This document shows positions 1-64,000 of a DNA stretch of 64,000 bases, one piece after another. A program made the position numbers and the translations under genes. This stretch comes from Tethya wilhelma (taxonomy: Eukaryota; Porifera; Demospongiae; Tethyida; Tethyidae). Below the pieces are notes generated by a model. That model saw only the letters and a list, made by a program, of their open reading frames with translations, was not told the origin of the DNA and did not search any database. The stretch is from positions 5,237,132 to 5,301,131 of the forward strand of contig CAXIPT010000005.1 of NCBI GenBank assembly GCA_964030475.1, written 5' to 3'. Position 1 is the stretch's first letter. Every line of letters begins with the position of its first letter.

Positions 1-2
1 CT

Positions 3-680
3 AGGAGGTGCTGTGGTAGCACTGGTGCATGGATGCAGGTGGCTAATCTTGACATGACTGACTCTAGCCAGAGCTGTCCCTCTGGATTCAATCAGATCAC
101 TTCTCCACGAAGAATGTGTACTAGATACAACCCAGGATGTGTGTCAGCTTCATTCCCTGTCCATGGAGTGGAGTACTCAAGAGTGTGTGGGAGAGTCATT
201 GGCTACCAATATTCATCACCAAATGCATTTTATGATTATTATTCAAATAGGGCACGAACCATCGATGACACCTATGTGGATGGTGTGAGCATCACTCATG
301 GCTACTCTCCAAGAAAACATATCTGGACATTTGCAGCAGCTCTTCACGAACGAGATACTTATCTAACTAGTCAGTGTCCATGTACACGGACTGACCGCAC
401 ATTTGCTGGAACAATTCCACCATTTGTTGGCAATGACTATTTCTGTGATACTGGAAGTCGTGGTGGATGGACCAGTCGTTACTACACTGAAGACCCACTA
501 TGGAATGGAAGGGGGTGTGGCTCAATTAGTAGCTGCTGCAGTTTCAACAATCCTCCGTGGTTTTGTAAGAGACTACCACAAGCAACAAGAGATGACATTG
601 AAGTCAGGATCTGTGCTGATGGAACAGTACCACATGATGAAGAAATTGGAGTAGAAGTTCTTGAACTGTATATCCAATAA
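3..680 (+). CDS. secreted cysteine-rich protein, C-terminal part (5' end outside window)
   Basis: The reading frame is open from the left edge to a stop at 678-680, about 225 residues. It is the C-terminal domain of the family whose 5' half lies on the minus strand at 12472-13157: the two share the RRCCGSTG start, the VANLDMTDSSQ block, the VCGRVIGYQ block and YVDGVSITHGYSPRKHIW. Downstream there are many cysteines (CPC, VGNDYFCDTGSRGG, CGSISSCC), then a conserved tail with DDIEVRICAD and EEIGVEVLELYIQ. The partner copy has a signal peptide and coiled coil, so this is probably the folded domain of a secreted oligomeric protein. I know no named domain for it; I believe similar proteins are expanded in sponges and cnidarians. 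No function is assigned. Confidence 0.75.
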   Translation, partial: RRCCGSTGAWMQVANLDMTDSSQSCPSGFNQITSPRRMCTRYNPGCVSASFPVHGVEYSRVCGRVIGYQYSSPNAFYDYYSNRARTIDDTYVDGVSITHGYSPRKHIWTFAAALHERDTYLTSQCPCTRTDRTFAGTIPPFVGNDYFCDTGSRGGWTSRYYTEDPLWNGRGCGSISSCCSFNNPPWFCKRLPQATRDDIEVRICADGTVPHDEEIGVEVLELYIQ

Positions 681-921
681 AGCTGATAGTATGTAGCCTC
701 ATCCCTAGACCCTCTGTGTGCTATATACTATTGCTTAATAGTTGATTTATTACATTGATGATCTTCACCAGACAATGTTGTCTACTTGTGCATGCAAAAA
801 GTTAGTGCTATATAGCTGTTACAGGTCAAAAATGGATTTGTCAAAAGCATGTCATAACTATATTGTACCAAAGACATACTATACGATCATTTGTCTACCA
901 CAATGATAAAACCTTCACTGG

Positions 922-1006
922 TAGTCTCGTACTCGGGCCTTCCCTGGCATGTATTTATATTATTTGTGAGTTACAAAGTTATGGGGAAGGCCTGGGTACA
1001 AGGCTA
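922..1006. repeat. foldback element, TAGTCTCGT/GCCTGGG family
   Basis: Imperfect inverted repeat: the left arm (tagtctcgtactcgggccttcc) pairs with the right arm (ggggaaggcctgggtacaaggct). It is a member of the palindromic family also seen at 16364, 18303, 19259, 41620 and 49735. It lies between the gene ending at 680 and the last recognisable carboxylesterase exon. The rest of 681-1045 holds nothing I recognise. Confidence 0.6.
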
Positions 1007-1045
1007 TTCACTAGTTCATAGACTGTATACTACCCACAATCTTAC

Positions 1046-3264
1046 CGCCTTATAGAGACAGTCGAGATCACTGCAACCCAACTCCTTGGCGAAATCTTCC
1101 CCAAGTTTCATAGCATCCTGAGTGGTCTTGAGTGTGATACCAAATGGCTCACTCTCCAAGATAGCCTAGTTTAGATGATACAATAGGCACACAATGAATC
1201 ATGCAAGTTGGATGCATATCATCCACCAAAACATTTTGAGGTGGCAATACTACCTTGTTGAAGAGACCGGCACTTTTGATGCTTGTCATGTGAATGGCAC
1301 CTGAGACGGCTCCTGCACTTTGACCCCACAGCGTGACTTCATCAGGATTTCCACCAAAGCCTTTGATGTTCTCCTGAACCCATTCCAACGCCATCCTCTG
1401 ATCCTGAAGAATGGGAATCAATCAAAAAATAAACAAATAAAATAAACAAAACTCAGCTTGTTTAACTGTTAGTACTAAGTAATAGAAGATAGAATACTCC
1501 ATGAAGACATTAATTTTTTTAACATTATTTAGATAATTATTGAGCTACACTATGTCATGTACACACCCTGAGTCCGTAGTTCCCCCGCGGTCCCTTGGGG
1601 TCCTTCCCGTAGACTAGGAATCCGATGGCGCCAAGGCGATAGTTGATGGTTACCACTACGGTGGACGTGGTGTTGGCAATGTACTGGCCATCGTAGAGGG
1701 GAGCTCCAGAATAACCCTGCAGGGATAGAGGGAGAATGAAGACCAATTTCTCTCTTTATGAAACAGAATATTATTTAACTTTGTGCTATCATTAAGATGA
1801 GCTGGTGGAAACTACATGCACTATAGTGCTAAAGTCTATCTGGTTTGAGAATGCTGGTAGAAAAAAAAACTGAATAAATTTCTAAATATCCAACAGATTT
1901 CAAAATTTCAAGCATCATTGGAAAGCGCTCGTTATTCCCTTGCTTTTCCAGCTTCCTACACCTTACCAGTCAAAAGTTAGCTATTTTGTCCCATAAGAAA
2001 AGTATTGCATGAATCTCATTATTTTACTTCCAGCAGCATTCTCAAACCACGCAGATGGACTCTTGGTCTGCATTTCATTATTGTCATAATTACTATAACA
2101 TTGAGGCCATCACTAGATATTTTTGCTAGTGTGTAGATAGCTGTTGTGTGCTACAGTACGAACCACACAGATAGCAAAAGCATACACAAAACATTACATG
2201 TTCAGCGAACGGTAAGCCCAACTCACTCTGATAAAGTTCCCTCCATGTATGAAAACCATGACAGGAAGCATGGCGTTCGCCTGCAACCACACAAGAACCA
2301 CAAATTACTTTCACAGATACAAACCACAGAAACCAGAGTACATACATATTATGGACAGTGAAGCTATAAAGCTACCAGGTTACCACCCAGAACACAACAG
2401 AAAGATATGATAAGGACAAGAAAATACTACATGCAAGGAAGTAACTGTACATGTTCAAACATCTAAAAATGGTGGTGACCCATATTCACAAAAGCATGAC
2501 AGAACACTGTCAATAACATTCATTTTCGTTATTGTTCACCATTAGCTACTGACCGTAGCGTTCAGAGGAGAATAGACATTGAGATAGAGACAATCTTCGC
2601 TGACTCGTTTGGGACAGATGTACTTCGGGAGAGGAAGAGAGCACGGCATCAACTGTGGACAACCAGGAGGATCTTCAGTGGCTGAAATGATACCAGGCAC
2701 AGGCATCGGTCGTCTGAACAAGAAGAGAGAGAGAGAGAGAGAGAGAGAGATTAGTTTGAAATGTAAGACCTGACACAGCACCACCATTGCATAACAGTAT
2801 GGGCCAAATGGTCATCTTACTGTGGATCTTTCCATCGTAGTTCTCCTACTGGGGGTCTAGCATATGGCACTGAGGTAAATACCTGGAGGGGGTCATTGTG
2901 TGCAAAATATGAGAGGGGGAGGAGCTAATCAGTCAACAACAACCATCTAAAAACAAATTGATTTATACACATGCATTGATCATAAGTGACAAGGACCACA
3001 CCATTGTGGATCTACAACAAACCTGTGCTCTTTCTGTGAACTTTCCAGCAATCTGCATTGATAATAAGCAATGGTATGATTTTACCACACCGTAAAAAAC
3101 AACAAATATTTCAGCTAGCTAGCTAAATGACTCACTCTTCCAGAGCTGGTGTCCACCATGGGAGGCATGACTGGTGGCGGATCAGAAGCTGTGAATGCAC
3201 CGCCATGGCTTACAAACAGTGCTGCACAAAGAGCTAAGAAGCTTGCAAGAACAGCTGTCTCCAT
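1046..3264 (-). CDS. type-B carboxylesterase / cholinesterase-like, 3' half missing
   Basis: Eight exons on the minus strand join in phase: 3136-3264, 3023-3052, 2821-2882, 2554-2713, 2227-2280, 1567-1716, 1254-1403 and 1046-1165, all with GT-AG borders. They give about 285 residues. The start [22 protein letters not shown] is a signal peptide. Family landmarks follow in order: [29 protein letters not shown] (oxyanion loop), [15 protein letters not shown], then [17 protein letters not shown] with the catalytic serine. The last exon ends at a clean donor, but no further exon with the catalytic Glu/Asp and His is present, and 3-680 holds an unrelated gene on the other strand. Either the remainder lies left of the window (the neighbour would sit in an intron) or the gene is truncated. 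The family normally has about 550 residues. Confidence 0.85.
1832..2062. repeat. MITE, AAGTCCATCTGGTTTGAG terminal repeats
   Basis: A 231-bp element inside an esterase intron. Terminal inverted repeats read aagtctatctggtttgagaa on the left and a complementary tctcaaacc(acg)cagatggact on the right. A second copy of the same length lies at 48826-49057 in a UVRAG intron. Confidence 0.75.
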
Positions 3265-3721
3265 CTTTGTATAAACTACACGTGGCAGTATAGGCCGCAA
3301 ACATAACAAACAATAGTCACGTGAGCAATTAACCACAATGCTTTGGCATATCGCATGCATGTACATGGCTGTCAGGTAGTATATTGGCCCTTAGAACTAG
3401 TGTTACTACTGCAGGAGTGCTTTGTTGCTGCAGACTGTGTGACAGTGTTACTGTAAGTGTAAACATTGTTACAACTGGAACAAAAGATATGGGAGTGACC
3501 ACAGACATTCAGACAATAATAAATTCAATGTCTATTCAATACCTTGGAGATCACTATAGAAGAGGTGGAGCATGAATTGATGTAGTAGTGACTAATACAC
3601 ACACAATGCTTGAATCTGTTCAGTGCCACTGACATTAATTTTGGTTGTCAACCAAACTGAGTGACTGTGAGGTGTTTGCAACTGAAATCAATGAACTAGC
3701 CAGCTGATTGACTCTATCACA
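3265..3721. other. intergenic between divergent esterase and fusion copy 1
   Basis: About 460 bases separate the esterase start codon (minus) from the fusion gene start codon (plus). I see no gene or RNA. It should hold both promoters. No repeat family found elsewhere in the window is obvious here. Confidence 0.5.
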
Positions 3722-6700
3722 ATGATGACTGGCTCACTGATGTACATGGTTGCTCTGGTCCTTCTCTGGTGGATTGCCAATGGAATCGCCAGCATTGCCT
3801 CCAAGTCTATGATGGTCTCACAGGACTCTAAGAACACCACCTGCACCTACATGAGTCTCACAGCTGCATTTGAGGATGTACGATGGCTAGAACTGACAGC
3901 AATTCAGCATCTGTTTGGAGCAGTGGCTTCGATAGTACTCTTGAAGGCACTTCAAGGAAAGACTGCATCAATATGGCCGACTGCTTCACCGAAAGCCACC
4001 ATTTACACTGCAGGATTAGCTAACGTAGTTGGAAATCTGGCTACTAATGCTGCGTATGCTCTGGTCAGCTCCGGTGCCACACAGGTGATAAAATCCTACG
4101 AACCAATCTTCACGTTCTTTCTCTCGCTGTGTCTCTACAAGAACTACAAAGACGACCTCACCGTGGCAACCTTGGTGTCCATCGTGACAATGAGTGCCGG
4201 AGCCTGTACGTTTGTGGTGTTGGATAAGTCGCTCAATGTGTGGGGACTGCTTGCAGCCATCTGTTCCAACATGGGTTTTGCAACGAGGAATATTTTCCTC
4301 AAGAAACTCGCCTGGGACAGTCCAATACAAAAATATGTGGTCATTTCCATTTGCAGTGTGATATTACTACTACCAATAGTTCTACTGAAGATGGTTCTTG
4401 TTTCAACAAGCACATCGCTGTTGACACATGCCCAGGAGAGCATTGTCTCTGCCGCCTCCCACTTCACCTACAACACTGCTTCAATCACTGTCCTACAAGA
4501 CATCACTCCCCTCACTCACGCCACACTGAACCTTGCAAAGAGGGTGTTTGTCATCATAGCCAACCTTATCTACTTCCGTACCCCAGTCTCAACCACCATG
4601 CTCATGGGACTACTAATCTTCTTCACTGGGCTTGCTCTCTACTCAACTAGAAACAGACGCTCTGTCAAAGAGGCTGCTTCAATGGTGGCATTCTTTGTTG
4701 TAATGACTGGCATTTGGCTGCATTGTCAGCACATTTACTTCAGCATACAAACGACTGGTCATGAGCAAAGACAGCAACAAATAGCTAGTGTTTCCTCTGT
4801 GGACATTAAGAGTGAGTTGAGTTACAACCAGCAAATTCTTACAACAAAAATGACTAAGGACTTGCAAACTGTACCACCCAAACTGGATATACCGACTGTT
4901 CCTTTGAAAGTGAACTTGCAAGCTTCTCCTGTACTGTTCAAAAAGTGCAAGTCCTACTCTTACACTATCTCAACAGCTTGGACATATGACCGACCATTAT
5001 CAGCTGATCTACTGAAGAATATTGAGCACTTGCACAATATGGAACCTTGTACGCGAATCAATGTGTACTGTGGAACTTCTCCGTGTGTGCGTGAAATCAT
5101 GGACATTATGGATGATCCCAGTATCACTGTTGAGTTCCTCGTGATCAGTGACCTAGTGAAGGACACACCTCTTGAGAAGTGGTTTGCCAGACATCCTCTC
5201 TACAAAGTCTTGGCAGGAATAGATTTTGAGGAACATCTTCAAAGAGTAGTTCAGCTTGGAATCTTGCTAAAATATGGAGGCATTTACATTGATCCCAGGA
5301 TCAGAGTGACAGGAGAGAATCAAATACTCACAAACCACTCTTGTGTGAATGGATGGGCTAGTAGCAAAGTAGAAATTGATGTTGTGTGTTTTCCAAAAGG
5401 GCACACATTCATTCAAACACTCGCTGAGTATTTTGTCCATTACTATCCCAGACAGGTTAGCAAAAGGCTCAGGTTTTCTTTCAAATTTGGCAATGTCCTG
5501 AAACGTGCTTTCACTGACCCAAAACTTGACCGTCCTGATATTGTTGTACTGGATTATAAGAAACTGGAAGAAAACAAGACTCTGCTTGAGCGTCACCACT
5601 TTGGAGTCTTGTGGTTTGACAGGGAAGAAAAGGTGAATAAATGGAGCAATCGCGGAGATGAACTCCAATCGCTGGCAGGATTGCAATTCCTCCCCTTTGT
5701 TGATAATCTCGTCGATAGAGACAGAATGAGTCTCTTGCCACCAGAAGAAGAACCACTGACAATTTTCCTTAATGCTTGGTATGACAATCACACCAAAAAT
5801 TGGCCACCTCCTGGAAATCTTCGTCCCATTATGACTTCGGTGCGTGTCCAAAACAATGTACAAGATATGTGGGCAGTGAGTAGCGATTTCCTTAAACAAA
5901 ATCAACCAATTGGATGCCAAGATTTGAATTCGCTCAAGTTTTTAAGACAGCTAAACATTCAATCGTATTTCTCTGGTTGTTTGACACTCATGTTCAGAAG
6001 TCCATCGTTAAATCAAAAAGAAACTGATGGAATTTATTTTGTCGACGTAAAGTGGGACATTATACGACTCTTTCCACAAGAGATCGTGGAGAATAGCACC
6101 ACTCTTCATTTTGGAACCGGCTACGTGTTCAGTGGCTTGAGACTCTTCTCAGAAGCCTACAATCTCTTGGAGGAATATGCAACAGCAAAGGTGGTGATCA
6201 CACAGCGCATACAGTGTGCAATGTCGTGTGTTGGAATGGGAATACCGGTCGTTTTCATCGACTCTCCTCAAATGCCTGGTGGTCAAGGATCAACCACACA
6301 AAGCTCCCCAGAAATGCACGAACTAACACCTATGTTTCATACTGTGAACTTGTATGATATGTCCATGAGTGAGGCTGTAGAAGTACTGGAAAACTTTCCG
6401 TGGGATAACCCCCCACCTAATCCTAATCCTGGGATGATGATGAGAATGAGAGCCACTTTCTGGAATGTTATTCGTCAAAATGAAGCACTTCACGATGCTG
6501 CTCACAAGTTTGGAATGATACCTCTGCAACCTCCTCCTGTGCTGGCCTCAGAGAGAGAACAAGATGAAAAACTGACTTTCCATTTGGTGTTCACTGAGTC
6601 GACCTTCAAGTGGTATCATTGGCGAACAGTGGAGTCCATTTTCCACCATCATCCCTTTGCTAAAGTCACCATCCATAGCAACACACTGCAGCAGTCTGAA

Positions 6701-7357
6701 TTCCATGTGTTAACAGATTCCGGGTACTCAATTGAAGTAGAAGACTACTCCTTAACTGAACTACTGAAGGACACCCCAGCTGAAGAGTTCATATCAAAAC
6801 TCTCAAGTGCAAAGTCTAGTCCTCATTGGCAAAGTCATGAAACCAATCTCCTTCGACTGCTAGTACTGTACAAGTGGGGTGGAATCTACATGGACAATGA
6901 CATGATTGTTGTCAATCCACTGGACAAGCTTCCAAAGAATTTACTAATTTGGGAAGACATTAACAATCATTCAATAAGTGGATCTTTCCTGGCCCTCGAA
7001 AGAGACAGTCATTACTTAAGAGTTTGTCTAGCAGCCTATCCACAAAGCTATGATGACAATGACTCGAGTGGTCTTGAACTCCTGACTGGTGTCTGGAAGC
7101 AATGGGTGAACAAGAGTGAAGTTGTTGCGATGCAAAGTGATCTTTTTTACATGTTCACTGAAAGTAAAGTACAGACTGAATGCTTCTCTATAAACCCTTT
7201 CTTTGATGTTGACATGAAATTTGTCAACGAAGAAGCTCATGCTGTGCGTTTAAGCTTCAATAGTGAAGAGACTGATTTTAAAATTCCAATAGCTGAAGGA
7301 ACAATCTGTAAGCACATTTTAAACTCTTTCTGTGTGCTTTGTGATACACAGTACTGA
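3722..7357 (+). CDS. fusion copy 1: TPT transporter + GT32-like + pyruvyl transferase + GT32-like
   Basis: One uninterrupted 1211-residue frame. Residues 1-310 form a ten-helix TPT/DMT carrier (QVIKSYEPIFTFFLSL, KRVFVIIANLIYFRTPV). A further hydrophobic segment at about 319-341 would place the rest in the Golgi/ER lumen. Residues about 416-575 resemble a GT32 fold but carry GGIYIDPR, so the second DXD aspartate is lost. Residues about 640-925 match polysaccharide pyruvyl transferase (NRGDELQ, FLPFVDNLVDRD, LNAWYDN, SGCLTL, GMGIPVVF). Residues about 950-1205 are a second GT32-like domain with an intact DND (GGIYMDNDMIVVNPL at 1053-1067) and a C-terminal Cys trio. Unlike copies 2, 3 and 5, the pyruvyl-transferase motifs are altered: GCQD for GCRD (731-734) and RIQC for RIHC (829-832). 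The domain reading is firm. Substrates (PEP, sugar nucleotide) are inferred. The start is the first of two adjacent ATGs. Confidence 0.9.
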   Translation: MMTGSLMYMVALVLLWWIANGIASIASKSMMVSQDSKNTTCTYMSLTAAFEDVRWLELTAIQHLFGAVASIVLLKALQGKTASIWPTASPKATIYTAGLANVVGNLATNAAYALVSSGATQVIKSYEPIFTFFLSLCLYKNYKDDLTVATLVSIVTMSAGACTFVVLDKSLNVWGLLAAICSNMGFATRNIFLKKLAWDSPIQKYVVISICSVILLLPIVLLKMVLVSTSTSLLTHAQESIVSAASHFTYNTASITVLQDITPLTHATLNLAKRVFVIIANLIYFRTPVSTTMLMGLLIFFTGLALYSTRNRRSVKEAASMVAFFVVMTGIWLHCQHIYFSIQTTGHEQRQQQIASVSSVDIKSELSYNQQILTTKMTKDLQTVPPKLDIPTVPLKVNLQASPVLFKKCKSYSYTISTAWTYDRPLSADLLKNIEHLHNMEPCTRINVYCGTSPCVREIMDIMDDPSITVEFLVISDLVKDTPLEKWFARHPLYKVLAGIDFEEHLQRVVQLGILLKYGGIYIDPRIRVTGENQILTNHSCVNGWASSKVEIDVVCFPKGHTFIQTLAEYFVHYYPRQVSKRLRFSFKFGNVLKRAFTDPKLDRPDIVVLDYKKLEENKTLLERHHFGVLWFDREEKVNKWSNRGDELQSLAGLQFLPFVDNLVDRDRMSLLPPEEEPLTIFLNAWYDNHTKNWPPPGNLRPIMTSVRVQNNVQDMWAVSSDFLKQNQPIGCQDLNSLKFLRQLNIQSYFSGCLTLMFRSPSLNQKETDGIYFVDVKWDIIRLFPQEIVENSTTLHFGTGYVFSGLRLFSEAYNLLEEYATAKVVITQRIQCAMSCVGMGIPVVFIDSPQMPGGQGSTTQSSPEMHELTPMFHTVNLYDMSMSEAVEVLENFPWDNPPPNPNPGMMMRMRATFWNVIRQNEALHDAAHKFGMIPLQPPPVLASEREQDEKLTFHLVFTESTFKWYHWRTVESIFHHHPFAKVTIHSNTLQQSEFHVLTDSGYSIEVEDYSLTELLKDTPAEEFISKLSSAKSSPHWQSHETNLLRLLVLYKWGGIYMDNDMIVVNPLDKLPKNLLIWEDINNHSISGSFLALERDSHYLRVCLAAYPQSYDDNDSSGLELLTGVWKQWVNKSEVVAMQSDLFYMFTESKVQTECFSINPFFDVDMKFVNEEAHAVRLSFNSEETDFKIPIAEGTICKHILNSFCVLCDTQY

Positions 7358-7446
7358 TAAATTTTCTTACATCTTCAGTTGTAATATCTGATCATGATTA
7401 TGATTTGAAATTGTGTGCTATAATGAACTTTCCAGCTTTTGAGTTC

Positions 7447-7650
7447 TCGCTTTCAATCTGCACATGCGCATATTAGTTCGGCACCAAGGAGCATATACCA
7501 GTGGATAGCTCAAAGTGGGTGTATGTGTTTAACAGAGGTGGTTTTTAAGCTGTGTACTGCTAAACTAGAGTAGGCTGTGCCAACTAACTATTGAGCTGTT
7601 TGATTGGTAAACTTAAAATTTATTGTTACAAGTTAGATTTTTCCATTAAA
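7447..7650 (+). pseudogene. M20 peptidase relic with internal deletion
   Basis: A short motif like the 5' flank of the intact M20 gene (ctttcaatctgc.catgcgc, then agttcg; compare 33045-33090) is joined directly to its last coding bases and 3' flank. The join begins at gcaccaaggagcatataccagtgg and continues through the stop and the conserved gctgtgccaactaactattgagctg (compare 34620-34760). About 1.5 kb of coding sequence is therefore missing. It sits just downstream of fusion copy 1, the position an M20 copy also takes after copy 3. Confidence 0.8.
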
Positions 7651-7655
7651 ATTAG

Positions 7656-7665
7656 TAGGAAAAAG

Positions 7666-7711
<46 letters not shown>

Positions 7712-8146
7712 NNNNNNNNNNNNNNNNNNNNNNNNNNNNNNNNNNNNNNNNNNNNNNNNNNNNNNNNNNNNNNNNNNNNNNNNNNNNNNNNNNNNNNNNN
7801 NNNNNNNNNNNNNNNNNNNNNNNNNNNNNNNNNNNNNNNNNNNNNNNNNNNNNNNNNNNNNNNNNNNNNNNNNNNNNNNNNNNNNNNNNNNNNNNNNNNN
7901 NNNNNNNNNNNNNNNNNNNNNNNNNNNNNNNNNNNNNNNNNNNNNNNNNNNNNNNNNNNNNNNNNNNNNNNNNNNNNNNNNNNNNNNNNNNNNNNNNNNN
8001 NNNNNNNNNNNNNNNNNNNNNNNNNNNNNNNNNNNNNNNNNNNNNNNNNNNNNNNNNNNNNNNNNNNNNNNNNNNNNNNNNNNNNNNNNNNNNNNNNNNN
8101 NNNNNNNNNNNNNNNNNNNNNNNNNNNNNNNNNNNNNNNNNNNNNN
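7656..8146. other. poly-A run and assembly gap
   Basis: A run of more than 40 A (7670-7711) precedes 435 N (7712-8146). The gap hides the 3' end of fusion copy 2. By alignment to the M20/copy-4 junction (about 34800-35253) roughly 450 bases should be missing, close to the number of N. Confidence 0.95.
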
Positions 8147-11100
8147 GACTGCCTCTCTCAAGAGCCATGAAAGATCCACTTATCGAATGATTGTTTGTAT
8201 CTTCCCATGTAAGTACGTTCTTCAGCTTATCCAGTGGATTGACAACAATCATGTCATTGTCCATGTAGACTCCACCCCACTTGTACAGTACTAGCAGTCG
8301 AAGGAGATTGGTTTCGTGACTTTGCCAATGAGGACTAGACTTTGCACTTGAGAGTTTTGATATGAACTCTTCAGCAGGAGTGTCCTTCAGTAGGTCAGTT
8401 AGGGAGTAGCCTGCCACAGTGATATGGTAGCCAGAATCTGTTAGCACACGAAATTCAGACTGTTGTAGTGTGTTGCTGTGGATGGTGACTTTAGCAAAGG
8501 GATGATGGTGGAAAATGGACTCCACTGTTCGCCAATGATACCACTTGAAGGTCGATTCACTGAACACTAAATGGAAAAGCAGTTTTTCATGTCGTTCTCT
8601 CTCTGAGGCCAGCACAGGAGGAGGTTGTAGAGGTACCATTCCAAACTTGTAAGCAGCATCGTGAAGTGCTTCATTTTGACGAATAACATTCCAGAAAGTG
8701 GCTCTCATTCTTATCATCACCCCAGGGTTAGGATTAGGAGGAGGGTTATCCCAGGGGAAGTTTTTGAACAGTTCAACAGCATTTAAATTCAAATCCACAC
8801 TGTGAAATAGTTGAGAAAGTCCGGACAAACGTCCTGTTGCCTTTGAACGATACAAGAAAATGACTGGTATTCCCATACCAACACATGGCAATGCACAGTG
8901 TATGCGTTGAGTGACGACCACTTTTGCAGAAGAATAGAGCTCAATAAGATTGAAAGCATCTACGAATTGCTTGAAGCCATTAAACTTGCCTCCAAAATGA
9001 GTCTTGTGGATGGCACGACTTTGTATTTCCTCTGGGAAAAGTGGAATTTTGTCAGGATTTAAATCAACAAAGTAAATGTTTTTACGAGTTTTAGCAACAT
9101 TTATTTTAGTGAGACTCGGATTTCTCATGGTCAGTGTCATACACCCAGAGAAATAAGCCTCCACATCATGTTTTGTTAAGAAATCAACTGTAGCCATATC
9201 ACGACAGCCAACAGGGGCATGTTGCTTGAAATAGTCTATACTCGGCTGCTTCGAAAACACATTCACACCTGGAGAGATATGGATTGAGGTCATAATTGGA
9301 TCAATATTGTTGGGTGGTGGCCACTCAGTACTTGAATCTCCCCACCAGGCATTTAAGAAGGTTGTCACATGTTCCTTAGTGTTTATTTGAGACAAACGGT
9401 CTCTTTCGAGTAAATTATCAACATATGGCAAAAACTGCATTCCAGCAATAGCCTGTACTTCATCACCTAAATTGGCCGCGACAACATACTTCCAATGGGG
9501 CCGTTCATTGTACCACAGTGTTCCAAAGTGACGCTCTCTTGTTGTGTGGTCGTGTTTCTTGTGGTAAAGATGGATAGAATCAGGACACTTACTATTTGGA
9601 CACTCAATTTTCAAGACCTTCTGAAAGTCAAAATGAAACTGATGAAACGGATAACTTTCATCTTTGCCAGCTGTCTTAGGATACATTTTCACGAACATTT
9701 GTGAGAGGCTATTGATGTATGGATGAAGTTTGGGAAAGCAAACGACATCAAATTCCTCTCTACTTGTGACCCAACCATTGAGACAAGTGTTGTCTCTGAG
9801 GACTTGATTCTCTCCTGTCACTCTGATCCTGGGATCAATGTAAATGCCTCCATATTTCCATAAGATTCCAAGCTGAACGACTCTTTGAAGATGTTCCTCA
9901 AAATCTATTCCTGCCAAGACTTTGTAGAGAGGATGTCGGACAAACCACTCCTCAAGAGGTGTGTCCTTCACTAGGTCACTGATCACTAGGAACTCAGATG
10001 TGATACTGGGGTGGTTCAACTTGGCGACTGCACGCATACATTGTGACGTTCCACAGAAAACATGAGTACAAATCTTTTCACTTTGCCAACTCTTGATATT
10101 CTCAAGAATCTCAGGAGAGAGTGTTCTGTCAAAGACCCAGGCTGCTGAAATTGTTGATTGGCACTGCTGAGAACGACTACCTATGCTACCACTACCAGAA
10201 ACAACATGTTCAATGTGTGATTGGATCTTCTTGAAATCTAAGTTATCCTTTGAGAAATGATTGACTGTGTAAACATTATTATTGCTTCCAAAAGTGTATG
10301 GTGCTTGAATTCCTACACAAACCACTACTACACAGAAAACGATCACCCATGTAATTTCTTTGACTCCCTTTCTTTTTCTAAAGTTGTAGAGAGCAAGTCC
10401 AGCAAAGAAGATGAGCAAGCCTAATAACATGTTGATTGTCACAGGGGTACGGAAGTAGATGAGGTTGGCTATGATGACAAACACCCTCTTTGCAAGGTTC
10501 AGTGTGGCATGAGTGAGGGGAGTGATGTCTTGTAGGACAGTGATTGAAGCAGTGTTGTAGGTGAAGTGGGAGGTGGCCGAGACAATGCTCTCCTGGGCGT
10601 GTGTCAACAGCGATGTACTTGTTGAAATGAGAACCATTTTCAGAAGGATGGCTGGTATCAGTATTAGTGTACTGCAAATGGATATGACTGCATACTTTTG
10701 TATTGGACTCTCCCAGGCAAGTTTCTTGAGGAAAATGTTCCTCGTTGCAAAGCCCATGTTTGAACTGATGGCTGCAAGCAGTCCCCACACATTGAACGAC
10801 TTGTCCAACAACACAAACGTACAGGCTCCAGCACTCATTGTCACGATGGACATCAAGGTAGCTATGGTGAGATCTGCGTAGTTCTTGTAGAGAAGAAGAG
10901 AGAGGAAGAAGGTGAAGATAGGCTCAAACGACTTCACCACTTGTGTCACACTGGAACTAACTAATGCGTACGCTGCATTTGTGGACATGTTTCCAACAAT
11001 GTTAGCAAATCCTCCAATCCAAATGATTGTCTTGGGTGAGTCTGTCGGCCAAATTGCAGCTGACTTGCCTTTTACAATCTTCAGGAGTATCACCGATGCT

Positions 11101-11297
11101 ATTGCACCAAGGAGATGCTGAAACAATGTCAGTTCTAGCCATCTAAAGTCTTTGAAGGCAGGCTTTAAACTTGTCGATTGAGCACTCTCATAAACCACTC
11201 CGTGTGTCACCATCATGGACTTAGAGGCAATACTTGTGATGCCATTAGCAACCCACCAGATAAGAACCACCACTATCATATGCCACCACTCACCCAT
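8147..11297 (-). CDS. fusion copy 2, C-terminus lost in gap
   Basis: Same architecture as copy 1, intronless, 1050 codons visible from MGEWWHM at 11297 until the frame enters the N run. Carrier, first GT32-like domain (GGIYIDPR), pyruvyl transferase and second GT32-like domain (GGVYMDNDMIVV) are all present. The pyruvyl-transferase motifs are intact (GCRD, RIHC), so this copy is predicted to be competent there. The missing end is about 110 residues judged by copy 4. An in-frame ATG 14 codons upstream exists, but MGEWW/MGAWW is the start shared by copies 2-5. Upstream of the ATG, ttacatatagcaaaactagtc resembles a splice acceptor, so a 5'-UTR intron is possible. It is tail-to-tail with the M20 relic, as copy 4 is with the intact M20 gene. 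Confidence 0.88.
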
Positions 11298-11344
11298 GAC
11301 TAGTTTTGCTATATGTAAATAAAATAAGTCATATTTCAAGGGGA

Positions 11345-11466
11345 GGTCATGACCATACGTGCTGTCCTAACACCTGTGACTGGGATCAAAATTTGATCAT
11401 TCGACCCCTTGATGCGATGTTGATCCCGGTCGTGGGTGTTAGTACATGCAGCAGGCATGGTTGTGA
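11345..11466. repeat. palindromic element (gtcatgacca/ggtcgtgac type)
   Basis: About 120 bp folding back on itself: gtcatgaccatacgtgctgt...gactgggatcaa pairs with ttgatcccggtcgtgg...catggttgtgac. A related piece lies at 38632-38690 (gaccgggatcaaggtgcgatgaaggggtc). Both are just upstream of minus-strand fusion copies (2 and 4). Confidence 0.65.
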
Positions 11467-12470
11467 CAATTGTAAAGTCCAACTGTAAAGTATACATGGA
11501 TCTTTACAAAACAGTAAAATATTCTGATCAGTTTTCATTCAAGATATTGCATACTAATGTCAGTAAATCACAGGAAAAGGACACTGCTCAAACTGACATT
11601 ACATGATTCAGGTAGCCCATATAGGTTTGCTCAATAGCGTCTGACAACAGTTGATATAATCATAGCATTGCTCATTTGGTTCATTGTCTGTGATTCATGC
11701 TGTTTCATCATCCCACAAGTTGCAAGTGACAGAGTGTGCTGAGGCTTGTGCACCATGGGTGCCTTCATTTGGAAGTGAATGAATAAGGCAATTTCAAAAT
11801 CATGATGGTGGGCTAATTTCGATGTGCTTATAAACGTTATTCAGCTGTGACTTTTTTTCCATCAACAGAACCTATATGGACAGCGTTCATAGTAGACTTG
11901 GAAATTAGCTAGCATTAATTACGACATCGGAATTATCCCAGGTTAGGAATTGCCCCACTTTACCTTAAATTATAATCATTATGGTGTTCCATAATATAGT
12001 TGAATCCCCACAAACCTGAATATAAATATTATAGGACTAGTAGGATTATACTGTAGGTACAAAATTCATCAAAAATTCAAAATTCATCAGCTTACCTTAT
12101 TGTAATAGCAAAGGGAGAGTATCTGAGTCTGGCAAGCCAGACTACCATACAGTAGATAGTGTTTGAAGGGGTTCACGACCTTTATTCCCAGTACGACGGT
12201 AGTACTGGCCGTGGGTAGCTACACAGGAATGGCACGGGTAGGCTTCACGAGAAACGCTACGTAACAATCAATTTCGCAATTCCCCGCAATCGATTTACAT
12301 AGTATTGCCCACGCCACACACCCGGTACCCACTTGAGATACATTATTGTGGGTCATGACCTCATTGGCAGCTGTGAAATCATGAAAATAATCGTCGTATC
12401 ATACACCGTACCGTATTATTAGTCTCGTCCCCAAGCCCAATCTGCGCATGCGCCATAATAGCTAGTTCGC
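11467..12470. other. intergenic, upstream of fusion copy 2
   Basis: No gene seen. It contains a dispersed motif at 11727-11771 (gagtgtgctgaggcttgtgcaccatgggtgccttcattt) that recurs near 19220-19262 and 40320-40360, each time in the region upstream of a fusion copy. It also holds a tcaatctgcgcatgcgc-type motif at 12431-12470, ending at a single N (12471) that marks a contig join. Confidence 0.5.
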
Positions 12471-12471
12471 N

Positions 12472-13157
12472 GTCCATATATGTTTCCTTGGAGAGTAGCC
12501 ATGAGTGATACTCACACCATCCACATAGGCATTGTCAATAGTTAGTGTTCTGTTTTTGTAGTAAGGATCAAATGCATCTGGTGTTCCAAACTGGTAACCA
12601 ATGACTCGCCCACACACTCTTGAGTACTCCACTCCATGGGCAGGGAATGAAGCTGACACACATCCTGAGTTGTGTCTAGTACACATTCTTCTTGGAGAAG
12701 TGATCTGTCTGAATCTAGAGGGACATTGCTGGCTGGAGTCAGTCATGTCAAGATTAGCCACCTGCATCCATCCACCAGTGCTACCACAGCACCTCCTAGT
12801 CATGTCACAGTATTGACGAGTTAGTGTCCCCCTTATTGTATTAATTAGCCAGTAGTAGTCTGATAATTGCCCCTGGATACTGCTGCAAGATTCAGCAGGG
12901 TTTGGAAAGCTTCCTGGAGGTGTTGTTTGAAGTGCTTGAATCATTCTCTTCATGGATATAAGTTCATTTCTTATTTGACCTAGTGTCTGGTTTATCTGTT
13001 TTATTTCTTCTCGTACCTCTTCTCTGGCGATACACTGGTCAGCCAGGATGAGAGAGAGACTGCAGTTGTTGAGTTGTGTTGCTGAAGATGATCCTTTGTA
13101 CAGCATAGTAGCACAAATGAGAAAGACAACACAAAGCACCATTTTGCAACTTAACAT
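12472..13157 (-). CDS. secreted coiled-coil cysteine-rich protein, 5' half
   Basis: About 228 residues on the minus strand, starting MLSCKMVLCVVFLICATMLY (signal peptide). A heptad-rich stretch (EEVREEIKQINQTLGQIRNEL, about residues 45-75) comes next, then the cysteine-rich domain shared with the gene at 3-680 (VANLDMTDSSQ, VCGRVIGYQFG, HGYSPRKHIW). It stops at HIW because the single N at 12471 interrupts it. The remainder, about 90 residues, is not on the other side of the N. It would be consistent with the orphan tail at 14843-14894 if the contig between the two Ns were inverted. Signal peptide and coiled coil suggest a secreted multimer. Function unknown. Confidence 0.8.
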
Positions 13158-14841
13158 TATATGAAAGCTAATAAAGTGTATGTGGCATTGCCTGAACTAA
13201 TAATTGTGTGGTATATTGATGATAGAGTAGTTGTGGTTATGTGTTTTAACGGAGACTCGAGTTATTTACTCTCCATAGTAGTGGTCAATATTACCGACAT
13301 TGTTTTGGTCACACTTATACCTTTGTTGGTTGATATCTAAAGAAAGTGTTTACTGCAATAATAGCTAGCAACAGATGCATGATTGATTCATGGAAGGTTG
13401 ACTTTGAACTATGGCATTAAATGGTAGTGTAATATGGATATCATACGTACGGTAGTACGTATAGTAGTAGCGATTTCCAACCATTTTTAGGAAACCATAC
13501 AAATGCAACATAAGTACTACAAATGTGTTCTACATGTCTATGCGACCAAAATAAAACAAGTTTGACCTTCTTAGCTGCTTCCAATCAAAAGTTACGGGAC
13601 AAAGTTGCACATATGTGTTTTACGGGATTCTCCATTGAAAATATGGCACCATAACACCCTAAAATACCATAACTATAATTGATCATAACTTAGTCATCGG
13701 ATGAGCTACGACTATCAAATTTTCACCAAAATGTTCAGGAAGACTTCTACTTTAACATCCAAAATTTCTATGGCTTCAGGCTGACTCAGCAGAAATTATA
13801 CTATTGCATTTACCAATTTTAAATTGATATACGAATGTCAAACTTTCACCAAATTGTTCAGTAAGGTTTCTACTTTCAGATGATAACCAATGATTGCAAT
13901 TCTATGGCTTCAAATACTCTTCGGCAAAAGAATACACCATATTAACTCACTCATGCAGCGGCTTAACAAACTGGGGCAGCGATGTTGAGCAGACACTTCT
14001 ACAGTTATATGGTTCATTTCTAATAATGCCCACCACCATGCACCCTGGAGTAAACCCATTAAATGTAACATTTTTTCACTTTATTCGAATTCCGCAAGCT
14101 ATTAAAATATTTCCTTTGGCCTTTTGCCCATAAAAACAGTCTCTTCAACCTATGAAACATATACCAGCTTGAAACACTTTTCAAACTCCTCTATAATTTT
14201 AGTTATTATTAACTTTTCCCTAAGTTTTGCCCAGTTTCTACAGTAGCATTATATTTAGAGCAAAAACAGTGCACAAATTTGAAATCAGCACCCCAAGTTA
14301 CCCTAGAAAGTGTCAAACTAACCAGTAGTGTCTTTATCATCCGCAGAATAGCTTTCAAAATCAGCCTGTCAGCCGTGCCACGTGGTCCATTGATTTTCCC
14401 GTAAACATTTTCCTCCATATGTTTTGTATGGCTTTTTGCGGTTACCTGATTACGCATGCTCATAACTTTACGATAACTCGACCAATTTCAACGCAACAAA
14501 CGCTGAAATGATCGCCCGACACTCAAGATTTTTGTGACTAGCTTATTAATTGCAAGCGCTTCTGAGTTTAACCTCAGTACTAGACAATAGCTACATAATG
14601 CAAAATACATAGGTTGGAAATCGCTAATAGTAGGAATGGGCCGACTGTCCCATAGACACAATACAAAATATTTATCGCCATAAAAATCTAACAACACAAA
14701 GTAGAGGCTTCAAACTTGCTCAGAGGCTCTCCTTTACAGAAAACCAACTGCATGGAAGGCTTAAACTTTGCCAAAACTTTTCTGATCACTCGTAGAGAGA
14801 GCGCTTGCGAGAAGCCACACTAGTGCAATTTTGTTCTCCTA
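13158..14841. other. non-coding, upstream flank of the secreted gene
   Basis: The first 250 bases (13158-13400) are the 5' flank of the minus-strand gene and have a second copy at 15951-16212. The rest shows only short frames without domain character and with no sign of splice-linked exons. Nothing else supportable. Confidence 0.45.
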
Positions 14842-14842
14842 N

Positions 14843-14894
14843 AATATCAAATGAAGATATTGGAGTAGAAGTTATTGAAATCTATGTCCATTAA
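14843..14894 (+). pseudogene. orphan 3' tail of the secreted gene family
   Basis: Right after a single N, the frame reads ISNEDIGVEVIEIYVH then stop, matching the last residues of the gene at 3-680 (EEIGVEVLELYIQ). Only the tail is present on the plus strand. The upstream part is lost at the contig join. Confidence 0.75.
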
Positions 14895-15289
14895 ACCTAA
14901 CTGTTTTCTTTATATAGAACTCAAATAATCTTTAGAAGCTAGGTATGTGTTTAGTTACATGCATTCCATGCAAACAATTTTTCTTTGTTAAATACCTACT
15001 ATTTTATATACTCTTGAAAAAATATTCACGTAAAAAAAATGGTCGGCTAAAATAACTCGGCTAGCATGTAACTTTGGAGATGATGTACCAATCATTGATC
15101 TTGTCAACCACATGCATGGTTTAATTGATGATCAACTTCCACTTGTACACATGCAGTAACACGCAAAATGTTTTCTTATCCACAGCACACCATGGTCAAA
15201 CAATTTTTTTTGCTTAAAATAGTGTGTTTAAAGGTTACAGACTAATGACAACAACTATAACACTGAAAAAATGTTAATAACATATGTAA

Positions 15290-15337
15290 ACTAGTTGTAC
15301 ACTGAGTGCAGTTAATTGCCTCGCGCGCGACGTTTGA
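15290..15337. repeat. dispersed 48-bp repeat, copy 1 (copy 2 inverted at 38880-38927)
   Basis: The segment aactagttgtacactgagtg...gcctcgcgcgcgacgtttg recurs in reverse complement at 38880-38927, upstream of fusion copy 4. I do not recognise it. Confidence 0.65.
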
Positions 15338-15658
15338 AGTAATTATGCCATTCGATTTGATGAGCTGGCCCCAGGTTTAGAAAGGAAACCTAGTTAGACC
15401 GAAAGAAATGGACTACCATGAATACCTGATCAGCTAACTCCACGTATTTTAAACTCTCACCTCTTGTACAGTTAGTAAGGTACCACAATGATATGTCTCT
15501 GCAGTCTATGCCGGCTCATAACACACATTATTCTACATATATACGTAGCACGAGATCTCGAGCTGTGCGCGCGCACGTGTTTCGTATATTATGGTAAGGA
15601 TCATCACGATCACGAGCATGCAGCGCAGCTAGCGTACGTACGCGTATAGCGTGTTTTA

Positions 15659-15829
15659 AACCGGAACAATTTTTGCCAAATTGGCCCCGTTTTCATCCGG
15701 TGTTCATGACGTATAATTGGATTTTACTTCCGCAATTATTGGCAAACCGGAACAATTTTTGCCCGTTTTCATCCGGTGTTGATGACGTGTAATTGGATTT
15801 TACTTCCACAATTTTTGGCCCTGCAAGAT
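15659..15829 (+). repeat. two direct repeats of about 85 bp
   Basis: Two tandem units begin aaaccggaacaatttttgcc and run through gttttcatccggtgtt(c/g)atgacgt..taattggattttacttcc. They differ by a short insertion and a few substitutions. Confidence 0.75.
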
Positions 15830-15950
15830 TACACTGCCTCGCGCTAAGGCGCTCGGCAACAATACAGGGTTCATATTAATTTTATCGATATTACACTACA
15901 ATTTAATGCCATAGTTGATAGTCAACCTAGCTTCTCATAAATTTATCATG

Positions 15951-16212
15951 CATCTGTTACTAGCTATTATTGTGGTAAACACTTTCTTTGGGTATCAATT
16001 AGCAACAAAGGTATAAGTGTGACCAAAACAATGTCGGTATATTGTTGACCACTACTATGGAGAGTAAATAACTCGAAGATAGCAATGAAAACACACAACC
16101 ACAACAACTCATCAATATACCACACCATAATTAGTTCAGGCATGCACTTTAGTTGGTAGATATATAGAAGTCATTGCATGCAAAGCTCACATACACTTTC
16201 ATACAACATGTC
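15951..16212 (+). promoter_or_regulatory. duplicated 5' flank and start codon of the secreted gene family
   Basis: This stretch matches the reverse complement of the 5' flank of the minus-strand gene (about 13158-13390). Shared segments include tataagtgtgaccaaaacaatgtcggta, accactactatggagagtaaataactcga and attagttcaggca. It runs into an ATG at 16208 two to three bases before a single N (16213). It is the promoter and first codon of another family member whose body is missing from the assembly. Conservation of the whole flank suggests promoter function or recent duplication. Confidence 0.7.
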
Positions 16213-16235
16213 NTAGCAAAGCAAACTGTCCGTCC

Positions 16236-16363
16236 TCAGAGGACGAGTGCGCCTTTGCTGAGCTGGCAAGTCTGTTAATTGCATTCCAATCATGTGATCG
16301 CAATACTTCACAATGAGATTTGATCACGTGCACCCTGTTTGCAAGCTCAGCAAAGGTGCACTC
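16236..16363 (-). repeat. palindromic MITE, gacgagtgcgcctttgctgagc family, copy 1
   Basis: Inverted-repeat element. One arm is gacgagtgcgcctttgctga, the other gctcagcaaaggtgcactc, around a core with cacgtgatcaa-type and tcacatgattggaatgtaat-type words. Opposite orientation to the copies at 17989-18131 and 28253-28394. Confidence 0.8.
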
Positions 16364-16943
16364 TAGTCTCGTCCCCAGACCCCGCCCCTTCTCCAAGGAG
16401 AAAGAGGGTCTGGTATCTTTTGAGCGATTTCCCGGTTGTGCTGAGTCAGCAGTGAAACTGGATGTCATGTGACGAGTGTGTGTACTTTAAACAAGCTAGG
16501 AGCAGAGCTAGCTCAATTATAAATCTGGTGTGCGTGTGTAGGGAACCAATCACTAGAGCCGCCTGGTCAACTAGATTACAATGTCTGATTGCTTACCAGA
16601 TCCATCCTGGCTTTAATTTTATAGCCCAATTAGCATGATCTACTTTTTCACCAGTAAAACTCTTCTGTAAGCGATTTCTACACTTCTATACAATATTTGA
16701 GACGTTCTCTTGTAAGCGATTCACGCAAAGCTAAGCAGTTCCCTGATCACTGTACTGAGACATCTCGAGTCTCATGAGATATGCAATTGAAAGGATGACT
16801 TTCACCTGAAAACTCGAATGCTGCAATCTGATTGGCTTACCTGTTTTCATGACTGCTGACTCAGCACAACCAAGAATTCGCTCAATTGAGACCAGACTCT
16901 CTTTCTCCTTGGAGAATGGGTGGAGTCTGGGAACGAGACTATA
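16364..16943. repeat. foldback element with about 100-bp inverted repeats
   Basis: The left arm (16364-16475: tagtctcgtccccagac through gttgtgctgagtcagcagt) is reverse-complementary to the right arm (about 16845-16943: actgctgactcagcacaac through gtctgggaacgagacta). The interior of about 370 bp has no coding sign. Termini place it with the tagtctcgt/tagcctcgt family. Confidence 0.75.
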
Positions 16944-16947
16944 CCTC

Positions 16948-17068
16948 CTCTGGTCCGTCCTAGATCCTGGGGCGCCGTAGTCTCGTGCCCAGCCGGCCTC
17001 TCCTAGATCCTGCCCACGTGCTAGGCTCGAGACTAGGGGCGCCGGGCGCGGGCAGAGGAGGTATGACC
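16948..17068. repeat. GC-rich palindrome tacctcctctgg ... agaggaggta
   Basis: tatacctcctctggtccg at the left pairs with cagaggaggtatgaccag at the right; ggggcgcc and ggggcgccg lie inside. The flanking purine-rich stretch 17072-17118 (aaaaagaggaaatggaaatg) reappears inverted at 17925-17985, so a larger foldback may span 16948-18140. Confidence 0.6.
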
Positions 17069-17118
17069 AGTCTAAAAAGAGGAAATGGAAATGGGAAATG
17101 AGGAATGAGGAAATCATT

Positions 17119-17924
17119 CAGTCATTATTCTTTGGCCATGTACACTATGATCTGTAACTTTGCTCCTTTCTTCATGTCAAATGAATACTGCTGACACTAC
17201 AAAGCATAATAGTTTACATGCTGTTCAGCCTATGCTTTGCCTCATGATGAATCATTGATGATAGGATGATACTTCGCAAGAAGCATGTAGTAGCTGTAGT
17301 TAGCATGTAGTTAACTATCAACTATTTAGCTATTAGTTACTTATATCATACTTAGTCTGTCTAATTGAGAGACTATCAAAACAGATTAGAAAGACTCTGA
17401 CAATAATTCTTTACTCAAGCTATAGGATATTCTGATTGATACAATGATCTTTGCATGGGTTCAAGCTCCAGGTACATATATTTACCATCCGCAGAGGTAG
17501 TGTACAGCAAGAAACCAGCACAGATTTCAGTCTAAGTCCAAACCTTGCATCTTGTTTCAGACTCAGTGAGCTCAATTTTATAGTATAATTTTCAATACAG
17601 TGATTGGGCTCAGTGCATGCAGCCTGACTGTGTACAAGGATATTATAGCATGAGCTATAAAATCTATGGTACTATCATCTCAATGTCATAATTTTTAGTA
17701 GTAAATACAGTTACTAATGCCAACAACTTACCTTCTGTTCAGCCCCATCCCACCCATGGCGACTGATTAGTCAAGTTCTATAGATTTTGGCAGGTCTAGC
17801 TAGGTAGCCTAGGTCAATGTAACTTGTAAGTACAACTTATGTTCTCTTTAGTTTACTGGGGTGAGAAGCAAACTTGCTCAACTGTTGAACAGTAGAGTCA
17901 GTTAGTAACAATTCATTTCCTTAT
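17119..17924. other. non-coding interior between inverted purine-rich arms
   Basis: No gene, RNA or repeat recognised. It lies between the inverted aaaagaggaaatggaaatg arms and may be the interior of a non-autonomous element. Confidence 0.4.
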
Positions 17925-17988
17925 TTCTTCATTTCCGATTTCTACATTTCCATTTCCTCATTTCCTATTCCTCTTTTTAGACCTGCCC

Positions 17989-18131
17989 GAGGTACGACAC
18001 GAGTGCGCCTTTGCTGAGCTGGCAAACGGGGTGCACGTGATCAACTTTTATTGTGAAGTGTTGCTGTCACATGATTGGAATGTAATTAACAGACTTGCCA
18101 GCTCAGCAAAGGCGCACTCGTGTCGTACCTC
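17989..18131 (+). repeat. palindromic MITE, copy 2 (near-perfect)
   Basis: 143 bp. The terminal arm gaggtacgacacgagtgcgcc and its exact complement at the other end extend about 40 bp into the element; the core contains cacgtgatcaac and attggaatgtaattaac. It is the best-preserved of three copies, so it is probably the youngest. Confidence 0.85.
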
Positions 18132-18187
18132 CTCTGGTCCTGGGGGACAAGATACTCCAGGGGATGAATTACTCTGTGACAGAACAC

Positions 18188-19050
18188 ACAAAGTTAAGCA
18201 CTGACTCTGTGAACACACAAAACATGCATAATATTTATCGTACAGGTTACCTAGGTTACCTATGGTTATGTGTTGTTACTATGGTTATCCAAGGTTGTAC
18301 ATAGCCTCGTTCCCAGGCTTCTCCTTTGCGAATATTTTCTTGGAAGGAGAGAGCCTGGTACCAGTAGTCACGTGAGTGACGTACTATTTTACATAATTCA
18401 GGGATCAGGTTAGTTAGTAGACTCATGTAGCCAGACCCCTTTCGCTCCGCCTATATGGCTCCACAGGAAAATGGGTCTGGTATATCTCGCATCAAAAAGT
18501 TGTGCAAATGATTGGGCGGGGTAAGTAAAATATAGCCTATTTCTCACTCTTAACGGAGTAGGGCATGGCAGTGTTAGCTGCTCTTGGTTGCTATAAACTA
18601 GATCTACCATCGCTTAAAATACGTATTTTTTATCTAAGAGCCAACCGATTTTTGCAAAGACACATACGCTTCTCTCACGTTCAGGAACGACACTACAGCA
18701 ATCATTCGTACCTGTGTCAAGGCCTGGCACCCTAGGCTAATGTAGCCTCATTCCAAGCCCCTCATGGTATCATACCGTGACTCGGCTGCAACAGTATACC
18801 ATTCATTGTGCTGATTTTCTTTACTGGGCACCTTGTCGATCTTGGCATGTATGTATGTCGACCACAGAGTCAATGTTGAACTGACTTTGATAACCATAGT
18901 AATAAAAATTGTAATGTGTCTCCATAGAGTCAGTGCTCAACTTTGGATTACCACAGTACACCACACATAACCATAGGTAACCTAGGTAACCTGTACGATA
19001 AATATTATGTGTGTGTGTTCACAGAGTCAGTGCTTAACTTTGGCCAAATC
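18188..19050. repeat. element with about 110-bp terminal inverted repeats
   Basis: The left end 18188-18300 (aagttaagcactgactctgtgaacacac ... aggttacctaggttacctatggttatgtg) is repeated inverted at about 18935-19050. Between them lie a tagcctcgttcccaggc foldback (18303-18370) and unrecognised sequence, with no transposase frame. Probably a non-autonomous DNA transposon of about 860 bp. Confidence 0.7.
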
Positions 19051-19258
19051 GTAAAAAGAAAACAAACAAGATGGAATGGCTGTTTGAGTGTGTAAAGAAT
19101 TATTCCTATGGGCAACATGAGGAACTCGACATGGGAAGAGAGTACTACATGCAGCCAGTGAACCTTGTCATACTGAAGTCTCAGTACTGATGGTCATACA
19201 CGTTTAGTTGTGCATGCTAATTGAGTGCGCCAAGACTTATGCACCATAGGTGCCGTCA

Positions 19259-19522
19259 TTTAGCTTCATTCCCAGGCTCCCTCCCTGAATACTACAAGCT
19301 GAAAAATAGAAAGGGAGAGAGCCTGGTACGCAAATCACATGAATGACGTACCACACAGAAAAATTAGTATGCTGTAGGAGAGAAACCATACAAACCCTCT
19401 CTACAGTCTCTCTACGGACGTCAGTCACATGATTTCGTGTACCAGGCTCTCTCCCTTCCTATTTTGCGTGCATGTATGTATAAATATTCACTGGGAGAGA
19501 GCCTGGGAACGAGGCTACCCTT
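19259..19522. repeat. foldback element directly upstream of fusion copy 3
   Basis: Ends tagcttcattcccaggctcc and gagagagcctgggaacgaggcta pair. Internal gggagagagcctggta and taccaggctctctccc also pair, so two hairpins are nested. The right half has a close relative at 41620-41742 upstream of fusion copy 5. The right end lies 60 bp before the copy 3 start codon. Confidence 0.75.
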
Positions 19523-19581
19523 CATTAGGATCGGTGTGTACTTTACAGATTTAATTATTCTATTTATATATAGCAAAGGTC

Positions 19582-22500
19582 ATGGGTGAGTGGTGGCAGA
19601 TGCTAGTGGTGGTTCTTATCTGGTGGGTTGCTAATGGCATCACAAGTATTGCCTCCAAGTCCATGATGGTGACTCACGGAGTGGTTCATGAGAGTGCTCA
19701 ATCAACAAGTTTAAAGCCTGCCTTCAGAGACTTTAGATGGCTAGAACTGACATTGTTTCAGCATCTCCTCGGTGCAATAGCATCGGTGATACTCCTGAAG
19801 ATTGTGAAAGGCAAGTCGGCTGCAATTTGGCCGACAGACTCACCCAAGACTATCATTTGGATTGGAGGATTTGCTAACATTGTTGGAAACATGTCCACAA
19901 ATGCAGCGTACGCATTAGTTAGTTCCAGTGTGACACAAGTGGTGAAGTCGTTTGAGCCTATCTTCACCTTCTTCCTCTCTCTTCTTCTCTACAAGAACTA
20001 TGGCGACCTCACCATAGCTACCCTGATGTCCATCGTGACAATGAGTGCTGGAGCCTGTACGTTTGTGGTGTTGGACAAGTCGTTCAATGTGTGGGGACTG
20101 CTTGCAGCCATCAGTTCAAACATGGGCTTTGCAACGAGGAACATTTTCCTCAAGAAACTTGCCTGGGAGAGTCCAATACAAAAGTATGCAGTCATATCCA
20201 TTTGCAGTACACTAATACTGATACCAGCCATCCTCCTGAAGATGGTTCTCGTTTCAGCAAGTACATCACTGTTGACACACGCCCAGGAGAGCATTGTCTC
20301 TGCCACCTCTCACTTCACCTACAACACTGCTTCAATCACTGTCCTACAAGACATCACTCCCCTCACTCACGCCACACTGAACCTTGCAAAGAGGGTGTTT
20401 GTCATTATAGCCAACCTCATCTACTTCCGTACCCCTGTGACAATGAACATGTTATTAGGCTTGCTCATCTTCTTTGCTGGACTTGCTGTCTACAGCTTTA
20501 GGAAAAGACAGGGTATCAAAGAAATTACATGGGTGACCGTTTTCTGTGCACTCGTGGTTTGTATTGGATTTCAAGCGCCACACATTTTTGGAAGCAAAAT
20601 CACTGTCTACACAGCCAATCATTTCTCAAAGGATGACTCAAAGGATAACTTAGATTTCAAGAGGATCCAATCTCAGCAGTGCCAATCAACAGTTGTAACA
20701 GCCTGGGTCTTTGACAGAACACTCTCTCCTGAGATTCTTGAGAATATCAGGAGTTGGCAAAGTGAAAAGATTTGTACTCATGTTTTCTGTGGAACGTCAC
20801 AATGTATGCGTTCAGTCGCCACGTTGAACAATCCCAGTATCACCTCGGAGTTCCTAGTGATCAGTGACCTAGTGAAGGACACACCTCTTGAGGAGTGGTT
20901 TGTCCGACATCCTCTCTACAAAGTCTTGGCAGGAATAAATTTTGAGGAACATCTTCAAAGAGTTGTTCAGCTTGGAATCTTGTGGAAATATGGAGGCATT
21001 TACATTGATCCCAGGATCAGAGTGACAGGAGAGAAGCAAGTCTTTACAGACAATCCTTGCCTCAATGGTTGGGTCACCAGTAGAGAGGAATTCTATATCA
21101 CTTGCTTTACCAAACTTCATCCGTACATCAATAGCCTCTCACAGGAGTTTGTGAAAATGTATCCCAAGACAGTTAGCAAAAATGAAAGCTATCGGTTTCA
21201 TTTTGACTTTTCAAGGGTCTTGAAAATTGGGTGCCCAAATAGTAAGTGTCCTGATTCCATCCATCTTGAGTGTGAGAACCACAACCATACAACAATAGAG
21301 CGTCACTTTGGAACACTGTGGTACAATGAACGGCCCCATTGGAGTCATGTCGTCGTAGCCAATTTAGGTGATGAAGTACAGGCTATTGCTGGAATGCAGT
21401 TTTTGCCGTATGTTGATAATTTACTCGAAAGAGATCGTTTGTCTCAAATAGAAACCAAGGAACATGTGACAACCTTCTTCAATGCCTGGTGGGGAGAGCC
21501 ATCTGTTCAGTGGCCACCACCCAACAATATTGATCCAATTATGATCTCAATGCATATCAACTCTGATGTTTTCAATGTGTTTTCGAAGCAGCCGAGTATT
21601 GACTTTATCAAGCAACATGCCCCTGTTGGTTGTCGTGATACGGCTACAGTTGATTTCTTAATGAATCACGGTGTGGAGGCTTACTTCTCTGGGTGCATGA
21701 CACTGATGATGAGAAATCCAAGTCTCACTAAAACTCGTAAAAACATTTACTTTGTCGATGTAAATCATAACCATCTCCCACTTTTCCCAAAGGAAATACA
21801 AAGTCGTGCTATCTACAAGATTCACCATGAGCACAACTTGAATGGCTTCAATCAATTTGCAGGTGCTTTCAATCTTATTGAGCTCTATTCCTCAGCAAAA
21901 GTGGTTGTCACTCACCGCATACATTGTGCTTTGCCATGTGTTGGAATGGGAATACCAGTCATTTTCTTGTGTCACTCAAACCCATCATTAATAGGTGATT
22001 CAGCACGTTTTACTGGACTTACTCAGCTTTTTCACACTATGTATTCAGATTTAAAAAATGAAACTTTTAAATTGTTGAAAAACTTCCCCTGGGATAACCC
22101 CCCACCTAATCCTAACCCTGGAATTGTAATGAGAATGAGAGCCACTTTCTGGAATGTCATTCGTCAAAATGAAGCACTTCACGATGCTGCTCACAAGTTT
22201 GGAATGGTACCTCTACAACCTCCTCCTGTGCTGGCCTCGGAGCTTGATCTAGGTGATCAAAAGCTATTCCATTTAGTGTTCACTGAGTCGACCTTCAAGT
22301 GGTATCATTGGCGAACAGTGGAGTCCATTTTCCACCATCATCCCTTTACTAAAGTCACCATCCACAGCAACACACTACAACAGTCTGAATTCCATGTGCT
22401 AACAGATGCTGGCTACCATATCACTGTGACTGGCTACTCCTTAGCTGACTTGTTGAAGGACACCCCAGCTGAAGAGTTCATATCAAAACTCTCAAGTGCG

Positions 22501-22995
22501 AAGTCTAGTCCTCATTGGGAAAGTCATGAAACCAATCTCCTTCGACTGCTAGTACTGTACAAGTGGGGTGGAATCTACATGGACAATGACATGATTGTTG
22601 TCAATCCACTGGATAAGCTGAAGAACGTACTTACATGGGAAGATAAAAGCAATAATTCGATAAGTGGATCTTTCATGGCTCTTGAGAGAGGCAGTCATTT
22701 CTCGAGGGATTGTCTAGCAGGCTTCCCACAGAGCTACAGTGACAATGACTTAGGAGGTCTTGAACTCCTGACTGGTGTTTGGAAGCAATGGGTGAACAAG
22801 AGTGAAGTTGTTGCAATGAAAAGTGACCTCTTTTACATGTTCACTGAGAGCGATATCAAAAGTGAATGCTTCTCAAAAGGTTCTTCATTTGATACGAAAA
22901 TGAAACTTGTCAAAGAGGAAGCTTATGCTGTTCGTTTGAGCTTAACTGAAGACATAGATACAAAGCTGTCTAGTGGTATGGAATTCCAAACCTGA
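19582..22995 (+). CDS. fusion copy 3, 3' end cut by a DNA transposon
   Basis: Intronless, 1137 residues, same four-part architecture: TPT carrier (about 1-305) plus an extra membrane segment near 320-340; GT32-like with GGIYIDPR; pyruvyl transferase with intact GCRD and RIHC; GT32-like with GGIYMDNDMIVV. The native frame runs to 22976. A transposon then supplies five codons and a stop (MEFQT), replacing the 18-residue tail with the conserved cysteines. The severed tail survives at 30673-30730. All catalytic motifs lie upstream of the break, so function may persist. The native poly-A signal is 7.7 kb away, so the transcript must end inside the element. The start MGEWWQM matches copies 2 and 5. 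Confidence 0.9.
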   Translation: MGEWWQMLVVVLIWWVANGITSIASKSMMVTHGVVHESAQSTSLKPAFRDFRWLELTLFQHLLGAIASVILLKIVKGKSAAIWPTDSPKTIIWIGGFANIVGNMSTNAAYALVSSSVTQVVKSFEPIFTFFLSLLLYKNYGDLTIATLMSIVTMSAGACTFVVLDKSFNVWGLLAAISSNMGFATRNIFLKKLAWESPIQKYAVISICSTLILIPAILLKMVLVSASTSLLTHAQESIVSATSHFTYNTASITVLQDITPLTHATLNLAKRVFVIIANLIYFRTPVTMNMLLGLLIFFAGLAVYSFRKRQGIKEITWVTVFCALVVCIGFQAPHIFGSKITVYTANHFSKDDSKDNLDFKRIQSQQCQSTVVTAWVFDRTLSPEILENIRSWQSEKICTHVFCGTSQCMRSVATLNNPSITSEFLVISDLVKDTPLEEWFVRHPLYKVLAGINFEEHLQRVVQLGILWKYGGIYIDPRIRVTGEKQVFTDNPCLNGWVTSREEFYITCFTKLHPYINSLSQEFVKMYPKTVSKNESYRFHFDFSRVLKIGCPNSKCPDSIHLECENHNHTTIERHFGTLWYNERPHWSHVVVANLGDEVQAIAGMQFLPYVDNLLERDRLSQIETKEHVTTFFNAWWGEPSVQWPPPNNIDPIMISMHINSDVFNVFSKQPSIDFIKQHAPVGCRDTATVDFLMNHGVEAYFSGCMTLMMRNPSLTKTRKNIYFVDVNHNHLPLFPKEIQSRAIYKIHHEHNLNGFNQFAGAFNLIELYSSAKVVVTHRIHCALPCVGMGIPVIFLCHSNPSLIGDSARFTGLTQLFHTMYSDLKNETFKLLKNFPWDNPPPNPNPGIVMRMRATFWNVIRQNEALHDAAHKFGMVPLQPPPVLASELDLGDQKLFHLVFTESTFKWYHWRTVESIFHHHPFTKVTIHSNTLQQSEFHVLTDAGYHITVTGYSLADLLKDTPAEEFISKLSSAKSSPHWESHETNLLRLLVLYKWGGIYMDNDMIVVNPLDKLKNVLTWEDKSNNSISGSFMALERGSHFSRDCLAGFPQSYSDNDLGGLELLTGVWKQWVNKSEVVAMKSDLFYMFTESDIKSECFSKGSSFDTKMKLVKEEAYAVRLSLTEDIDTKLSSGMEFQT

Positions 22996-23160
22996 CAAAA
23001 TGTTCAAAAATCTTTTTGCCATACAAAGCTACCAACATCAACAGAAAACCTGTTTTGGAAAGTTCAAAGGTCAATCTTAGAACTAAAACTTGCTTTGAAA
23101 AGTTCAAAGGTCACGCGGTGTATGCTCCCGTTTACGCGATATATCTGCGATGCATCGATG
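22977..23160 (+). repeat. left terminal inverted repeat of the transposon
   Basis: Pairs with the reverse complement of 30483-30666. The first 34 bases are nearly identical, followed by diverged spacers and two more conserved blocks. It contains AAAGTTCAAAGGTCA twice (23057 and 23098), a sequence that fits a DR1 nuclear-receptor site. Confidence 0.85.
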
Positions 23161-23342
23161 GTCCATGATCGATCAGGACCGACGATGCAGCGGTCGGTCA
23201 GACACGTTCGATAGTCCGTGGCGCCAAATGATGTAATTGTTATTGAGTGCGCGGCGCGCGAGGGTAGAAATCTTGCAGCACGGTTCTAAATTTCATTATA
23301 GCACTGTTCTCGACACTGGAAAAAAGTTAAAGAGGAATCTAG

Positions 23343-26300
23343 ATGTCGGCTCCACGAGAATTGGCTGGGGGTCAAGGTGGCTCCGCTGTAGCAGGTGGAA
23401 GAACTCCACGGGAGATAGTGTCAATGTTGGTGGGGAGTAGGGCTCTGGAGCATGCAGTTACTCAGCAGACTGCAGCTGGCACTAGTGGCAGTACTGGCTC
23501 TGTGCAGTTTACCTCTCCCCCTCCATCATCTCCATCAAGGTCAGAGAGAAAATATGACATTGTCTTAAGCATGCGCAACTGATTCTTAGTTTAGAAGAGA
23601 TCACCTGCTATTATTTTTTTGTTTTCCATAGAGCTCAGCCATTGTCCCTGCAAAACGAGCTGCAGCACCGATTCCCCACCACAAACTCGAGGAGTTACTC
23701 TAGAATGGCGCCTTATGTTCCCCGAAGAAGCTACTGCAGACCAACTAGTATTAGTAGACGGAACAGTGCTGCGACCACCCCTGCAGCTGGTGCCTCGGCC
23801 TCGAGTTCGGGCAAAGTGTTTTACAGGGATATAGTTTTGCTGGCTAAAGATGACTCCCTTACCGTGCCGCGAGGCGCCAGGAAGGCCAGGCTGTGGGATG
23901 AAAAGAGGGTCGCTAACATGGTTGAGTTGAATACCCAATGGAGTGAAGAAGAGATGACATCCAAAATAGAAAGTGTATTTGGGGAACTTATCTCCTTGGA
24001 AAAACCTCCTCCAAGGTTGGTCAATTAGCGATTATCGGTATCCAGTTGATGACCCCCCCTCTTTCTTACGTTGCATACATCCCATAATTATTCCAAAGCA
24101 TGGTCATACTAAGTTTTTATTGTTGCTATTATAAAATTTGTAGATTTGAGTACTTGAATATCTGTGGGCAGACTTTGAAGGTGCCTAATGTTGATGTGAA
24201 CTTTAAGTGGTCAGGAGAAAAAGTAAAGCTGATTACCACATCACATCGCACCCTGTATGTCAGATCTAAGTTCGACTTGGTAAGTGTTTTGACTCTGATA
24301 AATTTAGCTGTGAAATTGATCCGTAATAAATGGTCCACAATCACTTTTCGTGAGTGCAACCAAGAGTCAATCAGTGATAATATTATTTTCATTCAAATTT
24401 ATACTGCTATATAAAGCCTTAATTGTTCTCAGATATCAATGTTGCATGTATGCCTGTGAATGTCTTTACAAACATAATATGTATCTGCTTCGGCATGCAT
24501 GCACATGCAATTTTAAGTTGCAGAGTCCACAGAGACAGACTAGATTGCCCCAGTTCTCTGGATGCAGTAGCAACTCCTCTAATTTGATTCCTCTGGATGA
24601 CTGTGGACCTGGACCTGGGCCTGGAACATCAAGTCAAATGTCTCATTACTTACATCTCCCTATTCCCAGGATTGAAATACCACCCCCTCCTCCCTCCTCA
24701 CCACCTACCCGCGCCCATGGCAGTCAGGACATTGAAGAAGAGGTAGTACTCACAATGTGTCATCTGTAATTGTCTACATGTCTGTCTTGCATGTGTGTGA
24801 CTCTGAGTGTGTGGGTGCATGCATGTACATGTGTGCATGCAAGTGTATCATTGTTCTATCGATTAATTATTTTCAGATAAGAGAGGCTGATATCCATGTA
24901 TTACAAGAAATGTTTCCTGATGTTCGAATGGAGGCAATCAGGAATCTTCGGCAACGCTGCAGCACTAATTCTGTCATTGACATTTTGGTCAGCGAGCAAG
25001 AGAAGAAGTCCAAACCAGCCTCAATGTGCACTCTACTAGGTACCTTGTCCAAGACAATGATCAATGAGGAAGACACTCATACGTTACGTGTTACCAGAAG
25101 CTGTATCTTCAACGCAGCCGAAGCGTTTTATAAACGAGCAGTTCACAACATCTCACTGTTGAAGAAAACATTGGTAATTGAATATAGCGGCGAGGATGGT
25201 GTGGATGCTGGAGCCCTTAGGAATGAATTTTTTGAGAAGGCAATAGAGAGAGCAAGTCAAGAGTTTCTTGAAGGTAACCCTACAAGACGACTTCCGAAGA
25301 ATCATTGGGGCTCTGAATCTAAGCTTGAAGTCTTGGGTGCGATGGTTGGGCATTCCCTACTACAGGGAGGCCCAGGTCTTCCATGTATTCATCCAGCTCT
25401 TGTAAAGTCGATGATCAGTGTTAATTTAGCAGCTTCGTGTGAAACCCTTGATCCTGATGAGCTTCCAAGAAAAGACGACATTCCTCTTAATGCAGCTAAT
25501 GAAGATCTTCTGGAAATGATTGAAAAGGTACCCAGGCATTGTCTGAGGGACAAATTACTTTCATTACACTTTCATTTATTTCTAATAAGTAATTTTTCAG
25601 TAAAACTTTCTATGCTGGTATAATGTTCATTATGTTAATTTTGATTGTCTCTATGATTATACTTGCAGCTTGATTGTTGTGAGAGCTTAACTTTACTAGA
25701 TGAAATTGTGGATGAAGACAAATATGCATCTCTAATCAACAGTTCAGGATGGGATCCAACCAGAATTATTGGTCTAAGGAATGTCGCTGAATTACTCCAA
25801 ATGCTAGTGTATGATGAGGTGGTAAAGAAGCGTTATTTTTCCATCAGAGCATTTTACAATGGGCTAGACAAAACTGGAGTTGGGAGCTTGCTAAAGAACA
25901 ACTATGACCTAATGCACAAGGCATTTGTTCACACTGCAGTGAGACTGACTGCTGCAGGATTCCTCAGCTTAATTTCCTCCAGGAGGCCTTCAAATTTGCC
26001 ATCCCATTGCCAAAGGGCATTTGATTGGTTTCTCCAATACATTCAAGAGAGAGAGGAATGTGAGTACTACCATAATAAAATAATAAGCTCTGCATGTGTG
26101 ATTATTGTGTAGCAAGTGCAAATAATAATTATTGCCCTAATTAGTGTCAACCTCTGAACTGATATACCATGCATGGCAATATTAACATTAATTTTTGCAA
26201 AAAATTTTGATACTATTGTTATAGGTTCCTACACTGATGACTCTGGTGTTCAAGTGAAGGCAGAGCTGCCGCAGATCCTAGAATTTGTCACTGGGCTGAA

Positions 26301-26496
26301 GAGCATTCCTCCTTTGGGACTACCCGAACCCATTAACATAGAATACTTGCGGCCAGCACTATCAAGTCCATTGCCAAGAGCCAATGCATGTTTTTGCCAG
26401 GTGAGGTTGCCCACCATTCACGATGACAAGGAGGTGTTCTTCTCCAAAATGGACCAAGGTATTCTCCAGAGCCTGGGACACTTTGGGCTAATGTGA
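23343..26496 (+). CDS. transposon-borne CUE-HECT E3 ubiquitin ligase
   Basis: Seven exons join in phase: 23343-23539, 23632-24015, 24144-24279, 24524-24742, 24877-25527, 25669-26059 and 26225-26496, giving 749 residues. The N-terminus is Ser/Gly-rich. A domain at about 110-240 (RDIVLLAKDD, VPRGARKARLW, LYVRSKFDL) is one I associate with transposon-linked HECT proteins. A Pro-rich linker follows, then a CUE-like ubiquitin-binding helix bundle at about 313-352 (LQEMFPDVRMEAIRNL) and a HECT domain to the end (EDGVDAGALRNEFFE; GWDPTRI; ANACFCQVRLP with the thioester cysteine near residue 715; terminal GHFGLM). The HECT reaction transfers ubiquitin through that cysteine. What it targets, and whether it aids or protects the element, is unknown. 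It converges with the transposase gene, stops 389 bp apart. Confidence 0.88.
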
Positions 26497-26885
26497 CAGA
26501 CAGATATCACTTGATATGTTATTCCTTTGTATACATTGTGGTGTAATTTGACTTCCTTATGAGTATTATTTGTTGTTTGCTTGCCTTTTGTTTTGTTTTT
26601 GTGGTATTATTGTGCAATAATTCTCACTCATGCAATCATTTGTACACACACCTTATCATTTGCTTGCTTGTTGGTTTGTTTTTGTGGTATTCTCACTTAT
26701 ACATGTGTACACACACCTTTCTCATTATCTTAGAGCTACATTGTATACACACACATTAATACTGTTTGGAAGCAAATAATGTACACCAAATATTAAAAAA
26801 AATTGACATTGTTGTGAACATAATGCAATTATACTGCATGAACTCTGTGCATGCACAAATTAGAGAACTTTCACATCAAAAAAAA

Positions 26886-29800
26886 TTACACATTGCCAAA
26901 AACAAACCAAGATGAGACTAACTCTTGCAAGGCCAAATACTTTGATATTCCAAAGTTGTCCTCCAGCTCAGGTGAATCAACTAAAGATTGCACTAACAAC
27001 AACTGCGACGTAGTCAGGGAGATCCTGGGTGGATCGACAACCACCATTCCCTCATCATCAGGATTACCACAGGCACCGTTTTCTTCGACTCCATAATATG
27101 GATCTCTTCCTAACAAATCATCCACATCCAAGAGAGAACTAACAGTCTCATTAGAGCTTGCTAGAAGGCCAGTAATAAACAGCTGCTGAGGAGACATGTT
27201 GTGTTCAGTTCGAATTGAGTGATGGTTGAATTGAGACTGAAATTCAGTGAGTGATGTGTTAATACGTCTGAGGTATACTTTATGAAGGCAGTATAATTGT
27301 AAAGAATTTAGAGGATCCAAAGCTCCTTCGTTTTCTAAGTAGAAAAAAATGTTTCTATACTGACGAACAACAATTCTATTTACTTCTCTCCATAACCTTT
27401 CGATACGTTGATTATGTACTGAGCTTCCTGTGATGATACTCCCTCTTCCAACTCCTCGGTTTTCAAGCATCCACCTACCAACTGCCAAGTTTTCAAGACC
27501 TTGATCACTCCTTACTCTAGATGGTATTCCATGTTGTTGCACACCATTCAAAAATAGTTCCAGAACTGTGTCTGCTCTATTATTATCTGAGCACTGTAAA
27601 TAGGTGATAAGCCTGGAATATCCATCAATCCCTAATATTTTAATAGAAAAATAAGTGAGAATACAGGTATGTCTATCTCCTAGGAGATGTACAATAAAAT
27701 GTTATTATTATAAGCTTGATCAAGGCTTATATTATCGATCCACTGTTCAGTGCTCAATGATGCACAAAGGGTTACCCTACCTACCTTCAATTAGGGTTGT
27801 AGCTATCATAACCATTAAGTAAGAACTAAATTTTAACTTACCACCATGGATTACTAGCTTCCACCTAATTAGCTTATGCAGGCCATCCACATGCCTAAAT
27901 GTGTATGCATGTGTTAAAAATATTTTGTTAATCACGTGTCTTTTCACTTTCATGCAGGTACAAGGTAAAGTAGGTGTCTAACAATTATGATGGAATCATA
28001 AATTAATATCACACTGTTAAAAATGGCCTGTGTGTTCACCAACTTACACACCTCTAGTGTGTAAATCGTGCATTCAAGCATGATCATGTAACTCAAAAAC
28101 TTCTTTGGATGTTGAAAATGAATATTTCAGTATTCAATCCCCAGAAAAGTGTATTTTAATGAAGATATTCTTCTTTGAACTTAAACCACATCAAACGTTT
28201 CCATGGCAACAGGCAAAAGGTGTTGCTTAAGACCCTAGAGTGTAAAACTAGAGGAGGTATGACACGAGTGTGCCTTTGTTGAGCTGGCAAGCAAGTGCAC
28301 GTGATCAACTCTCATTGTGAAGTATTACAGTCACATGATTGGAATGTAATTAACAGACTTGCCAGCTCAGCAAAGGTGCACTTGTGTCAAACCTAAGCAG
28401 TTGTGTGAACACACTATTTTTAACAGTGCATGCTATATACTACTAAGTATATCATCACCATGGGCAAATGAAAATGCCTTAGCACCACTCACCATAAACA
28501 GTTTGGAGAAGGAACAGAATATTGCCGCCTCATGGTAGTCACTCTTCTTCGAACTATCTGACTTAGTGGGTCAACTCTACGCATAGCATCAATGACACGC
28601 TGTCTCTGAACACGGATTCCTCTGGAGGATAGTGTTCCCAGCACCATAGTTATCCCAGAATGCATACTGTTCTGTAGTAAAGACATACACCTTATAAACT
28701 AACCACAGAAAAAAGTCAAGGACAGCCCCTATAAAGCTGTGACAACCTGAGAACTATAAACTAACCCCAAAGGTATTTTAATGAATACTCCATACACATG
28801 ACCATATATGGGCCAAAGTAAGATCACACACAAAAAATGCCAGCTTAGCTATGAAGTCCAAGTGTGGTATTGGTGAATCAGCCACAGCATGATACACAGT
28901 TATATGTAAAAAGAAATCATGCATAAAGTATTAATGCAAGTTTTCTTGTATACCAACTTAATCAGCAACTCAATGAAAATGGCTTAATTTACCCTCACAG
29001 AGAGAGTCTGGTATGCTATTAATGATTTTACTGGGTATCTATAGGCAATCTTGAATAAGGCAAGGCAATCACAGTGCTAGTCTGACTATGCACATGCAGG
29101 CAAGCTGACCAGTCATTGTCACACAGAGTAGTCATGTCATGTTTTGTGTGTACACTAGATACAGACAAAAACAAACTTAAGGTTTGTACTAGCTTACTCA
29201 CAACCTGTAGCTATAATCTCATTAGTACACTCATTACAAAATTAATGTGACAGGCTGTTGCCCAGATAAGAAAAGGGATACACTTTGGCCAAGCAAACAA
29301 AGCTGTGAAAGTGGTTATGGGGGCTGGCCATGTGGCCCACTAGCTCTTATAAACTGGGAGAAGATGATTGGGGGTGAGAAAGTTCATTGGATATCACATC
29401 AATACTGGTGGGCTGCCAATAACAATTAAAGGACTTGCAATTTTTACAGAGAAGGCTAGACAGACAGACACAGAGAAAATTGAAGTTATTTTACACCACA
29501 TAATTGATGTCATCCCAGGCCTTTGGTAAAAACCTCTACAATCATGCTGGCTATTGGCAAACATAATTAATCATACCTGCACAATATCTCTGATAACTTC
29601 ATCAAGGTCATTGTCAGGCAAGTTTGTATAGCCTCGACCAAGTGGTAAGTTATGTTCTATTCTTCTACGTAGTATGGTTCTTTCTGATACACCAAACATA
29701 CGAGAAATTGAGGCATAGTTAAACCCTGCCTCAATAAGGATTTCCAATTGTGCTTTCGATATTTCAAAAGATGGTCTACCAGCTCCACCATGAGTCAGTT

Positions 29801-30275
29801 GTGGAACACCCATTAATTGATTGCTATGATTGTAAGTCACATCCTCCAGTTCCAAAATTCGATTATTGTAGTGTTCAGCATAACGGTAAAGGGTGCTGGA
29901 CAGAACAGCCAAATCAGCAAGAATATGCTCACACTCCAGTGAATCATTCGAAAAATATGTAAACCTCATCTCTTCAAATCGACCTACAGGTTAATTAATG
30001 AACATTAATTTTAATAATTATGCCAAAATTTATCTAGCGTAGGTAGAACCAGGAGCTTATGCGCGTTGCAGCCCTTCTCAACCTCATATTCAGTTAAGAG
30101 CTCCTATTGAGAACGAATCAGTGTACTTGCCTGAGAGTACCCTTAGAAGCTCCATGAATTCTTCAGCCCTCAAGCACAGTGATTCCACAATATGCAATTC
30201 AGCAGTATTCATACAGTTTTCAAGTCGATCTATGAATCCTGGCAAAGCAGACAAACACTGATTTACTTCGTCCAT
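26886..30275 (-). CDS. DDE integrase-like transposase (IS3EU-type)
   Basis: Five exons on the minus strand join in phase: 30131-30275, 29577-29983, 28493-28671, 27842-27894 and 26886-27631, for 509 residues. Exon 1 ends at AG|GCAAGT, a canonical GC-AG donor. Exon 2 carries a helix-turn-helix (RPSFEISKAQLEILIEAGFN ... SISRMFGVSERTILRRR). Exon 3 has GIRVQRQRVIDAMRRVDP. The catalytic core follows: HVDGLHKLIRW (D247), IPSRVRSDQGLEN (D304), SVHNQRIERLWREV (E339), a DD34E spacing. The C-terminal RTEHNMSPQQLF block is typical of this widespread eukaryotic family. The start at 30275 is chosen because it gives consistent phase; a further upstream in-frame ATG is possible. No stop or frameshift is seen, so the enzyme looks intact. 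A MITE sits inside intron 3. Confidence 0.88.
28253..28394 (+). repeat. palindromic MITE, copy 3, inside a transposase intron
   Basis: The same element as 17989-18131 (gaggtatgacacgagtgtgcc ... gcaaaggtgcacttgtgtc), more diverged. It lies between transposase exons 3 and 4, so it is nested in the larger transposon without touching coding sequence. Confidence 0.8.
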
Positions 30276-30482
30276 TGCAAAAGGCCTTTGAATTGCTGAA
30301 TCATCAAAGCCTTTGATGCACGTGATCATCAGTACGTACGTACGTATGGTGATGCGCATATGCGATATGCGCATGCGTGCGAGCGCAAGTCGACAGTAGT
30401 TCGTGTAAGCATGCGAATGAATCTCGTCGGCCCGGCCAGCCACTTTGCCAGGCCAACAGGTCATGACCTATTCTTTGGCCGC

Positions 30483-30666
30483 GCTGCGCGCCCTTCGCAG
30501 ATATATCGCGTAAATGCAAGCTACACCACGTGACCTTGGATGTACTTTTGACCTATTTGACTCGAGTTTTTCTCTAAGATTGACCTTTGAACTTTTCAAA
30601 ACAATTTTTTTTAATGTTGAATTGCAAACTTTTTTTTGAACATTTTGTCAGGTTTGGAATTCCATA
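30483..30666 (-). repeat. right terminal inverted repeat of the transposon
   Basis: Reverse complement begins TATGGAATTCCAAACCTGAC and keeps the AAAGTTCAAAGGTCAATCTTAGA and tttacgcgatatatctgcga blocks of the left end. Confidence 0.85.
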
Positions 30667-30730
30667 TAGTGGAACAATTTGCAAGCACATTTTGAACTCC
30701 TACTGTGTGCTTTGTAATAATTTATATTAA
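30667..30730 (+). pseudogene. severed 3' end of fusion copy 3
   Basis: Begins with the duplicated target (tagtgg) and continues in the original frame as TICKHILNSYCVLCNNLY then stop, the C-terminal tail of the other copies. It is separated from its gene by the 7,690-bp insertion. Confidence 0.93.
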
Positions 30731-31002
30731 GTTAAGTACAATTCACATCTTTTATGTTAAGATCATGTATATTATATATGTGTAGTGACTGTGTATTTTT
30801 CTATGGCTTAGATGTTGTATTTAGGTGTTATGTTTAGTTTTGTGTTTTTGAGTTGTAAAAAGCTGCGTTGTTATAATTATAGCTATTACTGTTGTTTAAC
30901 TCTTGAGAGTCATTGTCACATTTTTAGTTACTGGGAACGTAACAGTATTATTATGTACATTGTATTATTTGGGGGGAAGGGGGGGTGGGGCTCTTCATCT
31001 TC

Positions 31003-31670
31003 ATGAACCTTCCACAGCTTGAATCTCGTACACTTCCAGTTTGATACTGGATGGTATAGGCAGTATTAGGCACTCAATATTGTAAACAGAATTAGACTGT
31101 AAGAATAGAAACAAACATTATTTGTCCATACTTTGGTGTTGCTAGCTATTAGGTACCGGACTTCCTCATCTCTTCATCTGAACCTTCCACATGCAACTTT
31201 TAGTGTTGTCCTATCCTTAGGTTTCCAGTTCGATACTGGACATTGCAATAAGCACTGAAATTCGATTGTATATAAACAGAGTTAAACTGCAAAAATAGAA
31301 ACAAACATCATTTCTCCATACTTTGGTGTTGCTATTAACTAACAGATTCACTCACCTCTTCATCTGAACCTTCTATACAGCTTCTAGTGTTGTCCGATTG
31401 GGTTTCCAGTTTGATACTGGATGGTAGGCACTGCAATTCAATTGTAATAGAGTTAGAAGAATGGAAACAAACATCATTTCTTTATAATTTTTATAGTATA
31501 TATTCTAAAAATTATCACTATAGATTCACTCACCTCTTCATCTGCATGAACCTTCCACAGCTTCTAGAGTGTTCTAGTGTTGTCCGATCCTTAGATTTCC
31601 AGTTTGATACTGAACCTTATATGGTGAACAGAGTTAGACTGTAAGAATGGAAAACAAACATCATTAATTT
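31003..31670 (+). repeat. four tandem units of about 140-180 bp
   Basis: Each unit has cttcat(c)tgaaccttccaca..., then (tagtgttgtccgatccttag)gtttccagtttgatactgg, then a(g)cactgaaattc, then gaatagaaacaaacatcattt. Unit starts lie near 31003, 31170, 31352 and 31535. Each core could encode a short frame with FQFDTG, so tandemly duplicated exons cannot be excluded, but no continuous gene is visible. 30731-31002, just upstream, shows no gene. Confidence 0.7.
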
Positions 31671-31689
31671 TCTTCACACTATAGTATTG

Positions 31690-32150
31690 CCACCTGTAGA
31701 GCTCTTGAAATTACACTTCCGTATGGCAAAAATGTACAAAGCAATACGAACAAACGGGCAGCTCAGTGTCATTTACTTCTGTATGGCAAAAATAACTAAT
31801 TCTAGTATCACTTCAAAATTGATCCAGACGGACACACAAAATCTGAAGGAAGATGGCTTTGCAGCTTTGGTGATAAAGAGAAATTTATGAAGCAGGTGTT
31901 TCCTATGAAATGGTAAAAGGTCATGAAGACTGAGCCAACATTGTTGGTTGAATTCCTGGTGAAAAAAGTGCGGATGGTTCATCTGGATTGGGAGCTATCA
32001 TGCTCAGTGCTCACTTGGACACTGTCCGAGCTCCCAAGGAGAACTGGGAGGAAGAAGGATGGAAGCATAACCCTTTTGGAGGGGTGATTGATGAAGAAGA
32101 TGGTTTTCTGTACTGCTAAACTTGAGCCAACTCTTGAGCTATTGCCACAA
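31690..32150 (+). pseudogene. M20 peptidase pseudogene, internally deleted
   Basis: Matches the intact M20 gene from the LQKLIQTDTQNLKEDG region through NPFGGVIDEEDG. It then jumps at tttctgtactgctaaact straight to the stop region, with the downstream cttgagctattg motif. About 1.1 kb of coding sequence is lost. Frameshifts, a stop (gaagactgagcc) and an insertion of about 95 bp near 31712-31805 with repeated acttc.gtatggcaaaaat add to the decay. Confidence 0.88.
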
Positions 32151-32526
32151 TGTTGTGGTTTTGTTAAATTTTTGTAATAATCAATTTCTGTGAAATAATA
32201 ATTATTATTTGTTCTAAAATGACAGTGAACTAGGTCAGCTTAAACAACTTTAATGACAGAAACTTAATATATAACAGCAATACAAAGACACTTTGACAAC
32301 TTAACAGACTCGACTAACTCAACAACTCTACAGACCAACTTACACACAAACCAAGCTACTTTTATACTCTTACAGTAGAGTCTCTAGAACCAGCTAGAAA
32401 GTTCCATGCACAAACTTATACACCTAAGCAAGACTAGTATACTCTAGCTTAAACTATAATGTCCTAGAATGTTCTGTCCAAACAATGACATACATGTAAT
32501 TACGATATCGCTCTTTACAACATTAT
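32151..32526. other. unrecognised AT-rich stretch
   Basis: No gene seen. Local sequence (gaactaggtcagcttaaacaac ... aacttacacacaaacc) looks like a decayed mobile element, but I cannot assign it. Confidence 0.35.
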
Positions 32527-32960
32527 TGATACTGAAAGATACCCCAGCTGAAATGTTCATATCCTGAAACTCTGAAGTGCAAGCCCACATTTAGTACAGT
32601 ACAGTACTATATATATAGCTATTGAAGGAGATTGGTTTTGGTACTTAGTTGCCAATGAGGCCTCTACTGAGATTACGTGGAGAATAAGATGATTGTTGTC
32701 AATTCACTGGATTAAAGCTTCTAAAGAATTTACTAACTTGGGAAGACACTAGCAATCATCTGATAAGTGGTTCTTTAATTTTAATGGCCCTGGAAAGAGA
32801 TAATCAGCACTGAGGACAGGAAATTAACAACTGACCACTAAGTAATAACAGCAAAATGCCAAATAAGCACATTAATAATTATACTCTAGCACATTAATAA
32901 TTATACTCTTTCTGAAACCTGGGTACTTTGAGATACACAGTATTGACGATATTTCTTAAT
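32527..32960 (+). pseudogene. decayed sixth fusion copy, 3' fragment
   Basis: Recognisable pieces of the second GT32-like domain, in order: ctgaaagataccccagctgaa (LKDTPAE), gaaactctgaagtgcaag, a region with gattgttgtcaattcactgga (MIVVNPLD), aatttactaacttgggaagac, agcaatcatctgataagtgg, and near 32930-32950 gagatacacagtattga, which matches the end of copy 1. Several frameshifts and indels. It precedes the intact M20 gene in the same orientation, as copy 1 precedes its M20 relic. Confidence 0.82.
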
Positions 32961-33209
32961 CTTTAGCGGTGAAATCATAAAAATGATCGTCGCATCATGG
33001 TCGAATCATGGTATCGGCATTGCAATAATTTCGCTTTCAATCTGCGCATGCGCGCGCATAGGCCTTGGCCTAATCAATAGTTCGCGCTACAAATCACGTG
33101 AGATATTACTGCGCAATTAATTATTGTGAAAAGGTCAACCTCCTCTGGAGCGAGATCAAAGAGGTCACTACTAAAGCCTTCTTCCTGTGAGTGTGAGTGC
33201 TAGTGCAGC

Positions 33210-34715
33210 ATGGCATCAATAAGATCTGAAGTTGACAGATGGGCGCCTGAACTGGTGAAGCTGCTTGAGTCCAAGTGGGCTGAGATAGAAGATGATACTG
33301 TAGAGCTACTCCAAAAATTGATCCAGACGGACACACAAAACCTCAAGGAAGATGGCTCTGAAACTCTTGCAGCTTTGGTGATAAAGGAGAAATTTGATGA
33401 AGCAGGTGTTTCCTATGAAATGGTAAAAGGTCATGAAGACCGAGCCAACATTGTTGGTCGAATTCCTGGTGATGGTTCATCTGGATTGGGAGCCATCATG
33501 CTTAGTGCTCACTTGGACACTGTCCGAGCTCCCAAGGAGAACTGGGAGGAAGAAGGATGGAAGCATAACCCTTTTGGAGGGGTGATTGATGAAGAAGATG
33601 GTTGTCTTTATGGACGTGGTGCAGTCGACATGAAACAAATGGCCGCCATGTCTGTTGTCATTCTTTGCTTTGTAAAAAAGAGTGGCATTATTCTTTCGAG
33701 AGATCTTATCTTTGCTGGAGTGGCTGACGAAGAACGTACCGATTCAAAATGGGGAGCAAAGTATCTTGTTGAAAATCGACCTGAACTGATAGAAGCTGAT
33801 GTCATTTTCAACGAAGTTGGTGGTTTCTCATTTTTCCTTGATGACAAAGAAGTGTTTCCTATTCAGATTGGCGAAAAGGGGAGTGTTCAAATCAAGATTA
33901 CAGCTAGGGGCCCTGGAGGACATGGGTCACTCTATCACAAGGAGAATCCCATAGCAACGATAGGTGAGGCGGCTCACAAACTACACACCACATATCTACC
34001 ACTTCGTATCAACATTGCTAACACGGCAACCATCATGAGCTTGGCAAATGTCCTGCCCTTTCCGAAATCTGTGGTCTTTCGTCGCCTCCTAAATCCTCTC
34101 TTCTCTGATTTCATCTCAAGGCAATTGCTGAACGACCAGCAGCGCAGTACGCTGGGACCTCTCATGCATAACACTGCCAATCCTACTGGAATCACTGGAG
34201 GTGGTGAACAACACAATCAGATACCTACTTCAGCTTCTCTCAAAGTCGATGCACGAATCCTTCCTGAGAGTACATCAGATGATGTTGTCGACGAAATCAA
34301 AGGAGTGTTGGGTAGAGAGCTTTTCGAGCCTCAACCAGGCCCTGATGGAGAGGAACAACCCCCTGTGATGATCTTAGAGGTGTTGAATGAGCGTAGTGCG
34401 TGTTTTCAAGACCCTTCAATGAGTTGCTGCCCAGAAGTGCTTGCCACCATAGCAGAAGTGATCAGGAGCCGTGCTGATGGTGCCGATATTGTGAATTCGC
34501 TCATTCCCGGTGGAACAGACTTCTACTGGTACATGAAGCACCCAACAAAGACACCCGTCTGTCTAGGCTTCGTTCCCTCGAGACTTCCTCAGGATTTGAA
34601 GTTTGCCGCTCTCTATCACGGCACCAACGAGCGTATACCAGTGGATGGCTTGAAGTGGGGTGTGCGTGTTTTGACGGAGGTGGTTTTTAAGCTGTGTACT
34701 GCTAAACTAGAGTAG
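33210..34715 (+). CDS. M20-family zinc metallopeptidase / deacylase, intronless
   Basis: 501 residues in one exon. Zinc and catalytic residues are all in place: SAHLDTV (H101, D103), YGRGAVDMK (D140), ADEE (E174/E175), NEVGG (E202) and YHGTNERIP (H470). A dimerisation/lid region around 220-350 begins GEKGSVQIKITARGPGGHGS. There is no signal peptide, so it is probably cytosolic. Such enzymes hydrolyse N-acyl amino acids, dipeptides or related amides; the substrate cannot be told. The sequence style (GRGAVDMK, HGTNERIPVDGLKWGVRVL) is closer to bacterial M20 proteins than to animal ACY1/CNDP, and it lacks introns among intron-bearing genes, so horizontal acquisition is possible. Two deleted copies travel with the fusion genes. 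It is convergent with fusion copy 4, stops 200 bp apart. Confidence 0.92.
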   Translation: MASIRSEVDRWAPELVKLLESKWAEIEDDTVELLQKLIQTDTQNLKEDGSETLAALVIKEKFDEAGVSYEMVKGHEDRANIVGRIPGDGSSGLGAIMLSAHLDTVRAPKENWEEEGWKHNPFGGVIDEEDGCLYGRGAVDMKQMAAMSVVILCFVKKSGIILSRDLIFAGVADEERTDSKWGAKYLVENRPELIEADVIFNEVGGFSFFLDDKEVFPIQIGEKGSVQIKITARGPGGHGSLYHKENPIATIGEAAHKLHTTYLPLRINIANTATIMSLANVLPFPKSVVFRRLLNPLFSDFISRQLLNDQQRSTLGPLMHNTANPTGITGGGEQHNQIPTSASLKVDARILPESTSDDVVDEIKGVLGRELFEPQPGPDGEEQPPVMILEVLNERSACFQDPSMSCCPEVLATIAEVIRSRADGADIVNSLIPGGTDFYWYMKHPTKTPVCLGFVPSRLPQDLKFAALYHGTNERIPVDGLKWGVRVLTEVVFKLCTAKLE

Positions 34716-34915
34716 GCTGTGCCAATTAACTATTGAGCTGTTTGATAAAATTAAAATTTATTGTCACAAGTTATTTGAGTTTACCATTAAATGGAAAAAA
34801 GAGACAATGCCGCTAATTTATGTGAAATACTAAGATTAATAACTAAACAATAACATTTACTAGTGCATTACACTGTCATTCACTAGTCTAAACAAATTTT
34901 GTGCATGTGATTGGG

Positions 34916-37900
34916 TCAGTACAAAGTATTACAGAGCACACAGTAGGAGTTCAAAATGTGCTTACAAATTGTTCCACTAGACAGCTTTGTACCTATGTCG
35001 TCAGTTGAGCTCAAACGAACAGCATAAGCTTCCTCTTTGACAAGTTTCATTTTCGCATCAAATGAAGAACCTTTTGAGAAGCATTCACTTTTGATATCTC
35101 TCTCAGTGAACATGTAAAAGAGGTCACTTTTCATTGCAACAACTTCACCCTTGTTCACCCATTGCTTCCAGACACCAGTCAGGAGTTTAAGACCTCTTAA
35201 GTCATTGTCACTGTAGCTCTGTGAGAAACCTGCAAGACAATCCCTCAAGAAGCGACTGCCTCTCTCAAGAGCCATGAAAGATCCACTTATCGAATTATTG
35301 CTAGTATCTTCCCATGTAAGTACGTTTTTCAGCTTATCCAGTGGATTGACAACAATCATGTCATTGTCCAGGTAGATTCCACCCCACTTGTACAGTACTA
35401 GCAGTCGAAGGAGATTGGTTTCGTGACTTTCCCAATGAGGACTAGACTTTGCACTTGAGAGTTTTGATATGAACTTTTCAGCTGGGGTGTCCTTCAGTAG
35501 GTCAGCTAGGGAGTAACCTACCACAGCGATATGGTAGCCAGCATTCATTAGCACATGGAATTCAGACTGCTGTAGTGTGTTGCTGTGGATGGTGACTTTA
35601 GCAAAGGGATGATGGTAGAAAATGGACTCCACTGTTCGCCAATGATACCACTTGAAGGTCGACTCAGTGAACAATAATTGGAATAGCTTTTGATCATCTA
35701 GATCAAGCTCCGAGGCCAGCACAGGAGGAGGTTGCAGAGGTACCATTCCAAACTTGTAAGCAGCATCGTAAAGTGCTTCATTTTGATGAATAACATTCCA
35801 GAAAGTGGCTCTCATTCTCATCATCATCCCAGGGTTAGGATTAGGTGGGGGGTTATCCCAGGGGAAGTTTTGAAACCATTTAGTAGCCTCTTCACTAGAC
35901 ATGGTGTACAAGTCTACAGTATGAAACAAAGGTGTTAGTCCTTTAGTGCGTGGGGACTTCTTGTTTTGTGTACCATCGTCGTCAGGTAACAAAGGAGACT
36001 GAATGAAGACGACTGGTATCCCCATTCCAACACACGGCACTGCACAGTGTATTCGCTCAGTGACAACCACTTTTGCTGAAGAGTAAAGCTCCATGAGATT
36101 GAAAGCATCCTCAAATTGCTTAAAGCCGTTAAATTCAGTTCCAAGGTGAGTTTTGTCGATAGCATGGCTTTCTATTTCGTTTGGAAAAAGTGCGCGGTTT
36201 TTACTATGGACATCAACAAAGTAGACATATTTGGGTGCTTTTGGGACACTCGGATTTCTCATCATTAGTGTCATACACCCAGAGAAGTAAGCCTCTACAC
36301 CATGTTCTGTTAAGAAATCAACTGTAGCTGTATCATGACAGCCAATAGGGGCATGTTGCTTGAAATTGTCAATACTCGACTGCTTCGAAAAAATTTTCTG
36401 GGCTTGAGAGTTGAGATGCAATGAGGTCATGATCGGATCAATATTGCTGGGTGGTGGCCACTCAGTACTTGGATCTCCCCACCAGGCATTAAAGAAAGTT
36501 GTCACACGTTCATTGGTTTCTACTTGAGTCATATGGTCTCTTTCGAGTAAATTATCGACATACGGTAAAAATTGTACTCCTGCAACAGCTTGTATTTCGT
36601 CGCCTAGATTGGCCGATTTGATCTGTTGGGTCCGTTTATGGTACCACAGTGTTCCAAAATGACGCTCTCTTGTTGAGTGGTCCTGTTTCTCATGATCAAG
36701 ATGTATAGAATCGGGACACTTTGCATTTGAGCAATCAATTTTCATGACACTTCGAAAGTCAAAACGGAACCGATAGCTTTCATCTTTGCTAACACTCTTA
36801 GGATAGAGTTTCACAAACTCCTGTGAGAGGCTATTGATGTATGGATGAAGTTTGGTAAAGCAAGTGATATAGAATTCCTCTCTACTGGTGACCCAACCAT
36901 TGAGGCAAGGATTGTCTGTAAAGACTTGCTTCTCTCCTGTCACTCTGATCCTGGGATCAATGTAAATGCCTCCATATTTCCACAAGATTCCAAGCTGAAC
37001 GACTCTTTGGAGATGTTCCTCAAAATCTATTCCTGCCAAGACTTTGTAGAGAGGATGTCGGACAAACCACTCCTCAAGAGGTGTGTCCTTCACTAGGTCA
37101 CTGATCACTAGGAACTCAGAGGTGATACTGGGATTGTTCAACGTGGCGACTGTACGCATACATTGTGACATTCCACAGAAAACATGAGTACAAATCTTTT
37201 CACTTTGCCAACTCTTGACATTCTCAAGAATCTCAGGAGAGAGTGTTCTGTCAAAGACCCAGGCTGTTGCAATTGTTGATTGGCAGTGCTGAGAACTACC
37301 AGATCCTTCAGAGTTTTTGCTTCCAAAAATGTGTGGCGCTTGAAATCCAACACAAACCACTACCGCACAGAAAACGATCACCCATGTGATTTCTTTGATA
37401 CCCTGTCTTTTTCTAAAGTTGTAGAGAGCAAGTCCAGCAAAGAAGATGAGCAAGCCTAATAACATGTTGATTGTCACAGGGGTACGGAAGTAGATGAGGT
37501 TGGCTATGATGACAAATACCCTCTTTGCAAGGTTCAGTGTGGCGTGAGTGAGGGGAGTGATGTCTTGTAGGACAGTGATTGAAGCAGTGTTGTAGGTGAA
37601 GTGGGAGGCGGCAGAGACAATGCTCTCCTGGGCGTGTGTCAACAGCGATGTACTTGCTGAAATGAGAACCATCTTCAGGAGGATGGCTGGTATCAGTATT
37701 AGTGTACTGCAAATGGATATGACTGCATACTTTTGTATTGGACTCTCCCAGGCAAGTTTCTTGAGGAAAATGTTCCTTGTTGCAAAGCCCATGTTTGAAC
37801 TGATGGCTGCAAGCAGTCCCCACACATTGAACGACTTGTCCAACACCACAAACGTACAGGCTCCAGCACTCATTGTCACGATGGACATCAAGGTAGCTAT

Positions 37901-38326
37901 GGTGAGATCTGCGTAGTTCTTGTAGAGAAGAAGAGAGAGGAAGAAGGTGAAGATAGGTTCAAACGACTTCACCACTTGTGTCACACTGGAACTAACTAAT
38001 GCGTACGCTGCATTTGTGGACATGTTTCCAACAATGTTAGCAAATCCTCCAATCCAAATGATTGTCTTGGGTGAGTCTGTCGGCCAAATTGCAGCCGACT
38101 TGCCTTTCACAATCTTCAGGAGTATCACCGATGCTATTGCACCGAGGAGATGCTGAAACAATGTCAGTTCTAGCCATCTAAAGTCTCTGAAGGCGGGCTT
38201 CAAACTTGTCGATTGAGCACTCTTCACTCCGTGTGTCACCATCATGGACTTAGAGGCAATACTTGTGATACCATTAGCAACCCACCAGATAAGAACCACC
38301 ACTATCATCTGCCACCATGCACCCAT
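34916..38326 (-). CDS. fusion copy 4: TPT transporter + GT32-like + pyruvyl transferase + GT32-like
   Basis: 1136 residues, intronless, starting MGAWWQM. The linker after the eleventh membrane segment is the shortest of the set (FGSKNSEGSGSSQHCQS). GGIYIDPR is again in the first GT32-like domain and GGIYLDNDMIVV in the second. In the pyruvyl-transferase part RIHC is intact but the arginine of GCRD is histidine (GCHD). The C-terminal tail TICKHILNSYCVLCNTLY is complete. Upstream, ctgtttacag followed by atagcaaaactaggcaaagctcatc and the ATG suggests an acceptor of a 5'-UTR intron. Tail-to-tail with the intact M20 gene; the same arrangement exists, partly deleted, at copy 2. Confidence 0.92.
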   Translation of the reverse strand: MGAWWQMIVVVLIWWVANGITSIASKSMMVTHGVKSAQSTSLKPAFRDFRWLELTLFQHLLGAIASVILLKIVKGKSAAIWPTDSPKTIIWIGGFANIVGNMSTNAAYALVSSSVTQVVKSFEPIFTFFLSLLLYKNYADLTIATLMSIVTMSAGACTFVVLDKSFNVWGLLAAISSNMGFATRNIFLKKLAWESPIQKYAVISICSTLILIPAILLKMVLISASTSLLTHAQESIVSAASHFTYNTASITVLQDITPLTHATLNLAKRVFVIIANLIYFRTPVTINMLLGLLIFFAGLALYNFRKRQGIKEITWVIVFCAVVVCVGFQAPHIFGSKNSEGSGSSQHCQSTIATAWVFDRTLSPEILENVKSWQSEKICTHVFCGMSQCMRTVATLNNPSITSEFLVISDLVKDTPLEEWFVRHPLYKVLAGIDFEEHLQRVVQLGILWKYGGIYIDPRIRVTGEKQVFTDNPCLNGWVTSREEFYITCFTKLHPYINSLSQEFVKLYPKSVSKDESYRFRFDFRSVMKIDCSNAKCPDSIHLDHEKQDHSTRERHFGTLWYHKRTQQIKSANLGDEIQAVAGVQFLPYVDNLLERDHMTQVETNERVTTFFNAWWGDPSTEWPPPSNIDPIMTSLHLNSQAQKIFSKQSSIDNFKQHAPIGCHDTATVDFLTEHGVEAYFSGCMTLMMRNPSVPKAPKYVYFVDVHSKNRALFPNEIESHAIDKTHLGTEFNGFKQFEDAFNLMELYSSAKVVVTERIHCAVPCVGMGIPVVFIQSPLLPDDDGTQNKKSPRTKGLTPLFHTVDLYTMSSEEATKWFQNFPWDNPPPNPNPGMMMRMRATFWNVIHQNEALYDAAYKFGMVPLQPPPVLASELDLDDQKLFQLLFTESTFKWYHWRTVESIFYHHPFAKVTIHSNTLQQSEFHVLMNAGYHIAVVGYSLADLLKDTPAEKFISKLSSAKSSPHWESHETNLLRLLVLYKWGGIYLDNDMIVVNPLDKLKNVLTWEDTSNNSISGSFMALERGSRFLRDCLAGFSQSYSDNDLRGLKLLTGVWKQWVNKGEVVAMKSDLFYMFTERDIKSECFSKGSSFDAKMKLVKEEAYAVRLSSTDDIGTKLSSGTICKHILNSYCVLCNTLY

Positions 38327-41300
38327 GATGAGCTTTGCCTAGTTTTGCTATCTGTAAACAGAATAAGTCTCATTAACAACTGTAAAAGCATACATGGATC
38401 CTTATAAATGATTATGGTTTCTATGGAAATACTTTGAAGCCAACCAGTTCTGGTGTGCATTAAACAGAAAGCAAACTAACTCTAAATTATATGACGCTCT
38501 TAAAGCTAATCACAATGATTATCATAAAATACACTGGATTAAAAACTGCTTCTTAGAAAGCTACTTAGAGACTTACAATTTGGGCTCCAACCTCAACCAT
38601 AGATAAAGCTATCCTTCAACAAACAGGGGGTCACGACCGGTCGACCATACCCGCGACCGGGATCAAGGTGCGATGAAGGGGTCAAAGTACAAAATCTCCG
38701 CTTTCGATCAAAGGTCAAAGGTTATTAGCCGCAATTAGCACGTTTTAGTGGGTCAAAGTTCATATTTATCACCATCAAGCCATAGATATAATGATCAAGC
38801 CTGCGCAGAGGTCGAGGCGGTTGCAAGCGCGCAATTAGAGTATGGTACGTATGGTAGTCCATGGTCGATCCATAGTCCAAACGTCGCGCGCGAGGCAATT
38901 AACTGCACTCAGTGTACAACTAGTTAAATTTAATCTGAAAGAGGTCACTGGAAATAGACTATCCAGCAGAAGTGCCGGGATAGCTTCATAAGGTAAGCTG
39001 ATGGATATTTTAGCTTAGTATGGTAAGCTCGGCATAATACTCAGCTTTGTGGTGGGTATATAGTCCTATGATTATGGTCATACTGAGATAATATTAGCTA
39101 TCTATGATAATGGTTTAATCAATAATAATGAGGAGCATTTCCAAAAAAAACTTAATAATTACCCCAGTAACCAGACCCTTTCTGTTTAGTAAGAAGCTGG
39201 ATACAATAGGAAGGGGAAGGAGGGAGAAAGGGGAAAAAAAGGCGGTCTGGCAAAATGTAGCTCTGCCTTGGATTGATGGGAAGATCAAAGAGGTAGAAGG
39301 CCAGCCATACTCTGTAGAAGTAGTGTCAACCTGCAACTGACTATGATATGGTTTGTTAAGGAACTGTGTCACTATATAAGAGCTGTTTTGTTACCAAAAA
39401 TAAAATGTGTGACATTTTGTAACGTTTTTGTTGACAAACGTGTAATATACGTAAGTACATGCAGCTTATATCCAGACGTGGTACCCAGCGGATTGCTAGA
39501 AACAAAACAAAAAACATCACAAAAGGTCATAGAACGTTAAAATTCAAACTTAGCAAGTTAAAACTGTAGTTTGACTTAAGCAATATCAAGAATGGCACTA
39601 TCAGCATGTTGTTGGCCTTGACGCTCTAAAGAACAAACAAAGAAGACTGCTAGTGAAAATTTTAATGGTCGAAAAGACTGTTTTACTCCCTACTGTTTTT
39701 GTGAGGTAATTTTGTTATCAAAAAGTGCCTAGAAAGCTAGTGCTAGGACTGCTAGGATAGGAAATTACATGTTCAGTCCTGAGTCAAGATGGCTGACTGC
39801 ATGTTCAAACTTTGAGGCCTGCAGGTATCAGCGTATCCAAGAAGCATGGACAATGTAGGTGAGCAAATCTTTCACAAAGAAGCGTAGCTATATAGGGAAG
39901 AACATTCACTTCTAGAAGTCTGCTTCTCTATCTGCTGTACACTAAAGTTCAAAAAACAAGCGAAACTTTGAGGAACTTGTACGTTTTAATTATCTTCAGC
40001 ACTTGTAGTATGTGGTTATAAACACGTGGCTTCATTTATACATACACATGTACCCTGCAAAATTTAATGAAATTTGTGGTATCCAGAACCCCCCAGTGGT
40101 TGCGGTAGTCTGTGTGTGTGTGTGTGTGTGTGTGTGTCTGATACGGGAAAATCTGAAGAATGGCAGCTCTATGATCCAAACAGAAAGTACATACGTTTGT
40201 TAATCAAAATTACTTGAAAATGGTTGCATGTGTAATCATAGCATGGTTTGGCATAGTCTGTGACTTTTTCTGCTTCATCAAATAATTGTATTATGTGTCA
40301 TAGAAGTTTGCTAGCTAGTTGAGTATGCCGAGGCTTATGCACCATCGGTGCCTTCATTTTTAGCATGCCGTCATGCAGTGCCTCCAATAAATTAGGTTAT
40401 ACACACTTGAATCATACATGCATATGAGCAAGGCTGTCTATAGCTATGATGATGATTGCTATGCAGATAAAGTTTCAGAATGCCGCCCTTTCAGTTTTAT
40501 TTTGTTGAAGGGGGCTATTTGCCTCTCAGAGACTTGCCATACACAATAGTCACATGAAGAAGTTTTGCACAAATTGGGACATGGTTAGTAGTAAGAAGTG
40601 TAAATAGGCCAAGGTGCTATGAGTGGCAATGAGCTACTTTTCACTTCATGTCTGTACATTACCGAATGGAGTTAACCACCACAAAGTTCAGTCCTATTCT
40701 CCATTAAGTGTAGTATGCTAATGACGTGGTTTTTAAATGCTAATCTATTGTTGTCCTCTTGACAAATTGAAAACTGGATATGGCAAATTTTGTGTACTCA
40801 AACAGAAGCTGAGATAATTATGGCTGGATAAAACTCCTTTATTTTCAATTTGGCAAGGAGATAACTATTAAGGGCAGGTATAGCTTGATAATTTATATCA
40901 ATGGACAGTTTTTAACCTACCCAACAAACTTGGAGGTTGCATATTTTGTTTAAGAAGCTTCCAAAAAGTTATTGATGAACAAAACTCATTTATATACATT
41001 TTTGCCCATACTTCTTTCCCAATATTTAGTGCGAACTAGTGTTAATCAGCCTGAAATGTCCTCTTACTTCTTCATATGGCCTGTCAGGGTGGCCTTGGAA
41101 GCCATGTAACAACTGTAAGCATTCCGTATAATGCAAGAATGCAAGAAGCATGCACAGACCATGTAGAAGCTCTAATAACAATTACTATATATATATCACA
41201 TCTGGCCCCAGCAAAGGTCATCTTCTCCTTCGCTCATTCACTTTTTTCAGTAGGACCAAAATTTTCTAGAGGGGGACCAAATATTCAACTATTTTTTTGG

Positions 41301-42064
41301 AAAAAATGGTCGGACTCCCATGAGGGGACCAAACCAAAATTCCAGTGACAGGCCTACTTCCTACTTAAAACGATTGATCAATATAAATTATGACATTGTA
41401 GAATCCAGATTTAGGCAGTTTTTTGTTGCTACTGCATTAAGTCAAGTTGTCATCTGCTGACCTATAGCTGGGTGTCTCAGTCTCACTCTCTGCTCCACAG
41501 TTCTCTAGTGAAATCTACCTGTTGACACTCGAGCATTATACACAGGCATGTTCAGCAATGTCTGCAGCGAAGATAATGTGCATGGGTAGGGCGCAGAAAT
41601 ATTTAATGCTGTAGTAGAGGAACCATACAAACTCTCTCTAAGCTACAGTACGGTCTCTCTACAGGCAACATCATTTACGTGATTTCACATACCAGGCTCT
41701 CTCTCTTCTTATTGCTGGGAGAGAGCCTGGGAACGAGGCTAATTGTTATCCAGTTTGGAAGAAGTGTCCCCTAAATTCCAATTAATCCATAATTATGTAC
41801 ATGCAGTGCATGCATGTGTTAATAGTCAGCATGTGTGTATGCATGGAATTTGTCTGGCCATGGCTTGCCAGAAGAGTATGTAATCACAGCTTTATATAAT
41901 TATATGCTGCTGCACTTGAGTGTTTTAGGAGCTAGTAAATTAATTAATGTATATAGTAATAAAATGTATAAGTGGTAAACATTTAATTAAATTTTCTAGA
42001 AGTCAAGTGATATATTTTCTTGATTCTTTGATAGCTGGTGCAAGTTTACTGTTCAAGTAGCATC
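38327..42064. other. intergenic between divergent fusion copies 4 and 5
   Basis: 3.7 kb with no gene I can support. Contents: a palindrome fragment 38632-38690; the inverted 48-bp repeat 38880-38927; a (GT)n run 40109-40138; the dispersed aggcttatgcaccatcggtgcc motif at 40330-40352; and a foldback element at 41620-41742 whose relative lies before copy 3. Copies 4 and 5 are divergent, so both promoters should lie here. Confidence 0.55.
41620..41742. repeat. foldback element upstream of fusion copy 5
   Basis: gaggaaccatacaaactctctct ... taccaggctctctctcttcttattgctgggagagagcctgggaacgaggcta matches the right half of 19259-19522. The shared upstream element supports copies 3 and 5 being duplicates that include promoter sequence. 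Confidence 0.72.
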
Positions 42065-45000
42065 ATGGGTGAGTGGTGGCAGATGATAGTGGTGGTTCTT
42101 ATCTGGTGGGTTGCTAACGGCATCACAAGTATTGCCTCCAAGTCCATGATGGTGACTCACGGAGTGGTTCACAAGAGTGCTCAATCGACAAGTTTGAAGC
42201 CCGCCTTCAGAGACTTTAGATGGCTAGAACTGACATTGTTTCAGCATCTCCTCGGTGCAATAGCATCGGTGATACTCCTGAAGATTGTGAAAGGCAAGTC
42301 GGCTGCAATTTGGCCGACAGACTCACCCAAGACAATCATTTGGATTGGAGGATTTGCTAACATTGTTGGAAACATGTCCACAAATGCAGCGTACGCATTA
42401 GTTAGTTCCAGTGTGACACAAGTGGTGAAGTCGTTTGAACCTATCTTCACCTTCTTCCTCTCTCTTCTTCTCTACAAGAACTATGACGACCTCACCATAG
42501 CTACCCTGATGTCCATTGTGACAATGAGTGCTGGAGCCTGTACGTTTGTGGTGTTGGACAAGTCGTTCAATGTGTGGGGACTGCTTGCAGCCATCAGTTC
42601 AAACATGGGCTTTGCAACTAGGAACATTTTCCTCAAGAAACTTGCCTGGGAGAGTCCAATACAAAAGTATGCAGTCATATCTATTTGCAGTACACTAATA
42701 CTGATACCAGCCATCCTCCTGAAGATGGTTCTCATTTCAACAAGTACATCGCTGTTGACACATGCCCAAGAGAGCATTGTCTCTGCCGCCTCCCACTTCA
42801 CCTACAACACTGCTTCAATTACTGTCCTACAAGACATCACTCCCCTCACTCATGCCACACTGAACCTTGCAAAGAGGGTGTTTGTCATCATAGCCAACCT
42901 CATCTACTTCCGTACCCCTGTGACAATGAACATGTTATTAGGCTTACTCATCTTCTTTGCTGGACTTGCTCTCTACAACTTTAGGAAAAGAAAAGGAGTC
43001 AAAGAAATTACATGGGTGATCGTTTTCTGTGCGGTAGTGGTTTGTGTTGGAATTCAAGCACCATACATTTTTGGAAGCAAAAACACTGTCTATACAGTCA
43101 ATCATTTCTCAAAGGATAACTTAGATTTGAAGAAGATCCAATCAAACGTTGAACATGTTGTTTTTAGTAGTGATAGCATACTAGGTAGTCGTTCTCAGCA
43201 GTGCCAGTCAATAATTTCAACAGCCTGGGTCTTTGACAGAACACTCTCTCCTGAGATTCTTGAGAATATCAAGAGTTGGCAAAGTGAAAAGATTTGTACT
43301 CATGTTTTCTGTGGAACGTCACAATGTATGCGTGCAGTCGCCAAGTTGAACAATTCCAGTATCACGTCTGAGTTCCTAGTGATCAGTGACCTAGTGAAGG
43401 ACACACCTCTTGAGGAGTGGTTTGCCCGACATCCTCTCAACAAAGTTTTGGCAGGAATAGATTTTGAGGAACATCTTCAAAGAGTTGTTCAGCTTGGAAT
43501 CTTGTGGAAATACGGAGGCATTTACATTGATCCCAGGATCAGAGTGACAGGAAAGAATCTAGTCCTCAGAGACAACACTTGTCTCAATGGTTGGTTCACT
43601 AATAGAGAGCAATTTGATATTTCCTGCTTTTCCAAACTTCATCCGTACATCAAAAGCCTCTCACAGGAGTTTGTTGAAATGTATCCTAAGAATGTTAGCA
43701 AAGATGAAAACTATCATTTTCATTTTGATTTTCAGAGTCTCATGAAAATTGATTGCCGAAATAGCAAGTGTCCTGATTACATCCATCTTCCTCATGAGAA
43801 ACACAACCATGCAACAAGAGAGCGTCACTTTGGAACACTGTGGTACAATGAACGGCCCCATTGGGAGCATGTAAAGACAGCCAATTTGGGTGATGAAGTA
43901 CAGGCTATTGCAGGAATACAGTTTTTGCCATATGTTGATAATTTACTCGAAAGAGATCGTTTGGCTCAAATTGAAACTAAGGAACATGTGACAACCTTCT
44001 TCAATGCCTGGTGGGGAGAGCCATCTGTTCAGTGGCCACCCCCCAAAAATATTGATCCAATTATGACTTCAATGCATATCAACTCTCAAGCTCACAATGT
44101 GTTTTCAAAACAGCGGAGTATTGACTATTTCAAGCAACATGCCCCTGTTGGCTGTCGTGATACGGCTACAGTTGATTTCTTAACAAAACATGATGTGGAG
44201 GCTTACTTCTCTGGGTGTATGACACTGATGATGAGAAATCCGAGTGTCACTAAAACTCGTAAAAACATTTACTTTGTCGATGTAGATCGTGGCCATCTCA
44301 GACTTTTCCCAGAGGAAATAAAAAATCGTGCTATCTACAAGACTCATTATGAATATAAATTTAATGGCTTTAATCAATTTGTAGGTGCTTTCAATCTCAT
44401 GGAGCTCTATTCCTCAGCAAAAGTGGTCGTCACTCACCGCATACACTGTGCTTTGCCATGTGTTGGAATGGGAATACCAGTCGTTTTCTTGTGTCATTCA
44501 AACCCATCAGGACGTTTTTCTGGACTTACTCAGCTTTTTCACAGTGTGTATTCGGATTTAAGTGAATCGATTGAATTGTTGGAAAACTTTCCCTGGGATA
44601 ACCCCCCACCTAATCCTAACCCTGGAATGATGATGAGAATGAGAGCCACTTTTTGGAATGTCATTCGTCAAAATGAAGGACTTCACGATGCTGCTCACAA
44701 GTTTGGAATGGTACCTCTGCAACCTCCTCCTGTGCTGGCCTCAGAGAGAGAACGAGATGAAAAGCTGCTTTTCCATTTAGTGTTCACTGAGTCGACCTTC
44801 AAGTGGTATCATTGGCGAACAGTGGAGTCCATTTTCTACCATCATCCCTTTGCTAAAGTCACCATCCACAGCAACACACTACAGCAGTCCGAATTCCATG
44901 TGCTAACAGATTCTGGCTACCATATCATTGTTGCAGGCTACTCCTTAGATGGCCAGTTGTTGAAGGACACCCCAGCTCAAGATTTCATATCAAAACTCTC

Positions 45001-45544
45001 AAGTGCAAAGTCTAGTCCTCATTGGGAAAGTCACGAAACCAATCTCCTTCGACTGGTAGTACTGTACAAGTGGGGTGGAATCTACATGGACAATGACATG
45101 ATTGTTGTCAATCCACTGGATAAGCTGAAGAACGTACTTACATGGGAAGATACAAGCAATCATTCGATAAGTGGATCTTTCATGGTTCTTGAGAGAGGCA
45201 GTCATTTCTCAAGGGATTGTCTTGCAGGTTTCTCACAAAGCTACAGTAACAATGATTTGAGTGGTCATAAACTCCTGACTGGTGTCTGGAAACAATGGGT
45301 GAACAAGAGTGAAGTTATTGCAATGAAAAGTGGCCACTTTTACATGTTCACTGAGAGAGATATCAAAAGTGAATGCTTCTCAAAAAGTTTGTTTGATGCA
45401 AAAATGAAACTTGTCAAAGAGGAGGCTTATGCTGTTCGTTTGAGCTTAACTGAAGACATAGGTACAAAGCTGTCTAGTGGAACAATTTGCGAGCACATTT
45501 TGAACTCCTACTGTGTGCTCTGTAATAATTTGTACATGTATTGA
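42065..45544 (+). CDS. fusion copy 5: TPT transporter + GT32-like + pyruvyl transferase + GT32-like, intact
   Basis: 1159 residues from MGEWWQM. An in-frame ATG nine codons earlier exists but is not shared by the other copies. All landmarks are complete: ten-helix carrier and an added hydrophobic segment (WVIVFCAVVVCVGIQAPYIF); a linker of about 60 residues; GGIYIDPR; pyruvyl transferase with GCRD and RIHC; GGIYMDNDMIVV; full C-terminal tail (TICEHILNSYCVLC). Together with copy 2, the best candidate for a fully active protein. It keeps the unoccupied version of the transposon target (tctagtggaac). It converges with UVRAG, stops about 440 bp apart. Confidence 0.93.
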   Translation: MGEWWQMIVVVLIWWVANGITSIASKSMMVTHGVVHKSAQSTSLKPAFRDFRWLELTLFQHLLGAIASVILLKIVKGKSAAIWPTDSPKTIIWIGGFANIVGNMSTNAAYALVSSSVTQVVKSFEPIFTFFLSLLLYKNYDDLTIATLMSIVTMSAGACTFVVLDKSFNVWGLLAAISSNMGFATRNIFLKKLAWESPIQKYAVISICSTLILIPAILLKMVLISTSTSLLTHAQESIVSAASHFTYNTASITVLQDITPLTHATLNLAKRVFVIIANLIYFRTPVTMNMLLGLLIFFAGLALYNFRKRKGVKEITWVIVFCAVVVCVGIQAPYIFGSKNTVYTVNHFSKDNLDLKKIQSNVEHVVFSSDSILGSRSQQCQSIISTAWVFDRTLSPEILENIKSWQSEKICTHVFCGTSQCMRAVAKLNNSSITSEFLVISDLVKDTPLEEWFARHPLNKVLAGIDFEEHLQRVVQLGILWKYGGIYIDPRIRVTGKNLVLRDNTCLNGWFTNREQFDISCFSKLHPYIKSLSQEFVEMYPKNVSKDENYHFHFDFQSLMKIDCRNSKCPDYIHLPHEKHNHATRERHFGTLWYNERPHWEHVKTANLGDEVQAIAGIQFLPYVDNLLERDRLAQIETKEHVTTFFNAWWGEPSVQWPPPKNIDPIMTSMHINSQAHNVFSKQRSIDYFKQHAPVGCRDTATVDFLTKHDVEAYFSGCMTLMMRNPSVTKTRKNIYFVDVDRGHLRLFPEEIKNRAIYKTHYEYKFNGFNQFVGAFNLMELYSSAKVVVTHRIHCALPCVGMGIPVVFLCHSNPSGRFSGLTQLFHSVYSDLSESIELLENFPWDNPPPNPNPGMMMRMRATFWNVIRQNEGLHDAAHKFGMVPLQPPPVLASERERDEKLLFHLVFTESTFKWYHWRTVESIFYHHPFAKVTIHSNTLQQSEFHVLTDSGYHIIVAGYSLDGQLLKDTPAQDFISKLSSAKSSPHWESHETNLLRLVVLYKWGGIYMDNDMIVVNPLDKLKNVLTWEDTSNHSISGSFMVLERGSHFSRDCLAGFSQSYSNNDLSGHKLLTGVWKQWVNKSEVIAMKSGHFYMFTERDIKSECFSKSLFDAKMKLVKEEAYAVRLSLTEDIGTKLSSGTICEHILNSYCVLCNNLYMY

Positions 45545-45984
45545 GATCTAGATTAATTTCACATCTTCCACAATGTCATGTATGACGTACTATAATATAG
45601 GCCTCGTCGCCTCGATCATGCATGTGGTCTGTGCTTTAATGTAAATACAAATTATTTTGTTATTATACGATCTTCCTTTATTATTCAATGTGAGTTTATT
45701 TTTGTGATTACATTAATTTTTATTAGTTTTCAAATAATATTAGTGTTGTGCATGCATGTATAATATTATGCAATTTAAAATTCATTACTGAAACTATTAT
45801 AGAATTTTGGATTATATCTTATGACAAATAATTATAATTATGGACAACAATAATAAATATTATTATTTTTGCAAGTGAGATATTACCTGGAGAGCTCCTA
45901 ATTATAACATAATGATAACAATGTTAACTTTAAATAATAACAAACGTAAAATCAGTGTACGTTAATAAAAATAATATATGCCTT
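45545..45984. other. AT-rich intergenic between convergent 3' ends
   Basis: Very AT-rich. It contains several possible poly-A signals for both flanking genes (aataaat, attaaa-like). No gene seen. Confidence 0.5.
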
Positions 45985-48900
45985 TTACTTTTTATCAATA
46001 AAGTCAGTCAAGAGCATGGTATGATGTTCAACACTCTGAGTTGGAGACTCTCTAGCTCTAACTTGTATGTTCTTGCCACCACCTAGCAAATCTGATCCAG
46101 ATGACCCTGTGTTCTGCTGTTGTACACTCTGAAGTTCCACCTCATCACCATGTTCTTGAAGCATGTGGGGACTAGAAATGTTACATTTTACAAAACCACC
46201 CTTAACTCCCAAGTCTTCATGAGGAGAATAGATCACCATGGGCTTTCTTTCAGTATCGGTTGGAGGTGTTGAGTCTATTACTCCAGAGTTAGAGCCCCCA
46301 CTACTCTGACTGCCCCGAGGTGAGTTGCTCAGATTTTGAGTCAAAGGTCGAAAACCAAACTCCTCTGATTCATCACCTAATGAGTTCGTGTAAGATGAGG
46401 CATCAGTGTCTTTGGAAAAACGTCGCGAAAAACTTGGTGATGTTTTATCAGTTGACGGTCCATTGAACTGAGAATCTTGCATTGATTTATTGGCAGAGGA
46501 GCCATTTTGAGCGTTTTGAGGAATACGGGACAAGTCGGACAGTTGGAAAAGAGTAGGATTGTCCTTTTCAACCACTCTCGAACTTGAAGTGTTTTCTCTA
46601 TTCCTCTTCAAAACAGCCGCTCTACTCTTAGTTCTATCGCCACTTAAAACCGGACTACTTCTGTGAACACGACCCAGCTGTACACTGTCACTAGCCGCGT
46701 TCTGCACCCTCCTATGATCACTCACAGACATAACATCCCTATCCACTCCATTGCCGCTACCCATATTCTCAACGGACAAATGTTCTTCCACATTTCCAGC
46801 ACTGTACACTGGAGGTACAACATCGTCCACGTCAGAATTGATACTAGCTATCGGCGACACTGAAGATATGGCTCTATTCCCATCACCAACCAGGTTATGT
46901 AGACCGGTCCCGGCCGTGTGGAGGTCAGCATGCTCCAACGCTTGGCTCATGAACTGTGACGATTGAAAATGGGAGGGCGTCTGGAGTTCAATTTCAGTCC
47001 GAACATCATCTCCATTCTTATGCTGCAACTCCCTCAGTGTGCTGCCTTGGAACAGCGAAGAGGGGGAAGTCACGGGTGAACCGTCTCCCGATAAAATTGG
47101 AGAGAGGGTCGGATACGTCTTCAGCTGGTTTGAGCGCATTGAGACAAGTTGGTTGTCAAAGTGTCCACCACCACTACCACTAGTGTTGTTGCTTGGATTG
47201 TGAACATCAGAGTCTTGTCTATCGCTCCTATTGAAGGAATGTATTTCATTCAAGGGTATATCTCGAGGTACGGCACTTTGGTGATGGTGTTGAACGTGTG
47301 AACAGCTCATCTCTTCTTCACCACCAGCGAGAGTGGGACTAACAGACCGTCGGTTCACTTCACTCGGTGGGAGAAACGACAGAGGGGGTGAGTGCGTACT
47401 GTGGTAGGCCTCGTGCTCCATTGCCGGCGACTGGGGGGTGGATGTAGTCGTGGCAATGCTTGAAGTCCGGGAGGAGGAATTGGGCATCATTGAACCTCCG
47501 CTGCTGTTACTGGTGATGCTCATCGAAGCCGTGTTGATGGGTTGTGAGGAGAAGAGCAGGCTGTGTTCTAAACCGAACCCACGACTGATTTGCTGCTTTG
47601 TAGGCCTGTATACGTCGTGGTAAAATGAAAAGAAGGGTGTTGTTCATTAGTAAGTCAATATGAGAGTGAGTTTTTGGCAAGAGTAGTGTGACTAAACTTC
47701 CATATCTTCTACATGCTGCTATTGATAGGATGCTAATGATAACATGTAATGATATTTAGCTTACAATTCTTTGATTAGCTTGTCCAACAGAAATTTCAAG
47801 TTTGGAAGTGTTTTCTTAAGCATGGATCGAGAAGTGCCGTATCCACAATGTTGGCGAAGCTGCAATGACAAAGGAAGAATTAGTTCTAAATATGGTAATT
47901 GTTTGGACACAACACACACACAAATATAAATATGTATAGTCTTTGTGCCTTTTTGGTGGCATATTTCAAATAATAATAATTTATAGTACCTGAGCAATGT
48001 CCTTATTCAATAGATACACAGCATACTGAAATAGAGCACGTTCGCTGCCTTTGAGGTACAGTGGAAACCTGGTAAACATAGAGACATGCAAGTAAAATTT
48101 AACGTAGTGATCTGTAGCTCTGATACTACACACTAGTACCCAGGTGAGGCTAATAAGATAAGTAATCTAAACAGTACCCCAGGTTAGTAATCTAGCTTGG
48201 ATATTATATAACCACAGTATCCTAAAATGGTCTGGATTACTATAGTAATATTATTGTGAATCGGTAATCTAGCTTGGATACTACAAACACAGTATCCAGA
48301 GATGGTTTGCATTAGTAATCTAGCTTGGATATTACAAACACAATACCCTGAGATGATCTGCATTAGTAATCTAGCTTGGATACCACTTGTGACTCACTCC
48401 TTGATGCTATCGATAAGACTCTCGTCAGAGATGTGATCAAAGATACTGGAACGTGACCCGTTGGGGTGAATGGGGTACTGGAGTGGGACCAGAAGAATCT
48501 TACTTAGATGGTGAATGAGATGGGCCACGTAGCCCAATGCCACACCTAGCTGCTCCATGCTGCCAAGTTCTGTGAATCAAGACAAAAATCATCAGTAATG
48601 GGCAACCAATACAATCATCACCATAATACAGTAATTATGGACTATGGTATACATGTACACAGGTCTTTTTCTCTCCATTATTTTTTTATCAAGAAAAAAT
48701 AAATTCATCGATTTGCTGAAAATATTTTCCTTTCAGATATAAATTTCACAGATTGGTTTCTTAAAGTTACCATTGCACTGCAGTGTGCAATTTTACAGTT
48801 TATATACATGTATAAGAATTATTACAAGTCCATCTGGTTTGAGAATGCCGGTAGAAAAAAATTGAATAATATCCAACTGATTTCAAAATTTCAAGCACCA

Positions 48901-50443
48901 TTGGAAAGCGCTCGTTCTCTCCATTCTTTGGTTGCTTTTCCAGCTTCCTACACCTTACCAGTCAAAAGTTAGCTATCTTGCCCCATATACGTAAAAAGTA
49001 TTGCATCATGAATCTCATTATTTCACTTTCGGCGGCATTCTCAAACCAGATGGACTTTAGATGCGACATTCGAAGCGATGTCATCATTACATCATCATCC
49101 CAACTTACGGTCCAGTTGATCAGCAAAGGGCAGAATGATGTTGCAAATAGTGTGTCCTTCATTGGTCTCCTTGATGAAGAAGGTGTAGCTGAGCTCCATC
49201 ACCATGGAGCCCTGGCGCAGCACCTGGTTCCTCTTGGCTCGCACTAACATGTCACTGATGTAGTATACAAGAGATTACTAGTGTTAAAGGGATGGTATAC
49301 AAGAGAATACTATTATGGTATACAAAAGAATACTATATGGTATGCAAGAGTATACTAGTAGTATGCAAGAATATACAAAAGTAGGGGAGATGATTTATAT
49401 GAGTACTTCTTACTTCTTGCATGACTATGCAACCTCTCCACCTACATATACCACACAGGAACAAAAAATTCTCAAATTAAACAGACTTACTGCCGTTTGT
49501 TGTGACTGCAACTATCAATGCTGTACTGACGTCTCTGCTCATCCAACCCATCCTGCCCGCCTGTCAAATTCTCCTCTGCAAAGAACAAGATGGTGGATAA
49601 TACACATCGTCATGAAATACTCACAATCCTAACATACAATGCACAATAATGATTCACGAAATTATAGGGGGAGAAGCTAAGCTATCCTCTACATGCAGCT
49701 GCAGTTGATGGGTCAGTTAGGATGAGAATAACACTAGCCTCGTTCCCAGGCTCCCCCTTTCCTTACGTGTAAGGTAGGCGGGGAGCCTGGGAACGAGGCT
49801 AGAATAACACACCTTGATTGTCCAGCCTTTCTCTGAGTTGCAACAGCTTTTGTCTCTCTACACAAACAAACAAACAAACAAACAAACAACTAAATAAATA
49901 AATAAATAAACAAACACACCAGCAGTCAGCCGTCTTCAACTGTTTGTAATGTACATACATGAGAATCATGATAATTTAGTGACTACACCCACATTACAGC
50001 TGTTACAGAAATATTTGAAAACACTCTTCCAGTGTGATGGTCGGGTAGTAATTACACAACACTGTTTGACTTCCCAATCGAGTTAAACACAATACATTGC
50101 ACATTAATGCACTGTAATGACATTTTTTTGGCCAGCCATTACGATCCAAACCATTGTCCAAAATTATCTTAGCACAATATCACATATTACAAACATCTAT
50201 TGACTATTCTCAAGTGTTTATATACACACACACTTATCATACTGAAAACTACCTTCTCTTTCGATCTTTTCTTGTTCAAGGAGCTGTTCCTTGAGCAGAG
50301 CTGTTCTCATTTTGAGTCTTTCCATTTCACTCCTCTGATCAAAGTAGTCTCTCTTCACCTGAAGGTACTCCTGGACACGATCTTTGCTCAATTTTGCCGA
50401 CTCGGTTGCTCTGTTGAGAACCTCTTGACGGTTTAGTAGCCTA

Positions 50444-50488
<45 letters not shown>

Positions 50489-51056
50489 GTGTGTGTGCGT
50501 GTGGATGTGTGAGTTGTCGACAAACTCACCTATGTACCACCACATAGTAATAAGAATCACGAACCTAAAGAAAAAAACAACAACTCAAATCAGACAAATC
50601 AAAACTCAAAGGGCACCCCCCTATGCATACACATGTATGTACGTGTACCTCAGTCTTGTTCACTTCCAGCAGGCTCTGAGGTGGGAGCACATCACTCAGA
50701 GAATGGGTCACTGGCGGGGGGCATGGGACCCCCCCAACCGAGGGGTAGCTGTAGAACCCCTCGAACATTCCAATGAGAAGAGAATTGAGGGGGTAGATGG
50801 TACCATCTCTATTCACCTAAAAGGGTGGAGGGGGGGGGAGGAGTTGAAAATGACATGGTAACACAGCTAGTCAAGAGAATTTGCATCACACACATAGAAA
50901 TATGATACAAAGCATATGGAGTGAATGGAAGGCTGACAAGATGCTTCAAAGGTGTTGCATTGAGCTGGCAATAAAGGTGTAAACACATACACCCCTGTTT
51001 GTACAGCAGCATCGCATTTCTGTCGTGGCTCCCAATGAAAGCAAAAAGGCAGGCGT

Positions 51057-51099
<43 letters not shown>

Positions 51100-51724
51100 C
51101 TCTCTCTCACTCTCACACACTCACAAAATTTCCAAGGTAGACCAGTTCAGACAAATCCACCATCTTCTCCAGCACCACTTGACAGATATCTTCACTCTTC
51201 TCCCGCTGACCTCTCTCCCTGTCCGTCTCTTCGACCTCTGACCCCACGATGGTCCTAACCCAGAGTTTGAAAATGAATGCTACTCTCAAACATCAAGGAA
51301 GAAATACACAGTAATGATGGTAGTCGACTAGTTTACAAGGAAATGCAACAGAGAACTGTTGATGTATAAGATAAATGTGTGTCTCAATAAACAGTTTGTG
51401 TAAAAGTTTCTTAAATGGACGAGCAAAATTTTGTTCAAATTTATGCACACTAATACACTGTACCATCTTGCTGAAATCATCCACATAACAACATTATCTG
51501 TCAGTCTGCAAGTTATACAGGATCTATAAATACTCTCCCACTACTACTACAACTGTATGTATGACTTATTGCATAGAGGATACAAGAGAGAGATGAAAAC
51601 TGGTGAAGTTCATTGTTGCTGAACTGCACTGCCTCCCAGCTCGGGTTCTATGGGACAAATATGCACACATATAATGGTCACACACATGAACACACACACA
51701 TGCATACACATACACGCATGCACG

Positions 51725-51756
<32 letters not shown>

Positions 51757-51757
51757 N

Positions 51758-51846
<89 letters not shown>

Positions 51847-52628
51847 TGATAGAACACACATAGCTAGGCTATTAATGAACAACCACAACACAATGGGAAT
51901 TACATACAGTGAGATGAGGCAAAGAATATGAGCTTACATAAGATTCTTGGACTGGCTCACTCTGATAGATCACTACAAGATAAAACAGAAAGAAGAGGGG
52001 TACATATAAAATAGTAAACAAAAAATTCTGCGTGTTTATGTGTGTGTATGTGTAGATAACTCTTTCAAAAACAGTTTGTGCTTATGGCAATGTGTGCATC
52101 ATAGAAGGCAACCTGAAAGAAATTAACAGTTACACATTGAACTCACTGCTACATACATGTATTACAATCACCACACATCATACAATACATGTACTTGATC
52201 CCATCATGCACACCCACCTTCATTCGGCCTCTTCTGGCTGTGGATGGTGAAGAACATGGAAATGGAGAGGTCACTGGAAGGATAGATCGTCACATCGGAC
52301 AGACTGAGGTTTCTCAGCACCACACTGGTCACATGACGCAGCCGGCGCTGGGGTGAGACAAAGTGTGATAGTTGTGCATCAATCTTTGCCACTTCCATCA
52401 TAGCCTACACTACCTATGCCTCCATACATTTTGCCAGGACTTTGTGAGTTTGAATTTATATCATGCTATAGCATAGTGTGTTGCATGTTAAAGCCTTGCT
52501 ACAGCACTGGACAGTGCATTTGCTACGGGGAGCCCAAATTCTAGAAAACACATGTTTAAAGCATCATCACGTACCTGCTGTGTCCTCAGATATACGTGCC
52601 TGACAACCGCTAGCCTTTTGGAAGACAT
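45985..52628 (-). CDS. UVRAG: UVRAG: PI3K class III complex II subunit
   Basis: About 14 exons on the minus strand. Approximate coordinates: 52575-52628, 52218-52347, 51938-51972, 51125-51282, 50649-50816, 50530-50564, 50254-50440, 49813-49857, 49492-49577, 49108-49252, 48397-48572, 47991-48068, 47765-47859 and 45985-47605. Order of landmarks: RRLRHVTSVVLRNLS and VIYQSEPVQESY (start of the C2 region), VNRDGTIYPLNSLLIGMFEG, a coiled coil (NRQEVLNRATESAKLSKDRV onward), MELSYTFFIKE, GVALGYVAHLIHHLSKILLV, YPIHPNGSRSSIFD, EFPLYLKGSERALFQYAVYL and LRQHCGYGTSRSMLKKTLPNL. These match the UVRAG/Vps38 family, which joins Beclin-1, VPS34 and VPS15 in endosome and autophagosome maturation. The last exon adds about 540 Ser/Thr-rich disordered residues. 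The link between exons 3 and 4 is uncertain. Confidence 0.88.
48186..48386 (+). repeat. minisatellite in a UVRAG intron, unit about 55-75 bp
   Basis: Four occurrences of taatctagcttggata followed by (t/c)tac.aacacagtatcc..agatggt.tgcattag. Tandem array wholly intronic. Confidence 0.85.
48826..49057. repeat. MITE, AAGTCCATCTGGTTTGAG family, second copy
   Basis: 232 bp with inverted ends aagtccatctggtttgagaa and its complement (ttctcaaaccagatggactt). Very similar to 1832-2062, including the internal ccttaccagtcaaaagttagct. Both copies are in introns. Confidence 0.85.
49260..49390 (+). repeat. short tandem repeats ggtatacaagagaatacta
   Basis: Five or so imperfect units of about 20-28 bp (gtatacaagagattacta, ggtatacaagagaatactat, ggtatacaaaagaatactat, ...) in a UVRAG intron. 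Confidence 0.75.
49735..49802. repeat. perfect-stem foldback, tagcctcgttcccaggctcc
   Basis: tagcctcgttcccaggctccc pairs with gggagcctgggaacgaggcta around a loop of about 25 bases. It is the shortest and cleanest member of the family, in a UVRAG intron. Confidence 0.85.
49861..49919 (+). repeat. (AAAC)n/(AAAT)n microsatellite
   Basis: acaaacaaacaaacaaacaa then taaataaataaataaa, in a UVRAG intron. Confidence 0.9.
50449..50512 (+). repeat. (GT)n microsatellite
   Basis: gtgtgt run with gc interruptions in the intron between UVRAG exons 6 and 7. Confidence 0.9.
51057..51097 (+). repeat. (CA)n microsatellite
   Basis: Uninterrupted ca dinucleotides in the UVRAG intron after exon 4. Confidence 0.9.
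51664..51840 (+). repeat. long (CA)n microsatellite with an ambiguous base
   Basis: More than 50 nearly uninterrupted ca units after a mixed leader, with one N at 51757. The length is probably unreliable in the assembly. Confidence 0.9.
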
Positions 52629-52724
52629 TTCAGGACTCGATCACCCACCTGACTCAACCTGTTCAATTTTTCATACCGTAAATACGGAATATTCACTGAA
52701 TTAGAACAAAAACAACACTAAAAA

Positions 52725-54650
52725 TTAGCTCAATAACTGTCTCGTTTGTTCCGGGCTGTGAGGTAGCAAGCTTTGCACATCACCCGCCTTTTGAGACGAA
52801 ACAACATTATAAACGGTCTCATAGATACCCAGAAACTTCTCTATTGATTTCTGAAGTGTCTCTTCTCTCAACCTAGCACTGGACAACAGCTTACACTCGG
52901 GAAGCTGATACTGATCGGGAGTAGAAATCAGCAAGTTAAGTTTACCCGAGCACCCTTCGATAGACTTAAAGTGTTCCTCTCTTAGTTGATTTAGTTCCAG
53001 AGCATTGTGAAAGCCCGAGAGTTGGACAGAAATAAGCATGTGAGTGCATTGCTTGCTGACAAGAGTGTCGGTGTGCGATTGGATTTGAAGCTCAAGATTC
53101 TCCACTTGTTGATCGGTGAACTCGTACAGTGAAATTGTACTCTGAATGAGGTAGAGTGTGTTGATCATGAAAACTGCTCGATTGAGAGGACTAAAAGAGC
53201 CAACAGACTCACTGCTAAGTTGGATCAACGGGTCAAGACAAGAACTAAGAATAAGCTTCAAATCTTGTCCCTGGTTTTCACTGACAAGAACCGTCATATC
53301 TCTGGAGGCTAAGATACTCTGGAGCAGTGAAAGAAGTTCACTTGCTTTTCCAGTCGGTGAAAGATCTGGTAGAGGAGACTCCAAACCTTCGAGAATTTTA
53401 GACGTCTGAGAATTGAGCGTGCTGTAAAACATCTTTGACTGAAGTTCGGCTAGGTCGGTAACAGTCTGGACCAAAGGAGCTGTAGGCGTCAAATGACCCT
53501 GAAGAACACCAGCGTAGTAGCGTAGCAAATTGACCAATTTGTAGGCCATGACAGCATCCGAAGTGGACACAATCACTTGTTCGATTCTCACGTGCAGTGG
53601 ACGACAGGCACCCTCTGTAACCATGCTGAGAATGGTCACGGATTTGTCGCTGTGTTGCTCCATCAGTAGGCCAGAAATGTGGTCATTTTCAGTGGCAATG
53701 GCTTGATGAAGCCAACTGAGCATATCGCTACAGTAACGAACAGAGTCGTGAGAGTGGAGCTCTATCGGACGTCCCGTGGTGCCTTCTCTTGTGAGAGCAT
53801 CGATAAAGGAACGAACAAGAGCCATTCTTCGTGCTATGCTATACTCATCGATGCAGTACTGGAATAAAATCGGTCGATTACCGAGCTCTTTGAGAGACCG
53901 TCGAAGATTGGAGTTCCATTCGGGCACTTCGGCATTCATGTTACGACATTGGCTCTGCGTCCAGTGATAAAGTTGTTCGTAGGCAGACTCCAGGTGCATT
54001 GCCATGGATTCCATTATCTCAAGGCCTGCTCTCTGTTGACTGGTGCGCAGGAGAGCTTTGCAATCTTCATGAATTCTTTTTACTTTCTCCATAACTTTGA
54101 AAAATTCCTCTCCAATTGGGTTGGAACGATTTCGGTTTTGAGGTCCGACCAAAACTTGTAACTCTTCTGAACTAAGTTCAAATTTTTCGAGAAAGGCACT
54201 AACAACTTTCGATTTCATTTCCAATTGCTTATTCTTTGCTTGGAGCTGAGCTGTTTCTTTCAAAAGACCCGACGTTCTAGATTTGGCAGCTGAGAGTCGT
54301 TTCTGCATATCATCGCAACACACCTTCATAGTAGCTGCCTCTTCTTGAATTACCTTCACATGTTGAACTAGCTCTTCAACACAGTGTAGAAAGCCTTCGT
54401 TTAGTGTCAAGCTCCTCTTTTCAAGGTCGCTGCGAAGATTACGTCTAGCATGGAGGGTGTTTTTGTCCAAGAAGGAAGACAACACTTCCAGAGCCTCCAA
54501 CGTGTCTTTGTCACTATCCAAGTTACTCTCCAGTATCTTGTTTAGCTTCTTTGAAAGTGGATTCTGTGTCACTGGAGCTGTAGAGGCAGGAGAATTGCCA
54601 GTATTAGAGCTTGCCACATCAGCCATCTTGTTTTTCGATTCAGAAGCCAC
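52725..54650 (-). CDS. COG6: COG6: conserved oligomeric Golgi complex subunit 6
   Basis: 641 residues in one exon. Characteristic blocks: NPLSKKLNKILESNLDSDKD, ARRNLRSDLEKRSLTLNEGF, a coiled coil (about 75-155: CCDDMQKRLSAAKSRTSGLL onward), KFELSSEELQVL, FFKVMEKVKRIHEDCKALLR, QQRAGLEIMESMA, RSFIDALTREG, RPIELHSHDSVRY and DMLSWLHQA. The family tethers retrograde vesicles at the Golgi; the length is near that of the human protein (about 657). The coding end lies only 96 bases upstream of the UVRAG start codon, head-to-tail, so the UVRAG promoter must sit in or near the COG6 3' end. The first ATG (54650) has a second in-frame ATG eight codons on (MADVASS). Confidence 0.93.
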   Translation of the reverse strand: MASESKNKMADVASSNTGNSPASTAPVTQNPLSKKLNKILESNLDSDKDTLEALEVLSSFLDKNTLHARRNLRSDLEKRSLTLNEGFLHCVEELVQHVKVIQEEAATMKVCCDDMQKRLSAAKSRTSGLLKETAQLQAKNKQLEMKSKVVSAFLEKFELSSEELQVLVGPQNRNRSNPIGEEFFKVMEKVKRIHEDCKALLRTSQQRAGLEIMESMAMHLESAYEQLYHWTQSQCRNMNAEVPEWNSNLRRSLKELGNRPILFQYCIDEYSIARRMALVRSFIDALTREGTTGRPIELHSHDSVRYCSDMLSWLHQAIATENDHISGLLMEQHSDKSVTILSMVTEGACRPLHVRIEQVIVSTSDAVMAYKLVNLLRYYAGVLQGHLTPTAPLVQTVTDLAELQSKMFYSTLNSQTSKILEGLESPLPDLSPTGKASELLSLLQSILASRDMTVLVSENQGQDLKLILSSCLDPLIQLSSESVGSFSPLNRAVFMINTLYLIQSTISLYEFTDQQVENLELQIQSHTDTLVSKQCTHMLISVQLSGFHNALELNQLREEHFKSIEGCSGKLNLLISTPDQYQLPECKLLSSARLREETLQKSIEKFLGIYETVYNVVSSQKAGDVQSLLPHSPEQTRQLLS

Positions 54651-55044
54651 GTGCGTGTAGTATTAACGACCCCTTACCAGCCGTATAGCTAGCTAACTGC
54701 GTGCGCATGCTCAGTGTAAATCCATTCTCTAGATAGCCTAAACGGTATGCACCACCTATGCAATGTAGAGGCCGCTCTCTCTAAGATAGTACAGTTCTGA
54801 TAAGCTACACATTTGTTGAATTGCATAATACATAAAACTTTTATGGACATTACATTATACAAGTCACAAGCCATAGGCCATGGATATACTACTAAATAAG
54901 ACAAAATCAAACAATGCCTATGAGTATATAACTACAATGAGACTCCTGATTTGTAGCTTGTGTTTACTTATGACATTGTAATCAACTAAACATGCTAAAG
55001 TCTCTTCCAAGAATGCTCAACACATGCAATACACAAACAAACAA
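54651..55044. other. intergenic, COG6 promoter and RING gene 3' flank
   Basis: No gene seen. A gcgtgcgcatgctca motif at about 54698-54713 resembles the gcgcatgcgc words found before other start sites in this window (56200, 59250, 33050). Confidence 0.5.
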
Positions 55045-56160
55045 TCATGAGATGCTACCATACTGTTGTAGTTTAACTGGCGTGCTGCTCCTCAGTAGTG
55101 AATTGTTAAGATCATCCGGAAAAGTGGAATTCATATCTTTTTTTGCATCACCAGTTGGCATAAACTCCTTTGATATGTCTCTCTTACAAAGTGGGCAGAG
55201 GGAACTGTACCTTACAAACCATTTATCAATGCACTCTGAGTGAAATGTGTGACCACACAAGAGAACACAAACCAGCGCTCCGTTCACAAATTCATCAACA
55301 CAAATAGCACATGAGCTTCTAACATCTCCCTTGCTAACCCTGTAGCGCTGTACTGGTAGCTTCCTGACTTGTTCCCTACTAAGAGGTGAATGAAACTGTC
55401 CGTACATGCGCTCCAACTGACGATCAAAGTAACTATTGATCAGCTGCTCTCTTCTAGATGTAGATCTGCGCCTACTTCGATCGACACCTTCGATATCAGT
55501 TTCAGGAGGTCCATCTTGCTTTCGTCGCTTACTAACACTCTTCCATCGAAGCACAAGACAAAACAGTATGAAAAGAATTGTGCAGGTTATGATAACAACC
55601 CAAAATATGAGCATTTCAGTTGTCGTATTACTGGTATTTACGAATACAATGATTGACGTACTGAGATTGAAGTTGTTTGGATCGGTCAGTGCATGCTCCT
55701 TCAAATAGTCGGCATATTTATCATTAATAATTACCATACTAAATTTTTGGAGTTTCATCTGTCTATCGTCTTCATCTGAAACACTGCGATGAATGTTACC
55801 CTGGCTAGATGCAATCATGAGAGAGTAGTTGGAAGCCTTCACGTTCTTTACGATGGTATCCACTCCACATGATGCAGGATAATTGTCCACTAGTACAAAC
55901 CACTTGTGGTGCTTATTCTTCTCAATGGTGATGTTTTGAAGTGGCAAACAACCGTCGTAGTTGGGCACGGGTTGGTGTAGAGTGCCGTTCAAGATTGCCG
56001 AGCCCGTGTTTGAAAATTGTCTCCTGAAAGGTTTGTAATCAGAGTAGCTGTGTAGTGCTGCTCTGCTGCCATTGTGGGGATGGATTTTAATCTCAACGTC
56101 TGCAAACGTACCTATACCTGTGGCGAGAAAGAAGAGAACCGCGAAAACAATGGCAGCCAT
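55045..56160 (-). CDS. PA-TM-RING E3 ubiquitin ligase, tandem copy 1
   Basis: 371 residues, intronless. Signal peptide MAAIVFAVLFFLATGIGTFA; a lumenal/extracellular protease-associated-like region to about 180; one membrane helix (MLIFWVVIITCTILFILFCLVL); a basic cytosolic linker; then a RING-H2 finger (CAIC ... CGHTFHSEC ... CPLC, all eight ligands) and a short Ser-rich tail. The layout is that of RNF13/RNF167/GRAIL-type ligases of the endosomal membrane. Two more genes of the same build follow on the same strand. The ectodomains are poorly conserved among them whereas the RING is strongly conserved. Confidence 0.88.
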   Translation of the reverse strand: MAAIVFAVLFFLATGIGTFADVEIKIHPHNGSRAALHSYSDYKPFRRQFSNTGSAILNGTLHQPVPNYDGCLPLQNITIEKNKHHKWFVLVDNYPASCGVDTIVKNVKASNYSLMIASSQGNIHRSVSDEDDRQMKLQKFSMVIINDKYADYLKEHALTDPNNFNLSTSIIVFVNTSNTTTEMLIFWVVIITCTILFILFCLVLRWKSVSKRRKQDGPPETDIEGVDRSRRRSTSRREQLINSYFDRQLERMYGQFHSPLSREQVRKLPVQRYRVSKGDVRSSCAICVDEFVNGALVCVLLCGHTFHSECIDKWFVRYSSLCPLCKRDISKEFMPTGDAKKDMNSTFPDDLNNSLLRSSTPVKLQQYGSIS

Positions 56161-56366
56161 CTCGCTCGTTCAATCGCGAAACTCAACCTTTTGCATTTGT
56201 GCGCATGCGCAAGCGAAGAAGGCGGGGCTCGTAAGTCACCTGATCAGCTGATTACTCATGAATTGCAACACATGCACGGCTGAGCAACACAAACAGTGCT
56301 ACATGTACACACAGTGACACACACACAAAAATATAGTTATATCATTGAATACTAGATAGTCTAGTT

Positions 56367-57563
56367 TCAAACTGAACCATATCCACGAGAGCTCGAATTC
56401 CCAGGGCGTGGAGTATCCCTGTTGAAGCTAGGAATGAGACTATCAGAGCTATCAAAGTCTGAGGTGGATATGTCATCATCAGTAGTGAAATTATTGATCC
56501 TGTATGGTCCATTACCCGCCCTGGGAGCGTTAGGTCTTGGCACCTCGGCCTTGCAAAGTGGACACAGTGAGCTGTGGTTGATCAACCATTCATCTATACA
56601 CTTGGAGTGGAAAGCGTGCTCACAAGGGAGGATACGAAGGGTGTCTCCATCGGCAAAATCATCGACACAAATGGCACATGACTCCATCTTTTCTTGACCA
56701 GTCCTGTAACGACGTGTGGGCAATCGTTTCGTTGCTTGTTCACCGAGAGGGACTTGCAATCGAAGGTCCACTTGCAGCTCGGCCAACTGACGCAGTATAC
56801 TCTCAATGAGTTCCTGACGTGCATAACGCTCTCTTCCCTGAGCCTGTTCGAAGGTTCGACGTCTCTCTTCAATTTCTTCAAGATGCCGTTCAATGTCCCT
56901 CTCTCTACTACAGCTACGACAACAGAGGAGACAGACACAGCAACAGCAGCAACACATGAATAACAGAACGGACATGGCACACGCCATGGTCACAACAGAG
57001 GTGAGAATACTGGCAGTGATTGTTGCTAATATGGCATTAAAGTCATCAAAATCCTCCCAGTTCTGCAATGCCACATGTTCTATCAAATATTGTGCATAAT
57101 CTTCTGTCACAACTACCACTGGAAAGCCACTGTTTTGAATTTCTTTTGTGACGGTACGCTGTTCATCCAGAGGATTGAACAATATGAGGAGTTCATAGCC
57201 TGCATTTCTTACAATGTCAATATAATCACATTCTGATGTGTATGCAACATTCACTAATGCAAAGACACTGTAACTTGATGCAACTTCCTCAGGAAAAGGT
57301 TCAATATTTGAAGAACAATCATCATAAATTATAACATAGTACACTAGACCAACTGGGTTCGAGTGCACATTGGCAAACTGAGTCCTTAAAGGCCACATGT
57401 CCTGATAGACACTCCAAGTAAGTGAGTCAGTAATGGTTTCATTTTGAGACGACAGTCGAATTGTGAGGTCTGCCCAAACACAATTTCCAAACAGACTAAG
57501 AGTTAACAAAATTAACAAAGTCACCTTTGTAAACATGTTGACCAAAGCTTGACAAAGCTGCAA
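56367..57563 (-). CDS. PA-TM-RING E3 ubiquitin ligase, tandem copy 2
   Basis: 398 residues if the first ATG is used; MFTKVTLLILLTLSLFGNC, nine codons later, makes a cleaner signal peptide. A diverged ectodomain keeps the NAGYELLI and YAQYLIEH landmarks. The membrane helix ends in a striking cysteine run (MCCCCCCVCLLCCRSC), probably palmitoylated. The RING-H2 finger is CAIC ... CEHAFHSKC ... CPLC. The C-terminus is Asp/Ser-rich. About 205 bases separate its stop from the copy 1 start codon. Confidence 0.88.
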   Translation of the reverse strand: MQLCQALVNMFTKVTLLILLTLSLFGNCVWADLTIRLSSQNETITDSLTWSVYQDMWPLRTQFANVHSNPVGLVYYVIIYDDCSSNIEPFPEEVASSYSVFALVNVAYTSECDYIDIVRNAGYELLILFNPLDEQRTVTKEIQNSGFPVVVVTEDYAQYLIEHVALQNWEDFDDFNAILATITASILTSVVTMACAMSVLLFMCCCCCCVCLLCCRSCSRERDIERHLEEIEERRRTFEQAQGRERYARQELIESILRQLAELQVDLRLQVPLGEQATKRLPTRRYRTGQEKMESCAICVDDFADGDTLRILPCEHAFHSKCIDEWLINHSSLCPLCKAEVPRPNAPRAGNGPYRINNFTTDDDISTSDFDSSDSLIPSFNRDTPRPGNSSSRGYGSV

Positions 57564-58008
57564 TTAAAACTTCTCTGTAAAGTTTATCCACTCATGAGAT
57601 TCTGGAGAGCCTTGATAGTATGAAGAATGACAGTCTCTTGATCTTGGGCTGCTTACAGCAGCAAATTTGGGAAACAACAGGGGACTTTCAGAGGGGACGT
57701 TTCTTCGTTGAGGTTGCGTGATTATCACATGATCTCTTACTGACCACACCCACTCAATCGGAGCGCCCGCCGCGCTGTGAAACTTGCGTATCGCGTATGA
57801 TGCACCTAACCGAAACTCAACTTGAAACTAAATGTATTAACCTTCTATCATGTACCAATGAATGTCCATTAAAATATGTTACAATAGTCGAGGATCTGTT
57901 CACAAGAAGAGAATTACTTAGCACAACTTTGCATCTTATATGGTTAATGCAGACAATAAATTATTATTTAGAACAAGTACTCATTGTAAAATTATAGTAA
58001 CTGTTAAT

Positions 58009-59031
58009 TCAATTAGAATATGGTGATAGACGTGGCACTTTCTGCTTGCAAAGTGGACAGAGTGAACTGTGGTTGATCAGCCACTCATCTACACACTCAG
58101 AGTGAAAGACGTGCTTACAAGGGAGAACACGAAGCTTGTCTCCATTATTAAACTCATTCATGCAAATAGCACAAGAGTCATTCAATTCATTACCAGTCTG
58201 GTACTTTCGAGTGGGTAGACGCCTCGTGGTCCACTCACCCAGTGGAAGATGGCCCCTTGGATCTATTCGAAGTGCTGACATACGTTGTCGTATGCTTTCA
58301 GTCAACTCTTCTCGTCGTGCTTGAGGCTGTGTAGGTGGAATAGCTTGAATTTGTTGGTAATCTCGTCTTTGGTATTGTCTTCTACAGCAGCAGTCACAGT
58401 CACAGTCACAGCCAAACAAATAGCAACAAAAAGCTATTGCGGTACATAAACCAATACAGCATAGACAACATCCAATTACTGTGGCTGCTATCACTGAAAT
58501 AGTCAGTACATTGTCAACAAACAAATATATCCTAGCCTTGACAGCTTTTTCATAGTCTATGTTTTTGAGATCATCAACAACAACGTGAGCTTGTAAATAG
58601 TTTGCATATCCTTTGCTTACAATAATCAGTGGAAAGTTAGAATTGTTAAGCGGAACAACACTACTGTGTTGATCAGAAACTATAATCAGCTTATAGCCGG
58701 CATTTCTTACATTTTCAATCATGTCCTCAACACAGGTAGGATAGTCTTCAACAAAGGCAAAGATATCAGTGTCATTAACTTCATCTAGCAAAGGTTGCAC
58801 GTAAGTACAAGCATTTCTTGGAGAAGGCTGATGAATGAAACCTGTCAATCCTTTGGAAGGGATGTTGACCTGATTTTGATCGCTTCCACTGTACACTCTC
58901 CAAGTTAATGAAATGTTAGGGTTCAAAGTTGACAGTTGAATCTTGGGATATTTGTCTTGCAAACTATTCCCTGTAGCCAAAGCTAGATGTGAGCACACAA
59001 CTGCAAATAAAGCCAAAGTAGAAACTTTCAT
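58009..59031 (-). CDS. PA-TM-RING E3 ubiquitin ligase, tandem copy 3
   Basis: 340 residues from MKVSTLALFAVVCSHLALA (signal peptide). The frame is open for 57 more codons upstream, but those are not hydrophobic and lack a signal, so the later ATG is preferred. Ectodomain with NAGYKLII and YANYLQAH; a membrane helix followed by cysteines (GCCLCCIGLC ... CDCDCDCCC); RING-H2 CAIC ... CKHVFHSEC ... CPLC near the end. ELTESIRQRMSALRIDPRGHLPLGEW precedes the RING, as in copy 2. Confidence 0.86.
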   Translation of the reverse strand: MKVSTLALFAVVCSHLALATGNSLQDKYPKIQLSTLNPNISLTWRVYSGSDQNQVNIPSKGLTGFIHQPSPRNACTYVQPLLDEVNDTDIFAFVEDYPTCVEDMIENVRNAGYKLIIVSDQHSSVVPLNNSNFPLIIVSKGYANYLQAHVVVDDLKNIDYEKAVKARIYLFVDNVLTISVIAATVIGCCLCCIGLCTAIAFCCYLFGCDCDCDCCCRRQYQRRDYQQIQAIPPTQPQARREELTESIRQRMSALRIDPRGHLPLGEWTTRRLPTRKYQTGNELNDSCAICMNEFNNGDKLRVLPCKHVFHSECVDEWLINHSSLCPLCKQKVPRLSPYSN

Positions 59032-59375
59032 CTCTTGCTGTAGCGTCTTTAATGTTTGGGACGTCACGTCTTTCCAGTATATACAGAATCTACATTTGCT
59101 CAAGATTGCCAATTCTGGTTCACCTTGTGACGTGATAACTAGACCAGATTCTACTGAGCTTTTTAATTTGTAGTGTCTACAGTCACAGTGCTGACATGAC
59201 ATGACAAGGCCAAAACGACGTTGAGGCGGAGCGTAACTTAATTATGGTGCGCATGCGCAGAGCCATCTCCGCAGGGAAAAAAAAAATCTGGCAACACACA
59301 CACAATTAAAAAACACTATAATCTCTCTATAGAGTTCCTGCAAAGCTTAAGACTCTGATCGAATTTGAAAAGGTA

Positions 59376-59572
59376 CCTTTTACTTACAAAGTGGACAGAG
59401 TGAACTGTGGTTGATCAGCCACTCATCTACACACTCAGAATGAAAGACATGTTCACAATTAAGGCAGAACACGAAGATTGTCTCCATCACTAAAATCATT
59501 CACGCAAATGGCACAAGAATCATTCTTTTCTTTACCAATCTGATACTTTTGAGTACTCATAATGTGTATTAG
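59376..59572 (-). pseudogene. broken fourth RING copy, RING part
   Basis: The minus strand matches the RING segment of copy 3 nearly base for base (acaaagtggacagagtgaactgtggttgatcagcc...), with a small insertion (ttaaggcag) that shifts the frame and a diverged end. Confidence 0.85.
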
Positions 59573-59576
59573 ATTT

Positions 59577-59745
59577 TCTACGTAGTTCCTGTGCTAATCC
59601 CGACGAAGCCTATGTTAATAACATTAGAAGGCAGAGACAGGATTACAGATTGCTTCAATCTCAATTATAAGCCAAACATGATGAACTGACTCCAAGCATT
59701 TGTAGGCACATTTCAGCACTTCACATAGATCCAAGGAGCCACTAG
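59577..59745 (+). pseudogene. broken fourth RING copy, inverted upstream part
   Basis: On the plus strand, catgatgaactgactccaag...atttcagcacttcacatagatccaagg corresponds to the ELTESIRQRMSALRIDPRG segment that normally precedes the RING. It lies inverted beside the RING fragment, so the pseudogene suffered an internal inversion. Confidence 0.7.
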
Positions 59746-59839
59746 CTCTTGGTAAATGGACCACAAAGCATCTACCCACAAAAAGACACATGCAGTCCGA
59801 AGAATCCAGCTACAATGGAAGATAAACACTTAAATATGA

Positions 59840-60841
59840 CACGCATACATTATTATACTTTTGCCACTATCATAGTCAATGTCAGCAATGTTTTTGTGGT
59901 AACTCTAATGTTAACCTTGTATGGACTTACTGTGTAATTTGTATTAATAGAGATTTTGTGTGACGTCATCAATTATTGTAATATATATAACTAAGTTCCA
60001 ATTTATGTTCAGTTCTGTTCTACTGTTGTCACTTGGCTAGTCTTTTATTTCATGAACTATTCAAACAATTACTTGAACTTGTAGTGCAAGGGTGAGAGCA
60101 TAGTGAGAGTAAAACCTAGTTACTACATATTGGCGACGAGGTGAACAAAGAACTCAGAACTCAGAACTCGACATGACCACGCACGGTCACATTTCACAAT
60201 TCCAACCTGGCCAGAACGATTGGAGTACTTGGGTAGCACAACTCAAGTATTATTTCCAGGCCAACTCCGTCACCGACGATGACAAGAAGCGGGCCATCCT
60301 GCTATCCAACGTTCCTCCATCAGTGTTCAAGCTAGTACAAAACGTTTTTGGCGAGGACACAGAAACAACGTCCTTCGACCGTATAGTGAAGTCGGTGAAG
60401 GCACATTACGAGCCGAAACCTTCCGAAATAGTACAAAGATTCAAATTCAACACTCGCTCTCGTAACAGCGGGGAAACAGTCGCAGTGTATGTCGCCGAGC
60501 TACGCGACATTGCGAAGGATTGCAACTACGGTGAGACATTGAAACAAATGCTCAGAGACCGGCTGGTTTGTGGCATAAATCACCAAGGCATTCAGTGCAA
60601 GCTGTTAGCCGAGAAGAGCCTGGATTTCGAGAAAGCATATGCCATAGCCTTGTCAATCGAAGCAGCAGAGAGAGACTCTAAAGACCTTCGAAGCCAGCCA
60701 CAGCCACAAGCAGTACAGTACCAGACCCAGGGGACTAATAGCGTACCTGCGAAGCCAACTTCCGTCACTTGCTACAGATGTGGTGGACCTCATTTAGCCA
60801 CAGCATGCAAACATATTACCACAATATGTAATCACTGCAAG
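59840..60841 (+). mobile_element. LTR retrotransposon, 5' part only (Ty3-like)
   Basis: A probable 5' LTR ends near cctagttactaca (about 60127), followed at once by tattggcgacgaggtgaac, a primer-binding-site-like sequence, and then gag. The left LTR edge is not certain. The element stops at a single N (60842), after which unrelated LTO1 sequence begins, so pol is absent here. Confidence 0.7.
60173..60841 (+). CDS. retrotransposon Gag, truncated
   Basis: About 223 residues beginning MTTHGHISQFQPGQNDWSTW. It has the helical capsid-like region common to Ty3-like Gag (WVAQLKYYFQAN, ILLSNVPPSVFKLV, FNTRSRNSGETVAVYVAEL, LRDRLVCGIN) and then one CCHC knuckle (CYRCGGPHLATAC) with a second begun (CNHCK) at the contig join. 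Role: particle assembly and RNA binding of the element. Confidence 0.85.
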
Positions 60842-60842
60842 A

Positions 60843-61624
60843 NACAGTGCTTGTTCAGATTTTGTGAATGTTACATTTACTTTTAATAATGAGGTCACCT
60901 ATAGAATATTAATGTATGTACGTACAGTACAATTAATAGCAACACTGCTGATTCAGTATAATCATGTACGTAGCATGCATTAGTTGTACACATACCTGTT
61001 TGAACTTTGACCTTATACTGGAGAGTTGGTCCTGGTAACTTGGTGAACTAATATCAACACATTTAAATTCTCTAAGCTGTTTTATGAGAGCAGAAACAAC
61101 CCTGAAATGGGAAGAGGAAAAAGAGACTGAAAAAAAATCAGAGACACGTCACCATGTTATGTCTCAGGCTTTCACAAACCTGATAACTCTATCATTGCCT
61201 TCTGTGGTACTATCTTGATGCAATGTTAACATATTCTCTGCAAACCCAAGATAGAATCCTATCTGGAAAACAACAAAATTGCTACAAATAAGACCATTTC
61301 CAGCTGTGTCAGTGTGGCAGAAAATTAAATTGAAATAATTATGTAAACAGAGCACTGAACTGAAATTACATGAGCTATATACTCACCTCATCTCCAACTT
61401 GTGCTCCTTGTGTAAGACCTGTGACAAACCCATCTAATAAACCTTGAGTCCTTCCATGCCGAATTCCAGCTTCATGTCCTTCCTTCTTCAGTCTGAAAGA
61501 AGACAATAACAAAGAATAGCTAGAAAGTGTTTGAAACAGCATTCAAGACTAGGTATACTTTGCCCCACCTCTCTTCAGCACAGAACACAGCTTCAAATGG
61601 GTCCTCTTCCTCATTCTCTTCCAT
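60843..61624 (-). CDS. LTO1: LTO1 / ORAOV1 homologue, 3' end lost at contig join
   Basis: Five exons join in phase on the minus strand: 61569-61624, 61387-61492, 61180-61262, 60996-61101 and 60843-60898. The product starts MEENEEEDPFEAVFCAEER. It then has the glycine-every-fourth-residue helix of this family (GHEAGIRHGRTQGLLDGFVT, GAQVGDEIGFYLGF), then LIKQLREF, the SSPSYQDQLSSIRSKFKQ block and SLLKVNVTF. LTO1 acts with YAE1 as the adaptor that recruits the cytosolic iron-sulfur targeting complex to ABCE1. The last few codons and the stop fall beyond the N at 60842. It is divergent from the MATE gene. Confidence 0.88.
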
Positions 61625-61819
61625 TGCTGTTCATTAAAGAGGAGACCCCGGTAATTTTGAAAATTGCAGTAGAATTGGGTGGAGCTGAAAGCTGGGGTGC
61701 TATAAATAGAATTACATCATGAACTGTAGAAATTTGCGTACCCAGTTGTGCAATGACTCTAAACCTATTTCAGAGGTGTACAAGAGGCGGACAGCCGAAA
61801 ATTAGAGCCTATTTTCAAA
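61625..61819. promoter_or_regulatory. bidirectional promoter, LTO1 / MATE
   Basis: Only 195 bases separate the two divergent start codons, so both transcripts must initiate here or within introns. No TATA-type element is evident. Confidence 0.55.
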
Positions 61820-63852
61820 ATGGGAGACAGAACAGCTGTAGGTTACACCCAGGCTCCTCAGACTGAGCCTGCTGGTGATGACAGACTCAGCGGATGTGAA
61901 GAAGCAACTCATGAACAGATGGAACTGGCTAGAGAGGAAGAAGGAGATAGCTCTGAATGCTCAGAGTCAATGGTGATTTTGGAAGGAAAGGAAGGTATAT
62001 ATCTAGACCATTTTGTCAGTGGTTCAGGTTCTAAATCTGACGGCTTTTCTTCATTTTCAGGCCAAAAGGTCACTACCAGCACTGGTGGCTGCAGTCTGGT
62101 ATCAAAATGCTGCTCATTCATCAGAGGTTCTTGGCTTGTGGAGGAGACAATGCAATTGGTGAAGCTTGCAGTGCCACTTGTAAGTAGTTAGTACAGTTGT
62201 ACGCGCATATACGTGTGTATATATATAATATCTCCTTCCTTTCCGACCATTTTAGTTCCTGACGTTAATTGCCCAGCAGCTGGTCTTTTCAATGTCCATA
62301 GTCTACATGGGTCGTATATCTAGTAGTGCTATAGAGCTGGATGGTGCAGGTGAGTATATCTCATTGATTCATTACTTCTCACAAAAGTTGAAACCGAACA
62401 TGAAACGTATTTGAATTGTTCTATCTTTCTCTCAACACATGTTTGTGATAATTCAAGCTCTTGGGATTTCAGTAAGGTCTTAAGCTTGTAGACTTGCTTT
62501 GCTCAAATGTGTTGACATGTATTGTCTTTTTTTTTAGTTCATCAACATCACTGGTGCATCGTTTGTATCTGGACTAGCCACTGCTGCAGACACACTCTGT
62601 GCTCAAGTGAGCATTTTGAAATTTTCTAGAGGAGAAGAAATTTTACAAATCATTCTTTTCCCCTCCTATAGAGTTTTGGCTACAAGAACTACAAGCGAGT
62701 TGGTGTTATTCTGCAACGTGGTTAGCAAAAAAAAACAAAAAAAATAGACATTGTTTCTGAGCAAGCCAGAATCGCTTTTAGCTTGTACACTCTCTTCCTC
62801 TTGCAGGCATCCTGATTGCGGGCCTGGCTTGTCTGCCAGTTGCTGTGGTCTGGCTCAACTGTGAGCCTCTTCTTCTTCTAGCTAGACAACAGCCTTGTGT
62901 AGTCAGGTAAGTATCATCAAGCTTTTATTTACTACACAAATATTTTCACAATCTTATTGCTGTCTTTTTTGTTTTTTTATTGCTTTTTGTAGGTTAACTG
63001 GTCTTTTTGTGAAGACATCCATATTAATCTTGCCCGTAAGTTTGAAGATTTCCCATAACTGATTGTCACCTCAATTATTGTTTTCCTATCCTAACTCAGG
63101 CCCTTGTTGTATTCACAATGGTGGAGAGGTATCTCGAAGCTCAGAGTATAGTCTGGACATTTGTGCTGGTAAATGGCCTCCTCTTTGCCATCAGTGCTGC
63201 TCTCCATCCTTTGCTCATCTTAGTTGCTGGTTTAGGAGTCATGTAAGTCATCCATTCCCCGTGCTATAGTGTTCTCATTCCAGTGTTTCAATGCCCCATA
63301 TATACATACATACATACATACATACATACATACAGTGGTGCCTCTCTGGCTAATGTATTGGCATACACAATAACAACCATTGCAATGATCCTCTACATCT
63401 GGTTTAGAGGACTCCACAAGAAGACGTGGGGAGGATGGAGCTGGCAGAGTCTGGATGAGTGGGGACAGTTCTTGAAAATTGGCATCCCTGGTTTACTGAT
63501 TGCTTGCTTCGAATGGTGGTCGTTTGAAATCAGCTTTCTTGTGACTGGAGCCATTGACAAAACACAGCTAGCAGCTAACAGCATAATGGCTGCACTGGAG
63601 TACAATGTTTATATGGTAGGTTCATCTTGTTGGTTTTCCCCACTTTCGTTCAAAAGTTAGACCTCTCATTGTTTGCCTGTTTGTTGCTAAGTGTGAAGAA
63701 GGCCTTGTTTAGAGGCTAATAATTATTCCACCACACTCCACAGATTCCCTTTGGGATTGCACTAGCTGCTTGTATTCGTGTTGGAAATGAACTGGGAGCT
63801 GGACATCCACTCAAAGCAAAGAGAATTGCAAATACAGCATTTGTTCTCGGCG
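61820..63852 (+). CDS. MATE (SLC47-like) multidrug/toxin extrusion transporter, 5' part
   Basis: Exons, all in phase: 61820-61994, 62061-62179, 62256-62349, 62458-62471, 62538-62606, 62672-62720, 62807-62906, 62993-63035, 63100-63242, 63336-63615 and 63744-63852. The gene continues past the right edge. A 55-residue acidic cytosolic N-terminus is followed by MATE helices: LAVPL, FLTLIAQQLVFSMSIVYMG, ALGISFINITGASFVSGLAT, AADTLCAQSFGYKNYKRVGV, YLEAQS, GIPGLLIACFEWWSFEI and IPFGIALAACIRVGNELGAG. The AADTLCAQ and RVGNELGAG blocks are diagnostic. MATEs exchange organic cations for protons. Exon 4 is only 14 bases. The intron before exon 10 is mostly a tacata repeat. Confidence 0.92.
63297..63335 (+). 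repeat. (TACA)n microsatellite abutting a splice acceptor
   Basis: Nine or so tacata units run directly into the acceptor (tacatacag) of MATE exon 10. Confidence 0.85.
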
Positions 63853-63855
<3 letters not shown>

Positions 63856-63891
<36 letters not shown>

Positions 63892-63906
63892 TGTGTGTGT
63901 GTGTGT
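63856..63906 (+). repeat. (GT)n microsatellite at a splice donor
   Basis: Begins at the donor of MATE exon 11 (ggcg|gtatgtgtgtg...), so the donor is the first unit of the repeat. The remaining bases to 64000 are intron with no exon recognised. Confidence 0.8.
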
Positions 63907-64000
63907 TTTGATTTGCCGAGGTGAGTGGATGTGATATTAACCTTCCTTGTGTAACATTCCTGATCTCTTGTGATCCCATTTTATACTCTGATCGTGCATA

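Follow-up and report, generated by a model that had tools for sequence, protein, structure and literature searches.

The window, that is, the whole stretch of 64,000 nucleotides of Tethya wilhelma DNA analysed here, holds five intronless open reading frames (ORFs) with one domain order: a TPT-type carrier, a GT32-like domain (GT1), a PF04230 pyruvyl-transferase-like domain (PvT) and a second GT32-like domain (GT2). The original prediction had claimed five intronless genes of the same order, which was borne out by the five single-frame ORFs and their Pfam domains. The genes and their parts are as follows.

Copy 1 (P0001): 3722-7357, plus strand; ORF of 1211 codons, 1211 aa
Copy 1 parts, plus strand: carrier 3722-4654; helix 11 4664-4735; GT1 4961-5638; PvT-like 5639-6532; GT2 6545-7315
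Copy 2 (P0002): ORF 7626-11339, minus strand; 1237 codons, homologous start Met at 11297
Copy 2 parts, minus strand: carrier 10374-11297; helix 11 10293-10364; GT1 9483-10157; PvT 8622-9482; GT2 from 8609 downwards
Copy 3 (P0003): 19582-22995, plus strand; 1137 codons, 1137 aa; the reference copy
Copy 3 carrier: 19582-20505, plus strand; a TPT-family part of ten helices (residues 1-308)
Copy 3 eleventh hydrophobic segment: 20515-20586, plus strand; residues 312-335, with RKRQG just before
Copy 3 GT1: 20686-21351, plus strand; GT32-like, with DPR at the DXD position
Copy 3 PvT-like domain (PF04230): 21352-22221, plus strand; NLGDE at 594, GCRD at 683-686, TxRIH at 777-781, R809
Copy 3 GT2: 22234-22992, plus strand; GT32-like (PF04488), with DND at 1001-1003
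Copy 4 (P0004): 34916-38326, minus strand; 1136 codons, 1136 aa
Copy 4 parts, minus strand: carrier 37409-38326; helix 11 37328-37399; GT1 36620-37279; PvT 35729-36619; GT2 34958-35716
Copy 5 (P0005): ORF 42038-45544, plus strand; 1168 codons, homologous start Met at 42065, giving 1159 aa
Copy 5 parts, plus strand: carrier 42065-42988; helix 11 42998-43069; GT1 43208-43873; PvT 43874-44725; GT2 44738-45496

In copy 2, GT2 is cut by a run of 435 Ns at 7712-8146 and the listed stop lies beyond it; part of the last domain and the real stop are therefore unreadable. Copies 2-5 share 83-88% identity among themselves and copy 1 shares 63-64% with the others. Wherever dN and dS could both be computed for a region and pair, dN was the lower; dS was saturated in 5 of 55 cells.

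The carrier half matched PF03151 (TPT) in all five window copies, with E values of 3e-31 to 8e-33 and 109-115 bits against a cut-off of 30, and the ten-helix DMT fold is present. When structures were searched by sequence, the carrier hit 5y78, a phosphate-bound TPT, at E 5e-28, the next being SLC35B1 at 3e-5, and 5y78 was also the top match in Foldseek (E 5e-11). Fold rank was rejected as proof of a TPT-type carrier because the VIA-align Z of 5y78 was tied with that of SLC35B1. Aligned to 5y78, which we take to be a Galdieria protein, copy 3 has T106, K122, R186, Y247, K270 and R271 at what are presumably the positions serving the phosphate site. All six are identical in the five window copies; of the 56 carriers read on both sides, 41 have all six unchanged, or 45 if K270R is allowed. 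This 56-row count and the 66-row count for the whole family omit P0002, which is part Ns, and P0058. The carrier profile search reached five proteins only, none of them a plant PPT or yeast Pet1/Pet2. As a control, a nucleotide-sugar-type carrier fragment from the same genome (L049), presumably resembling the GDP-fucose transporter, keeps one of the five covered phosphate-site positions, the alignment at position 122 being doubtful and the fragment a single comparator; an SLC35E1-like control has three of six. TIGR00817 (phosphate/PEP translocators) gave P0003 87.7 bits, below its curated cut-off of 317.9, and was rejected as evidence of PEP specificity since the SLC35E1-like control scored higher (196.5). 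Its relation to TPT carriers and its phosphate-type site residues were supported by Pfam, the 5y78 match and residue conservation, and the carrier would likely take PEP into the Golgi.

The relation of the middle region to pyruvyl transferases, on which the original prediction had staked itself, was supported both by PF04230 and by an R/R/H triad. PF04230 scored over its cut-off of 25.3 bits in four of the five window copies and below it in copy 1 (17.8 bits). The PvT domain showed 40% identity to one cyanobacterial PF04230 protein over 280 aligned columns (E 1e-59), and it is complete, aligning end to end with bacterial PF04230 proteins; its earlier boundary was corrected, the NLGDE motif (residue 594 in copy 3) marking its start. 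In an alignment of 15 rows (A6), made of copy 3 and 14 mostly bacterial proteins hand-picked from the best 120 of 1861 matches, R685, R779, H781 and R809 were invariant, and every member matched PF04230 at E 0.001 or better. R685, R779 and H781 are jointly present in 58 of 66 family rows. Their equivalents in CsaB are R148, R306 and H308; R148K, R148Q, H308A and H308R were inactive, H308K and H308S retained activity, the role of R306 came from docking only, and the R/R/H residues have been linked to the binding of PEP by both CsaB and Pvg1p (PMC10435577). R809 aligns by eye with CsaB K328, and the K328R variant stayed active (PMC10435577). The match to Pvg1p (5ax7) was weak, and the alignments to 5ax7 lay outside its acceptor Asp (D106) and loop-1 Arg (R266). 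The fold search with the PvT domain alone carries little weight, its model having started at residue 622 of a domain starting at 594. The triad is intact in copies 2, 3 and 5, while copy 1 has Q, R, Q and E at 685, 779, 781 and 809 and copy 4 has H/R/H (R685 to H). To speak of five factories was thus an overstatement: with altered PEP pockets, copies 1 and 4 probably no longer pyruvylate.

PF04488 matched two stretches in each of the five window copies. Two working glycosyltransferases had been expected, which the motifs do not bear out: the DXD of GT2 is intact in all five window copies and in 41 of 66 family rows, but in GT1 the DXD is found in none of the 66 rows and the second Asp is missing in all five window copies. 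GT1 is therefore likely a pseudo-enzyme and non-catalytic, as judged from its motif. Copy 3 keeps the carrier site, the PvT triad and the GT2 DXD all intact. PF04572 was below its cut-off in the window and above it in P0013, a carrier-less relative. GT32 enzymes are retaining, so the product of GT2 would be alpha-linked, unlike the Gal-beta epitope of Microciona, and a link of the family to that epitope is unproven. Co-variation of the carrier site with the PvT or GT2 motifs was not decisive, the counts ignoring kinship.

Behind the ten carrier helices lies an eleventh segment with a hydropathy of at least 1.6 in 52 of 56 rows. In copy 3, where the model has low confidence at this segment, the chain is predicted to cross to the lumenal side through it, and with ten plus one helices all three enzyme domains would be lumenal. 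The carrier-less copies L018, L019 and L022 have a hydrophobic anchor at their start (first 45 residues read). Sequon density, used as a topology test, revealed no difference.

One polypeptide joins the TPT-type carrier to a PvT domain flanked by the two GT32-like domains, and we consider it fairly probable that the carrier imports PEP into the Golgi for phosphate and that the PvT domain receives the PEP and forms a pyruvate ketal on a sugar. The carrier would exchange cytosolic PEP for lumenal phosphate and hand the PEP to the attached PvT domain; each pyruvyl transfer would free phosphate, the return counter-ion of the carrier, and could thus drive the next exchange in one closed cycle. GT2 may add a neighbouring sugar, and the pseudo-enzyme GT1 would probably position the acceptor for the pyruvyl transferase. 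It is unlikely, in our opinion, that the carrier instead imports a nucleotide sugar or other phosphorylated sugar for GT2, with PvT obtaining PEP elsewhere or being secondary: the phosphate-site residues are kept in the carrier and mostly absent from the one comparator L049, the GT2 DXD is retained in fewer rows than the PvT triad (41 against 58 of 66), and 16 of the 21 members without the GT2 DXD still keep the carrier site. A low probability, of the same order, goes to the PF04230-like domain being a relative with another activity, the whole then being a carrier-linked glycan-modifying enzyme of different chemistry. The nearest non-family relatives of the domain are mostly of 300-350 aa among the matches listed, and we know of no characterised member among them; the weak Pvg1p match points the same way. 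However, PF04230 exceeded its cut-off in four of five copies and matched throughout A6, R/R/H is conserved, and the attached carrier has phosphate-site residues, all of which argue against this reading.

The family extends beyond the five copies originally counted. In the genome, 12 copies are full-length within a single ORF (one crosses Ns; the other 11 can be read throughout and have at least 1136 aa), three further copies are without the carrier, and six additional sites are broken, partial or very short. Among public sequences there are 53 homologues; a sponge protein and two starfish proteins are the three that bear names, and these named gene models have the same four-part architecture with 1145-1163 aa. 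The tree included P0058 and left out P0002. That neighbouring separate genes or retrocopied pseudogenes were read as a single frame is very improbable, and a read-through artefact was rejected: the genes are intronless, multi-copy and tandem, with six degraded sites and altered pockets in copies 1 and 4, but the 12 full-length frames, dN below dS wherever computed, and the architecture shared with the named sponge and starfish models stand against it.

Only tentatively, at slightly under an even chance, do we propose the fuller reading: a self-fuelling Golgi machine with a PEP/phosphate antiporter and its cargo-using ketal pyruvyl transferase in one protein, released phosphate driving import, which would be the missing enzyme of animal glycan pyruvylation. 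Conserved in sponges and starfish, it would account for pyruvylated glycans of cell adhesion, the sponge aggregation epitope among them. Pyruvylated sugars were reported in the sponge Microciona, where they concern species-specific cell reaggregation, and in the sea hare Aplysia; a 2019 review places yeast Pvg1p third among the 4,6-ketal pyruvyl transferases with a characterised function, the first two being bacterial CsaB and WcfO (PMC6801904). Among the matches listed in our searches of an open-access library there was no description of a carrier-enzyme fusion like this, nor of any animal pyruvyl transferase. New here are segment 11, the TPT phosphate-site residues in the carrier, the complete PvT domain and the DXD-less GT1. 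The family offers animal pyruvylation a candidate gene for expression, mutation and assay. If the carrier moves PEP, a solute carrier would be covalently bound to the enzyme consuming its cargo, and substrate channelling across the Golgi membrane would have a direct route to testing.

Among the closest known systems is that of fission yeast, in which separate PEP transporters (Pet1p/Pet2p) serve the Golgi enzyme Pvg1p (PMC4872226). Shared with it, by prediction here, are PEP entry into the Golgi lumen and a membrane-anchored PF04230-type transferase with an R/R/H site (PMC4872226, PMC10435577, PMC6801904). However, the yeast carriers and Pvg1p are separate proteins, whereas here a single chain also bears two GT32-like domains, and the similarity to Pvg1p is weak. 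By sequence, the carrier is matched best by the triose-phosphate/phosphate translocator (TPT) of Galdieria (PDB 5y78/5y79), which shares the phosphate-site residues, but whose His185 is Asn in the fused carrier; it is a plastid protein not known to have an enzyme attached. The short, mostly bacterial PF04230 proteins (14 aligned) are 33-39% identical to the PvT domain of copy 3, though one of these short proteins, P0099 (Cyanobacterium sp. IPPAS B-1200; 324 aa), consists of this domain alone. Bacterial and viral scans, whose search patterns were themselves PvT-derived, gave matches to the PvT part only (11 genome-contig matches). The metagenomic P0058 (989 aa) likewise has a DXD-less GT1-like part followed by PvT, with 30% identity over 570 columns, but it has no carrier match and ends in a C-terminal GT8 domain. 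Finally, GT2 resembles the GT32 alpha-1,4-glycosyltransferases (A4GALT/A4GNT type; PF04488, PF04572) in its PF04488 match and its DXD, while those enzymes are single-domain, type II proteins.

The window (contig C5, bases 5237132-5301131, in a genome of 124.6 Mb) contains five long open frames, four of them fully readable. As the original prediction had proposed, all five share one domain order, in which a TPT-type carrier is followed by a first GT32-like domain (GT1), a PF04230 pyruvyl-transferase-like domain (PvT) and a second GT32-like domain (GT2). In copy 2, 435 Ns at 7712-8146 adjoin an A run and the last domain is cut. Pairwise identity was 83-88% among copies 2-5 and 63-64% between copy 1 and the others. 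The window also holds:

26886-27701 (minus strand) and 60113-60886 (plus strand): mobile-element stretches, Integrase-core and PNMA/gag-like
33210-34715 (plus strand): M20-family peptidase, 501 aa, single frame
52725-54650 (minus strand): COG6, Golgi tethering subunit, one open frame, 641 aa
55045-59202 (minus strand): three RING-finger genes in tandem

The family was predicted to have five copies, but the Tethya wilhelma genome carries 12 full-length single frames. A search of this genome with copy 3 as query matched 27 segments, grouped into 21 places, which included:

Full-length single frames (12): the five window copies (copy 2 crosses Ns), L013, L014, L015, L017, L020, L021 and L023
Carrier-less frames (3), 853-877 aa: L018, L019 and L022

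The remaining six places were broken, partial or very short. An additional copy at C7:1257047-1260578 (L026, L027, L029) has its frame broken near residue 825. In a genome-wide domain search, which scored the best candidates only and missed large parts of intron-split genes, the matches scored fell inside family places for PF04230 (13 of 13), PF04488 (18 of 18) and TPT (13 of 14). The family was matched by 53 public proteins, among them P0033 of Halichondria panicea and P0040 and P0045 of the starfish Patiria miniata; these three had TPT, PF04230 and PF04488 all above cut-off and are labelled as uncharacterized proteins, two of them also as sugar phosphate transporter domain. A quick tree of 67 rows, with SH-aLRT as its only branch support, placed the 14 T. 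wilhelma rows within one 24-row clade (support 100) and clustered the starfish pair with P0031 (support 99). Enzyme parts kept behind a short N-terminal hydrophobic stretch, with the carrier absent, were seen in L018, L019, L022, P0013, P0015, P0017, P0056 and P0057.

The predicted match of the middle region to pyruvyl transferases was borne out, PF04230 being matched at E 0.001 or better in 15 of 15 alignment rows (copy 3 and 14 selected, mostly bacterial proteins, 33-39% identical to it in this part). The domain starts at NLGDE (594), upstream of the Pfam match start, and is 40% identical to a cyanobacterial PF04230 protein; its similarity to the solved Pvg1p, the fission-yeast enzyme, was a weak match. 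In the CsaB study, changes of R148 and H308A/R abolished the activity of this bacterial enzyme, and H308K/S and K328R kept it (PMC10435577). CsaB R148, R306, H308 and K328, as given there, correspond to R685, R779, H781 and R809 of copy 3 (the last by eye), and all four were invariant across the 15 rows. R685, R779 and H781 occurred together in 58 of 66 family rows. This triad is intact in window copies 2, 3 and 5; it reads Q/R/Q in copy 1, H/R/H in copy 4 and C/N/H in L020 and L023. With the GT2 DXD intact and the PEP pocket altered, these last four copies may be paralogues that have lost pyruvylation while retaining glycosyl transfer.

The DXD predicted for GT2 was present in all five window copies and, across the family, in 41 of 66 rows. 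GT1 had a DXD in none of the 66 rows, although its Cys 403 and 408 (copy 3) were invariant in 56 of 56, which argues that it is under constraint for another reason. The metagenomic protein P0058 combines a GT1-like part, PvT and a GT8 domain with no carrier match, a domain set suggesting that the pairing of GT1 with the pyruvyl transferase is old. Because GT32 enzymes are retaining, GT2 would make alpha linkages; it is not the enzyme behind the beta-galactose of the Microciona epitope. The copy 3 model was also matched by a glycosyltransferase of the giant virus Edafosvirus (BFVD A0A3G4ZUI3) over 597 columns (Foldseek E 1e-16).

In a sequence search with a six-sequence profile, the solved structure closest to the carrier was 5y78, a triose-phosphate translocator with bound phosphate (E 5e-28), followed by SLC35B1 (3e-5). 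Foldseek also ranked 5y78 first, and by VIA-align the two were tied (Z 28.5 vs 27.8). The phosphate site of 5y78, which we take to be T188, K204, R266, Y339, K362 and R363, aligns with T106, K122, R186, Y247, K270 and R271 of copy 3. The full set of six was conserved in 41 of the 56 carriers for which both sides were read (45 allowing K270R), and in all five window copies. The control fragment L049 from the same genome, presumably resembling a GDP-fucose transporter, had V, Y, I, K and A at the five covered positions, the first doubtfully aligned; an SLC35E1-like control had S, K, Q, Q, K and R. Since the site is kept in the family and differs in the controls, it points to a phosphate-exchanging carrier, PEP in particular not being indicated. 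An NCBIfam phosphate/PEP translocator match contributed nothing on specificity.

In the copy 3 model (pLDDT 84.1, pTM 0.68), the ten helices of the carrier are followed by RKRQG and an eleventh helix at 312-335, for which model confidence was low (about 60 and below). At this position 52 of 56 rows have a hydrophobic segment (hydropathy threshold 1.6; copy 1 narrowly under, 1.56). Carriers of this superfamily have both termini in the cytosol, so that the enzyme domains would be lumenal if helix 11 crosses the membrane. The hydrophobic anchors with which the carrier-less L018, L019 and L022 start fit lumenal enzymes. Sequon density gave no support as topology evidence.

Among 11 pairs examined, dN was below dS wherever both were computable, with dS saturated in 5 of 55 region-pair cells. 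Silent divergence was uneven along the gene, with several-fold shifts between carrier and enzyme parts within L009/L013, L014/L015 and L014/L017. In the C5/C6 copies carrier dS was nearly uniform (about 0.09-0.12) and PvT dS higher (0.17 to 0.80, pairs tested); the C7/C1 group showed the reverse (L014 vs L015, carrier 0.27, PvT 0.14; L017 vs L014, 1.00 and 0.34). Gene conversion or module exchange among copies would be expected to leave such opposite patterns.

From the observed anatomy and its conservation we infer transport, chemistry and location as follows: the carrier would move PEP inward and phosphate outward, the transferase would consume PEP and liberate phosphate beside the exit site, and GT2 would build the adjoining sugar. 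Calx-beta domains gave at least 174 matches in the genome, many of them clustered (e.g., C1:23.97-24.03 Mb), as they are in sponge aggregation factor genes, and the genes of these clusters are candidate carriers of pyruvylated glycans. The constituent parts of the fusion belong to known families. To our knowledge, neither such a fusion nor an animal pyruvyl transferase has been described, and no account of either was found in the open-access literature, to which the search was mostly confined. We regard the family as a variant form of Golgi pyruvylation, new as a fusion: in yeast, PEP import and pyruvylation are carried out by separate proteins, Pet1p/Pet2p and Pvg1p (PMC4872226), whereas in the window family carrier and transferase are joined in one chain.
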